DNA of 64,000 nucleotides from Sphaerolaimus hirsutus (lineage: Eukaryota > Nematoda > Chromadorea > Monhysterida > Sphaerolaimidae): positions 12,278,701-12,342,700 of the forward strand of contig OZ038450.1 of NCBI GenBank assembly GCA_964036195.1, written 5' to 3'. Made by a program: the position numbers and the translations under genes. This document shows, piece after piece, positions 1-64,000 of this stretch. Numbering within the stretch: the first letter of the stretch is position 1; each line of letters opens with the position of its first letter. The notes beneath the pieces are model-generated. The model had not been told where the DNA came from. It was given only the letters and a program-made list of their open reading frames with translations, and ran no database searches.

Positions 1-139
1 CCGAATACGATCCGCTTCTGCTCGTCGTCCGATCTGGGCTTAAACTCCTTATTGACAGTGACTGGAGACGCCTTCTTTTTGGGTCTTTTCTTCGGCGGAG
101 ATTGGAGACTTTCACGATCCGCTTTTCGCTTTGAGCTGC
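1..139 (-). CDS. SETD1: SETD1 exon 18 (partial): nuclear-localisation-like segment and start of n-SET
   Basis: Starts after TCCAG| at 140 with two bases completing a Ser codon. It has a basic PPKKRPKKK stretch followed by EFKPRSDDEQKRIVF, matching the FxPRSxxEexxIL motif that opens the n-SET domain. The exon runs off the left edge. n-SET binds COMPASS partners and positions the SET domain. Confidence 0.8.
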
Positions 140-3100
140 CTGGATGAGCAATTATAGAGAAATATTGAGTACAGTAAATATGCAATTTATGTATTTATTA
201 CAGAGGGGGGAGTCAAAGTGTTATCAGAAGTTCTGAAGAAATAAGAATTTCTGAAGTATTTCACATTTTAAAACGGTGCGCATCAGATATCCGTTCTTTT
301 AGTCACAGCTTCGATACCATCTCAGCTACACGCGCAGCGAAAAGGCGGTAAAACAAGCTCCAGTAGTAGTAGTAGAATAACATCACTTGCGCACGCAGAA
401 TTGACCCGACATTCGGTGGAATACACTGCAGCAGAAAATAATGCAGATCGCTGGCACCAGAAAATTAACATCTGGTGGTCAAGCCCGCGCCATGCGTGGA
501 GAAATATTTCAGAGAATATCGCAAATTTCAGGCAAAGGAACTGAGATGTTCACCATTCAGTTGAGTTGAAGTGAAATCTGCTTGCATATCTTCATTACGG
601 GATTTGAACATACTTAGCCCAAAATCAGACAGGGCACGACAGCACCACAAAAAAACGCGTGAATATGAACCTTCTCCGCACACACTTTCATGTATAGCGG
701 TGGAGTACAGAGTGAGGGCGAGCCTGGCGCGCCAGTCGTCTTTCTGCTGGCCGCCGGCGTCGCTGCCGCCCGGTGCGACAAAGGCGTAGTCGTGGTCGTG
801 CACCCACGCCTCGTAGCGCTCCATCTCCGACACGCACATCGACGGGCCCGGCTCGTGGCTGCGAGTGTCGGTCGCGTTCGGTGTGCATTCAGACTCGAGA
901 ATCTCCAATGGGGCTAGGGGGTACCCCCAAAACCGCCCAGCTATCTATCCATCCCGGAGGCCGCGCAACTATCCCGGAAGCAAAATTGTTGGCTACTATT
1001 CTCTGCCCCCCAAATCACCCAGCTACTTAGCTATCTGGTTGGATTTTTGAGAAATTTTACCCAAATTTGGTTCAAAACAGCTTATCTTCATATCTTTTTT
1101 AGATTTAAAATCACTAGTTCATCTGTTTTTTTGCCCATTTTCAGCTATTTTGTACTACATGTGTTTACATACATACCTATTTTTATTTATTTCACCTACG
1201 TTTATCTAATTTTCTATCTTCCTTCTACACCTTGAAAAAGCATACAAGTTGAACCCCCGCGAACCTCCCCCCCCCCCCCCGCCAGGGGTCTCCTAGGGGG
1301 GCTGGGGGGGCTGCCCTGAGCGATTCTCTATCTACGGAACCTCCCGGATAGTCAAAATTCAAAGATACCCCTGTTCAGACTAAAACAAGGCAATTCACTA
1401 TGGGCACACCTTTCAGGAATAGACTCCCTCTCATTTTCTTTTATTTTACCCAGCAGAACGTCGACGCTCTTTGTCGCCAAGCTGCCATTAAATGCCGGGG
1501 CGGGTGTTGTTTTCGACGATTCCTCCTGAAGTATTTATTCAAGTTCGAGCATTGGTAAGCACACCGGAATAGAGCAAACCCCACAACAGAATAACGCAAA
1601 CCATTTTCACATCATCCCTTTTTTCATTTTCCGCAGCGTCAGAGCCACCATCAAAGGCAGTCTCTTCACCACTCTCATTCTCACTGTCACTCTGCTCAAC
1701 TTCATCAGAGTCGCTGCTGTCACTACTGTCGCTAGAGGCGGCCGACTGCACTTGGCTCGCGTCCAAGGCATCGTAAGCCGCATTGTCGTCGGTTACGGTC
1801 GCTTCCGCGTCGCTGTCCTCCTCCTGCGACGTGGCCGCGTCGCTATCTGCAGTGCTGCTGGCAGCGTCTGCGAATGGGATATGAGTTTCGGGATTGATAA
1901 AAGGGTGTGGAAAAGTGATTGTGTAGGTGATTGCAGGGAAAAGTGAAAATTCGCAGTGACGTTTGATGGCAGTTTCAATTAAATATTGAATAGGTTTGGA
2001 AGCGTGTGATATAGTATAATGCAATCAAATTGTCAGCCGAAAAGTAGATTTGAAAGAATGTCAACTGAAAATGGTAACTTGAATAAAACACAACCCCCCG
2101 CCCCACATTACAGAGACCAAATCTCGCCTATAAATCCAAAGCACAACAAACCTTTGCCAATATCATCAATTCCAGTCAATTTCCCGCCAGTGTCCTTCTT
2201 CTCAGCCTCACTGTCCTCATCGACGAGCACACGCGCACCCCGGCGACGTGTCGCATCACCGACAGTGTCGCTGCCGCTGCCAGAGTCTCGATCCACGGAC
2301 AAGGCCCGAAGTTGCGACCCGGGTCGGGCGGGCGCGTGCGCTGAGAGCGGCCGGCTGCAGGGGCTGGCGTCTTCACGTTTGGTTGTTTGTTGCACGGGTG
2401 AGGAGACGCGCTTTTTCTGCGGAGAGAATCAGGGGTTTTGTGCAAAGATTACAAGCGGTAGTCGGTAAAAATGTTTTTTCCCGATCCTATCAGTTAACAT
2501 GACAGGACAGGGAATATCCTGTCCCAATTTGGATTTGGAACAAATCCCAAATTTACCGCGGCTACACATAAAACAACCTATAGGTGACTTACACCCACTA
2601 CCTAGTCGGAAAAATTGCCAGTGAATTGGCAAAATTCCAGTTTTTGATTCTATGGTAAATATTATGGAGGTCAATATTTCCGACGCATTAACGCTTTCCG
2701 ATTGAAGATGCGTGCTAAATTGCCCAGAAAATAGTCCGTGAAAACAACAACCACAGAGACTATCAAAAATCATTGTATCACACACCCGTATTTTAGGCAG
2801 CGCCTGTCGCAGCCCAAATCCAGGCATGCCGTGCAGACTGGTGCTGACGCCAGCGCCAAACAATTGCGCCAATGTACTCGATACACCGGTTGTCGCACCA
2901 TCGGCGACATTTTCTGCCGGTTTCTTGGACGTGGACGCAACTTCAGTGCTGTCAGCTTCCTGTGTGCTCGCAGACTTGTGCGGCGACGCTTCCTCCAAAC
3001 TTTTGCACGTCGCCGCCGCTTTTACGGCCAGTTCCTGCGAAGTGGTAATCTGATGGCTGGAATAGCTTTCGAACGGGTTTGACCTTTCGGAATCGGGATT

Positions 3101-6100
3101 GGGGTCACGGGGTCGTGATGGTCTTTTTTAAATTTCGGGATCGGCATTGGTACTTTTTCGGGATCGGGATTTTGGACAATGTTCTGGTATTGTTGGTTTT
3201 TATCTAAAGTTTGCCTAAAATAGGTCTAAACACACGTTGATGCCAGGGTAGGGTTAGAAAAAATCAATTTTTTATAATTAAAATCCGATTTTTTTTAATC
3301 CCCCAAAATGGGATATGTTAAGTGCCAGACAATGTCTTGTTATGTCGATCCTGGTCATATTATGACTGTGGAGTCATGTCATAGCATTACAAGCAGTGAT
3401 TTCTTTCAAAATCCATTTTATATCGACGTATTACATACAGGGGTGGGCATCTTCAGTTACCGCTGGGAAAATGCGATAGATTGAGCTACGGTTGAGCTAT
3501 CAGAATGAAATTTTAACACAATGGAGTAGACTCCATAGGACACCTATTCTGAAGCTTGCAACCCAAACGGCCACATTTTGGGTGAGTTGTGGAACACACG
3601 GTTTTTAGTGTAATTTTGTGACTTGGCGTCACCCATAGGATAAATCGAGGGTGGCATTTGAGGGGGGGGGGCATCGGTCGTTGGTGTCGTCCCATTCTGT
3701 CGTACATCGGCCGATTTTGATGCCCTTTGAGTATGTTGTGGTCGCGCCTACTACCAAATTCTTTTTTTACTCGAATAGTCCCCCAGTCCCGAGATAAGGG
3801 GGGTGAAGTCACAAAATTACACTAAAAACTGTGTTCCACAACTCCTCCAAACTGTGGCCGTTTGGGTTGCAAACTTCAGCATAGGTGTCCTATGGAGTCT
3901 ACTCTATTGTGTTAAAATTTCATTGTGATAGCTCAACTGTAGCTCAAGCTATCGCGTTTTTCCAGCGGTAACTGAAGATGCCCACCCCTGTATATCGCCT
4001 TTTGTCGAATGTTCGTGACTTCATGTGAAGTCCAGCATGGAATAGTGCTGAAATAAGGTTGTAAGAGAAGGCTAATACATTGCTAGTGATGCTACACAGT
4101 AGAAGTATGTGGGAGCACATTGGCTGGATATTATATACTACACTAGCATATAACGGTTTATTGAGCCCAGACACGCTAGTTGACATCAACACCGAATGTC
4201 AACCGGTGCCGATCAAACGGAACCAGTTGACATTTGGTGTCGATGTCAACTAGCGTGTGTGGGGCCATTATTACACCGTATCATGAATAAATGCAATATT
4301 TTACACTAGAAATGCCCCAAAACCCATGAAAACACCACCAATGGTAATGTGTATTGGAAATTTGCGCGCAAAAAAATTGAGCAAAAAACTTGCGCGCAAA
4401 AAAATTGCAAAATACCTTGTGCAAGTCTACCAGAAATTTTTCATTTTGATTTTTTAAAATTAAAATCAGTTTCCACCTTGTGATTTTTTTATCAGATTTT
4501 TTTAAATCAGTTGAAAAAATCAAGTGCCAACCCTATGTCAGGGTGACATAAAATGCTTTTCGTACACATTTCTCGTTGCAAAAAGGTCATTTGGCACATT
4601 TGGCAAAAATTAGGGATTAGGGAAAAGTTTTCAGAATCGGGATTGGGTTTTGAGATGTTTCGAAATCAGGAATGTTGGACCTGGTTTGAGGTTTCCGAAT
4701 CGGGACTGCAAAATCACAGCATTATTGGCCCAGAGCCCCGCAAATGTCGAAAAAAATAAACTATTAAATCAACCCACCTCCCTATACTTGGCCTCCTGGT
4801 CGTCGTAGATGGAATCGAACGCGTCGTGAGCGACGCGGGTGCAGGCGCGCTGCTTGAGCGACCGCAGCGTGGCCATCTCGATGTCTTTGCGGACGCGGCT
4901 CATCGCCGCCGCCAACACTTTCACCCGCTCCACGATGCCGCTGCTGTCGGCCACCGTCTGCGCAGTTGCACTGTATGAATTGTTCAATATCATTATATCA
5001 GTGATAGCTATGGTTGCCACGGGGGTTCACATTGAGTGTAGGTTACTCAAGCAATTTTTTAAATCCATTTACCGTATTTCCTCGAATTACCCCCCCACCT
5101 TGAATTAACCCCCCCCCCTCGAAATACCCCCAGGTGTTTTCGAGCTGAGGAAAAAATACCCCCCCCTCGAAATACCCCCCGCCTGGAATGATATACATCA
5201 TATATGCAATGTACATGATGTATTTATTGATGCCAATTTGCATCGCAGATACACATATACGATATACGTTAATATGTGTAAAGATGTACATCTAAATAAC
5301 CGTTATGTCCCGATATATCCTATTTACCCACGTTTATTACCGGTTTTGGGTATGAAAAAGCGTACTGTTTACTATGAATTTCATGAAAATGTCTGACGAA
5401 ATAATAACCCCCCCTCGAATAAGCCCCCCCTCAAAATTTCCACTCTGAAAAAATAAACCCCCTGGGAGTATTTCGAGGAAATACGGTATTTTTATTTTAA
5501 AAATCCCAGCTAGGGTTGGCTAATGTTTTTTAAAACGGTTTTTTATAAACGTTTATAAAAAACGATGACAGAAAAGTTTTTTTAACATTGACCCAAATTT
5601 TTAGTACTAAGCACTAGGTATTTTGCAAAAATTTTGCGCGCAAGCACGCAATTTCACACACAAATTGAATGTGTGAATGGCCAATGGCGCCACGGCGTGG
5701 GGCCTATGAATGGCGCCATTCCGTCACTATGTAGGCGAAATTTCAAGGGGGGGCTGAGCCCACCCATTCGCCGCCCCCGTTCGCCGGGCTCCGAAAACAA
5801 GCAGCCCCCCGCTCGAAAATCCTGGATACGTCCCTGTGTGGTTGTAGTATATAATATTCAGGTAATGTGCTTCCATGTACCTCCACAGTGTGCTTCCATG
5901 TACCTCCACAGTGTGTAACATCACTCCCAAAGTAACAACCTCCTTTATAACCTTGTTTGATCACCATTCCGTGCCAAACTTCACTTGAAGTCACGAACAT
6001 TTGACTATTTATAAGGCGATATACGAAAAATGTTGACAAAAAATGGACATTTTTGACACAAATCACCACGCTATCCCATGGCCCCACAGCCATTATATGG

Positions 6101-9100
6101 TCATATATAACATCAGAGTATTGCCACTTGTCGGATATCGGGTGGGCGCGCCAGCGCCATCCCTCGCTGCCGAGGGAGGGCGCAAGCGACCCACCCATAA
6201 TATGGTCGGACACACCAAAATGCGGAAATCGCAAAATTGAAATCGCAATAACTTCGGAGCGCGACAAGCTACGGCAAAACAAATCATACCATTGAATAGC
6301 CCGTGTCAAAAAGTACCCCCATACAAATTTTCAGATCAAATGGTCGAGTTGGGAGGAAGTTATTGCACATTTTCTTTTCTAGACAGTGTTGTTGTCGTTG
6401 TTCTTGTTGTTCTTGTTCTCCCGACAATCTTCAAACTGCAATAACTTCCTTGAAACACGACCGATTTTCATGGTTGATGGCTCATATGAAAGAGCATATG
6501 ATGCCATTTCTTATTTTCGGGAATTTTTTTCACAGGCTCCGCCCACTTTGGGATGGTATCTGTTTGAAATTTTCAAACCTCAATAAATTTTAAATTTGAA
6601 TACAAATGCGGCAATAAAAAAAATTTGTTGATGTGTGCCATGACTAGAGCTTTCAAATGAGCCAATTTTTGGCGATTTTGGTTGAGATTTACAAAAGTTA
6701 TTCAAGTTTGCTTGTTTTGTGTAAAATGCGCACACATGCCTGAAGTACTGCTTGATGTGATATTGAGCATGTGACCTTGGAGTCAGTGATTACTTTCAGT
6801 CATAAAGTTGTAGTGGTTAATGTCAAGTCAAATGTCAAGTGAAAAATCAAGTCAAATGTCAAGTTGTCTGTCAACTCATAAATGACAAGCGGTAATACAA
6901 AGTCAGAAATGGTGATTGAGGCGCCTATTTCGTTCCGAATTGAGGCATCTAGTTCTAGCATCTATTTTTCAAATTTGTTCAATTTTTTGTAAATTTTTTA
7001 TTAAATTTAAAAAAAAAAATTTTAATTTTTTTCAAAAAAAAATTACATTTTTTAAATTAAAATTTTTTTAAAGTTTTTTAAGTTTTTTTTTAAAAAATTT
7101 TTATATTTTTTTATTTTTATTTATTTTTTTAAAAATTTGATTAAATTGATTAAATTTTTTTTAAAGTTTAAAAAAATTGAGGCAATTGAGGCACCTAGTT
7201 CTGAATTGAGGCATCTAATTCTAGCATCTATTTTTTCAAATTTGTTCAATTTTTCAAAAATTTTATTAAATTTTTATTTATTATTTATTTATTTTTTTTC
7301 AAATTTTTTTCAAATTTTTTAAATTAAACAAAAAAATTATAAGTTCTTTTTAATTTTTTTTTGTTTTTGATATTTTTTTAAATTTTTTTTTACTTTTTTT
7401 AAATAAATAAAAAAAAATTAAAAAAATTATAAATTATTTATAAAAAAACTTTGAATAAATTTGAATGAAACATTTGAAGAAAAAAATTTGAAAAAAAATA
7501 ATTTAAAAATTAAATAAAAAAATTTGAAAAATTATTTTGAAATAAAAAATAAAAATATACATAAGATGGCGCCACTTTGGAGTCTATGGCACCACTCATA
7601 AAAATGGTGCCATATTGGACTCCATGGTGCCACTCGATAAAAACAGCATAAAAAGCACTATTAACAGGGAGATAGTGATAGTGGAGATGAAGTGGAGATA
7701 CCAACATTCAAGTGAAATTCCAGTCAAATGACAAGTAAAAGTCATTTTTGGTGTCAAGTGATAGTTCAATTCAAATGTCAAGTTTTTGGTGTCAACTGAT
7801 AATTTTCAGGTGATAATTTTCAGGTGTCAAGTCATAAATGTCAAGTGAAAACTATCAGGTGAAAATATGGCAGGTGGTTCATGTCAAGTCATTGTCATGT
7901 GGGTAATGTCAAGTCAGAAATGTCAAGTGATAACTTTTAGGTTCTAAATGTCAAGTTCTTAATGTCAGTTCAAATGTCAAGTGGTAACTTTCAGGTGAAC
8001 AATTTCAGATAAAAATCAAGTAATTATACTAATACAAACCAGAAATGTGTGACATTCAAGTTGAAAATATTTTGAATATTAGTATTTGGCTTCTTCTTGA
8101 CTATAGATTGTCTTCCTCAGTGCCAAATTTGGCATTTGCTTGATTTGCAATAACTTATAAATTTTTTGGGCCTGTGGCCCCCAAAAAGAAGGATGGTGTG
8201 TCGGTGCCCAAGTAAACCCGGTGCCCAAGTACGCCCGGTGCCCAAGTTTAAATAACCGGTGCCCAAGTATGCCCAGTGCCCAAGTAAAGTGCCCGTACTT
8301 GTGCACCAGACGGATGTTTACTTGTGCACCAGGCGGTTTCTTACTTGTGCACCGTGGCGGTTTTTTTTGGGTCGTAAATATGAGCACTAGTTGTCAGACT
8401 AGTCAACTAGCACTTGTATTTACGACCCAAAAAAAACTATAGAGTCCAGGTAACATTCCGGGTTGTGAAGGTGATCGCTAGTGAACTAGCATTCATGTTC
8501 ACAACCCGGAATGTTACCCGGACTCGATAGTTTTTCAGGTCATAAATACAAGTGCTCATCAACTAGTCTTTCGCTTGCACCTGACTGGTGCCCAAGTAAA
8601 CAACCAGCCCAGTGTCCAAGTAAACATCTGGCCAGTGCCCAAGTTCAGGCACTTTACTTGGGCACCGGGCGTACTTGGGCACCGGGTATTTAAACTTGGG
8701 CACTGGGCGTACTTGGGCACCGGGTTTACTTGGGCACTGGTCTTTCGTCAAAAGAAGTACATCCAATAAAAAATGGCTAAAGCCAACAAAAAGTGGACGC
8801 TGCAGCCAAACATCTGTATGCTTTTGAATGCACAAAAGTGATATATCATATACCATGCCATTTTCTAATTGAGCTATCAAAAGATGTATATCAAGGGAAA
8901 TGTATACAAATCTAATAATATAGGCTATCAACACAGCAAACTGCATCACAAGAAACAGTTTCACCAAACTTTTGCATGGCAGTGTGAGCTGTGTCAAAGT
9001 GCTGCAAACATTAAAGATACAAAAAGCTCACGCTGCCATGCAAAAGTTTGGTGAAACTGTTTCTTGTGATGCAGTTTGCTGTGTTGATAGCCTATATTAT

Positions 9101-12100
9101 TAGATTTGTATACATTTCCCTTGATATACATCTTTTGATAGCTCAATTAGAAAATGGCATGGTATATGATATATCACTTTTGTGCATTCAAAAGCATACA
9201 GATGTTTGGCTGCAGCGTCCACTTTTTGTTGGCTTTAGCCATTTTTTATTGGTACCTATATCAGTTGACCCAAGGCCATATCTGGGAGCTTTTAAAAAAA
9301 GTTTAAAATTAAAAAAACGTTGTTTTAAAAAAAACATGGCGTTAAAAATACGTTGTTTTTTTCAACCCTAATCCCAGCATAGATTTTAAAAAATTTCGGT
9401 TTATAGCACTACGTAAATTGCGGAAATTTTGGCGCAAGCGGGCAGTTTAAAATTATTTGACATGGAAAGAAATTGACACCGGTGTGTGTGTGTGGCCATT
9501 TCGCCACTTAGAACTTTTTCCAGATCGACGACAACCATTGTTAAACATTGAATAATGGAATAGTTTGACAGCATCAATCAAACACAAAAAACCCTCACTT
9601 TGTCGCCAAAGTTCTCCTTTCCAAGCGCCTGATCAGACGCAGCCGGCTGCCTGACGCGCTGATCCCTGGGATCCCTCACCGCCGGCCGCGCAGCCACGCC
9701 AACTTCCCAGCGTTTCTCCCGCGGTCGACCGAACTGCGGCTGGGCGTGCTGCCGCGCGGCCGCCTTGTCAACGACAGCCGCAGCACGGGGAGGCGCCGGG
9801 CCCGCGGCCGCGGTGTGAACGTAGGGCGGCACGGGCGGCGGCGGCACGCCCGGCGCCCAGAACGGCATGCCGTGGGGCGGCGGCGGCGCCATGCCCATCA
9901 CTGCCGTCGGTGGCATGGGCTGCGGCGGCACAGATGGAATACGATGAAAGTTGAGTTTATGAACATAAACGCGATTTTAAAAAGTTACCGGCGCGTACAT
10001 GGCAGGATACATCTGGTGGTACTGCATCGCCCAATTCCACTGATTCCAATAGGCCATGTAACTCTCATAGTTGCCGTGCTGCCCGCCCGATATATCTTGT
10101 GGTTTACCGCGACCGTGCTGCCGCACCGCGAACGAATGCGCAGGCCTGCACTGCGGCGCGGTGGCCGCAACCGGTTCCGGTGCGTTCTTCGACGAGCCGC
10201 TCGTGTCCACCGGTGTTGAGCCGGCCTTAAAGAGTTTTACGGTAAAGGGAGCATTTTCACATAAATCAAAAACAACACGCGAACCTGGGTGCCAACCGCG
10301 GTAGTATTGTTCAATGAGTAACCGGGCACATTTTTGGCTATCAAACTGTTGAGTCGTTGGCTCAAAGTGCTCCCCGAGCATTCGCCCAGTGTCGCCTGGG
10401 AATGGAAATAACATGCATTAATCAAAATGGATTTGATCACGGGTCAATAACGCAGTCCGCTGGAGACAGGCATCTCCAAAATTTAGTTGGGATAGATTTT
10501 AAGAAATTTGTTGGGCGGCAATATAAACTACGGTATCGGTTCAATATATTTATAAACTCATGGAGTAGCAGCAGAAAAATTAGTCAGCTAGTCAGCAATA
10601 ACATCGCTCACACAGTCAAAAGGACCAAAAATACAATACCGTAATTCCTCAAAATACCCCAGGGTTTTTCAGGATGCAAATCTTGCGGGGGGGGATAATT
10701 CGAGCGTGAGGGTTTTTCGAGGGGCATTATTTCACCAAATTTTTTTGAACTCACAGTACTTGTTCATTGTTTCTAACGTACACAGACATAGCATTACGAT
10801 AGATGACACATAGATAGCCGAGCAGATACAGTGATAGATAAATAGACCCCAACTGTAGATTTCCAACCAAACTTCACCTCGTTCTCCTTGAGCGGCACGG
10901 GCGAATTGACTGGCAACTTTACAGGCGGCTGCGGAGAGTTGCTGGGCGGCGTTCTCGGCCCGGTGGCCACGCGCGGACTGGACAGCACGTTCGAAGGCAC
11001 GCTGCCGCTCGAAGAGTCCACCAGGGGGGACACCTCGAATCTAAGGAGAGGGTTGGGTGAAAAAAGGGAGAAATTAGGGTTTTGGGTCAACAGGGGCACA
11101 CACACACTAGTTAACATCAAAATGCGTGTCAACTCAATTGTGGTTAAATAAATTATTTCACCTTTCCTATGTGATAGTGTATTTAGTTGACATTCAGTTG
11201 ACACGAATTTGCGATGTCAACTAGTATGTGGGGGCACAACGAAACGAGAACAAAACAAACTTAGTCGTGCGCACGATTTTGACGCGCTCCTCCTTCACTT
11301 CCTCCACCAACTTGTGCCGCCTGTGTCGCCGCTCGCTGTGGCTGCAAAACGAAATGAAAAAAAATTGAAATGGAAAATCACACTGACAAATTTAACAAGG
11401 CACCTATCCACATTTCCAGTCCACTTTTCGGAACGCTTTTTCGGACTGCGAGATTTCTGGTACTCCTTCTGTGTGTAGGCCATTTTACGGTCGACTTTGC
11501 TGCTCGCTGGAGGCAAATCGTATTTAGAGCGATCCTTGCGGCGCGAGCGAGATCGGGACTCGGATGAATCGCTGCTCGAACTGCGCGTAGGTGGAAAATG
11601 AGACCACGCTTATGCAATGTGTACAAGTACTTTGACCTTAGCATAGGGTTGGAAAAAAAACGTATTTTTAACGCCATGTTTTTTATATAAAAAAACGTTT
11701 TTTTTAATTAAAAACGTTTTTTTAACGTTTTTTTTTAAAGCGTCCATATATGTTCCTGGGTCAACAGATATAGGTATATCAGACAAGTGACAATACTCTG
11801 TGATGTTATATATGACCATATAATGGCCGTGGAGCCATGGGATAGCATTATAAGTGGTGATTTGTGTCAAAAATGTCCATTTTTTGTCAACATGTTTGTA
11901 TATCGCCTTATAGTCGAATGTTCGTGACTTCAAGTGAAGTTTGGCACGGAATAGTGATCAAACAAGGTTATAAAAGGAGGTTGTTACTTTGGGAGTGATG
12001 TTACACACTGTGGAGGTACATGGAAGCACATGACCTGAATATTTTATACTACAGCAACATATGACGGCTTATTTACCCACGGTAGCACATAGAATTGGAT

Positions 12101-15100
12101 GCTTTGATACTAACTAAAAATGCCACAAAACCAATGAAAACAACCACCAATGTCAATTTGTGTGTGAAATTGCGCGCTTGCGGGCAAAAATTGTGCAAAA
12201 TACCTAGTGCTTAGTATTAAAATTTTGGCCGATCTTTTAAAAAAAAAAAAACGTTTCGGACATCGTGTTTTTTTAAAAAACAACGTTTTTTTAATAAAAC
12301 GTTTTAAAAAAACATCGGCCAACCCTACCTTACCAAATCACTTGGCTTGGAAAATGGAACTTGGAAAGTAACTAAATATTTATGAATATGTATGGTCCCT
12401 TGACAGGAAAACATAACAGAATTTGCCCTACCTGCTGCCACTGTCGCTATATTTTCTTCGCCTATGGCTCTTTGATTTCTTTCTACTCCTCGATTTACCG
12501 CGCGCCTTCGATTTTGATCGCTTTGAACTAGATCGTTCACGACTTTTGCTCTTGCGTTTTTTTGATCGCGACCGCCGACGATCAGTTCTCGACCGTGATC
12601 TGCAAGCAATACTATTAAATTGTTACGCGTGGTTCGCACGGTGTCAAAAAGCGATTTTTTTACCAAATTGTAAATATCGGTATCCTAAATACGCATTTAC
12701 CTATTTTTTGAATACAAGGAGATCGTTATCGATTTACAAATTTTTACAAGTTACAAATTTTTTCGACAATTGTCACGATGTGCACGAACTACTCGATATC
12801 AAAGACTATTCATACGTCGTCCTAAAGAAGTCGCAGTATATAAAGACAAGTACATAATAAGCACGACTCTGTATTCAATCAAAATAAAATTCCGACGAAC
12901 CTAGGGTTTTCCGGCGCCCTGCTACACTCAGCTACATTTTGCGCGGCCGCATTAGCCTTCTGCAGCACGATCGGACAAGGGTCGACGGGCGCGGGGGAGT
13001 TCTGTTCCGTCAGCGGATTGACACTGACATTCGCGCTCGATGTCGATGGACGGTCGACTGCGCGCGGTGCCACTGCGATGCAAGAAAATTGTTAAAAATT
13101 TAGAAATTTTTGTCTGGTGCTACTAGGGATGGCCGAATAAGGTTTTTTTTCATCAACAGGGTTTTTTATATATAAAAAATGGTTTTTTTCAAAAACAGGG
13201 TTTTATTTTAAAATAAAACCGTTTTTCTCAAAAGCTCCCAGATATGGTCATGATGAATCAACATGTACAGGTAAATTAGACAGGTGACAGTACTTTGTGA
13301 TGTTATATATAGCTGTAGTGTCATGGGATAGCATTTTCAGTGATGATTTCTGTCAAAAATATCTGTTTTATGTCAACTTATAAGGATATCGCCTTTTGTC
13401 GAACATTCGTGACTTCATATGAAGTTGGGTATGTAAAGTTCCTCAATAAGGATATAAGAGCAGGCTAACACATTGGCAGTGGTGTTTCACACTGCACAAG
13501 TGTTTAGGGGCACATTGGCTGTATATTATATACTACACTAGCACATCGTGGCTTATTATGAGATATAGCACAAACAAATGGAAGCTTTTACACTAAAAAT
13601 GCCTAAAAACCAATGAAAACCACCACAAATGGTAAAGTACAGGTGAAATTGCGCGCTTGCGCGCAAAAAATTTGCACAATACCTAGTGCTTAGTACTAAA
13701 AAATTTGGCCAAGGTTTTTTTTAGCGTTTTTTATAAAACCGTTTTTCTCTCGTTTTATTTATGAGGAACAGGGTTTTATTTCATATAATTTTTTAAACCA
13801 TTGAAAAACCCCTCGGTCATCCCTAATTTTACATGGCATTTTACAGGCTCTGGAAGTCCCCTCCCAGAATCACCGCACCAGGGACCACAGGGGGCGAAGG
13901 TGGAGGCGGCGCCGGAGGCAGCGGAAGCTCAGCCGCGTTGACGATCGGCTCAGCCTGCCTATCCATCTTGTGCCCTTCCGCCGCGCACGCGGGAATCGCA
14001 ACCTTCTGCCTTGGCAGCCGGCCAAACATGTCGCTGGGCGACGGCGTGCGCGCGACCGACGGATAATACCCCTCCTCGTTCATGAAGTCGCCCTCGCCTC
14101 GCTTGGTGATCGCGTTGGCCCTCTCTTCGGCCTCGAGCGACTCGCGCTGCTTCTCCTGCTCGATGACCGCGTCGATGGCGGCTTTGATTAGCGCGCTGGC
14201 GCCCGCCGCCGACCGCATACGGCCGGTGACTAAAAGCTCGTAGGCGGTGCGCACCACGCGGCCTGGGGAGATCGGTGATGGGTTTGAGTGGTTGGGGTGG
14301 GACACATAAAAATTCCTTGGAAGTGGGAAAAATCTAGGGGGATTTATGTATTGTCGAATAATAGAAAACTTTTAAAAAACCTTAATTTATATTTTCTCGA
14401 GAGACATTTGGTTACCGTATTTGTTGCTCGAATAATTCCCGTGGTGTTATTTACCGTCAGACTTGTCTGAGGGGGGCTATTCAAGGGGGAATCATTATTT
14501 GGTCAAAATTTTCAAACATATTTATGTCAACCCATTTCACGAAATATACACAAAACAAAGTGACATGCAATTTTTGTCAAATTGAACACAAGAAAATGAA
14601 ATATGCCTAAAGAGGGAGATGTTCAATGGGAAATTTTTTTGCCTCACTTGTCTAGCAGGGGGAATTATTCAAGCAAATACGGTATTAGGGATGGCAAGCG
14701 CTTTTTATTAAGCGCTTTTTTTTTTAAACGCCGCTTTTTTTTAAAAAAAAGCGCTGGCAAAAAATTTTGTACTTATGCACTAGGTATTTTGCTATTTTTT
14801 TGTGCGCAAGCGCAAAATTTCACATGCAAATTACCACTGGTGGCTGTTTTCATTGGTTTTGTGGCATTTTTAGTGTCAATGCTTCTATCCCTGCATACTA
14901 TCATGTAATAATAAGTTGTGATATGTTAGTGTAGTATAGAATGTTCAGCGACTGTGCTCCCAAATACTTCAACAGTGGGGAACATTAGTCTCAATGTATT
15001 AGCCTTCTCTTATAGCCTTATTTATAAGCACTATTTCATGCCTAACTTCATTCGAAGTCAGGAAACATTCACAAACTGCGATATACATAATGAGTCAACA

Positions 15101-18100
15101 TAAAAAGTAAATTTTTTTGCAGAAATCACAACTGATCATGTTATCCAATGACTACACAGCCATTATATGGCTATATATCATCACAAGTACTGCCACTTGT
15201 CTGATATACCTGTATATATTGATACAGAACCATATTTGGGAGGTTATTACGGAACGTCTCAACATTTTTTGAAAAAAAGCGAAAAAAGCGCTTTTTTTTA
15301 AAAAAAAGCGGGGTCGTTAAAAAAAAAGCGCTTTTTTTCCATCCCTATACGGTATAATTGATGAGAAGAAAATAAAAATATTTTATTTGTTGTATTTTGT
15401 CTGAGATTCAATTATATTTTCTTGAGAGATTTTCGGAGATTATATTTTTTAAATCGCTGTGTTGCACTTAGCGTCCCCGTATTTATAGATATGACTGCGG
15501 GCAACAAGTGCAACACTTGTGCACAAGCTGATTACCATCGCTAAACAGAGCGGGGGCCATAAGTCGTCTGCAACAAAAATCAAGCATATCCAATGCTCAT
15601 CCCGATTTTGAGAGATAGAGCTGGCCAGCAAAACCAAGAGACATAAAACCCAACCTTTCATGTCATAAAAGCACTTCACTGTGCGGCCATGCCACGGCTT
15701 TTCATTTCTGTCCATTTCGCACCGCTTCGCAGCGGGCACCGTTTTGAATATCACCCGGGCCAGCCCCAACTGATGATGCGTTTTTGGATGCGTGTACAGC
15801 TTGAGTTCGCTGATGCCGCCATATTTTCGACAATCGGCCGCCAGTTGACGCTCCGATATCGACGGGTGCAGGTTGAAAAAGCTAATCTCTCGCTCGGGCG
15901 GATTCGGATAGTATTCGTCGATCTTCGAGGAAAAACACAGGTAAACTACCGTCAACCATGAGCAGTCCCAGCACCCTAAAATGTCGAATGTCATGTAAAA
16001 GACCCTGTAAAATGTCATACAAAGTGTCATGTAAAATTCCCTGCAGAACGGCAAACGGGGTGGGGGTTGTGCTTAGGGTTGGGACGATATGACTTTTCGA
16101 TATCGATATTCGATATTTGATATTTTTTTCTGAAAGTCGATATTCGATATCGATACGATATGGACCCTCGATATTCGATATCGATATTCGATATGAAAAT
16201 ATGCTCGATATTCGATATCGATATTTCGATATTTTCGATATTTCGATATTTTGGTACAGCAGGGCATATTGTATTTCCATTTGGACACAAACATGGTTGA
16301 TAATCTTTTTAAATGAGGCTCACAACAGTTGAAATGAGGTAATGAAATAAAAAAAAGATGAATCAAATTATATAAGGTGAAAAATTATTAAGCAAACACT
16401 TCAGGTCATACTTGTGACTAGGGGTGGCTGGCTTTTTACATTTTTAAAAGGTTGGTATTTTAAAATAAACAGCCAAATTTTTGAGCCATGCTGCCATGCA
16501 AAGGTTTGGTGAAATGGTTTCCTTGTGATGCAGTTTGCTGTGGGAATATCATATATTTTGTAAGGATGTTTATACATTACCCTTGATATCCTACTTTTGA
16601 TAGCTCAATGTGAAAATAACATGGCATTTATATATGATATATTACTTTGTGCATTCATAAGCATACGTGTTTGGCTGCAGCATCCACTTTTTGTTGGCTA
16701 CAGCCATTTTTTATGGGATCACAAATACCTCAACAAGAATACCAGAATATCGAAAAATATCGAAAAAATGGTCGATATTCGATATCGATATTCGATATTT
16801 TTTCAAAATTTTCGATATCGATATTCGATATGAAAAAATGGTCGATATCCGATATTCGATACGATATATCGTCCCAACCCTAGTTGTGCTGTTTATTTTC
16901 AGTTAACTGTTTCATTTGTATACAAAAATTATACTTCTCAGTTGACATTTTTCAGTCATTACAATTCAAACGCAAAAATCTTTTTCCTTTTATTTGCTAT
17001 TTTGCAGGGCATTTTACATGACTTTGGACACCTTGCATGGCATTTGACATTTTACAGTGTATTTTGAATAACATTTTACAGTGAATATGACATTTTACAG
17101 GCCTTTTACAAGGTCTGGGACTGGCACCAGGGGCAATGAGGCGGTAGTACGGCGGGACTGACCAAAATATCGGGGGGGTTGGCGTGGTTTCTTTTCTTTA
17201 CCTCGCCTGATTTTTCTTTTTTGGTTGGAGGTGGATATTTAAAGAAGTGGGTGAACGGGGGAGTTGTTGCGGCATATCGACGACGCCATTGGTCGCTGAG
17301 AACCATGATGTCATCGATTTTAAATTATTACCATAATCAGGGACGCATGTGCATGCACTCAGCCACGTGATTATCACGTGATTAGCACTGCGTGCATGCA
17401 CTTTTTTAGTAATTATTGTGTGCACCGCACCCGCGCACATGGCGTGCCGCGCGACTTATAAATGGGCCGCGCACAGGTGCCTCCATTCAGTTGTTTTTAC
17501 TCGCTCAGCGTTGACCAAACCGTAGTCGGTCAATGCTGAGTGGGTTTGTGTGCCAGAACAATATTTGGCTGACTGCGACAGCGCATGGCGTGCGTCATGC
17601 GTTATCGCAGTCAGCCAAATATTTTTCTGGCACGAGCATAAAACGCCTCGCAGACTGGGGGTCCAATTGCCGGGCAATGACATACATAACTGAAAAGAGC
17701 AAACCTTCAAAACGGGGACTTTCAAGTCAAAGGGGACTGGGAAAATATCTTCCACGGCAATACGCGGGTCCTTCGCTTCTTCATCCCAATTGTACGCAGA
17801 ATAGATGCCCTGTATTTTGTTAGGAGAAAATAACGTCTCAACTTAGAAACATCAACGTTTGTACAACTTTGGCGGCCTGCCAAGTGAAAGACAAGTAAGT
17901 GTAAAGCCATCGGGAAAGCTCCTAGGTAAAGTCTACGGTGATGCGATGTGAACTGATGCGACATTGAAATTCCGAGTAGCACGTTCACTGAATGAAAGCG
18001 CTAAATACCGCCATACAAACAGAACCACACGGAAGCAAGAAATCGGACCGCGTACATATAAATATTTGCAGGTACAATCACCCATCAAGTTTCGCCCGAA

Positions 18101-18352
18101 AAAACGTCGCATGGCTCATAAAAACCGAAAACTCAACCCAAAAGCCAACGTCGAACCAAATTACCGCCTGAAAAAGCCGCCACAGACCTGAGCATCATTA
18201 GCCACCCGCCCTCCAATCCTGTAGACTCTGTGCGGGTGATCGTTGCGCAACTGCGGGTCAAAAATAAGCTTCCAACGGCCGGCGGCGGGGCCGGGCGACC
18301 GGCGACTCATGGCCGCCGACGACTTGCTGCAGCCCGGCACCGGCTCCGACAT
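1..18352 (-). CDS. SETD1: SETD1/Set1-type histone H3K4 methyltransferase, 5' and central part (SET domain off window)
   Basis: Catalytic subunit of the nuclear COMPASS complex, which methylates histone H3 lysine 4. I could chain 18 exons with matching phases and GT-AG borders: 18188-18352, 17705-17809, 15655-15922, 13879-14262, 12901-13072, 12432-12599, 11404-11580, 11261-11341, 10878-11040, 10285-10395, 9989-10225, 9599-9919, 4778-4957, 2786-3049, 2152-2416, 1602 (or 1611)-1867, 686-893 and 1-139. Together they give about 1225 residues without a stop. In order they carry the family's N-terminal motif, a DPR segment, an RRM, an Arg/Ser-rich region, a Pro/Tyr-rich region, a conserved helical region, an acidic region and the start of n-SET. 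The catalytic SET and post-SET domains would lie to the left. Introns are swollen by transposons. I cannot tell SETD1A from SETD1B; invertebrates usually have one copy. Confidence 0.88.
686..2416 (-). CDS. SETD1: SETD1 exons 15-17: basic, then strongly acidic region
   Basis: Exons 2152-2416, 1602/1611-1867 and 686-893. Exon 15 begins KKRVSSP and ends in phase 1 at AAAG|GTTTGT. Exon 16 is a long acidic run rich in Ser, Asp and Glu, like the acidic patch before n-SET; its donor could be GAT|GTGAAA (1611) or ATG|GTTTGC (1602), both in phase. Exon 17 (HDHDYAF) follows in phase 0. Its acceptor AG (894-895) lies inside an 8-bp target-site duplication of a hAT element (896-1373). Confidence 0.75.
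888..1381. mobile_element. hAT element, CAGGGGT family, inserted at a SETD1 3' splice site
   Basis: Element 896-1373, flanked by perfect 8-bp duplications TTCAGACT at 888-895 and 1374-1381. The right end reads GATACCCCTG; the left end is diverged (CGAGAATCTCCAATGGGG). The interior has words of the AGCTATCTATC type and C/G runs. On the minus strand the inner duplication is AGTCTGAA, and its AG is the acceptor of SETD1 exon 17; the outer copy follows a pyrimidine tract ending TTGTTTTAG. Confidence 0.8.
2786..4957 (-). CDS. SETD1: SETD1 exons 13-14: conserved helical region and PKIR motif
   Basis: Exons 4778-4957 and 2786-3049, both phase 0. Exon 13 encodes VERVKVLAAAMSRVRKDIEM and HDAFDSIYDDQEAKYRE, matching the helical region before the n-SET part of SETD1 (a basic helix, then AFxxxDxWxxxxE). 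To stay in phase it must start at the GCGCAG|ACG acceptor (4957), not at the CAG 13 bases earlier. Exon 14 ends with GFGLRQALPKIR, which resembles a conserved SETD1 segment. Exons 12 and 13 are 4.6 kb apart, with an intron full of repeats. Confidence 0.78.
3241..4543. mobile_element. hAT-type element with AAAATCA words (nested insertion inside)
   Basis: Starts TAGGGTTAGAAAAAATCAA (3249) and ends TTGAAAAAATCAAGTGCC...CCCTA (4535), with flanks TGCCAGGG and TGTCAGGG (7 of 8). The core is homologous to the cores at 11644-12327 and 13123-13827. A second element with TIR CAGGGGTGGGCATCTTCAG (3438-3990) is nested inside, flanked by TA on both sides. The element lies in the SETD1 intron between exons 13 and 14. 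Confidence 0.75.
5070..5488. mobile_element. CCGTATTT-family MITE with (TCGAA)TACCCCC words
   Basis: TIRs CCGTATTTCCTCGAATTACC at 5072 and its complement ending at 5486, flanked by TA on both sides. Subterminal arrays of CTCGAAATACCCCC words in inverted orientation surround an AT-rich centre shared with 37354-37769. No coding capacity. The TA target suggests a Tc1/mariner-like mobilising enzyme. Confidence 0.75.
5514..6600. mobile_element. Chimeric element: TAGGGTTGG hAT half joined to a second repeat
   Basis: Starts TAGGGTTGGCTAATG and runs in reverse orientation through the common hAT core. Near 6127 it switches abruptly to a sequence starting GGATATCGGGTGGGCGCGCC, which goes on to about 6600. 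The same junction occurs at about 58072. A GGGCGGGGCT-rich insert (5745-5845) is related to the element at 53524-53959. I see no right terminus. Confidence 0.6.
6812..8030. mobile_element. Element with (A)TGTCAAGT word arrays at both ends and an A/T-rich core
   Basis: 6820-6900 and 7700-8010 are arrays of AAATGTCAAGT(C/G) words. Between them lies about 600 bp of almost pure A/T tracts (6960-7560), including a directly repeated segment AATTGAGGC..CTAGTTCT near 6940 and 7200. I did not find target duplications. No coding capacity. Confidence 0.55.
8197..8745. mobile_element. Foldback element with CGGTGCCCAAGTA word arrays
   Basis: The left array (8205-8350) and the right array (8590-8740) consist of GTGCCCAAGTA(AA) words in opposite orientation. 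Inside are two further nested inverted repeats: one around GTCGTAAATA, and one around ACTATAGAGTCC...GGTAACATTCCGGG. Related arrays are at 40985-41150 and 41510-41672. Confidence 0.65.
8765..9255. repeat. Near-perfect long palindrome (about 225-bp arms)
   Basis: 8765-8990 and 9027-9252 are reverse complements with no difference I could find by eye, separated by about 40 bp. The arm is homologous to the core of the GATATC-word hAT element (16480-16720). Translations of the two arms give the same hydrophobic peptide, so neither should be called a gene. Confidence 0.8.
9599..11040 (-). CDS. SETD1: SETD1 exons 9-12: Ser/Pro, short conserved helix, and Pro/Gly/Tyr-rich region
   Basis: Exons 10878-11040, 10285-10395, 9989-10225 and 9599-9919, all joined in phase 0 after exon 9. 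Exon 10 contains TLSQRLNSLIAK, resembling the family's short sLDsRIexLL helix; the frame is fixed by phase from exon 9. Exon 11 is rich in Tyr, Trp, Gln and Asn (YWNQWNWAMQYHQMYPAMY), and exon 12 in Pro, Gly and Ala. Such sequence is typical of the disordered centre of SETD1. A second open frame through exon 10 is ruled out by phase. Confidence 0.75.
11261..13072 (-). CDS. SETD1: SETD1 exons 5-8: Ser/Pro segment and Arg/Ser-rich domain
   Basis: Exons 12901-13072, 12432-12599, 11404-11580 and 11261-11341 join in phases 1, 2, 2 and 2. Exon 6 is a dense RS domain (for example RSRSRTDRRRSRSKKRKSKS), which continues into exon 7 (SSSDSSESRSRSRRKDRSKY). Exon 8 is basic and Glu-rich, ending VKIVRTTK. 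SETD1 proteins carry low-complexity, often Arg/Ser-rich sequence here; such regions usually act in nuclear speckle or RNA-processing contacts. A 684-bp hAT element sits in the intron between exons 6 and 7. Confidence 0.78.
11636..12335. mobile_element. hAT-type element with T-run/A-run AACGTT ends
   Basis: Element 11644-12327, starting TAGGGTTGG and ending CGGCCAACCCTA, with flanks CCTTAGCA and CCTTACCA (7 of 8). Subterminal blocks alternate long T and A runs around AACGTT. The core includes TATATGACCATATAATGG and GCGCGCTTGCGGGC segments shared with 49740-50424. It sits in a SETD1 intron. Confidence 0.8.
13120..13830. mobile_element. hAT-type element with GGTTTTTT/AAAACC words
   Basis: Starts TAGGGATGGCCGAATAAGG and ends CCTCGGTCATCCCTA. 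Inverted GTTTTTTATAAAAAAC-type blocks flank the same core as in 11644-12327. The flanking octamers do not match, so the duplication is lost or the copy is rearranged. It lies in the SETD1 intron between exons 4 and 5. Confidence 0.7.
13879..14262 (-). CDS. SETD1: SETD1 exon 4: helical Glu/Arg/Ala region followed by a proline tract
   Basis: Starts at a CCCCAG| acceptor two bases into a codon and ends at CCTG|GTGCGG in phase 1. It encodes an alpha-helical stretch (AALIEQEKQ-like composition), a YYPSVARTPSP segment and a long Pro/Val run. The open frame runs further, to 13841, but only the donor at 13878 keeps phase with exon 5. The 3' side abuts repeat sequence with TGTAAAATGCC words, which would supply a competing GT two codons after the residue where the frame dies. 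Confidence 0.75.
14414..15355. mobile_element. CCGTATTT-family MITE with a hAT AAGCGCTT element inserted in its end
   Basis: 14414-14683 is a short CCGTATTT element with CTCGAATAATTCCC words. Inserted into its right end is a hAT element 14686-15347 that starts TAGGGATGGCAAGCGC and is flanked by perfect 8-bp TACGGTAT duplications (14678-14685 and 15348-15355). Its ends are T-run/A-run blocks around AAGCGCTT; the core is the common hAT core in reverse orientation. Confidence 0.85.
15655..15922 (-). CDS. SETD1: SETD1 exon 3: RNA-recognition motif
   Basis: 89 codons plus one base, roughly residues 91-179 of the protein. It holds a complete RRM: an RNP2-like strand (ISFFNL), the KYGGISELKLY segment and an RNP1-like strand (LGLARVIF). 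The spacing and the HPKT segment match the SETD1 RRM, which helps target COMPASS by binding RNA and partner proteins. This is the strongest single domain in the gene. The exon is bounded by TTCGAAG| and AAAG|GTTGGG splice sites. Confidence 0.92.
15960..17130. mobile_element. Element with TGTAAAATGTC words, interrupted by the GATATC-word hAT element
   Basis: Ends are related to GGTGCCAGTCCCAGA and carry arrays of (T)GTAAAATG(T/C)C words (15960-16060 and 16990-17115). Shorter relatives lie at 39578-39690, 41270-41400, 41420-41500 and 43454-43790. The 16074-16882 element splits it. Confidence 0.55.
16066..16890. mobile_element. hAT element whose ends are GATATCGATATTC arrays
   Basis: Element 16074-16882, with termini TAGGGTTGGGACGATAT and its exact complement, flanked by perfect 8-bp GTTGTGCT duplications (16066-16073 and 16883-16890). 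Next to each terminus are about 150 bp of TCGATATTCGATATCGATA words. The 16480-16720 core matches the arm of the palindrome at 8765-9255. Confidence 0.9.
17457..17491 (+). promoter_or_regulatory. TATA plus initiator core promoter candidate
   Basis: TATAAAT at 17457-17463 is followed by a TTCAGTT initiator-like site (A at 17489), a spacing of about 32 bp as in arthropod core promoters. It points rightward, inside and antisense to a SETD1 intron. Transcription from it would run through the hairpin at 17550-17633. It could belong to a mobile element or a small non-coding RNA gene. Confidence 0.4.
17550..17633 (+). ncRNA. Near-perfect 37-bp hairpin, pre-miRNA-like
   Basis: The arms beginning GTGCCAGAA and ending TTCTGGCAC pair over about 37 positions with two mismatches and one G-U, leaving a loop of about 10 bases. 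A smaller stem-loop (17505-17537) lies just upstream. The size suits a microRNA or siRNA precursor, but a short palindromic transposon fossil is equally possible. No expression evidence is available. Confidence 0.3.
17705..17809 (-). CDS. SETD1: SETD1 exon 2: DPR segment
   Basis: 35 codons, phase 0 at both ends, with an acceptor ending TACAG and an AAG|GTTTGC donor. It encodes a DPR motif (EEAKDPRIAVED) and a Pro/Val-rich tail, as seen between the N-terminal motif and the RRM of SETD1 proteins. It joins exon 1 and exon 3 without breaking the frame. Confidence 0.8.
18188..18352 (-). CDS. SETD1: SETD1 exon 1: start Met and N-terminal Set1 motif
   Basis: 55 codons ending in phase 0 at a CAG|GTCTGT donor. 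The stretch RWKLIFDPQLRNDHPHRVYR matches the conserved N-terminal WxSYKLxxDPxL...YRydG block of Set1/SETD1 proteins. I chose the Met at 18352; a second in-frame Met lies 14 codons downstream, before the conserved block, so either could start translation. Upstream sequence (18353-18480) is moderately GC-rich and is presumably 5' UTR and promoter, but I see no clear core promoter motif. Confidence 0.8.
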
Positions 18353-18486
18353 CGCCCACGCGCCGTTTACTCATGTGCTCCCTTCGGATCGGGGCACTTG
18401 TGTGAAGTTGGCTTATGTCCTACAGTGCGCGCAGAAATTTCTGTTTTTTATTTATTTTTCGGCCATCTAAACAACGAGACGATAAG

Positions 18487-19505
18487 ACCCCGTACGGGAA
18501 GTCGGCAGCCAGCCAAAAACAGCCGGCCGAAACTTGTTTCGAAATCGATTTAAAAAATAGGCTAAAAATAGGTATATAACCATCTATATAGACGAGAGTA
18601 GCGAAAATACCTCTCTGCACCTCAAAATATGTGCCTTTCCTGCGAAATGTAAGATATATAGCAATTTAACTTCATTGTTGAGCCACACACAAAAGTGACA
18701 TGCCTGACCGAAAATGCGTGCTTAGCGCTCGCGGGCATTCACACCAAAGTGGGCGGAGCTTATGCGGACCGGCGCATGCAAAGCAAAATGTCTGCGCGCA
18801 CTGTAGTATGTATTTGGATACGGTTGGATACACGTGGTTATTGTACGAACGATAGTAAAAGACGCAGGATTTCTTTCCGCATCACCGATAATGGCCGCGG
18901 ATTGTGATTAAGCAACCGGAAATAATCGCTAATCTCGGCTGACACACTAGTTAACACAGGTATGTGATGTATGTGTACAAATCGGCGTGTGCAAAGACTG
19001 TTTTGGCGGGCTGCCAAGTTCTCTTCCGGGTTCTCTCCCCTCCCTTTTCAGGTAACTGATCACTCGTGCGGTCGTTGGTTTGGCATGTACAATTTTTTGG
19101 GAACGTCGATCTTTTTTGAAAGGGTGCGACGATACTACAATGACACAACGTTATTCCACGTGGCTTATGATTGCTTTAATGCAAGCCCCATTGCGTTTGT
19201 AGGTGATACATCTGTTCATACTGTATGGGTCAATGTTGACAATGGAAAGAATGGATAGGGTCATATATTACAAGTTTGCGTACGTCCAAGTTATCGGTTG
19301 CGTATTGTAATTTGAGCTATTTTTCCCCCATTTTTCCTCAAAATCGATTAAATTTAATCTATGTTGCACATTTTCAACTTTTTAATAGCTATTTTCGTCA
19401 TTATCTATAGTTATATACTTTTTAAGCTATTTCAAGCCTAGTTTGAACTTTTATCAATATTTATAGCGATTTCGACAGTTTTGGCCGGCTGCCAACTTTT
19501 TATAA
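18487..19505. mobile_element. Element with inverted GGCAGCCAGCCAAAA / TTTTGGCCGGCTGCC ends
   Basis: The left end at 18490-18530 and the right end at 19475-19500 are inverted relatives. The 18780-18950 interior is homologous, inverted, to 59020-59280. The small open frames in it are not convincing genes. Boundaries are approximate. Confidence 0.45.
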
Positions 19506-20325
19506 GGGATGTCCATTCTTCAAAAAAGATTTCAGCGGATATAAGTTTTGGATACGACAGAAATTTTTTTCGCCTTGCGCCATTGCAATTTTGAAAGTCG
19601 TATCTTCTACAGCTTCTTCCAACCGTAGTTTCCACTATTTCTTTCAAATTATATTAAATGCGTCTGTTCTTTTTGTGATACTCTCAATTATTCATATTTT
19701 ACTTTTATTTTACTAGTGGCTGGATAACACGCCAATGATTTTTTTGGTGCACTAAATTCATTTCCACTTTCTGCCAAATAGCAAAAGTTTTAATAACTGT
19801 GGCTGTGATGTTTATGTGAAAGTTTCTGAAAAATGTGCAGAATTGAATACTATCATGCACAATATTTTTCTGTGAGCTGATTTCTGTTTTTTTTCGTCAA
19901 GTCGAACTTTGTGTTTTAAATTTGACTACAGTCCGTAGATGGGTGACGTTCAGCGGTGAAATTACAAAAAGTGAAAAATTCGCAAGATCAAAAAAAATTT
20001 ATGAAATTTCTATGATTTTGTTGATTTTATTATCCCAAATTGACAATTCTCATACCACTGAGAAGGAAAATGTATCATCAATAAATAGATTGTTTGTATC
20101 CCTTGATTGCCTGAAATGGGGAGGGGGCTGATATTTTACTTATCCAAACTTCAGAAATGGTGAGTAATAGTTCATGAGCGATGAAAATATTTTCCATCGC
20201 TAATGACATGACATCTGATTGATTCGATGATGAATGTATGCACAGCTCCCGACGAGGCAGAATAATTCAATTTGCGAGCTCGCTCAATTTTCTTTTCGAA
20301 AAAAAACGCGTTACATGAAGACGAA
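19505..20325. other. No recognised feature
   Basis: AT-rich sequence with only short, unconvincing open frames and none of the repeat words described elsewhere, apart from weak similarity at the edges. Confidence 0.5.
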
Positions 20326-20327
20326 TA

Positions 20328-20736
20328 CCGTATTCCTTCCAATAGAAAAGCATGCCTCCAATAGAACGGCAGGTTTTGGAATGTTTTTGCGCCCACGAAA
20401 ACAATAGAACGGCAGCCTCAAATTGAACGGCACCTCCAACAGTACGGCAGGTAGAAAATGCATTGCAATAGTGCAAAAAACCAACAGCATAAAAATTGGA
20501 TGACCAGAATGTTCAAAGCATTCAAATAGACGTTAAATCTCAAATTGATGCTCTGATATTTATTAAAATATTGCTGAAGTTTCATTGAAAAATAAAGCTA
20601 ATACATAATATGTTCAAATAAAAAATGTGTGAAAAAATTGGTGAATAAAATAGAACGGCAGCCTCCAATAGAACGGCAGGTAAAAAAGTTGACGAAAACA
20701 AAATAGAACGGCGCTCTTCTATTAGAAGAAATACGG
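20328..20736. mobile_element. CCGTATTT-family MITE with AATAGAACGGC words
   Basis: Ends CCGTATT..TTCCAATAGAA and TTCTATTAGAAGAAATACGG, flanked by TA. Repeated AATAGAACGGCAG words face each other across an AT-rich centre. The same word family forms the element at 26056-26481, and a sister word (AATAGAAGGGCG) the one at 24017-24193. Confidence 0.7.
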
Positions 20737-21326
20737 TACACGTGTAAATTGTATGTACCGTAGCTACCTTTTTAAATAAAAGGCACATGGCCTGTCGTTT
20801 TTCATATCTTGTTCATATCTATTTACATTGCATTGTCATTGGCTATCAACGCACAGCAATGTGGGGTCTAGTGGGGCACATATTTCAGAAACCATATTTC
20901 ATAAAATAGTGCACGGAAGAATTTTTCATCAGCATATCCTTACCCGGTTATTGTTTTCTCGATTATAAATTACATTACGATTACAGTGCAATGCTTGCTG
21001 TAATATATAAATTATTCATAAGAACTGTTCATGAGCGTTTGGCCTGAAAAAGTGGCGCCAGAAAGATGGAGCCCTTGGCGCAGTTGACACCCAAATTGAC
21101 CACGACATATTGGCTGTAGACAAATTGGTGGTGCCATACTCGCCGGAGAACAAATTATGCGCTGACATCCCAGCATCGGTTTTTTACTGTGCCATTCTAT
21201 TCATTTGCCTAATGTACATTTGAATAGAATGGCACAGTAAAAAGCAGCGGCATAACAATGCCTATCATTAAGTTCCATATGTTGACAATAAAGTGTCAAA
21301 TTTTGAGCCCCTGCTTTCAACATATA

Positions 21327-21903
21327 CCGTATATCCTTGAATAAGACCCCTCCCTTGAATAATACCCCCCCCCCCTTGAATAACACCCCCCTGTTGGCCA
21401 GGTGAGGAAAAAATAACGCCCCCCCTTGAATAACTCCCCCCTCTTAAATAACTCCCCCCTCTGGGTAAAACGATCGATGAGCAACACACGAAAATGAAAA
21501 CGAGACAAATCATTGAATATTAAATGAGCTTAACTTGGGATATTGAATCAGATATTGAACGAGCTTAACTTGGGATATTGAATCAGATATTGAATGAGCT
21601 TAACTTGGGAGAAGCCGAGGCTGATAGTGATAACGACAATGTGTATTTGAATGATTCAGACGCCGATGAACACGAATTTTAGGATGGATACGTTGTTTTT
21701 GTTCTTGTTGAACTGGTCATTTTCTGCATTAGATGTGTTGACGGAATGCATACAAACAATGAATAAAGTGAAAGTTTTCCTGGAAGTTCTGAGGAAAAAA
21801 TAACTCCCCCCCTTGAATAGTACCCCCCCTCGAATAACCCCCCTCCCCAAAACCTCTGACGAAATAATAACGCCCCTGGGGTCTTATTCAAGGATATAAG
21901 GTA
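21327..21903. mobile_element. CCGTATATC-family element with an acidic-tail coding remnant
   Basis: Ends CCGTATATCCTTGAATAAGA and TCTTATTCAAGGATATAAGG, with arrays of TTGAATAA(C/T)(C/T)CCCC words. The interior has a 36-bp tandem repeat (about 21520-21605), then an open stretch ending at a TAG near 21681 that reads LGEAEADSDNDNVYL..DADEHEF. A diverged inverted copy of this stretch lies at 42875-42925. It looks like the acidic C-terminal tail of an autonomous relative's protein. Confidence 0.6.
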
Positions 21904-22309
21904 TGTGGAAAATTGGAAATGAGGGAAATGGACTTGTCGACCTTGGATGTGTGAACATTTTTGTTCCCGGCAACGCTGAGAGTCTTATGGGCAACTTATG
22001 GACATGTCGACTTTTAGAAATCGGTGACCACAGTGGACTTATCACATGTGTTGCGTTTTCCTAACAAAACAAGCTGCGGAAGGTGGACTTCTTGCCCAAA
22101 TTTTATGCATTTCCCTCAAAGATGTCAAATTTGACACTATCATATAGGGACATGCGAGGTCCAAAAAGTATGAAAATGAAAAATGTGCGGGAGTACCCCC
22201 AGATGAGGTTTACGGGCCTAACACGGGCGAAATTTTCATTTTTTTGGACTTGCCATCTTTTATAATTGGACACCTCAATTGCTTGCCAGTATTTTTTATA
22301 CACAATGTT

Positions 22310-22510
22310 GCCACACACTAGTTAACAAACATAATTAAACCCAAATTAGGTGCTCATAAATCAGCTTTGAAAGTATTTGAGTAAAATAGAATGTGTTATG
22401 GAAATATTTGTCAACTGTAGTTGACAATTTGGTATGCTCAAATGTGTTCAAATCTTATTAATGAGTTCACAAAAATCGCAGTTTACTAGCAGTATACTAG
22501 TGGGTGCAGC
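22310..22510. mobile_element. CACACTAGTT(A/G)AC-ended palindromic MITE
   Basis: Starts CCACACACTAGTTAAC, with inverted halves around GTCAACTGTAGTTGAC. Relatives are at 4168-4262, 11098-11232, 36050-36260 and 39158-39350, all with CACACACTAGTTGACAT-like ends and GTTGACA or GTTTACT words. No coding capacity. Confidence 0.55.
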
Positions 22511-22914
22511 ACCAATACATTGCACATTTACCACTTATATAAATATAAATATTTTTTTAAAATAAATATGAGCATATAAAAATTTTCCCACATTCCGGCC
22601 AGTACGGCGCGGCCAAATTGTCCACGGCCATTTTGTCGCGGAAAACTTCGGTTCATATCCGTTGGTGCATGCACGGTAGTCCTTTCCGACAACGGAAGTC
22701 CCAGAAACCGACAAACAAATCATTTTACAAAGCGATTACTCTCTCAGCACTCAACGACATTTTTATCCATTTTCGTTTAGGTAAAATAGGATATTTAGCT
22801 GTTAAATATTGTCATCTACCTCTGCTCTGGCGCCCCTGGCTCCTTTTCACAAATAAGTCAATTTTTATAGTGCGTGGACCGATGAGTATGTTTTATTGTG
22901 GCGCTTCCTGTGCA

Positions 22915-23595
22915 GTCAGCCAGTGATGGAGAAGGCACCGGGAGCTATGGCACCAAACAGCACTGGCACCTCTGCCAGTCCTCAGAAATGGCACCTGGCA
23001 CCTTGGGCACCGGCAAAAAATGGCACCGCACTGCACCGGCACCGGCACCGGTGCCATTGTGAAATGCCACCGGCATTTTGGGGCACCGGCCAGCTGCCGG
23101 TGCTCTCACCGGGCTGGAGGTTCATAAGTATTCATCGGGCACTTTCTTAGAGGCCGCTCCTTCAGAACTGCATATTTCCATGAATTCTCTACCGATTTTG
23201 ATAGTTGAGCGTTTCAAATGATCAGAATGATGTGGCGATCACTTTATGAAACAATTAGAATGATTACAAATGATAACTAAAATATAAAATATCCTGTACT
23301 ATGGGTAAATATATAGAAACTATGGGTATATTGCTGCTCTTATAAATATGAATAAGCACATGCTGTGGAGGAAATTTTACACCCTATGAAAACTTGGCCG
23401 GTGCCTTTTATATCGACCCGGGTGCTAGCACCGAAAGGCACCGTCGAAAAAGGGCACCGCACAACACCGGCACCAGTGCTATTTATTTTTCAAAAATGGC
23501 ACTGGCATCGGCAGGGAACCCTCGAAAAAGGGCATACCGGTGCCCCGGTGTTTTTCCATTACTATAATCGGCGCCGGCGGGTGCACTTAGCGCAT
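22915..23595. mobile_element. Element with GGCACCGG word arrays
   Basis: Left end CAGTGATGGAGAAGGCACC, right end GGTGTTTTTCCATTACTA, each followed inward by 100-150 bp of GGCACCGG / CCGGTGCC words. The middle is AT-rich. The CAG/TAG-N-G termini suggest hAT, but I found no matching 8-bp flanks. Confidence 0.6.
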
Positions 23596-24016
23596 CGAGA
23601 ATGATGCTATAATCAGGTTAAAATCTTGCATTCTGACTCCGGGCTTTGGCTGTGGCAATATTCTATCGCTAAATACTAGGTAGGCTCCAATGAAAAAAAC
23701 AGACAATGCAAATCTATCTAGTGAAGTGGTAACAAAAGCAATGCGCATACAAAGTGTAACGGTTTGAGAGTGCTTGCGCTCTTGCGGCCATAATAGACCT
23801 AGGTTTAGTGATGGAAAAGTGCCAGAAAAAAGGGCGCCAGTGGCGCCGTGGCGGCGTCCGATCACTATTTTCTTTCGCTGCACCTTGCACTATAGTGATA
23901 GCGTTTTGCTAAATGGCTACTATTCATCAGCTTTTGAATCAATGTCCATGATTCACGGCACTAACACCAGAAAAAGGATAGATAGTGTTCTAATCTAATG
24001 ATAAAAAGCCTATATA

Positions 24017-24193
24017 CCGTATTTCTTCTAATAGAAGGGCGGGTCTCCAATAGAAGGGCGTCTCCAATAGAAGGTACACTTTTTCCACTTAATTTAGATC
24101 ACGAAATAAATAGAAGGGCGGTCTCCAATAGAAGGGCGTCTCCAATACAAGGGCGGGTAAAAAAGAAATTCTATTCTATTAGAAGAAATACGG
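24017..24193. mobile_element. Short CCGTATTT MITE with AATAGAAGGGCG words
   Basis: 177 bp, with near-perfect TIRs CCGTATTTCTTCTAATAGAA and complement, flanked by TA. Almost the whole element consists of AATAGAAGGGCG words in inverted orientation. Confidence 0.75.
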
Positions 24194-24326
24194 TAGTAAT
24201 CCGCATGTGATAGGCAGATCATAAATCAAACTAGCACATGAAAATCATCAGCGCTTTTCTTCTAACGTCGCTGCATACGGATTAAATATATCGTATCGTC
24301 ATGGTGCCTCGCGCCTTTTTCTGGTC

Positions 24327-25434
24327 GTTTAAGCCAGAGTTGTTGAAAGTACTTCACTTTTTTCAAAGTAAACGTAAACGTAAATTATTTTTGTTTTACT
24401 CACCACTGAGTACAGAAAACGTAATGTAAACTTTTTTACTTTTACGCTTCGTAAAAGGTGAGTAAACCAGTTGTAAATACCAGTATTTTTACTCAGGGAA
24501 AACGTAAAAGTAGATATTTTTCTCGATTTGTTACTTCAAAAGATGTAAAAATGAGGAAAAGTGAAAGCGAGACGTAGGGTGTCAAATTTCCGTTTTCCGT
24601 TTTCCGTTTCCGTTTTCCGCAGGCAAATTTTTTCCGTTTTCCGTTCCGTTTTCCGGCCGCTGAAATTTTTTTTCCGTTTTCCGTTCCGTTTTCCGGCCAC
24701 CTTTTTTTCCGTTTCCATTTTTCCGGCTCATTTTCCATTTTCCAGTTAAATTTTAAGTTTTTCCGCCTTTTTTCCGTTTTCCGCCTCAATTTTATGCTTT
24801 CCGCCTCATTTTACCCTTTTCTGGCTCAACTTTCTGTTTTCTGATCCAGCCAAACTGGTAAACAGTCATGCAGATTGTCAATTATGTAAAACAAATTCTG
24901 TTTCCAGCAAAATTTCAGCGAATTTTATCGTTTTTTTAGGCAAAATTTCAGCAAATTTTTCCATTTCCATGCAAATTCCATTTTTCCGTTTCCGTTTTTC
25001 CGGCCGCTTTTTCCGTTTTCCGGCCACTGAAATTTTTTTTCCGTTTCCGTTTCCGTTTTCCGCCAAGTGCAAATTTTTTTCCGTTTTCCGTTCCGTTTTC
25101 CGGCGGCTGAAATTTTTTTTCCGTTTCCGTTTCCGTTTTTCGTCAAAAAATTTTTTTGACACCCTAAGCGAGAGTCGTCACTTTCTCTACCCATCGCAAC
25201 TTCTACATTTCCGCTGCCAATTTTGCAGGCGTTTTCATTCGTTTGAGTGGTTTTTTCTTTTTATGCACTCCAAAGCTTTTTCTCAATTACGTTTTCTGTA
25301 CTCGCGTACTTTAAAAAAGTACACGAGTACGTAAGTACCGGTATTTTTCTCACGAGGAAACGTATTTACCCCGTACTCGAGCATACGTATTTATCGAGTA
25401 AACGTAAATACGTTTTAACAACTATGCTTTATGC
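24327..25434. mobile_element. CAGAGTTGTT hAT element with TAAACGTAAA words, holding a nested TTCCG-word element
   Basis: Outer element 24335-25426, starting CAGAGTTGTTGAAA and ending TTTTAACAACTATG, with flanks matching 6 of 8. The words are GTAAACGTAAA and GTACTCGAGTAC. Nested inside is 24575-25166, with TAGGGTGTCAAA termini and several hundred bases of TTTCCGTTTCCG words facing each other (flanks AGCGAGAC and AGCGAGAG, one extra base on the left). The Lys/Arg-rich open frames in the TTCCG arrays are artefacts. Confidence 0.75.
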
Positions 25435-26055
25435 CATAGCTATTTGGTATTTGTGAATTTCGGACCACTAACATGGTTTGATTTATGCTGTTTTTGTTGT
25501 GTATTTTACATAATCTCACCCAAGGAAACAGTGACAGCGACAGTGACTCCTGCCAAAAATGTGTTATCTATCTCCTCGCAAAACTCTTTATAGGTATTCC
25601 ACCCACAAATCATTCAGCGAAAATGTATTTATGAACAAGCGCCATTGATGCACATTTGGGAATTGAACATTGTGAGATGAAACAATATCCGCACCTACTG
25701 CATCTTGTGAGCTTGCGTAGGCCATGAAAAGAAATTCTTCTGCTCACCGTTTAGCGCAGCAGAAAAAATTCTCATAAGAACAATGTGCACCACAGCCAGA
25801 GGGATGGGTGCGGCGCCAAAAAAGGTGTTATTCCACCACAGTCCACAACGCATAGCAGCGAGAAATCAGCGCAAATGTCCAGGAATGAGTCTGTACTTTT
25901 ACATTTCCCGAGCCACGATCGAATCTAAATATCTACTTATCTGTCCTGTCGCGGTTACAGCTGTTTTTTCATAAAAAAGATTTCATGACTTCCTGTGCTA
26001 ATGGTGAATTATTGCTATTTGCCTTCATAATTCGCTCGATGAATACATATACCTA

Positions 26056-26481
26056 CCGTATTTCTTTTAATAGAAGAGCGCCGTTCTATTTTTTTCGCCA
26101 ACTTTTTTACCTGCCGTTCTATTGGAGGTTCCGTTCTATTGGAGGCTGCCGTTCTTTTTTTTTCGCAAATTTTTTCACATTTTTTATTTGAACGTAGTTT
26201 AATTTTATTATTAACTTTAGCAATATTTTGACATCAGAGCATCAATTTGAAAGTTTCATATCTGTTTGTCTGCTTTGAACGTTCTCGCCATCCATTTTCC
26301 GCATTTCTTGTGTTCTGGCACTTTTCTAACGTAATTTCTACCTGCCGTTCTATTGGAAGTGCCGTTCTATTGGAGCCTGCCGTTCTATTGTTTTCATAAG
26401 CGCAAAAATATGCCAAAACCTGCCGTTCTATTAGAGGTGCCGTTCTATTGGAGGTATGCCGTTCTATTAGAAGAAATACGG
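26056..26481. mobile_element. CCGTATTT-family MITE with GCCGTTCTATTGGAG words
   Basis: TIRs CCGTATTTCTTTTAATAGAA and TTCTATTAGAAGAAATACGG, flanked by TA. The arrays of TGCCGTTCTATTGGAGG words are the same family as 20328-20736. AT-rich centre, no coding capacity. Confidence 0.7.
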
Positions 26482-27519
26482 TAGTTCAACTGCATACGAT
26501 GTTAAATCACTGCCCCAGCGAAATCACAACACCGCAATTTACGATTCCACCGCATGGTACTGGCAGCATCACCTTTAATTAAAATATGAGCATGTGTATA
26601 ATACGGATGTTTTACAACTCCTCACTTCTGTTGCTATCGTTGGTAATGGAAAAGCGCCAGGAAAGTGGCGCAATTCAGAACAATGGTTGCCATAAGTATA
26701 CCACAATGGCGTGAACGCATTGGGCGCCAAAAAGCAATATGGCGCCGTGGAGGACAGCGCCACTGCAATGGCGTTATTCCACCATTCAATGAAGGTATTC
26801 AGTTTGTTAGATACAGTTCACCACATGCACAATGATAGGTAAGTTTAAAAAACACTTCCTGTGTTTTGACTTTGGTTAAAACCCTGCGGAAGTTTTGATA
26901 CAATGCAAGCTTTTACCCAGTTCAGAGGCAGTGCTTCAATGCAAAAGCATCTTACTTATCACAAGTTTGTGTATGCCTGTCCAGGTCCATGTAAACTGTC
27001 AAACTTAATGTAAACGTCATTTACCGTATTTCCTCGAATTACCCCCCGGGGGTTTATTTTTTCAGAGTGAAAATTTTGAGAGAAAAACGTGAAAAATGCA
27101 ACACTAACCACATTTATAAGTTTTAAAGTTTTTTTATAGTTTATAAAGTTTTTTTTTTAAAAGTGCTGTTAATCACTAAATTTGCCCAATTTGCCATGGA
27201 ATTGTGATTTTGAATGCATTTTTACAAAAAAACCCTGATGTTTGAATGTTATCGAAAACATCTCAATGAATTGTTTTTTCTTCAATTTGATCAATCGAGT
27301 CCATCAAATTTGTATGGAAATTGATCACCATATGGATTCATTCGCATTTGTTAGGTCTGCTTGACATGTTGGGCACACCTGCCTTCCTAATAAAATCTGA
27401 GCCCTGGTGATGATATTGGCAGCATTGGGGTTAGCCCTCAGCTCTGTGGTGTGAGTTGGTGGGTGAAAGTGTATCTTAAATGCTCCAATCACAATTCCCA
27501 GAATTGTCAGTATGACCGA

Positions 27520-28290
27520 CCAGGTGCCATGAGTAGGACTCATTATGCATCTAAACTGATTATGCATCTAGGCTCATCATGCACGCCCCTGAGTACAGAA
27601 AACGTTAAGTATTTTATTTTTACTTTTACACTGCGTAAAAGGTGAATGAAATACTGTTTTTCCAGAGAAAGTATTTTTTTTCCAGGGAAAACATAAAAAA
27701 TGGGTATTTTATTCTCACAGAAAATGTAAAAGTAGTATACTCGGCGTACATGATACTCTGCCCTCGCACTGATTTATGTCTCGCGTTGGAATCAAATGAT
27801 TATCAAATCATGCGATTTCCGTAAAAAGATGAAAAAAATTCATCGATGTGAATATATTAATGAATAACAGTATAACAACAATCATTTTTGTCATCTTTTT
27901 ATGAAACTCGCATGCGTTAACCATCATTGGTGCACTTCCAGCGGGAACCACGCGTGCAAGGTGTAAAGTAACCGGAGTCTACCTATTTTTTTCACAAAAA
28001 TCATGTAAAATCGGTATTTTTGCAATTTTTACCCTGAAATACACAAATATGTGTTTTTCTCTTCTGATCAGTATTTCTTAGGAAAATGTCCTATATTTGT
28101 CACCTTTTGTCTGGCAAAATGACATTTTCTGTCCCCTTAAAATACGTTTTCTGTACTCGCGTACTTTCTAAAAGTACGCGAGTAAGAGAGTACTCGTGAG
28201 TAATCGGTCTAGATGCATAATGGGTAGAATTAGATGCATGACGGGCCTAGATGCATAATCGGTTTAGATGCATAATTGCACCGGGCTCGG
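27520..28290. mobile_element. Element with TAGATGCATAATGGG words enclosing a GTACTCGCGTAC element
   Basis: 27535-27580 and 28200-28275 are inverted arrays of (C)TAGATGCATAAT(C/G)GG words. Between them is an element starting near GAGTACAGAAAACG and ending with GTTTTCTGTACTCGCGTAC. The outer word resembles the TACATGCGTAATGGG word at 37085-37880. Confidence 0.5.
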
Positions 28291-28690
28291 TGCCATGGAT
28301 GCTAATAGTATTTTGTTACTTTTTTGTACTTGTCATCAAATTTGGAAACCTAATGTTTGCATCAATCTGTTGATATGTGCACATGCTCATTTGAGTTTCT
28401 TAAAAAATTTCAGTTTCTATGTTTCTGTATAAAACAAAAACACAGAAACTCAATGAGTTTCGCTGTTTAAATTTATGTGTTTTTGCCACCGTCGCACATG
28501 CTATACATCGCAATCTATTGCTCACATAGCATTGCATTACCAAACCAACCGAGGAGTAATTGCTCTCTGACCTCTCGTAACAATTTGAGTTCTACCTAGA
28601 TGCTTTTGCAGTAATAACGAATCGAATACACACTTCGGTAAAACAGCTTGCCACATCTTTATCACCCACCAGAATCCAGGCACAGGCAGC

Positions 28691-28915
28691 ATGCGGAGGG
28701 CACTTTTACTAACACTCTTGGCGCTGCCGTACTTCACTAGCGCGGCCGCCGGCAGTCGGCTCAACGGCAACGACGCGTCGGACTTGGCGGTCATGAGGCG
28801 GGATTCGGCCTTCCACGCCACGTTGGCCTACTTTTCGCGGTGGCTCGCCGACCAGGGACTGAACGCTTACAAAATTTGTGATCAAGATCCATTCGGACCA
28901 GAGTGCGGTTGGTGA
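28691..28915 (+). CDS. Small secreted-protein ORF or first exon (unknown)
   Basis: Met followed by a clear signal peptide (MRRALLLTLLALPYFTSAAA) with a plausible cleavage after Ala-Ala-Ala, then about 50 residues ending in a Cys-containing DQDPFGPECGW before a stop. The sequence is GC-rich and codon-like, unlike its AT-rich surroundings. A GT near 28910 could be a donor, so this may be exon 1 of a longer gene, possibly linked to the exon at 32363-32736. I recognise no family. Confidence 0.45.
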   Translation: MRRALLLTLLALPYFTSAAAGSRLNGNDASDLAVMRRDSAFHATLAYFSRWLADQGLNAYKICDQDPFGPECGW

Positions 28916-29449
28916 TGGATATTTATGTGTTGTTGAACCTGAAACTGCGGCGACATTCAGAAAGATGCAAAAGGCAGCAGAGTAAGAAATTAAAACCGTC
29001 GATTAGTTGGATTGTATCTCTACATTGCTACATGTTTTTGACGCCGTCAGTAGATGCACATGCGCTGAAAGCACTACCGTTTTTTAATTAAAGGCCCGCG
29101 CTTCTGATTACCTCCTTCTGTGATGTTTTCTCTACGTTTTTCGCAGTTCTTTTGGAAATCATGGGATTGTAACACCGGCGCTATTGGCTTTTTTCATTTG
29201 AAAAGCATTTCAATCGTAAAATGGTCGGAGTAAACACAAATTACTGGCAGTACGTGTTTTCATTTCAATGGTACAATTGTCGGTATAAAAAGGGTGCATT
29301 TGCGTTCGACTTTTTCAGTGCGCCGATGATTTGGAAAATTGGAAGCATGGTAATACTGGAAAAAGACTTATAGAGAAAACCAAATACTTCCTGTAATGAC
29401 AAAATTTAAGCCTAGCAAGCGAATTCACCGATTTTTCACTGACCCTTTA

Positions 29450-32155
29450 CCGTATTTCTCCGTGTAAACCGCCCGGGTGTTATACAAAACCACTTTTTAC
29501 CAACCTTTTTTGAAAAATTGTATAACGCCCGGGCGTTAATTTATTGGGATGTGGGCGTTATACATAACCACATTTTCACATTTTATATAGGCATTTTCAC
29601 ATTTTGTTCCCAGCGCGCAGTTTATTGAAAAACGTGCATGCCGCGCAGACGCGGTGCAGTGCCGCCAGGCATAGCATTCAAATAGTTCAAATTGGGCGGG
29701 CATTTCATTATTATGCATCGTTATTTGTCGTTTGGATTTTAAACTTTTCATGTTTTTTGGAACTTTGTATAGCGCCCCGGGGGCGCTATAAAGATGTAAA
29801 CACCTTCCCGGACAAGTTCACCACCCAATTTTTTATTTCACTTCGGATGTAATATCTCCGTCTATCGGGGTGTCATAAAGCTGAAACTTTGAATATATAA
29901 AGTTGTAACACCCTCCTACTCTGCTTCAATGGGGGGAGGTGGGGCGACTCACTACCAGAGTTGTTCAAATACTGGTATTTTTGGAAAATGTAAACGTAAA
30001 CGTAAATACCTTTTCCAAATCTAAAGTATAAATACTAAAACGTAAGGTATTTTTGAAATACCAAGGAATACGTAAAAAAAAACGTAAACGTAAAAATTTC
30101 AAAAGTGCCCCATATGAGCAGAGCTTCTGAAAATGCCATTGTTGTGACATTTTCAACAATGTATACATAATTTCCATCCATATTTTTCACTTACCTACAT
30201 TCATAGCAAACAAAAAAATCTAATTAAAATTTTTGTCTATTTGTTTACGAATGTTGGTGCTGATGGCCTCGCAGTGTAGCACATGGATTAGCACACTTCT
30301 TCATCAAAAATTCCATTACTGCAAAACTTCAGCAGGATATGAATAAAACAAAACAGTGAATGATTGTAAAATCCAACACAAATGCGTACACACATTCCAC
30401 TTCTGCTTGTATTTATAGGTAACACATTCGTAGACACTGTTCATATTCCAAAATTGACACATTGAATACATTTGCAATTGATTGATTGCACTTATTTACA
30501 ATATTTTCACTGTCAAAAAGACAAATACACAACATAATTGGCATTACCTATTTAGGTCCAGTGGTAGAACTATTTACACAAAATCAATGTGACTGCGGTA
30601 ATAGAGCACATTTCACAGACGCGTGGTTTCGTGTAGCTGGATTTTTACGTTTTCTCTGGTACCCGGGTAATTGTGCCAGGAAAACGTAACAAAACGTAAT
30701 GGTATTTTTGGAAAACGTATACGTAAACGTAAGTATAAATACCCGAATAACCGGGTATTTCGGGTAAACGTAAATACGTTTTTCCAACTCTGCTCACTAC
30801 AGGTTGGGTTGCCCTATACACAACAATTTTTTTGGCGTTTTTGGTGTCCCAAACAAGTTCACCACGCACTTGATTAGCTACACTTCGAGGGTCGTATCTC
30901 CAGCTGCGAGGCCGGTATAAAGCTGAAATTTGGGGGATGTTTTGCCAACAACCCCCCCCCCCCCTTACAATACACCAGTGGGGCTGCCTGCCAGCGACCC
31001 ACTACAGTATGCATTGCTGTGTTTACAGTTGTTTATTTTTTTAAAAACAACCCAAGTGTCCCAAACAAGTTTGCGACCCAACTGCATTATAAAAAATGTT
31101 GTGAGAACATACTTGATATAAAATTGAGTCAGATTTTAACCCTAGTTCTGCTCATTCAAAAATTTTCAGTAGGGCACCCACCGACCCACCCCGTCCCATA
31201 AACGGCAGACCAAAAATTCAACTTTAAAACCAATTTTTTGTTTCACACTTACAAAGTTGGTTTACAAAGTTCACTAGGGAAGGATCCAAAGTCCCAAGTT
31301 TTGTAAACAACATGACCTCTAAAATGCCTCTATAAGGAAATTTATTTGGGGTGAATATTATGATGTCATAATCACATCATCACAGGAACAAAATTTGACA
31401 AAATTTCCACTTTTTCATTCACCCCAAATAAATTTCCTGATGCAGGCATTTTAGAGGTTATGTTGTTTACATAACTTTGAACCTTAGACCCTCCCCTACC
31501 AACCTTTGTAAACCAACTTTTTAAGTGTGAAACAAAAAATTGGTTTAAAGTGAAATTTTCAGTCTGTTGTTTATGGGACAGGGTGGGTGCCTTACTGAAA
31601 AAAATTTTATGAGCAGAATTAGGGTTTAAATCTTATACTATTTTATATCAGGTATGTTCTCGCAACATTTTTTTATAATGCAGTTGGTTAACGAAATTGT
31701 TTGGGAGACTTGGGTTGTTTAAAAAAATGAACAACTTTATATGTGGCGACCCATGCAGTAGTGGGTCATTGGCGGCTAACCATTGTGAGAGGGGGTTGTT
31801 TGCAAGACATCCCCCAAATTTCAGCTTTCTACCACCCTCACAGCTGGAGATATGGCCCTCGTAGTGTAACCAATCAAGTGGGTGGTGAACTTGTTTGGGA
31901 CACCGAAAAAGCATCAAAAAATGTTTGCATATAGGACGACCCACCCTGTAGTGAGTCCCCGCACCTTCCCCCATTGACACAGAGTAGCAGGGTGTTAGGA
32001 CTATAGACCCACCAAATATTAGCTTTATACCACTTCCATAGCCAGAGATATTGCATCTGATGTGAAATTAAAAAATGGGTGGTGAACTTGTCCGGAAAGG
32101 TGTTTATAACGCCCGGGCGGTGTGCACAGGGGGCGGTTTACACGGAGAAATACGG
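29450..32155. mobile_element. Large CCGTATTTCTCCGTG element with GTATAACGCCCGGGCG words, filled by a foldback element
   Basis: Termini CCGTATTTCTCCGTGTAAACC and complement, flanked by TA. The inner word TATAACGCCCGGGCG is repeated. Its middle is taken by a foldback element (about 29795-32105) with GGACAAGTTCACCACCC near both ends, whose arm repeats AACAAGTTC(A/G)CCACCCA three times. A hAT element (29956-30792) is nested in the left arm. A second copy of the foldback lies at 53995-56865. Confidence 0.7.
29948..30800. mobile_element. hAT element, CAGAGTTGTT family, with GTAAACGTAAATAC words
   Basis: Element 29956-30792, starting CAGAGTTGTTCAAATAC and ending CCAACTCTG, flanked by perfect 8-bp CTCACTAC duplications (29948-29955 and 30793-30800). 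The subterminal words are GTAAACGTAAATAC. The homologous foldback copy near 54140 reads GACTCACTACAGG without the insert, giving an empty site. Confidence 0.9.
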
Positions 32156-32189
32156 TATTTACTGATAAAATAAATATTATTAGTGCGTT

Positions 32190-32419
32190 ACAAGTCGCCG
32201 GACAGGAATCAATTCTACAAATCGTGTAAGTATTTAGAAACCCATAATCACCTGCGTAGCCCGGTGAAGCGCAATAAGTTGTTTACGACTAACATTTTTT
32301 TATTTCAGGAAAATATAATCTACACCAAGAAAACTATATCCCACAACGCAGTTGCGCTAAAGCGGAAGTTTCGAGCGAATTTCGGGACAACATTTCGTTC
32401 ACGTGTGCTGCGGCGGTGA
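32190..32419 (+). other. Possible exon pair around a GTAAGT...TTTCAG intron (unassigned)
   Basis: A strong donor (CGT|GTAAGTAT, about 32230) and acceptor (TTTATTTCAG| at about 32309) enclose a short intron. Only one reading frame stays open across the junction;it ends at a TGA near 32419 with a basic tail. I cannot tie this to a gene with confidence. Confidence 0.25.
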
Positions 32420-32736
32420 ATACGATAATGATATCAAGCTTCGCTATCGGTTCGAGATTCCAGTGTAGTGATGTAAAACGCGCCAGAGCAAAATAGAGCG
32501 AAGCGCCAAGAGCGCCAGGGCACTTTCCGCTTTGGCGCTAGCGCCAAACGTTTTGTTCCTGGCGCCAGACAAAAGTAGCGCCAAGCATCACAGCAAAGAA
32601 GCGCCAAGCGCACAGAGTGCCATGGCGTTGTTTGCTATGGCGCATTTACATCACTATTCCAGTGCGTGAAAACGCAACGGACCTGGTGATGCGCAATGCC
32701 AACACTTCATATTTGCAGGTCAAAACGACTTTTTGA
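32363..32736 (+). pseudogene. Coding-looking exon split by a 191-bp hAT element
   Basis: Reading 32363-32465 and then 32665-32736, skipping the insert and one copy of its target duplication, gives an open frame with GEYDNDIKLRYRFEIPVREN and NATDLVMRNANTSYLQ, then a stop at 32734-32736. Composition and the N-x-S/T sites suggest an extracellular protein. With the element in place the frame meets a TAG immediately. I do not recognise the family. It may be a broken gene, or the element may be spliced out. Confidence 0.4.
32458..32664. mobile_element. Short hAT element with GCGCCA words inside an exon-like sequence
   Basis: Element 32466-32656, with termini TAGTGATGTAAAACGCGCC and GGCGCATTTACATCACTA, flanked by perfect 8-bp TTCCAGTG duplications. 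The interior is made of GCGCCA and AGCGCCA words. Relatives with TAGTGATGGAAAA(A/G)(C/T)GCC ends are at 61254-61411 and, more degraded, near 23808 and 26646. Confidence 0.88.
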
Positions 32737-32892
32737 AGGGTGTTTAATGTGAACGGGTTGAATCGCAAGCAACACAGGCATAAATTCCTATGTGAAATCA
32801 ATGGAAGCTCTCAAATTCAAGGTGGCAAGTATTTATAAACCAAATCAATTATCACGGCCATGTTAAAAATGTGTCAAAGATTTTTAATTGTG

Positions 32893-33603
32893 TCAGCTGA
32901 TGATAGTTTCATTGGTTTGTGAATGTGACATTTTGCTGAATGTTCCTCCGGCCGGTGCACTTGTACCTGGGCCCGACCCGTGACTAGGCACCTGGACAGC
33001 CGTGTCCCTGTAGATAAAAACAGTACATCACACAATGGGCAAAATTTAACACGATTAAAATTAGGTATACTCGGCGGACCGCAAAATAAGAGTGCTGAAT
33101 TCTACCATAATTTGATGAATAAAATTTTGTGATAAATTTCGCAATTAATTATTCCATAGTAAAAACTGTATACCTAATATGATTTAAAAAACTGTAAAAC
33201 TTTTGGTTCATCATTCAGATAGGTCATTGGCAGATTTCCATACTACCTAAGTGTGTTGTCCGCCGAGTCTACGCACGCTCACCTATCCACACAATACGCC
33301 CTCAAATCGGGCGCGTTCCTTCTACCCTGCACCTTCTCGAAAGCGGAGTTCCTCACGCTGGGACTGCTAGTCGGCCAGGCGGACTTGCCGTCGAGCCAGT
33401 TGCCCTTGCCCGACGTGCCGGGCACGTTGTCCATGTCGAGCTGCAGCTGGAGGTCGGAGCGGGGCGGCATGGGCATCGACGCGTGCATGGTTACTGACTG
33501 GCTCATCTGTTTCGACCTTCTCCGTCGGATGGTCTTGAGGATGCTGTGGTAGCTGGTGGTCACGCAGAAGAACAGGCACACGCACAGGAATGCGGATGGC
33601 AAC
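32893..33603 (-). CDS. Last two exons of a membrane protein: transmembrane helix and cytoplasmic tail
   Basis: Exon 33283-33603 (acceptor TACCCAG|, donor GATAG|GTGAGC) encodes a hydrophobic helix (FLCVCLFFCVTTSYHSIL) followed by KTIRRRRSKQ and a Ser/Pro-rich tail. It joins in phase 2 to exon 32893-33007, which ends SHSQTNETIIS and a stop. The positive-inside basic cluster puts the tail in the cytoplasm. A TACTCGGCGGAC-ended transposon begins about ten bases into the intron. Family not recognised. Confidence 0.55.
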
Positions 33604-33761
33604 CTGGGTATAGGAACGCTGGATGAAAGACCGTACTTTGTAGTTGTGAAGGGGCATGGTACACTACACGGTAAAGTCGCGAATGTCGGGTCGGTAAATT
33701 GAAGCAATCTGCGGCGGTACATAAACGGTGAATCGGCTGGCAGCCACCAAATGCTGCAGGG

Positions 33762-33935
33762 GCCAGTTCCGCAAATTGAGAAGTGAGAAGTAAAATGGCA
33801 AATGCGAAGTGAAATGACAAAAGCGAAGTGAATTGAGAAGTAAAATAGCAAAAGCGAAGATAAATTACTTTATTTTTTTTACTTCGCTTTTGCCAATTTA
33901 CTTCTCACTTGTCAATTTGCGGAACTGGCACCAGT
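33762..33935. mobile_element. Short palindromic element with GAAGTGA/GAAGTAAA words
   Basis: Inverted ends GGGGCCAGTTCCGCAAATTG and TTGCGGAACTGGCACC flank arrays of (A/G)CGAAGTGAAATGACAAA words and an AT centre. Ends resemble the GGTGCCAGTCCCAG family. No matching flanks found. Confidence 0.6.
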
Positions 33936-34726
33936 ACTACTGTAAATACTATTAATCCGACTGTCACATTTTTGTGGGTCACACTATTGGAGGGGTCGCA
34001 TTAATAGAGGGGGCTGTCTCCTGTATACACTGCGAACACATTATGTATCTGCTGTCGCTGCCATATACGTTAACATTCTTTTGTATTTAATCGATTAATT
34101 TTGTAGCATTTTTTTCACCCAGAGGGAGGAGTTATTCAAGGGGGAGTTATTATTTCGTCAGAGGTTTTGAGGGGAGTTATTCAAGGGGGAGGAGTTATTC
34201 GAGGGGGGTGTTATTGAGGATATACGGTATTCACATTGTTCAGTTCAAATCATGTGCCTGAAAAAAAATTAAAAAACATTTCTGTATTTTCTGTGTTTCC
34301 GAGTTCTCCAAAAAAACCTCATTTGGGTTTCCGTGTTTTTCAAAATTTTTGAGTTTCCGTGTTTCCGTGTGAAACAAAACACAGAAACTCAATGAGTTTC
34401 CGTATTTAATGTGTGTTTTTGCCATCGTTGGCTGAAACCCTAAACAATGCAAGGAAAGCAGCACAACGGCAGATACCGTATTTCCTCGAAATACCCCCCC
34501 TCAAAATGGGTACTATGAATTTGTGGTCCGGGAAATGCAAAACAGACGTTCAAAACGCTTACTTACTGTGTTACGTTAGAACATCGTTTATACCATCTAC
34601 ATCCTTATATAAGGCTGTAAAAACTTATAAATGGTGGTTATTGTTGCATTTTTCACGTTTTTCTCTCAAAATTTTCACTCTGAACAAATAAACCCCCCGG
34701 GGGTAATTCGAGGAAATACGGTACTG

Positions 34727-35519
34727 TATTTTCTCGAAATACCCCCAGGCGTTTTCGAGCTGGGGAAAAAATTAACCCTCCTCGAAATACCCCCAGGTGT
34801 GTTCGTGTTGGGGAAAAAAAACCCTCGAAATACCCCCTCAAAATTTCTACGCTGAAAAAGTAAATCCCCTGGGGCCAGATTTAATTTTCCCTACAGATTT
34901 GTAGGGTAGGGCGTACGCCCGATAAATTTTTTAAAGTTCAGTCGCATCGACGCACAAGCACCGAGAGCAAGGCAGTTTGTAAAATATACGAAACCATCCC
35001 TTAAGGTCGCCGATATTGCAATATGACGTATATCGCTTCGATTTTGGCCCGGAAATCACGATTTCGTTATTTCTTGGCCGCTGCCAAATCGCTTTTTATT
35101 TTATTTTGTCGGGCGGGTTACTCGCATAAGTCGCGCTTTTGTACGCTCGTGCATGCATTTCTTTCTTGTCGCTGCCCTCATGGTTTCGGTTGCAGACAGT
35201 GAACACTAAAAAAGTGACCACCTGACTACACAAAAGCGCGACTTATGCGAGTAACCCGCCCGACAAAATAAAAACGAATTGGCCGACGGCCAAGAAATGA
35301 CGAAATCATGATTTCCGTGACAAATTCGAAGTGATATACGTCATATTGCAATATCGGCGACCTTAAGGGATGGTTTCGTATATTTTACAAACCACCTTGC
35401 TCTCGGTGCTTGTGCGTCGATGCGGCTGAACTTAAAAAATCTATCGGGCGTACGCCCTACCCTACAAATCTGTAGGGAGAATTAGATTTGGCCCCTGGGG
35501 GCATTTCGAGGAAATACGG
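34727..35519. mobile_element. CCGTATTT-family element expanded into a long palindrome
   Basis: Outer ends are CTCGAAATACCCC words. The inner part, 34892-35478, is a palindrome with arms of roughly 250 bp beginning CCCTACAGATTTGTAGGG, with a few percent difference between arms. A further CCGTATTTCCTCGAA copy (34475-34722) lies directly to the left. Confidence 0.65.
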
Positions 35520-35536
35520 TATCTCCAACTTCCCAC

Positions 35537-35734
35537 ACTATCTCCAATATCAGATAGCAAATAGAACAAAGAAACTAACACAAAGAAAGGCAGCAGAGTG
35601 AAGTCAATCGCGGCGGCGACACCGGGCGCGAACTGCAGCAAACAACTGAGCACGGTGATGCACAGCAGTCGATAGCCGTGCAAATCGATTGTTCTCAGCA
35701 CCGATGGCGAACGAGGCTGACGCATTCTAATCAA
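35537..35734 (-). CDS. Exon of a multi-pass membrane protein, probably same gene as 32893-33603
   Basis: An open frame beginning MIRMRQPRSPSVLRT, with two hydrophobic segments (LLCITVLSCLLQF and DFTLLPFFVLVSLFYLL) joined by a short loop. A GATAGT|GTGGGA donor lies just before a CCGTATTT-type transposon end. It could be the first coding exon. At least one linking exon in the repeat-filled interval 33604-35520 is unresolved; 33680-33760 is open in all three minus frames and is a candidate. Function unknown. Confidence 0.45.
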
Positions 35735-36439
35735 TGTTTAGATTCTGAGCTAATCTGCGAAAGAAATCCATGCGCTGATAAGCACACAGCTAACGTATTA
35801 ATAAAGTTAGGAGCGAAAAAGCTAGGAACGGTAACTTTTTCCACTAAAAAACGCTTTTTTCATTAAAATCCTACATACTACCCCCAGAAGAAAAGGAGAA
35901 ATGCTGCACTTAGTGGGATGTCATTTGTCTCTAACGTAACTCATTCTTCGGACGGTGTTTCATAACACGCGCCGATGAACAACTGTTCTTTTAGAGCGAA
36001 ATAAAAAGCAAGTGTCCAATTGAAGGCACCCAGCATGCAAAATTATGCCGCACACACTAGTTTACTAACAGTAAACTCAAATTTGGTGCCAATAAATCTG
36101 TTTTGAACATATTTAAGTTTACCAGAATGAGTTATTTCAAATACTCGTCAACTGTAGTTGACTAACACCTTATTCTGGTAAACTCAAATGCGTTCAAAGC
36201 CCGATTTATGAGTTTACCAAAATCCGAGATCCGACTTTACTGGCACTGAACTAGTGTACAAAGCGCCAATGCGAACGGAACAGTGTTCAAACAGAAAACA
36301 ATAAAGCATTTCTCTCACATACTTTAGATAGGCGATTAGGTTAGGTTAGGTGTTTTATTTACGTTTAGTCCACAGAGAAACGACAGCGCACTGATCGAAG
36401 ACATTACCTGTTCAATTTGCCACCGTACAAAACAGTACC

Positions 36440-37065
36440 TACTAAATAGTGCACTGCACTGCACCGGTGGCGGGCAACGCGCCCGCCGCGCGGCAGAGTG
36501 TGGCAAACGCGCCCATCGTAGATGGACTAACTATCCTAGCCGCCGGTTCAATTGACCGGCTCGATGGGGGGGGGGCACACGGGCGCCTTCTAGCGTTGGA
36601 AATGTGCCAAGGAAACGGGCGCGGTCGATTCGCTTTGAAGATTGCCGACGGCACTGTCGATTGAAGTTTCTCAAGAGAAAAAAGAACACGAAATCAAATC
36701 AATGGGCGGAAATGCCGACGCCAAACGTTCGATACCCCTACTTAGCGGTGTCAAACACGAGTATCTAACGTCGCTGGGGCACGACCAAGTGCGGCAGCGG
36801 GGCACAACAACAACAAGATAGTGCCCACCGAGCGGCGCGGCCGGAAAATGCCACTCAACTACTACACTCAGTTACGCGCGCGAGCGGACAAGTCTTGAGC
36901 GACGCGACTTAGAGATATTGAGCGGGCGTGCGCGACCCCGGCCAGGACTTTGGACTACGAAATGCGCAATCGTTACCAATTCAATTCAATGAGCCAGCGG
37001 CCAGGACTCATGCAGCGCGGCGCACTTGAGTCGGTGCGCCGCCGCCCCCCAGTTATGCATGCATG
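36440..37065. other. GC-rich, CpG-rich island, possible promoter or 5' exon
   Basis: Much richer in GC and CpG than its surroundings. It holds a 71-codon rightward open frame (36449-36664) and an equally long leftward one, so neither can be called. Its place upstream of the minus-strand membrane-protein exon fits a promoter or 5' UTR. No TATA box seen. Confidence 0.3.
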
Positions 37066-37072
37066 CAAATGA

Positions 37073-37890
37073 AAGCACCTTGAAGCGGGTCAAGTCTATT
37101 ACGCATGTAAACCCATCACGCATGTAGACCCGTTAGAGACACATTATACCGGCAGGGTAAGAAAGGGGGGTGGATGACGCCACTACAAACCGCCCAGCTA
37201 TCAATCTATACAAGGGCAATTTTTTTGGGCTACTTTCCCCTGAATACCCCCCCCCCACCGCAAATTTCCTAACTATCGAGCTATCTGGAGCTCTTTTGAG
37301 CAATTTTACCCTAATTTTCACTCAAAATAAATAATTTTCATACTTTTTATATACCGTATTACCTCGAATTACCCCCCCCCCCTTGAATTGACCCCCCTCG
37401 AATAAACCCCCCATCAAAATGGGCTGGGGAATTAATACCCCCCCCTCGAAATACCCCCCCTTTTCGGAATGATGTACGTCACGTACATAATAAATACGTC
37501 ATGTATGCAATGTACATGATGTATATTACTGTTAATTTACATTGCAGCTACACATAGACTAGTTTGTGTAGCTATCTACGTTTTTATGTCCAAATATATC
37601 CTGTTTGGACACATTTTTTACCTGTTTTGGGTATGAAAATGCCTACTATTTACTACGGTCCTTACGAAAATTTCTGAGGAAATAATAAAACCCCCCCTCG
37701 AATAAACCCCCCCTCAAATTTTGCTGGCGAAATAATAAACCCCCATGGGGGTATTTCGAGGTAATACGGTAGATTTTCACCTTCAAAATCACTAGCTCAT
37801 GTGTTTTATTGGCCATTTATACGCCATTTAAATGCATGCCGGTTCTACATGCGTGATGGGTTTACATGCGTAATGGCACAGGCCCCTTGA
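37073..37890. mobile_element. Composite element with TACATGCGT(A/G)ATGGGT words
   Basis: Inverted arrays of GGGTTTACATGCGT(A/G)ATGG words at 37090-37135 and 37840-37880 enclose a CAGGGGT-type fragment (37140-37330) and a complete CCGTATTT element (37354-37769, TA flanks). CCTTGAAG occurs just outside both ends (37078 and 37886), a likely 8-bp duplication. Confidence 0.6.
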
Positions 37891-37939
37891 AGCTTGGGCT
37901 TCATGTCCACAGTGCAGTGCCGCTAAGGTGTTTCGGCCC

Positions 37940-38060
37940 AGAGGACAAGTTGCGAAATGACATTATCAGCTGGTTAATTGCATCTTGTGTCGACCGCGCG
38001 AGTGTTCTCGCGGCATTTAAGGCGCGTGGAATCAACAGCTTAACGCATTTTCTTGATTAA
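37940..38060 (+). other. Orphan open frame, possible terminal exon
   Basis: After GGCCCAG| the frame reads KLRNDIISWLIASCVDR and ends SLTHFLD with a TAA at 38058-38060. The amphipathic composition looks protein-like. I cannot connect it to other exons or to a family; it could equally be chance. Confidence 0.2.
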
Positions 38061-38061
38061 C

Positions 38062-39155
38062 AGTTTGCCTATGTTGCGATAAGTTGCTGTAATGTATTCC
38101 CACAATTCTGGCGGCAAAATTATTGTGAAAAAATAAGCGCCGCCGCGTGGATACCCCCGCTGATAGAGCAACAAACGAGCAAAAAATTATATGAACAAAT
38201 GATTTTTAAAGCATGGTACATGAGGCAGATACACTCTCAAAACACAAGGACAACAATTTATAAGATTATAATAAATAACATTTACATGCTTTCGAATAAA
38301 TGTTCTAGCAATTCGACGCCACTTTCACATCCCCAACTCGAAGGAATCATATCACAATGTGATGTAATTTTATGAACGCAGTTAGGGCATAGTATATATG
38401 TAGGAGGGAAATAAGCGATAAATTTTATTACCCCCGTCATGTGCACAACTCCGCAACGTCAGCAACCGGGTGCCTTTCGAAAGATTATATAATATACATA
38501 AATTCGTACATGTAACATTTAGAATGAATAGGAATGCAAAAAACAACGCTCGCAGAGGTTGAAGCTTCAAAGCGAGCAAAATTTCAGCATTCGACAGCAG
38601 ATGACTGACCTACTGGTTTAGGGCATCATAAAAATATGCAGACATTATGCAACTAGGCTAGCATCAATGCTACCAAATCGTTTGTAGAGAATAAAATGTT
38701 TTGAAGTTCGCCTGGCATAAATAGACTTCAAACTTCACTTCGGTCCAAAACACGGAGGTTTGTCACAGGGACATTTATACTATAAATAAATCTACCAAAA
38801 ACAATTTTGAAAAGTGGACGTGTCAAGTGGAGCGACTTAAGAACGGAACGACTAAATGTCTAGCTGAAAGCGTCAATAAAGGAAAAACTTCGCAATAATT
38901 CCCTGTTTTAGGCCATAAAGTCTAGATTTTGAATTTAACTTCGCAGCAATTCGCGGCAAGCATTTTGACACGTTCTCGTCAAGTATCAAGGCAAATTTTA
39001 TATTATAAAAGTGTAAGAAAAGTAAGCTACAACACTTACTTACTAAACTTACTTTCACAATCACTTTCCAAAAAAGAGATCTTTACCACTGTTGCCATAA
39101 GCCCATTAAAATACTGGAAAAACCCTATCTGAAGCACATCAACGTAGTTAGTTTG
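38062..39155. other. No recognised feature
   Basis: AT-rich, apparently single-copy within the window. It has short frames on both strands without domain features or clear splice context. It could be intron or intergenic sequence. Confidence 0.5.
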
Positions 39156-39157
39156 GG

Positions 39158-39352
39158 CCCACACACACTAGTTGACATCGAACATTAGTGTCAACTGAAT
39201 GTCAACCAAATAAAACAAAAAATCACACGTAACAGAAATAATGAAAATCAAGGGTCACAATATAAAGTTGACTATGCTCTATACCATAGGGACTTAACCT
39301 AAATTTAGGATTAAGCTGACGCGAATTTTCATGTCAACTAGTGTGTGGCCCT
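39158..39352. mobile_element. Palindromic MITE with CACACACTAGTTGACAT ends
   Basis: Ends GGGCCCACACACACTAGTTG and CAACTAGTGTGTGGCCC, with GTCAACTGAATGTCAACC words inside. Same family as 4168-4262 and 11098-11232. Confidence 0.65.
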
Positions 39353-39421
39353 TTCTCACAGGTCCGCGGCACTAAGCAGAAGGATCATTTTAAAATCCAG
39401 AAAATAACAAACTTTACTTAG

Positions 39422-39557
39422 GTACACTCAAAGGCGGCCAGCAGATGTGCGCGATTCGATCAAATCGCAACAGTGCATTCAATTAATCAACGAGGAACAT
39501 GATGCATTGGGTGGGCGCACGGCACATCCAACTGGCGTGACCATTGAAGTGTTATAA
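39422..39557 (+). CDS. Candidate terminal exon of an unidentified gene
   Basis: An acceptor (TTTACTTAG|) is followed by an open frame containing TQRRPADVRDSIKSQQCIQ and HDALGGRTAHPTGVTIEVL, then TAA at 39555-39557. Entry phase is 2 (one base, then codons). The charged, varied composition looks genuinely coding and the strand is opposite to the two main genes. Upstream exons were not found. No family recognised. Confidence 0.4.
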
Positions 39558-40979
39558 ATTGAGCAGCCAGCTCTGGTGCGAGTCCCAGATCCTGGCAAAT
39601 GCCGTGTAAAATGTCAACATACGTTCACAGGACCTTTGACACTTTGCATGAAATTTGACATTTTACAGGTTCTGGGATTGCCCCCTGAAGCACACCCACG
39701 CGAGAGCTAATGAAGCATTCATAATTCAAGCGAGTACAAAACTACAAACTGGAAACATTGAACAAAAGTTTGCCCTATCAATATTTCATTACTGGGCGAA
39801 TAAAAACCTTTTAGCTTGTTAGTGAGAAATTCAAAAATTATTGCACAGGCCATTGTAAAAATGTGGCGTGAAAAATTATGGAACCAGGTAGAAAAAATTG
39901 TGCTGATCAGACTATAAAGTACGCGGTCACTTGACTCAGATCAACTGCATCAGAAAAATGCTCAGAAAAAAACCCTTTCATTACCAATATCAAAACGGTG
40001 AGCGAATGTTGGGCAGATAGCGAAGAATAGGCGCTGCACCAGTGCACGCAGTAGTTGACATCAATGTCAATTGGTCAATTGTCAATTCAGGTTCAAGTTC
40101 ACGTGCCCAAGGACAATCTTCAAATACACACGCAGCGTTGGAAAAAAATATTGCGACATGTGCATTTGAAGATAGTTCTGCGACACGTGAACTAAAATAT
40201 GAATTGACATAAACCCGTTGACACTCAAATGACAAATAGTGTCAACGAAAAATCTTGAAACAAATCCTCAAAGTGGCAGAAGAATATTTTGTGAAAACAA
40301 TGTCAATAATGAAGAATTGCTGTGGCCATAAAAGCGGAATTTCTGTTTGTGCCCATCACAACTATAAAAGCAGGAAAAAAGTGTATGTGGCAAAATTTGC
40401 ACGGGACCAAGGTCAGAAAAAAATATGGGATATAAATTTTTACAAAATTATCAAGCAATGACCCAAACAAGCGAACTTTTGCTTAAAAATACATTAACAT
40501 ACATAAATATCTAGAAAACACCGTTAAAAAATGTCTCTCCTTTTGGCGGAAGGACCCAGCATCTGCAGAACTTCTGCACACTGGCGCACCTCGTCTCGCA
40601 CACTGCAAGGCAAGCGCGTACCGGCAAGGTATTTTGTAGCAAAAATGGCACGAGCTTGTATAGTTTTTGTGCAATGGGGTTTTGACAGACTTTTTGGATT
40701 GTGGTGGGGGTGTAATCGAGGGGAAGAGTTTTATTTTTATCAGAAAAAAATGCATCAGTATTTGTGAATGGGGTTAAATTAGTTGCATAAACATGCAAGT
40801 CAGAATGCAAATTCCATTGATCACGCAATGAAATCAATGCTATAGAAAACATCAACTGCAAAAATATTTACATGTTTTATAGAACACATTAACGTTTTTA
40901 TACATGGGCGTAATTCCCACCCATCCAGAGGGGAGAGTTTTTCGAGGGGGGGAGTTTTTCGAGGGGGGGGTTTTACGGC

Positions 40980-41155
40980 GCTGAGCCGGTGCGCAAGTAA
41001 AACCGGTGCCCAATTACGCCCGATGCCCAAGTACGCCCGGTGCCCAAGTAAAGTGTCCGTACTTGGGCACCGGGCGGCTCTTTACTTGGGCACCGGGCGG
41101 ATGTTTACTTGGGCACCGGGCAGGTGCAAGCGCCCTGCCCGGTGCACAAGTATGG
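40980..41155. repeat. GTGCCCAAGTA word array
   Basis: About ten copies of a GGTGCCCAAGTA(AA/CG) word, switching orientation near 41060. Same family as 8197-8745 and 41510-41672. Confidence 0.65.
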
Positions 41156-41506
41156 GAGCGATAGGGGCGCGATAGCGTATGGGAGCGATGGGAGCGGTGC
41201 AGATCACATACCCACCCAGCATTGCCATTCTCATACAATATACCCCGAAACACGCAGATGTCAAAAGTCAAAGTGTCAAAAGTCATGAGAAATGCCCTGC
41301 AAAACGCAATTCAGTTGCCATTTTGCATGGCATTTTCCATGACTTTTGACACTTTTCATGACACTTGACATTTTACAGGATTTACGACTGGCACCAGGGG
41401 TTATTTCGAGGAAATTCAACTTCGCAGACCCTGTAAAAAGCCCTGTAAAATTTCAAATGTCATGAAAAGTGTCAAAAATCATGAGAAACGCCCCGGCCCG
41501 ACGCAA

Positions 41507-41825
41507 CCGTGCCCAAGTAATGCTCAGGTGTTGCCCAAGTAAACAGCCGCCCGGTGCACAAGTAAAGTGCACAAGTACGGGCACTTTACTTGGGCACTGG
41601 GCGTACTTGGGCACCGGTCTTTATACTTGGGCACCGGGCGTACTTGGGCACCGGTTTTACTTGGGCACCGACCCACGCCCGAGTTTTACCAGGGTGGGAG
41701 TCATTTTTTCCTCAGTCAGCTAACAGAGTGGGGGGGGGGGGTACTAGAAGGGGGGTTATTCTAAGGGGGAGTTATTCGAAGAGGGAATTATTCGAAAGGG
41801 GGAGTTTAATGGATGTATTTACTGT
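41507..41825. repeat. GTGCCCAAGTA palindromic array followed by a truncated TTATTC/GGGGG element
   Basis: 41510-41672 is an inverted array of GGTGCCCAAGTA words about a centre near 41578. 41690-41825 has TTATTCGA(A)GGGGG words, a decayed CCGTATTT-family right end. Both lie downstream of the iPLA2 stop. Confidence 0.55.
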
Positions 41826-41921
41826 AGAAGTCTCCTTAGTTGATTTGGGCATGCTCCGGCTCCATAAACACATCGCAAGGCCATGACTTTTCGACGCAAA
41901 CTTCGCTACTCACATGCAAAT

Positions 41922-42534
41922 CTACAAGAAGCCAAATGCGCCCAGCACCGACCCGTGCAAGTAGAGCAGCGTGTCCCACAGCAGCTGGACCAGTTCCGCG
42001 TCGTCGGTGGTGTTCAGCTCGATCGGCTTGGACAGGCGCGGCGTGAATCGAAAGAAGGCGGCGCCTAGCGAGCTGCACCACGCCGCTGACCGGTCTACTG
42101 GCGCGCCTTCTGCTTGGGTCGCCTGAGGATGGGCGGAGTTGTTTATGTTATGTCCCATTTGAAATGAGTATATAAATACTAGTTTAAAAAAGTGCACGAA
42201 AATAAAATGATACTGAACTTCTGTAAACAACTTTCAGAACCATTGTCACAAAAGCTGCCACAAAGTTGGCAGACATTTTTGATCAAACCGTATTGTAGTC
42301 CAGAAGAACAGCTGACACAAATATACAGAAAACGAACTCTCAGAAAAAAAGAGCGAAAAACGTCCGATAATAGCCAGTCACCTGTTCGATCATAATCAGG
42401 CCCATATTCTTCACAAAACTGGCAAACTGATTCCATGAACCGGTCATGTCCAGGGACTCGATTGGCTGGTCGGGTACCCGGCCGCAGCCCACGGACAGCA
42501 GGAGACCCAACTGCGGTGTCACTTCGGCACGATC
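41922..42534 (-). CDS. PLA2G6: iPLA2 C-terminal exons
   Basis: Exon 42382-42534 encodes the core strand [13 protein letters not shown], the equivalent of the family's xSLGTGxxP motif, with Cys in place of Thr. Exon 41922-42122 carries [19 protein letters not shown] and LLWDTLLYL, typical of the PLA2G6 C-terminus, and ends at TAG. The last exon's acceptor is CCTCAG|GCG. Confidence 0.9.
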
Positions 42535-45500
42535 CTGCAGCGTTAAATAACTTCAAAATTAAGTGTAACATACAGTACAATCATCGAAAAAGCTTTCAGG
42601 GGTGTTATTATTTCGTCAGAAGTTGTGGAGGGGGAATTATTCAAGGAGGTATGTTTATCAAAGGGGGGGGGGGGATTTTTCCTCAGGAAAATTTGCACTT
42701 TATTCATTGTACCAATGCGTCAACTCATGTAATTCACGCAGGGAACGTACGCAGGATTTTTGAGCGGGGGAGGCGGATTGTATACGGAGCCCGGCGAACG
42801 GGGGGGCGGCCGCCCCCCCCCCCTGCGTACGTCATTGAATTCACGTACCTATTTAACAGTTCAACAACAAAACAAGGTATCCATGCTAAAATTAGTATTC
42901 ATCGGCATCCAAATCATTCAAATACACATTGTGGATACACGTACCGTTACCCAAAGGGGGGTTATCCAAGAGGGGGGAATTATTCAAGGTGGGTGTTATT
43001 CAAAGGTATGTTATTCAAGGGGTCTCAGTAAGGTATACGGTAATGTTGGGATCCATGATGCAAGCTTATCTTGCTTTCCCATTTGATTGTCTTAAATGTA
43101 ATTATCTGAAAGCCATTGGCAGCTGACATCACCATAAACTTCTCTTCAATAAATCCTCTCGAGTTGTGTTCTCGACAAGCCGCAAATACGCGCAACAGTA
43201 AACCGAAAATGTCGACGCACACTATCCCCAGAACTCTCCGAGTGCTGCTTTGCTAGCGTGCTGCACAACTCGAGTTCAGCCAGCAGATCTAACGTGGGAT
43301 TGTTGGCAATGAGCCCGCCGTCCACGTAGGTGCCATCGACGCTGGTGAAATAAGTCGGCGCCGCGCTGCTGCATCGCAGCGCGTACATCACGCGCACGTC
43401 TGCAAACACACATTTAGAAACTTACTGAGTTTTTACAAAATGTCGATCAGATGCCAGTCCCATAGCCTGTAAAATGCCCTGCTAAATGTTTAATTTACTT
43501 ATGCGAAAAGTCATGCAAAGTGTCAAAAGTCATGTAAACTCGGTTGCCATTTTGTGCATGCATGCAGGCATTTTACATTTTCAGACTTTAAAGTTTCAAA
43601 GTTTGCAGACTTTTAAAACTTTTCATGGCAGTTTACATTTTGCAGGGCATTTTACAGGTACATGACTGCCCCAGAGAACCCCAGGCGCATGTCACCCCGA
43701 ACACTGTAAAATGTCAAATGTCAAAAGATTCGGTAAAAATGTAATAAAATAATGCTGGGCATTCTACATTTTACACTGAGCGGGACTGGCCAGTTGAACC
43801 TTTTGGGTCGTCGGCACCGAGTTGTTTCTGCTGCTCGTCCGACAATGCCGGCAACTTGTAATTGCGAAACAAGTGTAAGTGACATGGCGCCACCCGGGCG
43901 GCCACGGTTGTAATAATTAACCTGTCACAAACTTTGATTAAACTGAATGTTTACAGTAAAAACAACACTGATTAGCCATTGCCCGCAAACCTGGGATGTG
44001 GAACATCAGCCAACGTAGTTTCGGCACCCATCTCTTTTTCAATGAAATTCTCCAAAGTATTCGTGTCGTACGGGCGCGTCCAGCCCTGGAATATCTTGTC
44101 TTTAAATCGCAAGTAAATTCTCTGACACTCGCGCAGAGTTTTCCCTGGAAATAAAATACGTCTGAAGGGTAAACCTTGAATCATTACGCATAGATGACCG
44201 ATGTTTCGAACGAGAATTGACGATGGCAAACCAAAATTCAAAACGTTTTTGACTTTTAGAATTTTTTTGAGTTTTCGACATTTTATTTCACCCCTGAAAA
44301 AAACACACTTTAAATTGATTTTTTTCTAAAAAATTCGAAAACAAAAGTGTTTTCGATTATTTTGTTCGGGTGATGATTACATCAATTTCCAATGGATCTA
44401 TGCATAGCGGCAGAACAAAATTATGCAGAACCTTACAAAAACTCGAAACGCAATAAAAAAATATTCTTAAGTCAATTTAGAAAAAAACACTTCATAATTT
44501 ATACAATTTTTCCAAAGAGTTTGCCATCATTAATAAAAATTCACCCTTGGCCAGGGCGCCGCACACGTACGACCCGGTGCTGGTGCCGGCGATCCAATCC
44601 AAGTACTGGGTCAACGAAGCGCCCTCCGGCAAGTGGCTCTCGATGGCCATGAGCACCATGACGAGCACCAAGCCGCGGATGCCGCCGCCGTCCAGCGACA
44701 TGGCGGCCAGGTGGCCGTGCTGCGGGCTCGAGCCGACGCGACCTTTCAGCTCCGCGATGCATTGATCGCGGCGGGCGACGCGAAGGGCTGAAAATGATTT
44801 AGTTGACAGCTGTGATTTAGCAATTTCGATCGAGTCTGTTTCCAAAACACTAACTGGCAGTCGAAAACTCGGCGTCCTCTTTAACCGGTGTTTTGACATC
44901 TGTGACATCCTGGGCGGCGGGACAACAGGCATCCGTACAATCGGACTGCGGCAAGTGCATAAAATTTTAATGATGACTTTTCATTTGAAGAACACCGAGA
45001 AGCAGGACCAAAGAAAACAATAACAAACTTTCTTGCTTTCACATCTACGAGCACCTCCCAACTGAAGCGCACCAACAATATCAGTCCTGAAATGGAATGA
45101 AAAGTATAGACATATAACACCGGAGTCTACTACCAGCTTGAGAATGCAAAAATACGCTCAAAAAATCTCAAAGGAACCTAGAGCTAGGGAACTCTAAAAC
45201 TTACAAATTTAGCTCGGATAAACAACCGAAAAACTCAATTGAGTAGTTCTATTTGTTCCGTTTGTAACTTATGTTTATTTGAACTTGTATTTGCTTTTCC
45301 TCAAACTGGAAAAAGCCCAGATAGAAGTGACTTCATGAGGTAGAGTGATAAAGCAAACTTGTTCAATTTCGACGCCAAATGAATAGCACTGTCGCCGCGA
45401 GTGTTCCGCGAATTAACATCAGCGCCAAAGACTATCATCGCTTTCACCATGGCCAGGTTGCCTTGCTGTGCAAGTGAAAATGAGAATGCAAAAACATAAA

Positions 45501-48500
45501 CACATGTAGGGTTCAAACGGGATTGACTTATCGGGATCGGAATTGTTTTTTTTTTTCAGATTTCGGGATCGGGGTCGGAATTGACCTTCGGGATTAGGAT
45601 TGCGATTTAAAACATTTCAGGATCGGGATTGCAATTTTCACATTTCGGGATCGGCACTCAAAATCCCAGAATTTTTCGGGATTCGGGATCGATATCCGGT
45701 TGAACCCTAAACACATCACAATTGCAAATGCAGAATGAACCCACAAAAACAGCGAGGTGCAGGGGCGTGTTTCCATCGCGGTCGGCGACATCGAGATCGG
45801 CGCCATAGGCGACCAGTGTAACCACGCAGCCGAGGGAACCAGAGTGCGCGTGTGCGTGCATCGCAGTCCATCCGTTCAAATTGCATTCGTTGATCTCGGT
45901 CACGCAGCCAGATGCCAGTAGAGCAGACAGGGCCTGACCAGGGGTATCTTGAATTTCGACCCTATGAGTGGTTGGATAGATAGCAAATCACTCCTCCGGA
46001 GGGATAGATACCGTATTTCCTCGAAATATCCCCCGGGGGTTTATTTTTTCAGCATGTGAATTTTGAGGGGGTTAAACGAGGGGGGGTATTTCGAGGGGGG
46101 GGGGGGTTATTATTTCGCCAGAAATTTTTTGAAAACCAAGTACTAAATTGTCGTCTGAAACGTACGCAGACGTCGAAAATGCAACAAAAATCGCCATTTA
46201 TAAGACTCTAAAGACTTTTATAAGTGTCTAGACGTATAATCACTGTTCTCACATAACAGAGTCATCGTTTTTAACGTGTGTTTTGCATTAACCAGATGAC
46301 AAACCGCAGCCTTTGTCATTTACGTTCTCTTTACACTTAATTTGGGGGGGGGTATTTCGAGGGGGGTATTTCGAGGGGGGGTATTTCGAGGAAATACGGT
46401 AGCTGAAAATTTTTCTGGTGGGGTTGGGGGGGGTTGGGGGGGGAGGTTGGGGGGGGGGTTGGGGGGGGGGGTTGTGGTGGTTCGAATATATAGTGTTAGG
46501 GCATTGCCAGCGCAGCATGTCAGCCCCTATTACAGTACAAAATGTGGCCTCCTAGTAGCTCAGTCGGTTAGAGCATTCACACGGAACGTGAAGGTCCCGG
46601 GTTCGAATCCCGGCTAGGCGACGCGACATTTTTGTACTTTTATTATAGGCTTTTTCGGGGCATAGAAGGAAGAAAAATCGCTAAAAGTAGGTGTAAAATA
46701 GATCAAAAATGGTATACACGAGCATTAAGTATTAAAAATAGGCAAATAGGAACCAGAACTATGATTTTGGAAGTGAAAATCTATAAAAAGGTATGAAAAA
46801 TAGCGATTTTGAGCGAAAATTGGGGTATAGTTTCTCAAAAATCGCTACAGATAGGTAGATAGCTGGGCGATTGGGGGTTTAGGGGGTAGTAGCCCAAAAT
46901 TTTGCCTCCGGGATAGATAGATAGCTGGGCGGTTTGGGGGGGGGGTTTACCCCCCCCCCATTCAAGACCCCTGGGCCTGACATAGTTTCAATGGAATAGT
47001 TCTTTAGAGGTCATTTGGACTGCAATTTTGGAGAGGGTGGATTCTAGGACAACTAGGATTACGGCCACATGGGGGGTTGAAAATAATTGATAAAATTGTA
47101 AATCACGTTTCTGGAGTATGGATTCGTAAAATATCAAGGGAACGGGGAAAATCATCGAAAGTAAAAAATACAGGGGCAAGCTTTTAGAATATTCTTAAAA
47201 CAGATCAACTCCACGCACAGGGGATAAATCAGATTAGAGGTCGGGGAATAGCAGCGAAAAGTTTCGATCATTTAGCTTTAGCATTTAGATTATGACTAGC
47301 AGGTATAGGTCCCCAGATCTACAATCTACAGTAAATACACAGCAGATTGTAAAAGCCGTAACCATTTTGCCAGCAGCCACATGCATTAGAGTGTTGCCAG
47401 TCGTCTCGTCCTTGTACTGAGCCTCGGCAGGGTCAGCCGACAGCACCTGCTCGACCACCCTGAAATTTCAAATGAAGCGTCAAAACGCAACGCAAATACA
47501 AAAACATGGAAAAACGAAATCATGTACAAACTTCGCGCATTTATCATTGTCGGACAACATCGCCTGTCGCAGGGGCGTATTTCCCTTGCCCACGCCGTGC
47601 AGCTTGGCGCCGCACTCGAGCAGCGCGCCCACCGCAGACGGGTTCATCGAGCTGCAGCGACGCACAGTGGAATTAAGGTTCACGTCAGGGGGTCCAATTT
47701 TGAAAATGAAAATGGGCAACGTGGTATGAGAAATTTTGAGCAATGATTGCGACAAAAATCGCGCCGGATTGCTAGACAGCTGGGCGATTGGGAGGGGGTC
47801 TCCGGGCGATTGGGAGGGGGTCTCCAATGGAAACCCCTGGTTCATGTCATTAAGATTTGCTTACGAAGTACGAGACTCACCGCACAGCAACGTGTATGGG
47901 CGCTTCACTATCATTGTTCGTAGAATTCACGAGCGCTTTCGCCTCGTCGAACTTCGCCAGGGTCTGTCAAAATGGATCATTCAGAGGGCAACATAAAAAA
48001 TTCTGCAAAAAACCGCTTATGTATTCACCTGGACCATTTGTCCATCGCGCATGGCGGCGGTGTGCATCACATTGTTGCCGCTGGCGTCGAACACGCGCGG
48101 ATGCGCCCCGTACATGTTCAGCATGGCCTCGACCAGCTCATCGTGACCTTCGCGGGTGGCCAGCAATAGAGGGTACGTGCCTTCCGGTGCGCAGCGCTCC
48201 ATTAAGTTCCTGTGTGGGGAAAACGCTGATTATTTGTAATATTTGTATTTGAATATACTCGGCGGACAGCAATGGATGCATCCTAAATTAGTTATGTCGT
48301 TGTCGATAGCGCGCCATGCGCACGATACTTATGTATTTACGCACTTCACAAAAAAGGCGGAGTCGCGTGCAAGCGACGAATGTTTTGTTCCCGAAACGTT
48401 TTTAGATTTTCTATTATACTAGGCGGACCGCACAGTATGTAGGGTGGCAGAATTTACCGTACCGTACCGTACCGTACCGCATTTTTAGGAAATTTACCGT

Positions 48501-51500
48501 ACCGTACCGTACCGTTTACCGCACTTTTAGATATTTACCGTACCGTACCGCGTACCGCATTTTCCAAAATTTACCGTACCGTACCGCATACCGCACTCAT
48601 TTACCGCAGAAAATGCGGTAAATTTTACTCTGATTGACCTAGGATATGCCAATTTATTGATGACAATTAACGTGGTGTTCTGAAATTTTTTGCGCGCAAG
48701 CGCGCACATTACACAACATTGTTTTCCTGATTTGAAGCCCATCCATTTCTGCATGCAATATTGCTATAAGTCATGATTTACATTAGTACACTGTGTTTAT
48801 AAAATCAAGCCATGCATATCAACATGCTCTTAAGGTGTGAAACACCCCCCTCAATGTATTTACTTTTTATTTTGAGCTTATTGCAGTGATATGTTTGATG
48901 TATGGTTATATACCTATATTCAACTACTTTTCACCTACTTTTAGCAATTTTACACCCACTTTTAGCAATTTTTTCTCCATTTCTTCCTTCTACACCTTGA
49001 ATAAGTCTATATATTGAGCCTCTACATTGTGGGTAATGTAGTTTTATGTCATTATACTGTTATTGTGTTCTTAGGACCCTTTATCCGATTGTGTAATTGG
49101 ATTTGGTGTCAACTTATGAACTAAAAGTTGTTTATAGTCTCACATTGATACATTTCTGACATCGGAAATTTACCGTACCGTACCGTACCGCGTACCGCAC
49201 TTTTCAGATTTACCGTACCGTACCGTTTACCGCAAAATTGAAGATTTACCGTACCGTACCGTTTACCGCAAAAAGGAAAATTTACCGTACCGTACGGTTT
49301 ACCGCAAGGCCGTACCGTCTGCCACCCTAACAGTATGCGCCCAAAATTATTTATGTCTTGGTCTATAACGCGCGATCTGGATACTTATGTATGCACTTTC
49401 ACAAAAAGAAAAATATTTTTAAAAAGAAAAAGGCGCGTAAACGAAACGGGGAAGTTTTTTTCCCGTCATGTTTTTTTCTTTTTTTGCTTGCATTATTATT
49501 TTCAATTAATGATGACGTCATGATGAAGTGTTTCTATCGGAAAAATGCATTGCATGCGGTCCGCCAAGTATAACAATTTTTTTTACAATGACGTCATGAT
49601 GGAGTGTTCTCTTAAAAAAATGCATAGCATGCGGTCCGCCGAGTATATTTGCGAATACAAAAACGATTTTGCAAAATCATGCAAGTGTTTGCTTTGTATT
49701 GGCTTTGTCTACCATGATGTAAATACTAAAAGGTGTAAATAGGGTTGGAAAAAAAAACGTTTTTTTTAACTCGATGTTTTTTAAAAAAAAAAAACGTTTA
49801 AAAAAAAAAAAACGTTTTTTTTTAAAAGCTCCCTGATATGACCTAGTGTCAACATATATAGGTATATCAGACACTGGCAATACTCTGTGATGTTAAATAT
49901 GACCATATAATGGCTGTGGAGCCATGGGATAGCATTATAAGTGGTGATTTGTGTCAAAAATATCCATTTTTCGTCGACATATCGTTTGTATATCGCCTTA
50001 TAGTCGAATGTTTGTGACTTCAGGTAAAGTTTGGCACGGAATGGTGATCAAACAAGGTTATAAAAGGAGGTTGTTACTTTGGGAGTGAAGTTACACACTG
50101 TGGAGGTACATGGAAGCACATTACCTCAATATTATATATTACAGCAACATATGTCGGCTTATTCACCCATGGTAGCACATAGAAATTGATGTTTTGATAC
50201 TAAAAATGCAACAAAACCAATGAAAACAACCACCAATGTCAATTTGTGTGTGAAATTGCGCGCTTGCGCGCAAAAATTTTGCAAAATACCTAGTGCTTAG
50301 TACTAAAAATTTCGGCCGATGTTTTTTTTTAAAAAAAAAACATTTCGGACGTCATGTTTTTTTTAAAAAAAACAACGTTTTTTTAAAAAAAAAAACGTTT
50401 AAAAAAAAACATCGGCCAACCCTAGGTGTAAACACACTTTTGCAACGTATCAGCGGAGGATGCTTGCATCTGTTCAAAATATCGAGTTAGATTCATTTTC
50501 GCCGCAATGTGCACCGGCAACCACAGTGGATGCTTTTCAATTTCGTCCTGAATTGCTGGCAGACGATCCCGAACATCGTCCTTGGATTCTGCGGGGATTT
50601 ACGGTAGTGTTGTTCTAAAGCGCACGGAGAACTGGGAGATTTTAATCCGCATCCGGACGGCTTTTGAGCACGGATCAGGGGTCTCGTATGGGGGGTTGGG
50701 GGGGGGGGCAATCTATCCCGAAGGCAAAATTTTGGGCTACTGTGAGCAAAAGTGGGTGTCCAAAAATTGTAAAATTTAAAAAATGTTAAACGTAAATGTA
50801 TGTGCAGTTCACCTAATGAATTTATGTGGAGGGTTGTTTACACTTCCGAGCTTACAGTAATTTAAACATTTCAGTTCTACTTCGACGTTGGTTTTGGGCG
50901 GCGATTCGGTGGGCGAATGTGGCGTTGACGTTTTCGACTACGTCGCTGCGCTACGTTGGCAACGTGGCAACGTGCATTTCTGTTTTTCCGGTGCCCCATT
51001 GTGTTACGTATGTCCTTTTGGCCAAGGAAAGGATTGGAGGTATTGAGGATCTGACACAAAGTTGACGCTGTGATGTAAATAGTTGTTTTTCTTTTATTTT
51101 GAATTTCTTTTTATTCAATTAGGTAATTTTTTTTAGAGAAAGTGAGACAAGTAAGGTGACAACAATGTTTTTGTGACAGGCTGCTGATTAAAAAGTATTT
51201 TTTCTAATTTTTACTAGCAGTTTAGATTGTATAACAAAGTTTCACTTATTTTTCTAAGTAAACAGAGTGACGCTGCGGTTACATGACGTAGTGCATGAAT
51301 GGTCAGTGATGGCTGAGGACACATAGGTTGAATTTTGACTAACTTTCGCTGCATTCTTTAAAGTGAGGGCCGTGGCTATTGATCTAGTATGTACTGTGCA
51401 TTTCTGCATTTCCGAATTAAGAAATTAAAGTTAATTTACAAGCGATTTTACAAAAGTACACTGACTATAGAGGTGCGGTGATGATTGGTGTTGAAAATGA

Positions 51501-54500
51501 GAGGTAATTAAAAGAATCGAGTTTAACTCGACAGGCATGATCTCATGTCTAAATGCCTACTCCCTTGGCTTGTTGTGAGAACAGCCCAGTCCGCCGATCT
51601 CATCGAAACAAGCACCCATACAGTGACAAGTGTACTTATTTTTGATTCAATTGAGCAGTTCGGTATTTTCGGGGTGTGGTTTTTGCACAGTGCGTATGGG
51701 ATCAAAAAGCCGTGGCTAACTAATTAATATTCTGGTAGCAGAATGAGTGGTGTAGCAGCGAGAGTGGTCATTTTCTGGAGATAAGTGTCTTCGGTAGTTA
51801 ATGGCTGTTGCGTTTCGGCATGTGGCAGTGGATTCACTTAGAGGTTGTTCAGTTTCGAACTTCTAAAAAAGTTATGCAATTTAAACATGCATTTGAGCTA
51901 AAAAGATTAAAAGTTATCAATTTTCCAGTTGCCAATCATTTGCGTGCGTATTTTTATTAAGTGTTATACCGATTTCACATTCATTTTAACTTTAGGTTTG
52001 GTAGGGAATAGGTAAAACTCGAGTATGATTAATTTTTATGTGATTTCCACTTTTGCAACTTCGCTATTTTTTTATCTACCTAATCCTAGATTGATTGTTT
52101 TTTTTGAGTATTTCCTTTTCCCCTAGAAAACTGATAACTTGACATTTGGATATTTAGGAATTTATGCAAATTTCGTGGTTGATTTTTATTATACAAAGAG
52201 ATGAAATAATAAGCCGCTTGTTTTTCCTGTTTTTTTTTTCCCTGAATATTTTGATAAGTGTAAAGGTGATCTGATTTGAGTGCGTATTTTATCACTCTGG
52301 TGGAATTTCCGCTAAGCGTCTTTAAAACGGTACCGTAATTCAATTTTTCCTTGACAGTCAGTGTGAAAGTTAATTCCATTCGCCTTACCGGTATCCTAAT
52401 CTCATTATGGATTATCCCACTTATGACATTTTTTCGTTGTGCATTAATAATACGTGTGCGTCTTATGCTCTGGATATCAATGTTATCTTCGTTTATTATA
52501 CGCTCTTTTTGCTGATGGGATTATTGTTTGCGTGCTTATTTGTTTCGCTTATTGCTGTGTGTTTCCCCGTTCGTGGAGGTGGTTTTGGATTTTCGGTAGA
52601 GTTCGCTGAGTAATTTTTGAATCGCCCGCCATTTTTTTCGCGCTAAAACAAGTTTTTACAGTATCTCTTGTGTTTTTCCTGTTCTTTTTATTCTTCTCGC
52701 ATTCGTTCATTTTCTATTTTCGTACTTTCGTTCCCGTTCCCATCCGTTTTTGCGCGTGAATTCTTTGTGTTTTTGTGTACTTTGATCGACGTATCCTGTA
52801 AACTGACGCCGTGAATAATTTTAGGTATGCCCATTTTAAAATTCCGTGTGTCCGTCAAATCGTTTGTAAGCATGCTTCTCGTTGTATGTGGAAGTGTTGT
52901 CTGGACTTGGCTTATGTTGTTGCGTATAAAAGCGTACCGTAATTTAGAGTAGGGGTCGATTCAGTCGAAATTGCTTCGGTTTTATTTCTTGGAGTTTTTT
53001 CGAAGGTTTTGTGCCGCTGGTTAGAAACTCGCTCTCAGTGTGTTCCCTGTGTTCTATCTGAATGTGTGAATTCTGAGTCTAAAAATCGCCTAAAATAAAA
53101 TCTCTTCTAAAAACTTCGGACCCCTTGGTGTAAATTAGACATTCAACTAATTGCTAGCGCGTTGATAAAAACGCCATTCGCTAAAAAGCTAACTTAATTG
53201 ACGTAGCGTACACCTGTGACATTCACTTCGGTGAATTCACCATTGTGCGTTGCGAATTCAATCGGTAGTTGCTTTTCCGTTGCCTTACTTTGTCGCTCAT
53301 CCAACGAGTAGGTGTGAGATCGGTAAAACTTGGCAGTTTGCCATAGTGGAATTTGGTTGAGTAAAAAGCAGCCGGTGAAAATTCATGACACTACTACCCC
53401 CTAACCCCCCCCCCTAAATCGCTCAGCTATCTACCTATCTGGAGCGATTTTTGAGAAACCATACCCCAATTTTCGCTCAAAATCGCTATTTTTCATACCT
53501 TTTTATACATTTTCACCTCCAAACAAGGACGTACGCAGGGGGGGGGGGGGCAGGGGCGGCCGCCCCCCCCGTTCCCGGGCCGGACAGAAAAATTTGCAAG
53601 AAATGGCACTTTTCTGAGGCGAACTTGTGGGCACTTAAAAAAATTTCTTGCGCGCAAGTGCGCAAATCCCCACCCCTTCTTTAATATGTATTTTCAGGTG
53701 TCAAATTGCATTTAAAAAGCGTCCAACAGTGCAAAAAGCGGACCTAGTAGCATACATAGGTATCAATAGATACCTATATGGTAGACGTTGGCGCCAACGC
53801 CAATACTGTCATGGCGCTGGCGCCTACAAATGGCGCCAGCGCCATGGCTCCATTCCTTTACTATAGGGCCAAATTTTAGGGGGGGGGGGGCGCCGCCCCC
53901 CCGTTCGCCGGGCTCCGTATACAATCCGCCCCCCCTCAAAAATCCTGCGTACGTCCCTGCCTCCAAAATACTAGTTTTTGTTCCTATTTACCTAAACACC
54001 TTCCCGGACAAGTTCACCACCCATTTTTTTATTTCACTTCGATTGTAATATCTCCGTCTATGGGATTGTTATAAAGCTGAAACTTCGAATATATAAAGTT
54101 ATAATACCCCCCTACTCTGCTTCAATGGGGGGAGGTGGGGCGACTCACTACAGGGTGGGTTGCCCTATATGCAACAATTTTTTGTGGCTTTTTCAGTGTC
54201 CCAAACAAGTTCACCACCCACTTGATTAGTTACACCACGAGGGCCATATCTCCAGCTGTGATGGCGATAGAAAGCTGAAATTTGGGGGATGTCTTGCAAA
54301 CAACACCCCTCACAATACACCAGTAAGCGGCCGCCGACGACCCACTACAGCATGGGTCACCGCATATAAAGTTGTTCATTTTTTTTAAACAACCCAAGTC
54401 TCCCAAACAAGTTTGCCACCCAACTGCATTATAAAAAAATGTTGTGAGAACATACCGGATATAAAATTGAATCAAATTTGAACCCTAGTTCTGCTCATTA

Positions 54501-57371
54501 AATATTTTTCAGTAGGGCACCCACCCCGTCCCATAAACAGCAGACTGGAAATTTCACTTTAAACCATTTTTTTGTTTCACACATAAAAAGTTCGTTTACA
54601 AAGTTCACTAGAGAAGGGTGTAATGTTCAAAGTTACGTAAACAACATGACCTCTAAAATGCCCCCATAACGAAATTTATTTGGGGTGAATATTATGATGT
54701 CATAATCACATCATCACAGGAACAAAATTTGACAGAATTTCAACTTTTACATTACCCCAAATAAATTTCCTTATGCAGGCATTTTAGAGGTTATGTTGTT
54801 TACATAACTTTGTACCTTAGACCCTCCCTAGTGAATTTTGTAAACAAACTTTTTAAGTGTGAAACAAAAAATTGGTTTAAAGTGAAATTTTCAGTCTGCT
54901 GTTTATGGGACGGGGTGGGTGCCCTACTGAAAATTTTGATGAGCAGAACTAGGGTTCAAATCTGATTCAATTTTATATCAGGTATGTTCTCACATAGGGA
55001 TGGCAAGCGCTTTTTTTTAAGCGCTTTTTTTTTAAAAAACGCCGCTTTTTTTTAAAAAAAAGCGCAAGGGTCCCAGCGCTTTTTTTTAAAAAAAGCGCTG
55101 GCAAAAAATTTTGTACTTATGCACTAGGTATTTTGCTATTTTTTTGTGCGCAAGCGCATAATTTCACATGCAAATTGCCATTGGTGTTTGTTTTCATTGG
55201 TTTTGTAGCATTTTAGTGGCATTGCTTCTAGTAATAATAAGTTGAGGAGATATGTCAGTAGGGATGGCAAGCGCTTTTTTTTAAGCGCTTTTTTTTAAAA
55301 AAACGTCGCTTTTTTTAAAAAAAAAGCGCTAGGGTCCCAGCGCTTTTTTTTAAAAAAAAGCGCTGGCAAAAAATTTTGTACTTATGCACTAGGTATTTTG
55401 CTATTTTTTTGTGCGCAAGCGCAAAATTTCACATGCAAATTACCACTGGTGGCTGTTTTCATTGGTTTTGTGGCATTTTTAGTGTTATTGCTTCTATCCC
55501 TGCATGCTCTCATGTAATAATAAGTTGTGATATGTTGGTGTAGTATAGAATATTCAGCCAATGTGCTCCCAAATACTTCAACAGTGGGGAACATTAGTCT
55601 CAATGTATTAGCCTTCTTTTATAGCCTTATTTATAAGCACTATTTCATGCTTAACTTCACTCAAAGTCATGAAACATTCACAAACTGCGATATACATAAT
55701 TAGTCAACAAAAAAAGTATTTTTTTTGACAGAAATCACCACTGATCGTGTTATCCAATGACTACACAGCCATTATATGGCTATATATCATCACAAGTACT
55801 GCCACTTGTCTGATATACCTGTATATATTGATAAAGAACCATATTTGGGAGGGTTTTTAGGGAACGTCTCAACATTTTTTGAAAAAAAGCGAAAAAAGCG
55901 CGTTTTTTTAAAAAAAAGCGCTTTTGTTTTAAAAAAAGCGGGGCCGTTAAAAAAAAGCGCTTTTTTCCATCCCTATATGTCAGTGTAGTAAATAATATCC
56001 AGCCAATGTGCTTCCACTTTTCTACAGTGTGAAACATCACTGTCATGTATTAGCCTTCTTTATAGCCAGATGTAAGCACTATTCCATGCCTTACATCACT
56101 TGCAGTCAAGGAACATTCAAAAACGGCGATATACGTCATGAGTCAACATAAAATTGATTTTTTTGGCAGAAATCAGCACTTATAATGCTATCAGATGATT
56201 ACACAGCCATTCTATGGCTATATATCATCACAATTACTGCCACTTGTCTGATATACCTGTATATATTGACTCAGTACCATATTTGGGAGCTTTTTAGGTA
56301 ACGTCTTGACATTTTTTGAAAAAAAGCGCGTTTTTTTTAAAAAAAGCGCTTTTTTTTTAAAAAAGCGGGGCCGTAAAAAAAAGCGCTTTTTTCCATTCCT
56401 ATTCTCACAACATTTTTTTATAATGCAGTTGGGTGGCGAACTTGTTTGGGAGACTTGGGTTGTTTTAAAAAAATGAACAACTTCATATGCGGCGACCCAT
56501 GCTGTAGTGGGTCGTCGGCGGCTACCCACTGGTGTATTGTGAGGGGGGTTGTTTGCAAGACATCCCCAAAATTTCAGCTTTCTATCGCCCTCACAGCTGG
56601 AGATATGGCCCTCGTAGTGTAGATAATCAAGTGGGTGGTGAACTTGTTTGGGACACCGAAAAAGCCACAAAAAATGTTTGCATATAGGGCGACCCACCCT
56701 GTCGTGAATCGCCGCACCTTCCCCCATTGATACGGAGTAGCGGGGTGTTAGGACTATGTACCCACTAAATATTAGATTTATACCACTCCCATTGCCAGAG
56801 ATATTGCATCTGAAGTGAAATAAAAAAATGGGTGGTGAACTTGTCTAGGAAGGTGTTTATTTTCAGTATTATATGCTGTTGCATACCCATTTTGAGCTAT
56901 TTTACACCTACTTTTAGCGATTTTTCTCCCTTTTCTTCCTTCTACACCCTGAAATAGCCTTTATATCGAACCACCACAACCACCCCCCCCCCCCAAAAAT
57001 TTTTTTTTTCTAGCTATCTATCTATCCCGAAGGCCGCTCAGCTATCTATCCAACCACTCGGAGGGTCAAAATTCAAGATACCCCTTGCACGGATTACAAA
57101 TGGAGAACGAGAGATGTCCCAATGTAGTTTCTGATAAAAAATTAAAAAAATTTCTAGTCGGACTCCATTGCTCTCACTATGGCTTAATAGGTGTATAACT
57201 TGTAACGTAATTTTATTCATCAAAATACCCTACCCATTCTTTGCACAGCGCGTAGTCAGAAGAAGTCCCACTCCCGAACATAACCGACCTAGTGTTTGAA
57301 ATAGATCGACGTAGGACGAATACTTGTCAAAAATTTTCTTGGCTTCATTTTCATCTTCGGTGCGGAGGAAG
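41922..57371 (-). CDS. PLA2G6: Calcium-independent phospholipase A2, iPLA2-beta type (N-terminus incomplete)
   Basis: Hydrolyses the sn-2 ester of phospholipids without calcium; in animals it acts in membrane remodelling and mitochondrial lipid homeostasis. Sixteen exons chain with matching phases: 57289-57371, 50438-50588, 48029-48209, 47881-47963, 47532-47651, 47363-47459, 45751-45933, 45359-45465, 45029-45086, 44855-44945, 44545-44787, 43991-44144, 43800-43921, 43221-43399, 42382-42534 and 41922-42122 (TAG at 41922-41924). They give 734 residues, close to the family's 750-800, so only some 50-60 N-terminal residues are missing; they may lie near or in the N gap at 58508-58707. Ankyrin repeats precede a patatin domain with DGGGIRG, GTSTG and DGG motifs intact. 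Confidence 0.93.
42600..43045. mobile_element. CCGTATAC-family element in an iPLA2 intron with a nested ACGTACGCAGG element
   Basis: The left part has TTATT(A/C)..GGGGG words and the right end is GGTATACGG. 42875-42925 is the reverse complement of the acidic-tail coding remnant seen near 21640-21685. A short GTACGCAGGATTTTTGAGCG element (about 42744-42830) with G and C runs is nested inside; its relative is at 53524-53959. Confidence 0.6.
43221..44144 (-). CDS. PLA2G6: iPLA2 exons: KTLREC segment, substrate region and catalytic Asp
   Basis: Exons 43991-44144 ([19 protein letters not shown]), 43800-43921 ([15 protein letters not shown]) and 43221-43399 (SSAAPTYF, then [14 protein letters not shown]). 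The Asp of DGG completes the Ser-Asp catalytic dyad. Splice phases 1, 2, 1 and 0 all match. Short elements with GTAAAATGTC words occupy the intron near 43450-43790 and end a few bases from the donor at 43799. Confidence 0.92.
44545..44787 (-). CDS. PLA2G6: iPLA2 catalytic exon: glycine loop and GTSTG nucleophile
   Basis: 80 codons with [11 protein letters not shown] (glycine-rich oxyanion loop) and [11 protein letters not shown], where the Ser of GTSTG is the catalytic nucleophile. The 33-residue spacing between the motifs is normal for patatin-like lipases. GC-rich, in contrast to its introns. It is bounded by TTTTCAG| (with an ACTAAAT branch-like site just upstream) and AAGG|GTGAAT. Confidence 0.95.
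44855..45086 (-). CDS. PLA2G6: iPLA2 linker exons
   Basis: Exons 45029-45086 and 44855-44945. The first encodes the end of the last ankyrin unit (LQLGGARRC), a segment conserved in PLA2G6. The second ([18 protein letters not shown]) is an acidic linker leading into the patatin domain. Phases 2, 0 and 1 match on both sides. The second exon's donor is CCA|GTTAGT; the frame meets a stop one codon later. Confidence 0.8.
45359..48209 (-). CDS. PLA2G6: iPLA2 ankyrin-repeat exons
   Basis: Six exons: 48029-48209, 47881-47963, 47532-47651, 47363-47459, 45751-45933 and 45359-45465. Ankyrin hallmarks are visible, including [58 protein letters not shown] and [19 protein letters not shown]. In this family the repeats mediate oligomerisation and regulation. 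The exon at 45751-45933 has its acceptor inside a hAT target-site duplication, and a 203-bp hAT element (45507-45709) occupies the next intron. Confidence 0.92.
45499..45717. mobile_element. hAT element with TTCGGGATCGG words
   Basis: Element 45507-45709, with termini TAGGGTTCAAACGGGAT and CCGGTTGAACCCTA, flanked by AACACATG and AACACATC (7 of 8). Only 203 bp, almost entirely (A/T)TTCGGGATCGG words. It lies in an iPLA2 intron. Diverged copies of the same word occur at 3075-3180 and 4605-4720. Confidence 0.85.
45931..46981. mobile_element. hAT element, CAGGGGT family, at an iPLA2 3' splice site
   Basis: Element 45939-46973, starting CAGGGGTATCTTGAATTT and ending TTCAAGACCCCTG, flanked by perfect 8-bp GGCCTGAC duplications (45931-45938 and 46974-46981). 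It contains a nested CCGTATTT MITE (46011-46399), long G runs and a tRNA-like sequence. On the minus strand the duplication reads GTCAGGCC, and the exon 45751-45933 begins after its AG. Confidence 0.9.
46549..46621 (+). tRNA. tRNA-like sequence (pseudogene or SINE head)
   Basis: Consensus A box (TAGCTCAGTCGG) and B box (GGTTCGAATCC), with D, anticodon (TTCAC/GTGAA) and T stems intact. The acceptor stem has one mismatch. The seven-base anticodon loop is ACGGAAC, so position 33 is C instead of the near-invariant U; read literally the anticodon is GGA, yet the long variable arm expected of tRNA-Ser is absent. A T-run follows about ten bases downstream. Inside a hAT element it is more likely a pseudogene or SINE-derived. 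Confidence 0.55.
47678..47847. mobile_element. Short hAT element, CAGGGGT family
   Basis: Element 47686-47839, with flanks GTTCACGT and GTTCATGT (7 of 8). It contains the GACAGCTGGGCGATTGGGAG segment in tandem. It lies in the iPLA2 intron between exons 47881-47963 and 47532-47651, 35 bp upstream of the acceptor. Confidence 0.75.
48254..49650. mobile_element. Doubly nested TACTCGGCGGAC transposons enclosing an ACCGT-word hAT element
   Basis: The outer copy has TACTCGGCGGACAGCA at 48256 and TGCGGTCCGCCGAGTA at about 49645. An inner copy has TACTAGGCGGACCGC (48415) and GCGGTCCGCCAAGTA (about 49570), with TA flanks. A further relative with these TIRs is at 33067-33271. The hAT element 48440-49329 is inside the inner copy. 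Confidence 0.7.
48432..49337. mobile_element. hAT element whose ends are ACCGT arrays
   Basis: Element 48440-49329, with termini TAGGGTGGCAGAATTTACCG and GTACCGTCTGCCACCCTA, flanked by perfect 8-bp ACAGTATG duplications (48432-48439 and 49330-49337). About 150 bp at each end is made of TTTACCGTACCGTACCG words. The core has an unrelated unique sequence plus a TTTGCGCGCAAGCGCGCA palindrome, a motif also seen in the TAGGGTTGG cores. Confidence 0.92.
49732..50432. mobile_element. hAT element with T-run/A-run AACGTT ends
   Basis: Element 49740-50424, starting TAGGGTTGG and ending ATCGGCCAACCCTA, flanked by perfect 8-bp GGTGTAAA duplications (49732-49739 and 50425-50432). The core is very similar to 11644-12327 and, inverted, to 57540-58070 and 60340-60740. 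It ends within 14 bp of an iPLA2 donor. Confidence 0.92.
50438..57371 (-). CDS. PLA2G6: iPLA2 N-terminal exons
   Basis: Exon 57289-57371 encodes [19 protein letters not shown] and exon 50438-50588 encodes [19 protein letters not shown], matching the segments just before the ankyrin repeats of PLA2G6. The frame in the first exon stays open past its donor (CTAG|GTCGG at 57288), but only this donor keeps phase. The intron is 6.7 kb and transposon-filled. A 685-bp hAT element begins 6-14 bases inside the next intron (duplication 50425-50432). Confidence 0.85.
50876..51046 (+). other. Open frame after a splice-like TTTCAG (unidentified)
   Basis: 57 codons reading [20 protein letters not shown] and [15 protein letters not shown], then TGA. 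More GC-rich than its surroundings and protein-like, on the strand opposite to iPLA2 and inside its intron. It could be a terminal exon of an intronic gene, or the end of a retroelement reading frame followed by the LTR-like stretch to about 53100. No family recognised. Confidence 0.3.
51060..53380 (+). other. Unique AT-rich interval with LTR-like promoter and poly(A) signals
   Basis: Unlike its surroundings, this 2.3 kb has none of the repeats described here. It holds a 68-codon frame with a transmembrane-like segment (52407-52613), a TATAAAAG box at 52925-52932, a TTCAGTC initiator-like site near 52960 and AATAAA at 53094-53099. TATA, start site and poly(A) signal within 180 bp is the layout of an LTR, but I could not find paired LTRs or a primer-binding site. 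Confidence 0.3.
53516..53967. mobile_element. hAT-type element with ACGTACGCAGG ends and G/C runs
   Basis: Element 53524-53959, starting CAAGGACGTACGCAGG and ending CCTGCGTACGTCCCTG, flanked by perfect 8-bp CCTCCAAA duplications. Subterminal GGCGGCCGCCCCCCCC and CCGGGCTCCGTATACAATCC blocks recur at 5745-5845 and 42744-42830. The interior has GGCGCC words. Confidence 0.88.
53995..56865. mobile_element. Foldback element (second copy) with nested hAT elements
   Basis: Ends CACCTTCCCGGACAAGTTC and complement. The arm repeats AACAAGTTCACCACCCA with the spacing seen at 29795-32105. The right arm is split by the hAT insertion 54995-56401. No coding capacity recognised. Confidence 0.75.
54987..56409. 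mobile_element. hAT AAGCGCTT element carrying a second copy of itself
   Basis: The outer element 54995-56401 has perfect TTCTCACA duplications (54987-54994 and 56402-56409). Inside it a same-family copy, 55259-55975, has its own perfect TATGTCAG duplications (55251-55258 and 55976-55983). Both start TAGGGATGGCAAGCGC. Without the insert the outer copy is about 680 bp, like the family member at 14686-15347. Confidence 0.92.
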
Positions 57372-57537
57372 CTGAAAGTAAATATGCATACAGAAGGGAT
57401 CAATTAGAAAAAAAACAGTAGCATTTGGGAGGAAATGTATCTAGTGATAATTAGCATTAATTAATAATGCTAATTAACAACATTTCTTGTTACACACAAC
57501 ATTTCCTCGAAACCCACCTCAAAATGGCCACTATGAA

Positions 57538-58507
57538 TAGGGTTGGCCGATGTTTTTTTTAATAAAAAAAACGTTTTTTTTTTTAAAAACATGACGTCCG
57601 AAATGTTTTTTTTTTTAAACATCGGTCAAAATTTTTAGTACTAAGCACTAGGTATTTTGCCAAATTTTTGCGCGCAAGCGCGCAATTTCACACACAAATT
57701 GACATTGGTGGTTGTTTTCATTGGTTTTGTTGCATTTTTAGTATCAAAACATCCATTTCTATGTGCTACCATGGGTGAATAAGCCGACATATGTTGCTGT
57801 AATATATAATATTGAGGTAATGTGCTTCCATGTACCTCCACAGTGTGTAACTTCACTCCCAAAGTAACAACCTCCTTTTATAACCTTGTTTGATCACCAT
57901 TCCGTGGCAAACTTTACCTGAAGTCAGGAACATTCGACTATAAGGCGATATACGAATGATATGTCGACAAAAAATGGATATTTTTGACACAAATCACCAC
58001 TTATAATGCTATCCCATGGCTCCACAGCCATTATATGGTCATATTTAACATCACAGAGTATTGCCAGTGTCTGATATCGGGTGGGCGCGCCAGCGCCATC
58101 CCTCGCTGCCGAGGGAGGGCGCAAGCGACCCACCCATAATATGGTCGGACACACCAAAATGCGGAAATCGCAAATTTAAAATTGCAATAACTTCGGAACG
58201 CAATGCGCTAGTGCAGAACCGACTGCACCATTAAAAAGCCCGTGTCGAAAAGTACCACCATGCAAATTTTCAGATCCAACGGTTGAGTTCGACAGAAGTT
58301 ATTACGGATTTTCTTTTTCAAGTAGTGTTGTTGTCGTTGTTCTTGTTCTTGTTCTTCTTGTTCTCCCGACAATCTTCAAACTGCAATAACTTCTTTGAAA
58401 CACGACCGATTTTCATGGTTGATGGCTCATATGAAAGAGCATATGATGCCATTTCTTATTTTCGGGAATTTTTTTCACAGGCTCCGCCCACTTCGGGACG
58501 GTATCTG
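57538..58507. mobile_element. TAGGGTTGGCCGATG hAT core joined to the GGATATCGGG repeat (truncated by gap)
   Basis: Starts TAGGGTTGGCCGATGTTTT at 57538, runs through the common core in reverse orientation and switches at about 58072 to the GATATCGGGTGGGCGCGCC sequence, exactly as at 5514-6600. It is cut by the N run. Confidence 0.7.
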
Positions 58508-58707
58508 NNNNNNNNNNNNNNNNNNNNNNNNNNNNNNNNNNNNNNNNNNNNNNNNNNNNNNNNNNNNNNNNNNNNNNNNNNNNNNNNNNNNNNNNNNNNN
58601 NNNNNNNNNNNNNNNNNNNNNNNNNNNNNNNNNNNNNNNNNNNNNNNNNNNNNNNNNNNNNNNNNNNNNNNNNNNNNNNNNNNNNNNNNNNNNNNNNNNN
58701 NNNNNNN
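58508..58707. other. Assembly gap (200 N)
   Basis: Exactly 200 undetermined bases inside a repeated element, so the true length is unknown. The 5' exon of iPLA2 could lie here or just beyond. Confidence 0.99.
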
Positions 58708-58940
58708 TCAAGCAACCAACCTTTCGAATCCGTTTCGGCATCAGTCGCCGTGTCACTTGCTGGATCCTTGTCCGACCTGCGACCATGTACAGTGAACGAT
58801 TGTCCTCGTGAACGAAAATACGTGTTTTCTACACCCATCATAAAAATGAAATCACCAAAGCGAAGCCAAAAATTTCTAAACTCACCCATCGGCCGATGTT
58901 CGCGACAAGTAAGCAGACATTGCGAAGCCAGCTGAAAGCA
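58708..58940 (-). other. Possible 5' exon sequence for iPLA2 (unresolved)
   Basis: On the minus strand, a GCTTTCAG| acceptor-like site (about 58933) and a GATGG|GTGAGT donor (about 58890) bound a short open stretch. Further left, MVAGRTRIQQVTRRLMPKR is open up to an AAAG|GTTGGT donor. The 58890 donor could leave phase 2, as exon 57289-57371 requires, if translation starts at an ATG near 58937. I cannot choose between these. Confidence 0.2.
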
Positions 58941-59401
58941 TCGCAGTCACTTCCGTGAATCGGAGAGCTTTATTGTTCAAATCGAGACCCCGTATGTTAT
59001 AATGGCAGCTAGCCAAAATATCCGTTTGGATACGCACGTTTGTCAACATACATCATATGTGTCAATTAGTGTGTCGGCCGCCATTAGCGACGATTTCCGG
59101 TCGAGTAATCGCCTTCCGCGGCCGTTATCGCTGAGTGGACAGTAATTCTGCATCTTTTACTCTTGTTCGTACGATATCCAATTGTACTCAACGGTATCCA
59201 ATACAAACTTGTACTTGATCCAAGATTACATACGTGACCCGATCCGTTACGAAAGCAATAAAACCTTGGCAAAGAGCCAACAACTGGCGGAATGATTCGT
59301 ACGCAAATATAAGTTCTCTCAATCCGTTATGAAAGATAATCTAATAGAATTGGTAGCACGTTTGAACTCAGATAAAGCTGCGGATTTTTAATCCAAAATT
59401 C

Positions 59402-59617
59402 TTGAACCAAAAAGGCTCACTGCAAAAATTCTACACATCCATCTTAGACATCTCTGGAAACATCTCCGGTTTGATAACAAAACCTTTTCATTTCAAAAAG
59501 GAGATCGAAAGGGTATACCCAAAATACAGCGCTGTTTTTTGCGTGATATGCAAGAAACGGGTGCCTCCCAAGATGAATTGTTCGCAGCTGGAACATGACA
59601 GCCGAAATAGAGGATAA
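59402..59617 (+). other. Orphan open frame with a CxxC motif
   Basis: 71 codons ending KYSAVFCVICKKRVPPKMNC and a few more residues. The composition is more protein-like than neighbouring frames, but there is no recognisable family or splice context. The interval 59020-59280 beside it is a copy of the 18780-18950 repeat, so this may be a transposon-derived fragment. Confidence 0.2.
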
Positions 59618-59757
59618 GGCTAAAAATGTCGGTGGAAGCTTCGTGTAAATTTTTCATGCGTCCTGAATTTTTCTAAAATGAATTTTGTCGTCCTGCAGCT
59701 CAAACCAAAAACTTTCCCAATCCTCAAGACTTGGTATGTTATTACACCCTCAACACT

Positions 59758-61245
59758 AGGGTTGAAAAAAATCAATTTTTTTAAACGCCTTGATTTTTTA
59801 AAATTAAAATCAGAATTTTTTTAAATCGTCCAAAATGGGGGTATAGAGAAAAATATCTGTATGTTAAGTGTCAGACAATGTATTGTTATGTCTATTGTGG
59901 TGATATTATGACTGTGGAGTCATGGGATAGCATTATAAGCATTGATTTCCTTCAAAAATATCCATTTTTAGAGATTTCCTTCAAAAATATCCATTTTTAT
60001 GTCAACTTATTACATACTTCGAGTGAAGTTCAGCATGGAATAGTGCTTAAATAAGGTTGTAAGGGAAGGCTAATATATTGACAGTGATGTTACACTCTGT
60101 AGAAGTATGTGTGAGCATATTGGCTGGATATTATATACTACACTAGCATATTATTATTACATGGTAGCATGAATAGCTTTTACACTAAAAATGCCCCAAA
60201 ACCCATGAAAACGCCACCAATGGTAATGTGTATGGGGAATTGTGCACTTGCGACAACACAAATTGCAAAATACCTAGTGCAAGTCTAACAGAAATTTTGC
60301 CTTCTGATTTTTAAAAATTAAAATCAGTTTCCACTAGGGTTGGCCGATGTTTTTTTAAACGTTTTATTTTTAAAAACGTTAAAAAAAACACGAGGTCCGA
60401 AACTTTTTTTTTTACATCGGCCGAAATTTTTAGCACAAAGCACTGGGTATTTTGCAACATTTTTGCGCGCAAGCGCGTAATTTCACACACAAATTGACAT
60501 TGGTGGTTGTTTTCATTGGTGTTGTGGCATTTTTAGTATCAAAGCATCATTTCTATGTGCTACCATGGGTAAATAAGCCGTCATATGTTGCTGTAGTATA
60601 AAATATTCAGGCAAATGTGCTTCCATGTACCTCCACAGTGTGTAACATCACTCCCAAAGTAACAACCTCCTTTTATAACCTTGATTGATCACTATTCACT
60701 GCCAAACTTCACTTGAAGTCACGAACATTTGACTATAAGGCCCTGTTTACACGGATTTTTGGTGACGACAGAAAAAGTCTGTCGTCACAGACATTTTTGG
60801 ATGAAAATTGAAAAAATTTCGTGTGTGACGACAAATTAGCCTCGATAAAAACGGGACAAATCGGCCTCGATGGCGCCGACAAACATAAAATTTGAAATTA
60901 TGCACTCAAAATGCCATTTTTTGTTCTGATGAAACCATAGTATAGTTGGCACAAAATATTTATTCAAATGTGCTATTAATTGCATGCACTTTGCAATGAC
61001 TTCTCATGCCACTGGGTAATGGCAGCTGTAGAATGTTGTCACAAGCAAAGCACGTTCACAGCTTGTGACAACACTTTTGGAATGCATCTGTAAATAAAAT
61101 GGAAATTTTGTAAAAAGTTGTCGGAACGCCTCGGTAGCGAGGCTAATTTGTCGGAACGCTAACGCCATGTATTTTATATAAAAAAACGTTTTATTTATTT
61201 TAAACGTTTTTAAACAGTTTTTTAAAAGCTCCCAGATATGGCCTT
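59758..61245. mobile_element. Cluster of broken hAT elements with AAAATCA and AACGTT ends
   Basis: TAGGGTTGAAAAAAATCAA (59758) opens an element like 3249-4535. It is followed directly at 60335 by TAGGGTTGGCCGATG, opening a reversed AACGTT element. Near 60738 this is interrupted by a palindromic segment (about 60738-61165) with GGTGACGACAGAAAAAGTCT and GTCGGAACGC words. The rest of the AACGTT element resumes at about 61165. Confidence 0.6.
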
Positions 61246-61253
61246 GTGTCAAC

Positions 61254-61411
61254 TAGCGATGGAAAAGTGCCAGGAAAATGGCGCCAGGCGCCAAGGGCGC
61301 CTGTCAAAAAATTGGCGCCGGGCGCCAAAAGGCGCCAGAGAAAATGGCGCCTGGCGCCATTTTTTCAGATGGCGCCATGGCACCATTTTTCCTGGCGCTT
61401 TTCCATCACTA
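61254..61411. mobile_element. GCGCCA-word hAT-type element
   Basis: 158 bp, with ends TAGCGATGGAAAAGTGCCAGG and CCTGGCGCTTTTCCATCACTA. Nearly all of it is GGCGCC(A) words, with a centre near 61330. Flanks do not match, and the surrounding hAT core lacks about 120 bp at this point, so the site has been rearranged. Confidence 0.75.
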
Positions 61412-61600
61412 ATCCCATTATAGTCAAATGTTCTTGACTTCAAGTGAAGTTTGGCATGAAATAGTGATCAAACAAGTTTATAAAAGGACGTTGTTACATT
61501 GGGAGTGATGTTAAATTTTTTTACACATTGTGAAGGTACATGGAAGCACATTACTTGAATGTGGAAGCACATTGCCCATGGTAGCAAATACAAATGTATG

Positions 61601-62032
61601 CTTTGATACAGGGGTTGTGCAGATTTGGACCTACGCGGGGGTTCATATAGAGAGCAAATCGCTAGAGATAGATAGCTGAAAAATTTTTTTTTGGGGGGAT
61701 CAATATATAGGCTTTTCCAAGGTATAGAAGGAAGAAAAGGAGAAAAAACGCTGAAAGTAGGTGAAAAACAGCTAAAATAGGTATATAAGTACATATAGTA
61801 CAAAAAATAGCTGAAAATGAGCAATAAGGAACATGAATTAGAATTTTGAAGGTGAAAACTATAAAATGGTATGAAAAATATCAATTTTGAGCAAAAATTG
61901 GGGCAAACTTTTGACGATTTGGGGATAGATAGCTGAAAATTTTCCCTCTGGGATAGATAGATAGCTGGCGAATTTTTTTTTTTGGGGGGGGGGTAACCCC
62001 CCCAACCGCCCTACTCAACCCCTGCTTTGATA
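61601..62032. mobile_element. hAT element, CAGGGGT family
   Basis: Element 61609-62024, starting CAGGGGTTGTGCAG and ending ACTCAACCCCTG, flanked by perfect 8-bp CTTTGATA duplications (61601-61608 and 62025-62032). It has AGATAGATAGCTG words and long G/C runs. It is inserted in the core of a TAGGGTTGG element. Confidence 0.9.
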
Positions 62033-62279
62033 CTAAATATGCCACAAAATCAATGAAAACAACCACCAATGTCAATTTGTGTGTGAAATTGCGTGCTTGT
62101 GCACAAAAATTTTGCAAAATACCTAGTGCTTAGCTTATAATTTAGGATACCTTATAAAATAGTACAATATCATGCTTGAATTGTGTATCATGTTCAAATT
62201 GAGTCCCACTGTAAGAGCATTGTAAAAAAATACAACCCAGAGTTCAAAACAAGCCAATACAGTACCCATTTTTGACTGT

Positions 62280-62735
62280 TGTATTTCTTCTAATAGAATG
62301 GCACCATTCTCGTATTTACTCGAGTAGTTCCCCAGGGGAATTATTTTGTCATCAGACAATTTTGAGGAAGGAATTATTCAAGGGGGAATTATTATTCCAT
62401 TAAAATTCGCAAGCACATTTCTATCATACTACATACACATGTATGTCCTGTATCCGTTGATATTACACATTCCATTGCATCTTCACACAGCAGATGTGCT
62501 CAATTTGCACTGAATCAAACCAGACACAGCTGTTTTGTTCAGTCTGACTTTATTGATTGTTTGTACATGGTCGGGCTGAAAAGTTCCTAGTCAGTGCTTG
62601 CCATTTGCGCTAGGGGTAAGCTACAGTCATAAAATTTTAACACTTTAACATATCAGGTGTTTTGAGTTTTCACCCAAAACTTCACCCCTCTAACTCCACC
62701 CACTGCGGAACTGTGGGGGTAACAATTTCGGTCAT
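62280..62735. repeat. Decayed CCGTATTT-family fragments
   Basis: 62283-62400 has GTATTTCTTCTAATAGAATGG running directly into GTATTTACTCGAGTAGTTCCCC and TTATTCAAGGGGGAATTATT words: pieces of two sister families. The rest, to 62735, shows nothing recognisable. Confidence 0.5.
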
Positions 62736-62739
62736 TTTG

Positions 62740-63997
62740 AACTGATGTACACATGAGGTGCTCTAGCTCAACGCTGCTTTAAGTTGTGATCATGAAACTT
62801 TGGCTAGTGTAAGCTACCAGTGTTGGCAATGTGCCAGCACTAAACAACATTAGCTATGATATCATAAGCCTAGTCCATATTGCCATTACTGGTACTACTC
62901 TCACTACCAAATTCATCATTCTGCCTCTACGGTTGGTCAATACAGGTTAATACAGGATGCATTTTGCATGCACACTGCTGTTGAACACAGGTAATGTGTC
63001 CACTACAGATTAGTAATGAAACACAAATGAAATTTAATTGACATAATTTTTTACGGTACATTTCAAAACAACATTAAAATCACTGCAATACAACAAGATC
63101 TCAGATGATCACCAAAAACATCCAGCACAGTTCCCATGTTTCTTGCACATCACCCTGATGTGCATATTAATTTTACCTTAATATCAATGATGTTGATGAA
63201 AGTGTTGAATACTATCAGCACATTGCCAACACACTGGCTTACACTAGCCAAAGTTTCATGATCACAACCAGGGTTCAAACGGGACCACGGTCCCGGTAGA
63301 TGGTTCGGCAAAATTCCGGGACTGAGGTGGTACCAGTCCCAGTCACAGTCCTGGTCCTGACCCCCCAGTCCGGGTCCCGGTCCCAATAAAAACAAATGCC
63401 AGTCCCGGTCCCAGTACAATCCGCCAGTCCCGGTCCCGGTACAATCCGCCAGTCACAGTCCCGGTACGATCCGCCAGTCCCTGTCCCAGTCCCGGTACAA
63501 TCCGCCAGTCCCGGTACAATCCGCCAGTCCCGGTCCCGGTACGATCCGCCAGTCCCGGTCCCGGTCCCTTGAATTTTATAGTGGTCCCGCTAAGGGATAA
63601 AAAACGTTGTTTTACAATGAATAAACAACGTTTTTTTCATAAAATCATCATTTCAGAGGCTCTATTATGATTTCGAAGGCCTATTTTTACATTTCAAGGG
63701 CCTATTATTCTGGTCCCGCTACCCCAGTCCCGGTCCCAGTAGATGGTTCGGCAAAATTCCGGGACTGAGGCGGTACCGGTCTCGGTCCCGGCCCAACACC
63801 CCAGTCCCAGTCCCGATAAAAAATAAATGCCACTCCCGGTCCTGGTCTTGGTATGAACTGCCAGTGCTGGTCCCGGTCCCGATAAGAAAAATGTCTGGTC
63901 CCGGTCCCGGACCGAAAAACTGGTACTGTTTGAACCCTAATCACAACTTGAAGCAGCGTTGAGCTAGAGCACCTTGTGTATGTATATCAGTACAAGA
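62740..63997. mobile_element. Foldback element with a CCCGGT-word hAT element inserted in one arm
   Basis: 62745-62835 (GGTGCTCTAGCTCAACGCTG...) is repeated inverted at 63225-63268 plus 63940-63985, with GTTGGCAATGTGC toward the centre. The hAT element 63269-63939 splits the right arm. Confidence 0.7.
63261..63947. mobile_element. hAT element whose ends are CAGTCCCGGT arrays
   Basis: Element 63269-63939, with termini CAGGGTTCAAACGGGACC and GTACTGTTTGAACCCTA, flanked by perfect 8-bp ATCACAAC duplications (63261-63268 and 63940-63947). Both halves are arrays of CAGTCCCGGTCCCGGTAC(A/G)ATCCGC words. The terminal 15 bp nearly match those of the TTCGGGATCGG element at 45507-45709, yet the words differ. 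Confidence 0.93.
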
Positions 63998-64000
63998 TGA

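Follow-up and report, generated by a model that had tools for sequence, protein, structure and literature searches.

Within a 64-kb stretch of DNA from the nematode Sphaerolaimus hirsutus (the window), small element remnants carry arrays of a family-specific short word at both ends, and copies built on one and the same core carry different words. Each lineage inherits its word, and the words were changed at both ends on the branches between lineages, because a tree calculated from the core only groups the copies by word. By analogy with characterised transposons, the remnants are likely to be non-autonomous (MITE-like) hAT elements with ends that consist of putative transposase-binding subterminal repeats, and they are best read as an extreme form of the arrangement known from Ac, Hermes and Herves. 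The presence of docking sites in hAT ends is established; the exchange of words on a common core and the same-strand layout of the arrays are the features rated highest here.

Insertion anatomy of the hAT-type elements

Ten elements with readable 8-bp target-site duplications (TSDs) had been named in the original prediction. Comparison of tips and flanks found the inverted tips as described in all ten and an exact 8-bp flanking duplication in nine, with 45507-45709 matching at 7/8 positions (AACACATG/AACACATC). Further elements were added by scans and by reading (starting at 3249, 5511, 11644, 24575 [nested in 24335], 45939, 47686, 53524, 61254 and 61609). Among the twenty elements E1 to E20, the duplication is exact in thirteen and 7/8 in four (E1, E3, E9 and E18); in the remaining three it is imperfect (E6), 6/8 by eye with the element end corrected (E19) or was not found (E20). 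The hAT-type elements and related partial copies, strand unassigned, are as follows:

3249..4535, E1: AAATCA/AATCCGATT word; TSD 7/8; left/right word sharing not significant
5511..9370, E2: AAACG-word ends; TSD ATCCCAGC; broken up by other insertions
11644..12327, E3: tips TAGGGTTGG; word AAACGTTT; TSD 7/8
13125..13808, copy with the core of E3, E4 and E11: AAACCG/AACAGGG word; only one tip found
14686..15347, E4: tips TAGGGATGG; word AAGCGCTT; TSD TACGGTAT
16074..16882, E5: word TTCGATAT; TSD GTTGTGCT; arrays mostly on the same strand
24335..25426 (scored as 24336-25425), E19: tips CAGAGTTG / CATAGTTG; word ACGTAAAC; decayed; flanks 6/8 by eye; no direct bias
24575..25166, E6: tips TAGGGTGTCAAA; word TTTTCCG; imperfect TSD; nested in E19
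29956..30792, E7: tips CAGAGTTG; word ACGTAAAC; TSD CTCACTAC
32466..32656, E8: tips TAGTGATG; word AGCGCCA; TSD TTCCAGTG; no core
45507..45709, E9: tips TAGGGTTCAAAC; word TCGGGAT; TSD 7/8; no core
45939..46973, E17: CAGGGGT tips; TSD GGCCTGAC; relative of E15
47686..47839, E18: CAGGGG tips; TSD 7/8; no array, serving as control
48440..49329, E10: tips TAGGGTGGCAGA; word TACCG in 36-bp units; TSD ACAGTATG
49740..50424, E11: word AAACGTTT; TSD GGTGTAAA; core in common with E3 and E4
53524..53959, E16: tips CARGGACGTACGC; TSD CCTCCAAA; no matched array, serving as control
54995..56401, E12: word AAGCGCTT; TSD TTCTCACA; interrupted by E13
55259..55975, E13: word AAGCGCTT; TSD TATGTCAG; sits within E12
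57538..58077, incomplete AAACGTTT-type copy: core plus a single end
59757..60334, AAATC-type copy with the core of E3, E4 and E11: one tip absent
60335..60741, partial AAACGTTT-type copy: adjoins the AAATC-type copy 59757..60334
61254..61411, E20: tips TAGCGATGGAAAAG / TAGTGATGGAAAAG; word GGCGCC; no core; TSD not found
61609..62024, E15: tips CAGGGGTTG; TSD CTTTGATA; a few same-strand ATAGATAGCTG repeats
63269..63939, E14: tips almost as E9; word GTCCCGG; TSD ATCACAAC; 159-bp direct repeat between ends

The tips of hAT elements follow a consensus of the YARNG type, and Ac belongs to the hAT elements that duplicate 8 bp. Tips in the window are of the TAGGG, CAGGG, CAGAG and TAGTG types, the deviants being the left tip of E16 (CAAGG) and one tip of E12 (TAGGA). 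In a mechanical scan of the window for tips with an inverted match at 9 of 13 positions, flanking exact duplications were counted per length. Those of length 8 numbered fifteen, four of them internal to the array of the element at 48440, which leaves eleven separate elements; counts for the other lengths (in brackets) were 48 (4), 18 (5), 8 (6), 1 (7), 0 (9), 1 (10), 2 (11) and 0 (12). When 7/8 matches were allowed, the scan returned 23 rows, compared with 0-5 in each of 20 runs on block-shuffled sequence. It misses 54995-56401, which has a mutated tip, and 45939-46973, both of which were found separately.

Thirteen duplications show a weak bias for T at position 2 and A at position 7 (14/26 half-sites versus 7.6 expected, p=0.007), and the excerpted account of Hermes gives its target preference as nTnnnnAn (PMC10368747). 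The assignment of these insertions to the hAT type was thus upheld by the 8-bp duplications, the TAGGG/CAGNG tips and this Hermes-like bias. One insertion can be followed to its empty site: when the E12 sequences flanking E13 are joined with a single copy of the duplication, they can be aligned over the junction with the cores of E4 and E13, leaving two small gaps close by, which shows the insertion of E13 into E12 to be real.

Word arrays and their exchange on a common core

All ten elements named in the original prediction have word arrays at both ends in place of unique subterminal sequence, as it had proposed. In 11/12 elements the first word starts at base 12-17, counted from the left tip (at base 39 in 29956-30792), so the 12-18 bp of terminal sequence claimed earlier is about right; the last word stops 12-32 bp short of the right tip. 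Sharing of words between left and right ends was tested with the 13-bp tips excluded and compared with 2000 places of the same geometry outside the elements, a conservative test because this background is itself repeat-rich. Uncorrected values of p<=0.031 were obtained for 10/10 named elements and of p<0.04 for 15 of the 18 elements tested; after correction for 18 tests, the clear survivors would be E5, E7, E10 and E12 only. Sharing was not significant in three of the 18: 3249-4535 (E1), 53524-53959 (E16) and 47686-47839 (E18).

About eleven different words occur within this one 64-kb stretch. A table of 12 words by 24 elements is almost block-diagonal, words being rare in the ends of other elements, and this, together with the marking of lineages by word in the core tree described below, bears out the view that each word is specific to a family. 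Exceptions chiefly concern GCGCCA (6 copies in one end of E16 and 8 in the middle of E2); stray single copies of words occur in other elements, and outside the elements each word is present in 0 to 68 copies in 46,115 bp. The CpG observed/expected ratio is 1.77 in the ends (nested elements counted twice) versus 0.73 in the cores and 1.02 outside. CpG is not a property of every word, since most copies of the AAATCA group lack it. No universal word spacing is claimed either: periods in the range 36-41 bp recur (36 in E10, 40 in E6 and E4, and 39 in the copy at 13125), and others differ.

BLAST comparisons revealed that elements with different words have a common core, and the eleven copies on this core carry four words. 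In an alignment of eight of the same-core copies, array positions remain roughly in register while the letters of the word are swapped at both ends. The tree of the eleven copies, calculated from core columns with the ends excluded, groups them by word with support of 100 each for AACGTT (n=5), AGCGCT (n=3) and AAATCA (n=2); the lone AAACCG copy stands apart, its neighbour being AAATCA (support 69). Arrays are retained within a lineage, with left ends identical at 95% over 107 bp in E12/E13 and at 82% over 103 bp in E3/E11. Core identity between word groups is 67-76%.

Faster evolution of the ends than of the core was considered and rejected. Taken over every column, similarity between word groups is about the same in the ends as in the core (for E13/E11, 75% in the left end and 74% in the core), and a difference is seen only where columns contain G or C. 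At these, left ends of different word groups agree at 18-46% versus 42-58% for the core, and right ends at 0-50% over few columns; yet E3 and E11, two AACGTT-group copies with the same word, agree in their right ends at only 42% of such columns. For these two reasons, the equal similarity over all columns and the 42% of E3/E11, an exchange of words is claimed and not a difference in rate. A second instance of exchange seems to be given by E9 and E14: their tips are near-identical, and with one of the two elements turned round, their words (TCGGGAT and GTCCCGG) appear to differ at a single letter in each unit.

Strand layout and TA-target elements

Arrays of non-palindromic words lie mainly on the same strand at both ends, while the tips are inverted, in nine of ten informative elements. 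The ratios of direct to inverted sharing in these nine are 71:0 (E6), 79:2 (E10), 17:0 (E9), 34:7 (E14), 39:14 (E7), 62:26 (E5), 10:3 (E8), 15:1 (E15) and 14:4 (E17). The tenth is E19, which is related to E7 but decayed, and here the two kinds of sharing balance at 22:25 (product score). E9/E14, E7/E19 and E15/E17 are related pairs, so the independent cases number fewer than ten. Layout is uninformative for elements with palindromic words (E3, E4, E11, E12, E13 and E20) and for those with too few words in common (E1, E2, E16 and E18). Four additional repeats that contain arrays, delimited by eye, comprise three that lean inverted (0:35, 26:67 and 4:18) and one that is level (47:54); as three of the four lean inverted, the direct layout is not automatic.

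Among the matches listed, direct repeats of about 100-159 bp join the two ends of E5, E6, E10 and E14 (159 bp in E14), inverted end matches comprise one in E5 and one in E8 at the tips, and the ends of E17 give neither a direct nor an inverted repeat match. A foldback or long-inverted-repeat structure is rejected for most elements because direct sharing exceeds inverted sharing in 9/10 informative elements. Galileo/Foldback elements of the P superfamily resemble the present elements in that tandem repeats hold multiple transposase sites, but those repeats are described, in the excerpted account, as lying in long inverted ends, whereas here the tips are short and the arrays mostly direct (PMC3688188). 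Kat1 of Kluyveromyces, a domesticated hAT, is similar in its six subterminal TGAATT hexamers, the polarity of which differs between ends, and dissimilar in their small number; 'polarity' in the excerpt of this source may mean the same or the opposite strand (PMC4763223).

Array ends are not confined to hAT-type insertions. Eight elements with TACCGTATTT tips (TACCGTA tips), which start and end with TA within the tip and have no further duplication in the printed flanks, have words different from these, several of which recur about every 17 bp. We take these to be possibly of the Tc1/mariner or pogo type. One example, strand unassigned, is:

20326..20738, TACCGTA-tip, TA-target element, one of the eight: AATAGAACGGC words of 17 bp, both end arrays on one strand

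Raw direct to inverted counts are all direct in the six informative elements of the eight (5:0, 31:0, 27:1, 33:0, 12:1 and 13:0), the other two standing at 3:1 and 2:2. The proposal of a hAT class defined by word-array termini is therefore borne out in part, as hAT-type elements with arrays exist, but is drawn too narrowly, since TA-target elements have the same design and two elements with 8/8 or 7/8 duplications (53524-53959 and 47686-47839) lack matched arrays. The class is better defined by its array ends than by the hAT superfamily, and because TA-target elements have the design too, the cause of the arrays is possibly not specific to hAT.

According to one reading, which we consider unlikely, same-strand arrays form a left/right code, the switching of words in concert as transposase recognition diverges constitutes an evolving lock-and-key alphabet, and both arose in the hAT and in the TA-target group. 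In the first part, a word that reads into the element from one tip and out of it from the other would let a multimeric transposase join left ends exclusively to right ends. As stated, this idea is inapplicable to AACGTT, AGCGCT and GGCGCC because these words are palindromic. In the excerpted account of Hermes, BED domains bind AAG(T/C) repeats, of which repeats 2-7 of the left end are antisense and repeats 1-5 of the right end sense (PMC10368747). This would be the layout seen here if both ends are read from the tip inward, as the numbering of the repeats suggests. Hermes differs in having scattered 4-bp sites instead of tandem arrays and, in that excerpt, no BED domain on the right end; about 70% of activity is left after mutation of two inner left-end sites, and paired left ends in antiparallel orientation are a form unable to integrate (PMC10368747). 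The same source states that a left/left Hermes transposon was not rescued by restored asymmetric sites (PMC10368747). This failure and the absence of BED binding at the right end disfavour a simple left/right code, and the joint reading is rated lower because the left/left result speaks against its first part.

Proposed transposase docking and the origin of the arrays

Under the favoured reading of these remnants as non-autonomous hAT elements, the short inverted tips would mark the cleavage site and the arrays inside them would allow a hAT transposase, provided in trans by another copy, to dock repeatedly through its zinc-finger (BED) domains. The words, changing in concert at both ends along lineages, presumably under selection, would probably track the recognition of the transposase that moves them. 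On the putative gain of copies from multiplying words, as put forward in the original prediction, the window offers just the lack in E4 of a 36-base array block present in E13. Since the word of a one-strand array faces into the element at one end and out of it at the opposite end, this layout could help the enzyme to tell left from right. Repeats of the TAGGG/CAGGG hAT type with word-rich ends are common in the repeat libraries of fish and invertebrates. A Xenopus MITE with lineage-specific tandem repeats was reportedly described by Hikosaka and Kawahara in 2004; judging by the title alone, the likeness lies in tandem repeats carried on a MITE.

The binding step of this model rests on the established cases of Ac, Herves, Hermes and Kat1. 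The excerpted account of Ac describes its transposase binding subterminal AAACGG hexamers within ~200 bp of the termini, which are retained in Ds2 and in the majority of Ds-like elements (PMC3260210). Limits on this step come from the same account, in which just 17/331 Ds1 elements have at least three hexamers, yet Ds1 can move, and the hexamer-bearing Ds-like elements of maize that were tested did not move (PMC3260210); the ~70% activity of Hermes with two inner sites mutated is another such limit. Like Ac/Ds, the present elements have short tips and repeated short subterminal hexamers, and E6 contains 21 copies of the Ac hexamer AAACGG, all on one strand; they differ from what is described for Ac/Ds in the many words per genome stretch, the dense arrays and the swapping of words between lineages with a common core. 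Herves uses a single motif, CGATTCAT, at both ends in several copies, and four direct copies are sufficient for binding; as far as the excerpt goes, it differs in being autonomous and in having fewer motif copies near its ends (PMC3143072).

A Pfam scan of 30 open reading frames, taken from the 719 stop-free frames of at least 45 residues in the window, found no transposase domain (BED finger or hAT dimerisation domain), a point against the favoured reading. The window also contains exons that encode patatin, ankyrin and RRM domains, which fits an animal host. Searches of viral and genome contig collections, which may omit the genome of the window, with core 20-mer and array patterns gave four matches in all; the two inspected look like chance matches in coding sequence rather than relatives. 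In the open-licence literature searched, no paper is listed under a name for a class with this architecture.

It is doubtful that the arrays are neutral, arising in any DNA transposon when slippage or repair synthesis at transposition expands the sequence adjacent to the tips and one end is copied directly into the other. The TACCGTA-tip, TA-target elements share the array design, as this origin would have it, and it would also account for the direct end repeats among the matches listed (159 bp in E14 and ~100-150 bp in E5, E6 and E10) and for the absence from E4 of a 36-base left-array block present in E13, the cores of the two being 95% identical. However, words are kept at both ends within lineages while cores between lineages differ by 24-33%, and they start at a nearly constant distance from the tip across families. 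Left ends also match the left ends of other copies better than their own right ends, with scores of 82-187 versus at best 63-76 for AGCGCT and of 111 versus at best 55-64 for AACGTT, so that copying from end to end was not recent; the gap is small for E4 (82 versus 73).

A less probable proposition is that the words bind a host factor, such as a chromatin or replication protein, which aids or silences the elements, instead of a transposase. CpG-rich ends (1.77) could interest methylation or CpG-binding factors, and array ends are common to unrelated element types; about eleven words in 64 kb are nevertheless more readily explained by numerous transposases that diverge than by a single host factor, and the repeats in the known hAT cases are, in the accounts excerpted here, transposase sites. 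Ordinary microsatellites that expanded after insertion are rejected as a very improbable source, for although Tandem Repeats Finder picks up many of the arrays, words are matched at both ends in 15/18 elements and mark lineages, and the close relatives E12/E13/E4 and E3/E11, which the original prediction would have expected to lack arrays in this case, have array and word in common.

The known hAT elements considered here each use one or a few subterminal motifs, whereas in the window about eleven words stand side by side. If the arrays are docking sites for transposase, one core lineage with four words would provide a natural series for studying how the DNA recognition of a transposase and its sites change together, and by what route non-autonomous copies pass from one helper to another. 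The same-strand layout suggests a testable way in which ends with an identical word could be distinguished.

TA-target elements with word arrays

Eight elements with TACCGTATTT tips were identified as a TA-target group carrying word arrays:
5070-5488, TA-target element
14413-14684, TA-target element
20326-20738, TA-target element
24015-24195, TA-target element
26054-26483, TA-target element
34474-34723, TA-target element
37352-37771, TA-target element
46009-46401, TA-target element

The array period is near 17 bp in several of these, and in six of the eight the arrays at both ends lie on the same strand. At 14678-14693, the hAT-type element E4 has inserted exactly at one tip of a TACCGTA element, and the target duplication of E4, TACGGTAT, includes this tip.

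Other repeats and predicted genes

Repeats 8198-8745 and 40987-41672 are a related pair, both possessing TACTTGGGCACC arrays, with orientation (direct:inverted word sharing between ends) inverted in the former (26:67) and level in the latter (47:54). Repeat 27522-28298 has end words TTATGCATCTA in inverted orientation (0:35); its middle resembles, by eye, that of hAT-type element E19.

Exon-like ORFs on the minus strand (43149-45987) encode ankyrin repeats and a patatin domain in two halves, and a tRNA-Ser (GGA) is predicted at 46549-46622.

Internal sequences of hAT-type elements E2 and E6

E2 contains a perfect 23-bp tandem duplication (5866-5915) and a long palindrome (8761-9252), the two inverted arms of which (8761-8982 and 9029-9252) each match the core of hAT-type element E5 at ~83%. 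The array of E6 (24575-25166) holds twenty-one AAACGG hexamers, all on one strand. This hexamer is also the site of the Ac transposase, a match that is probably coincidental.
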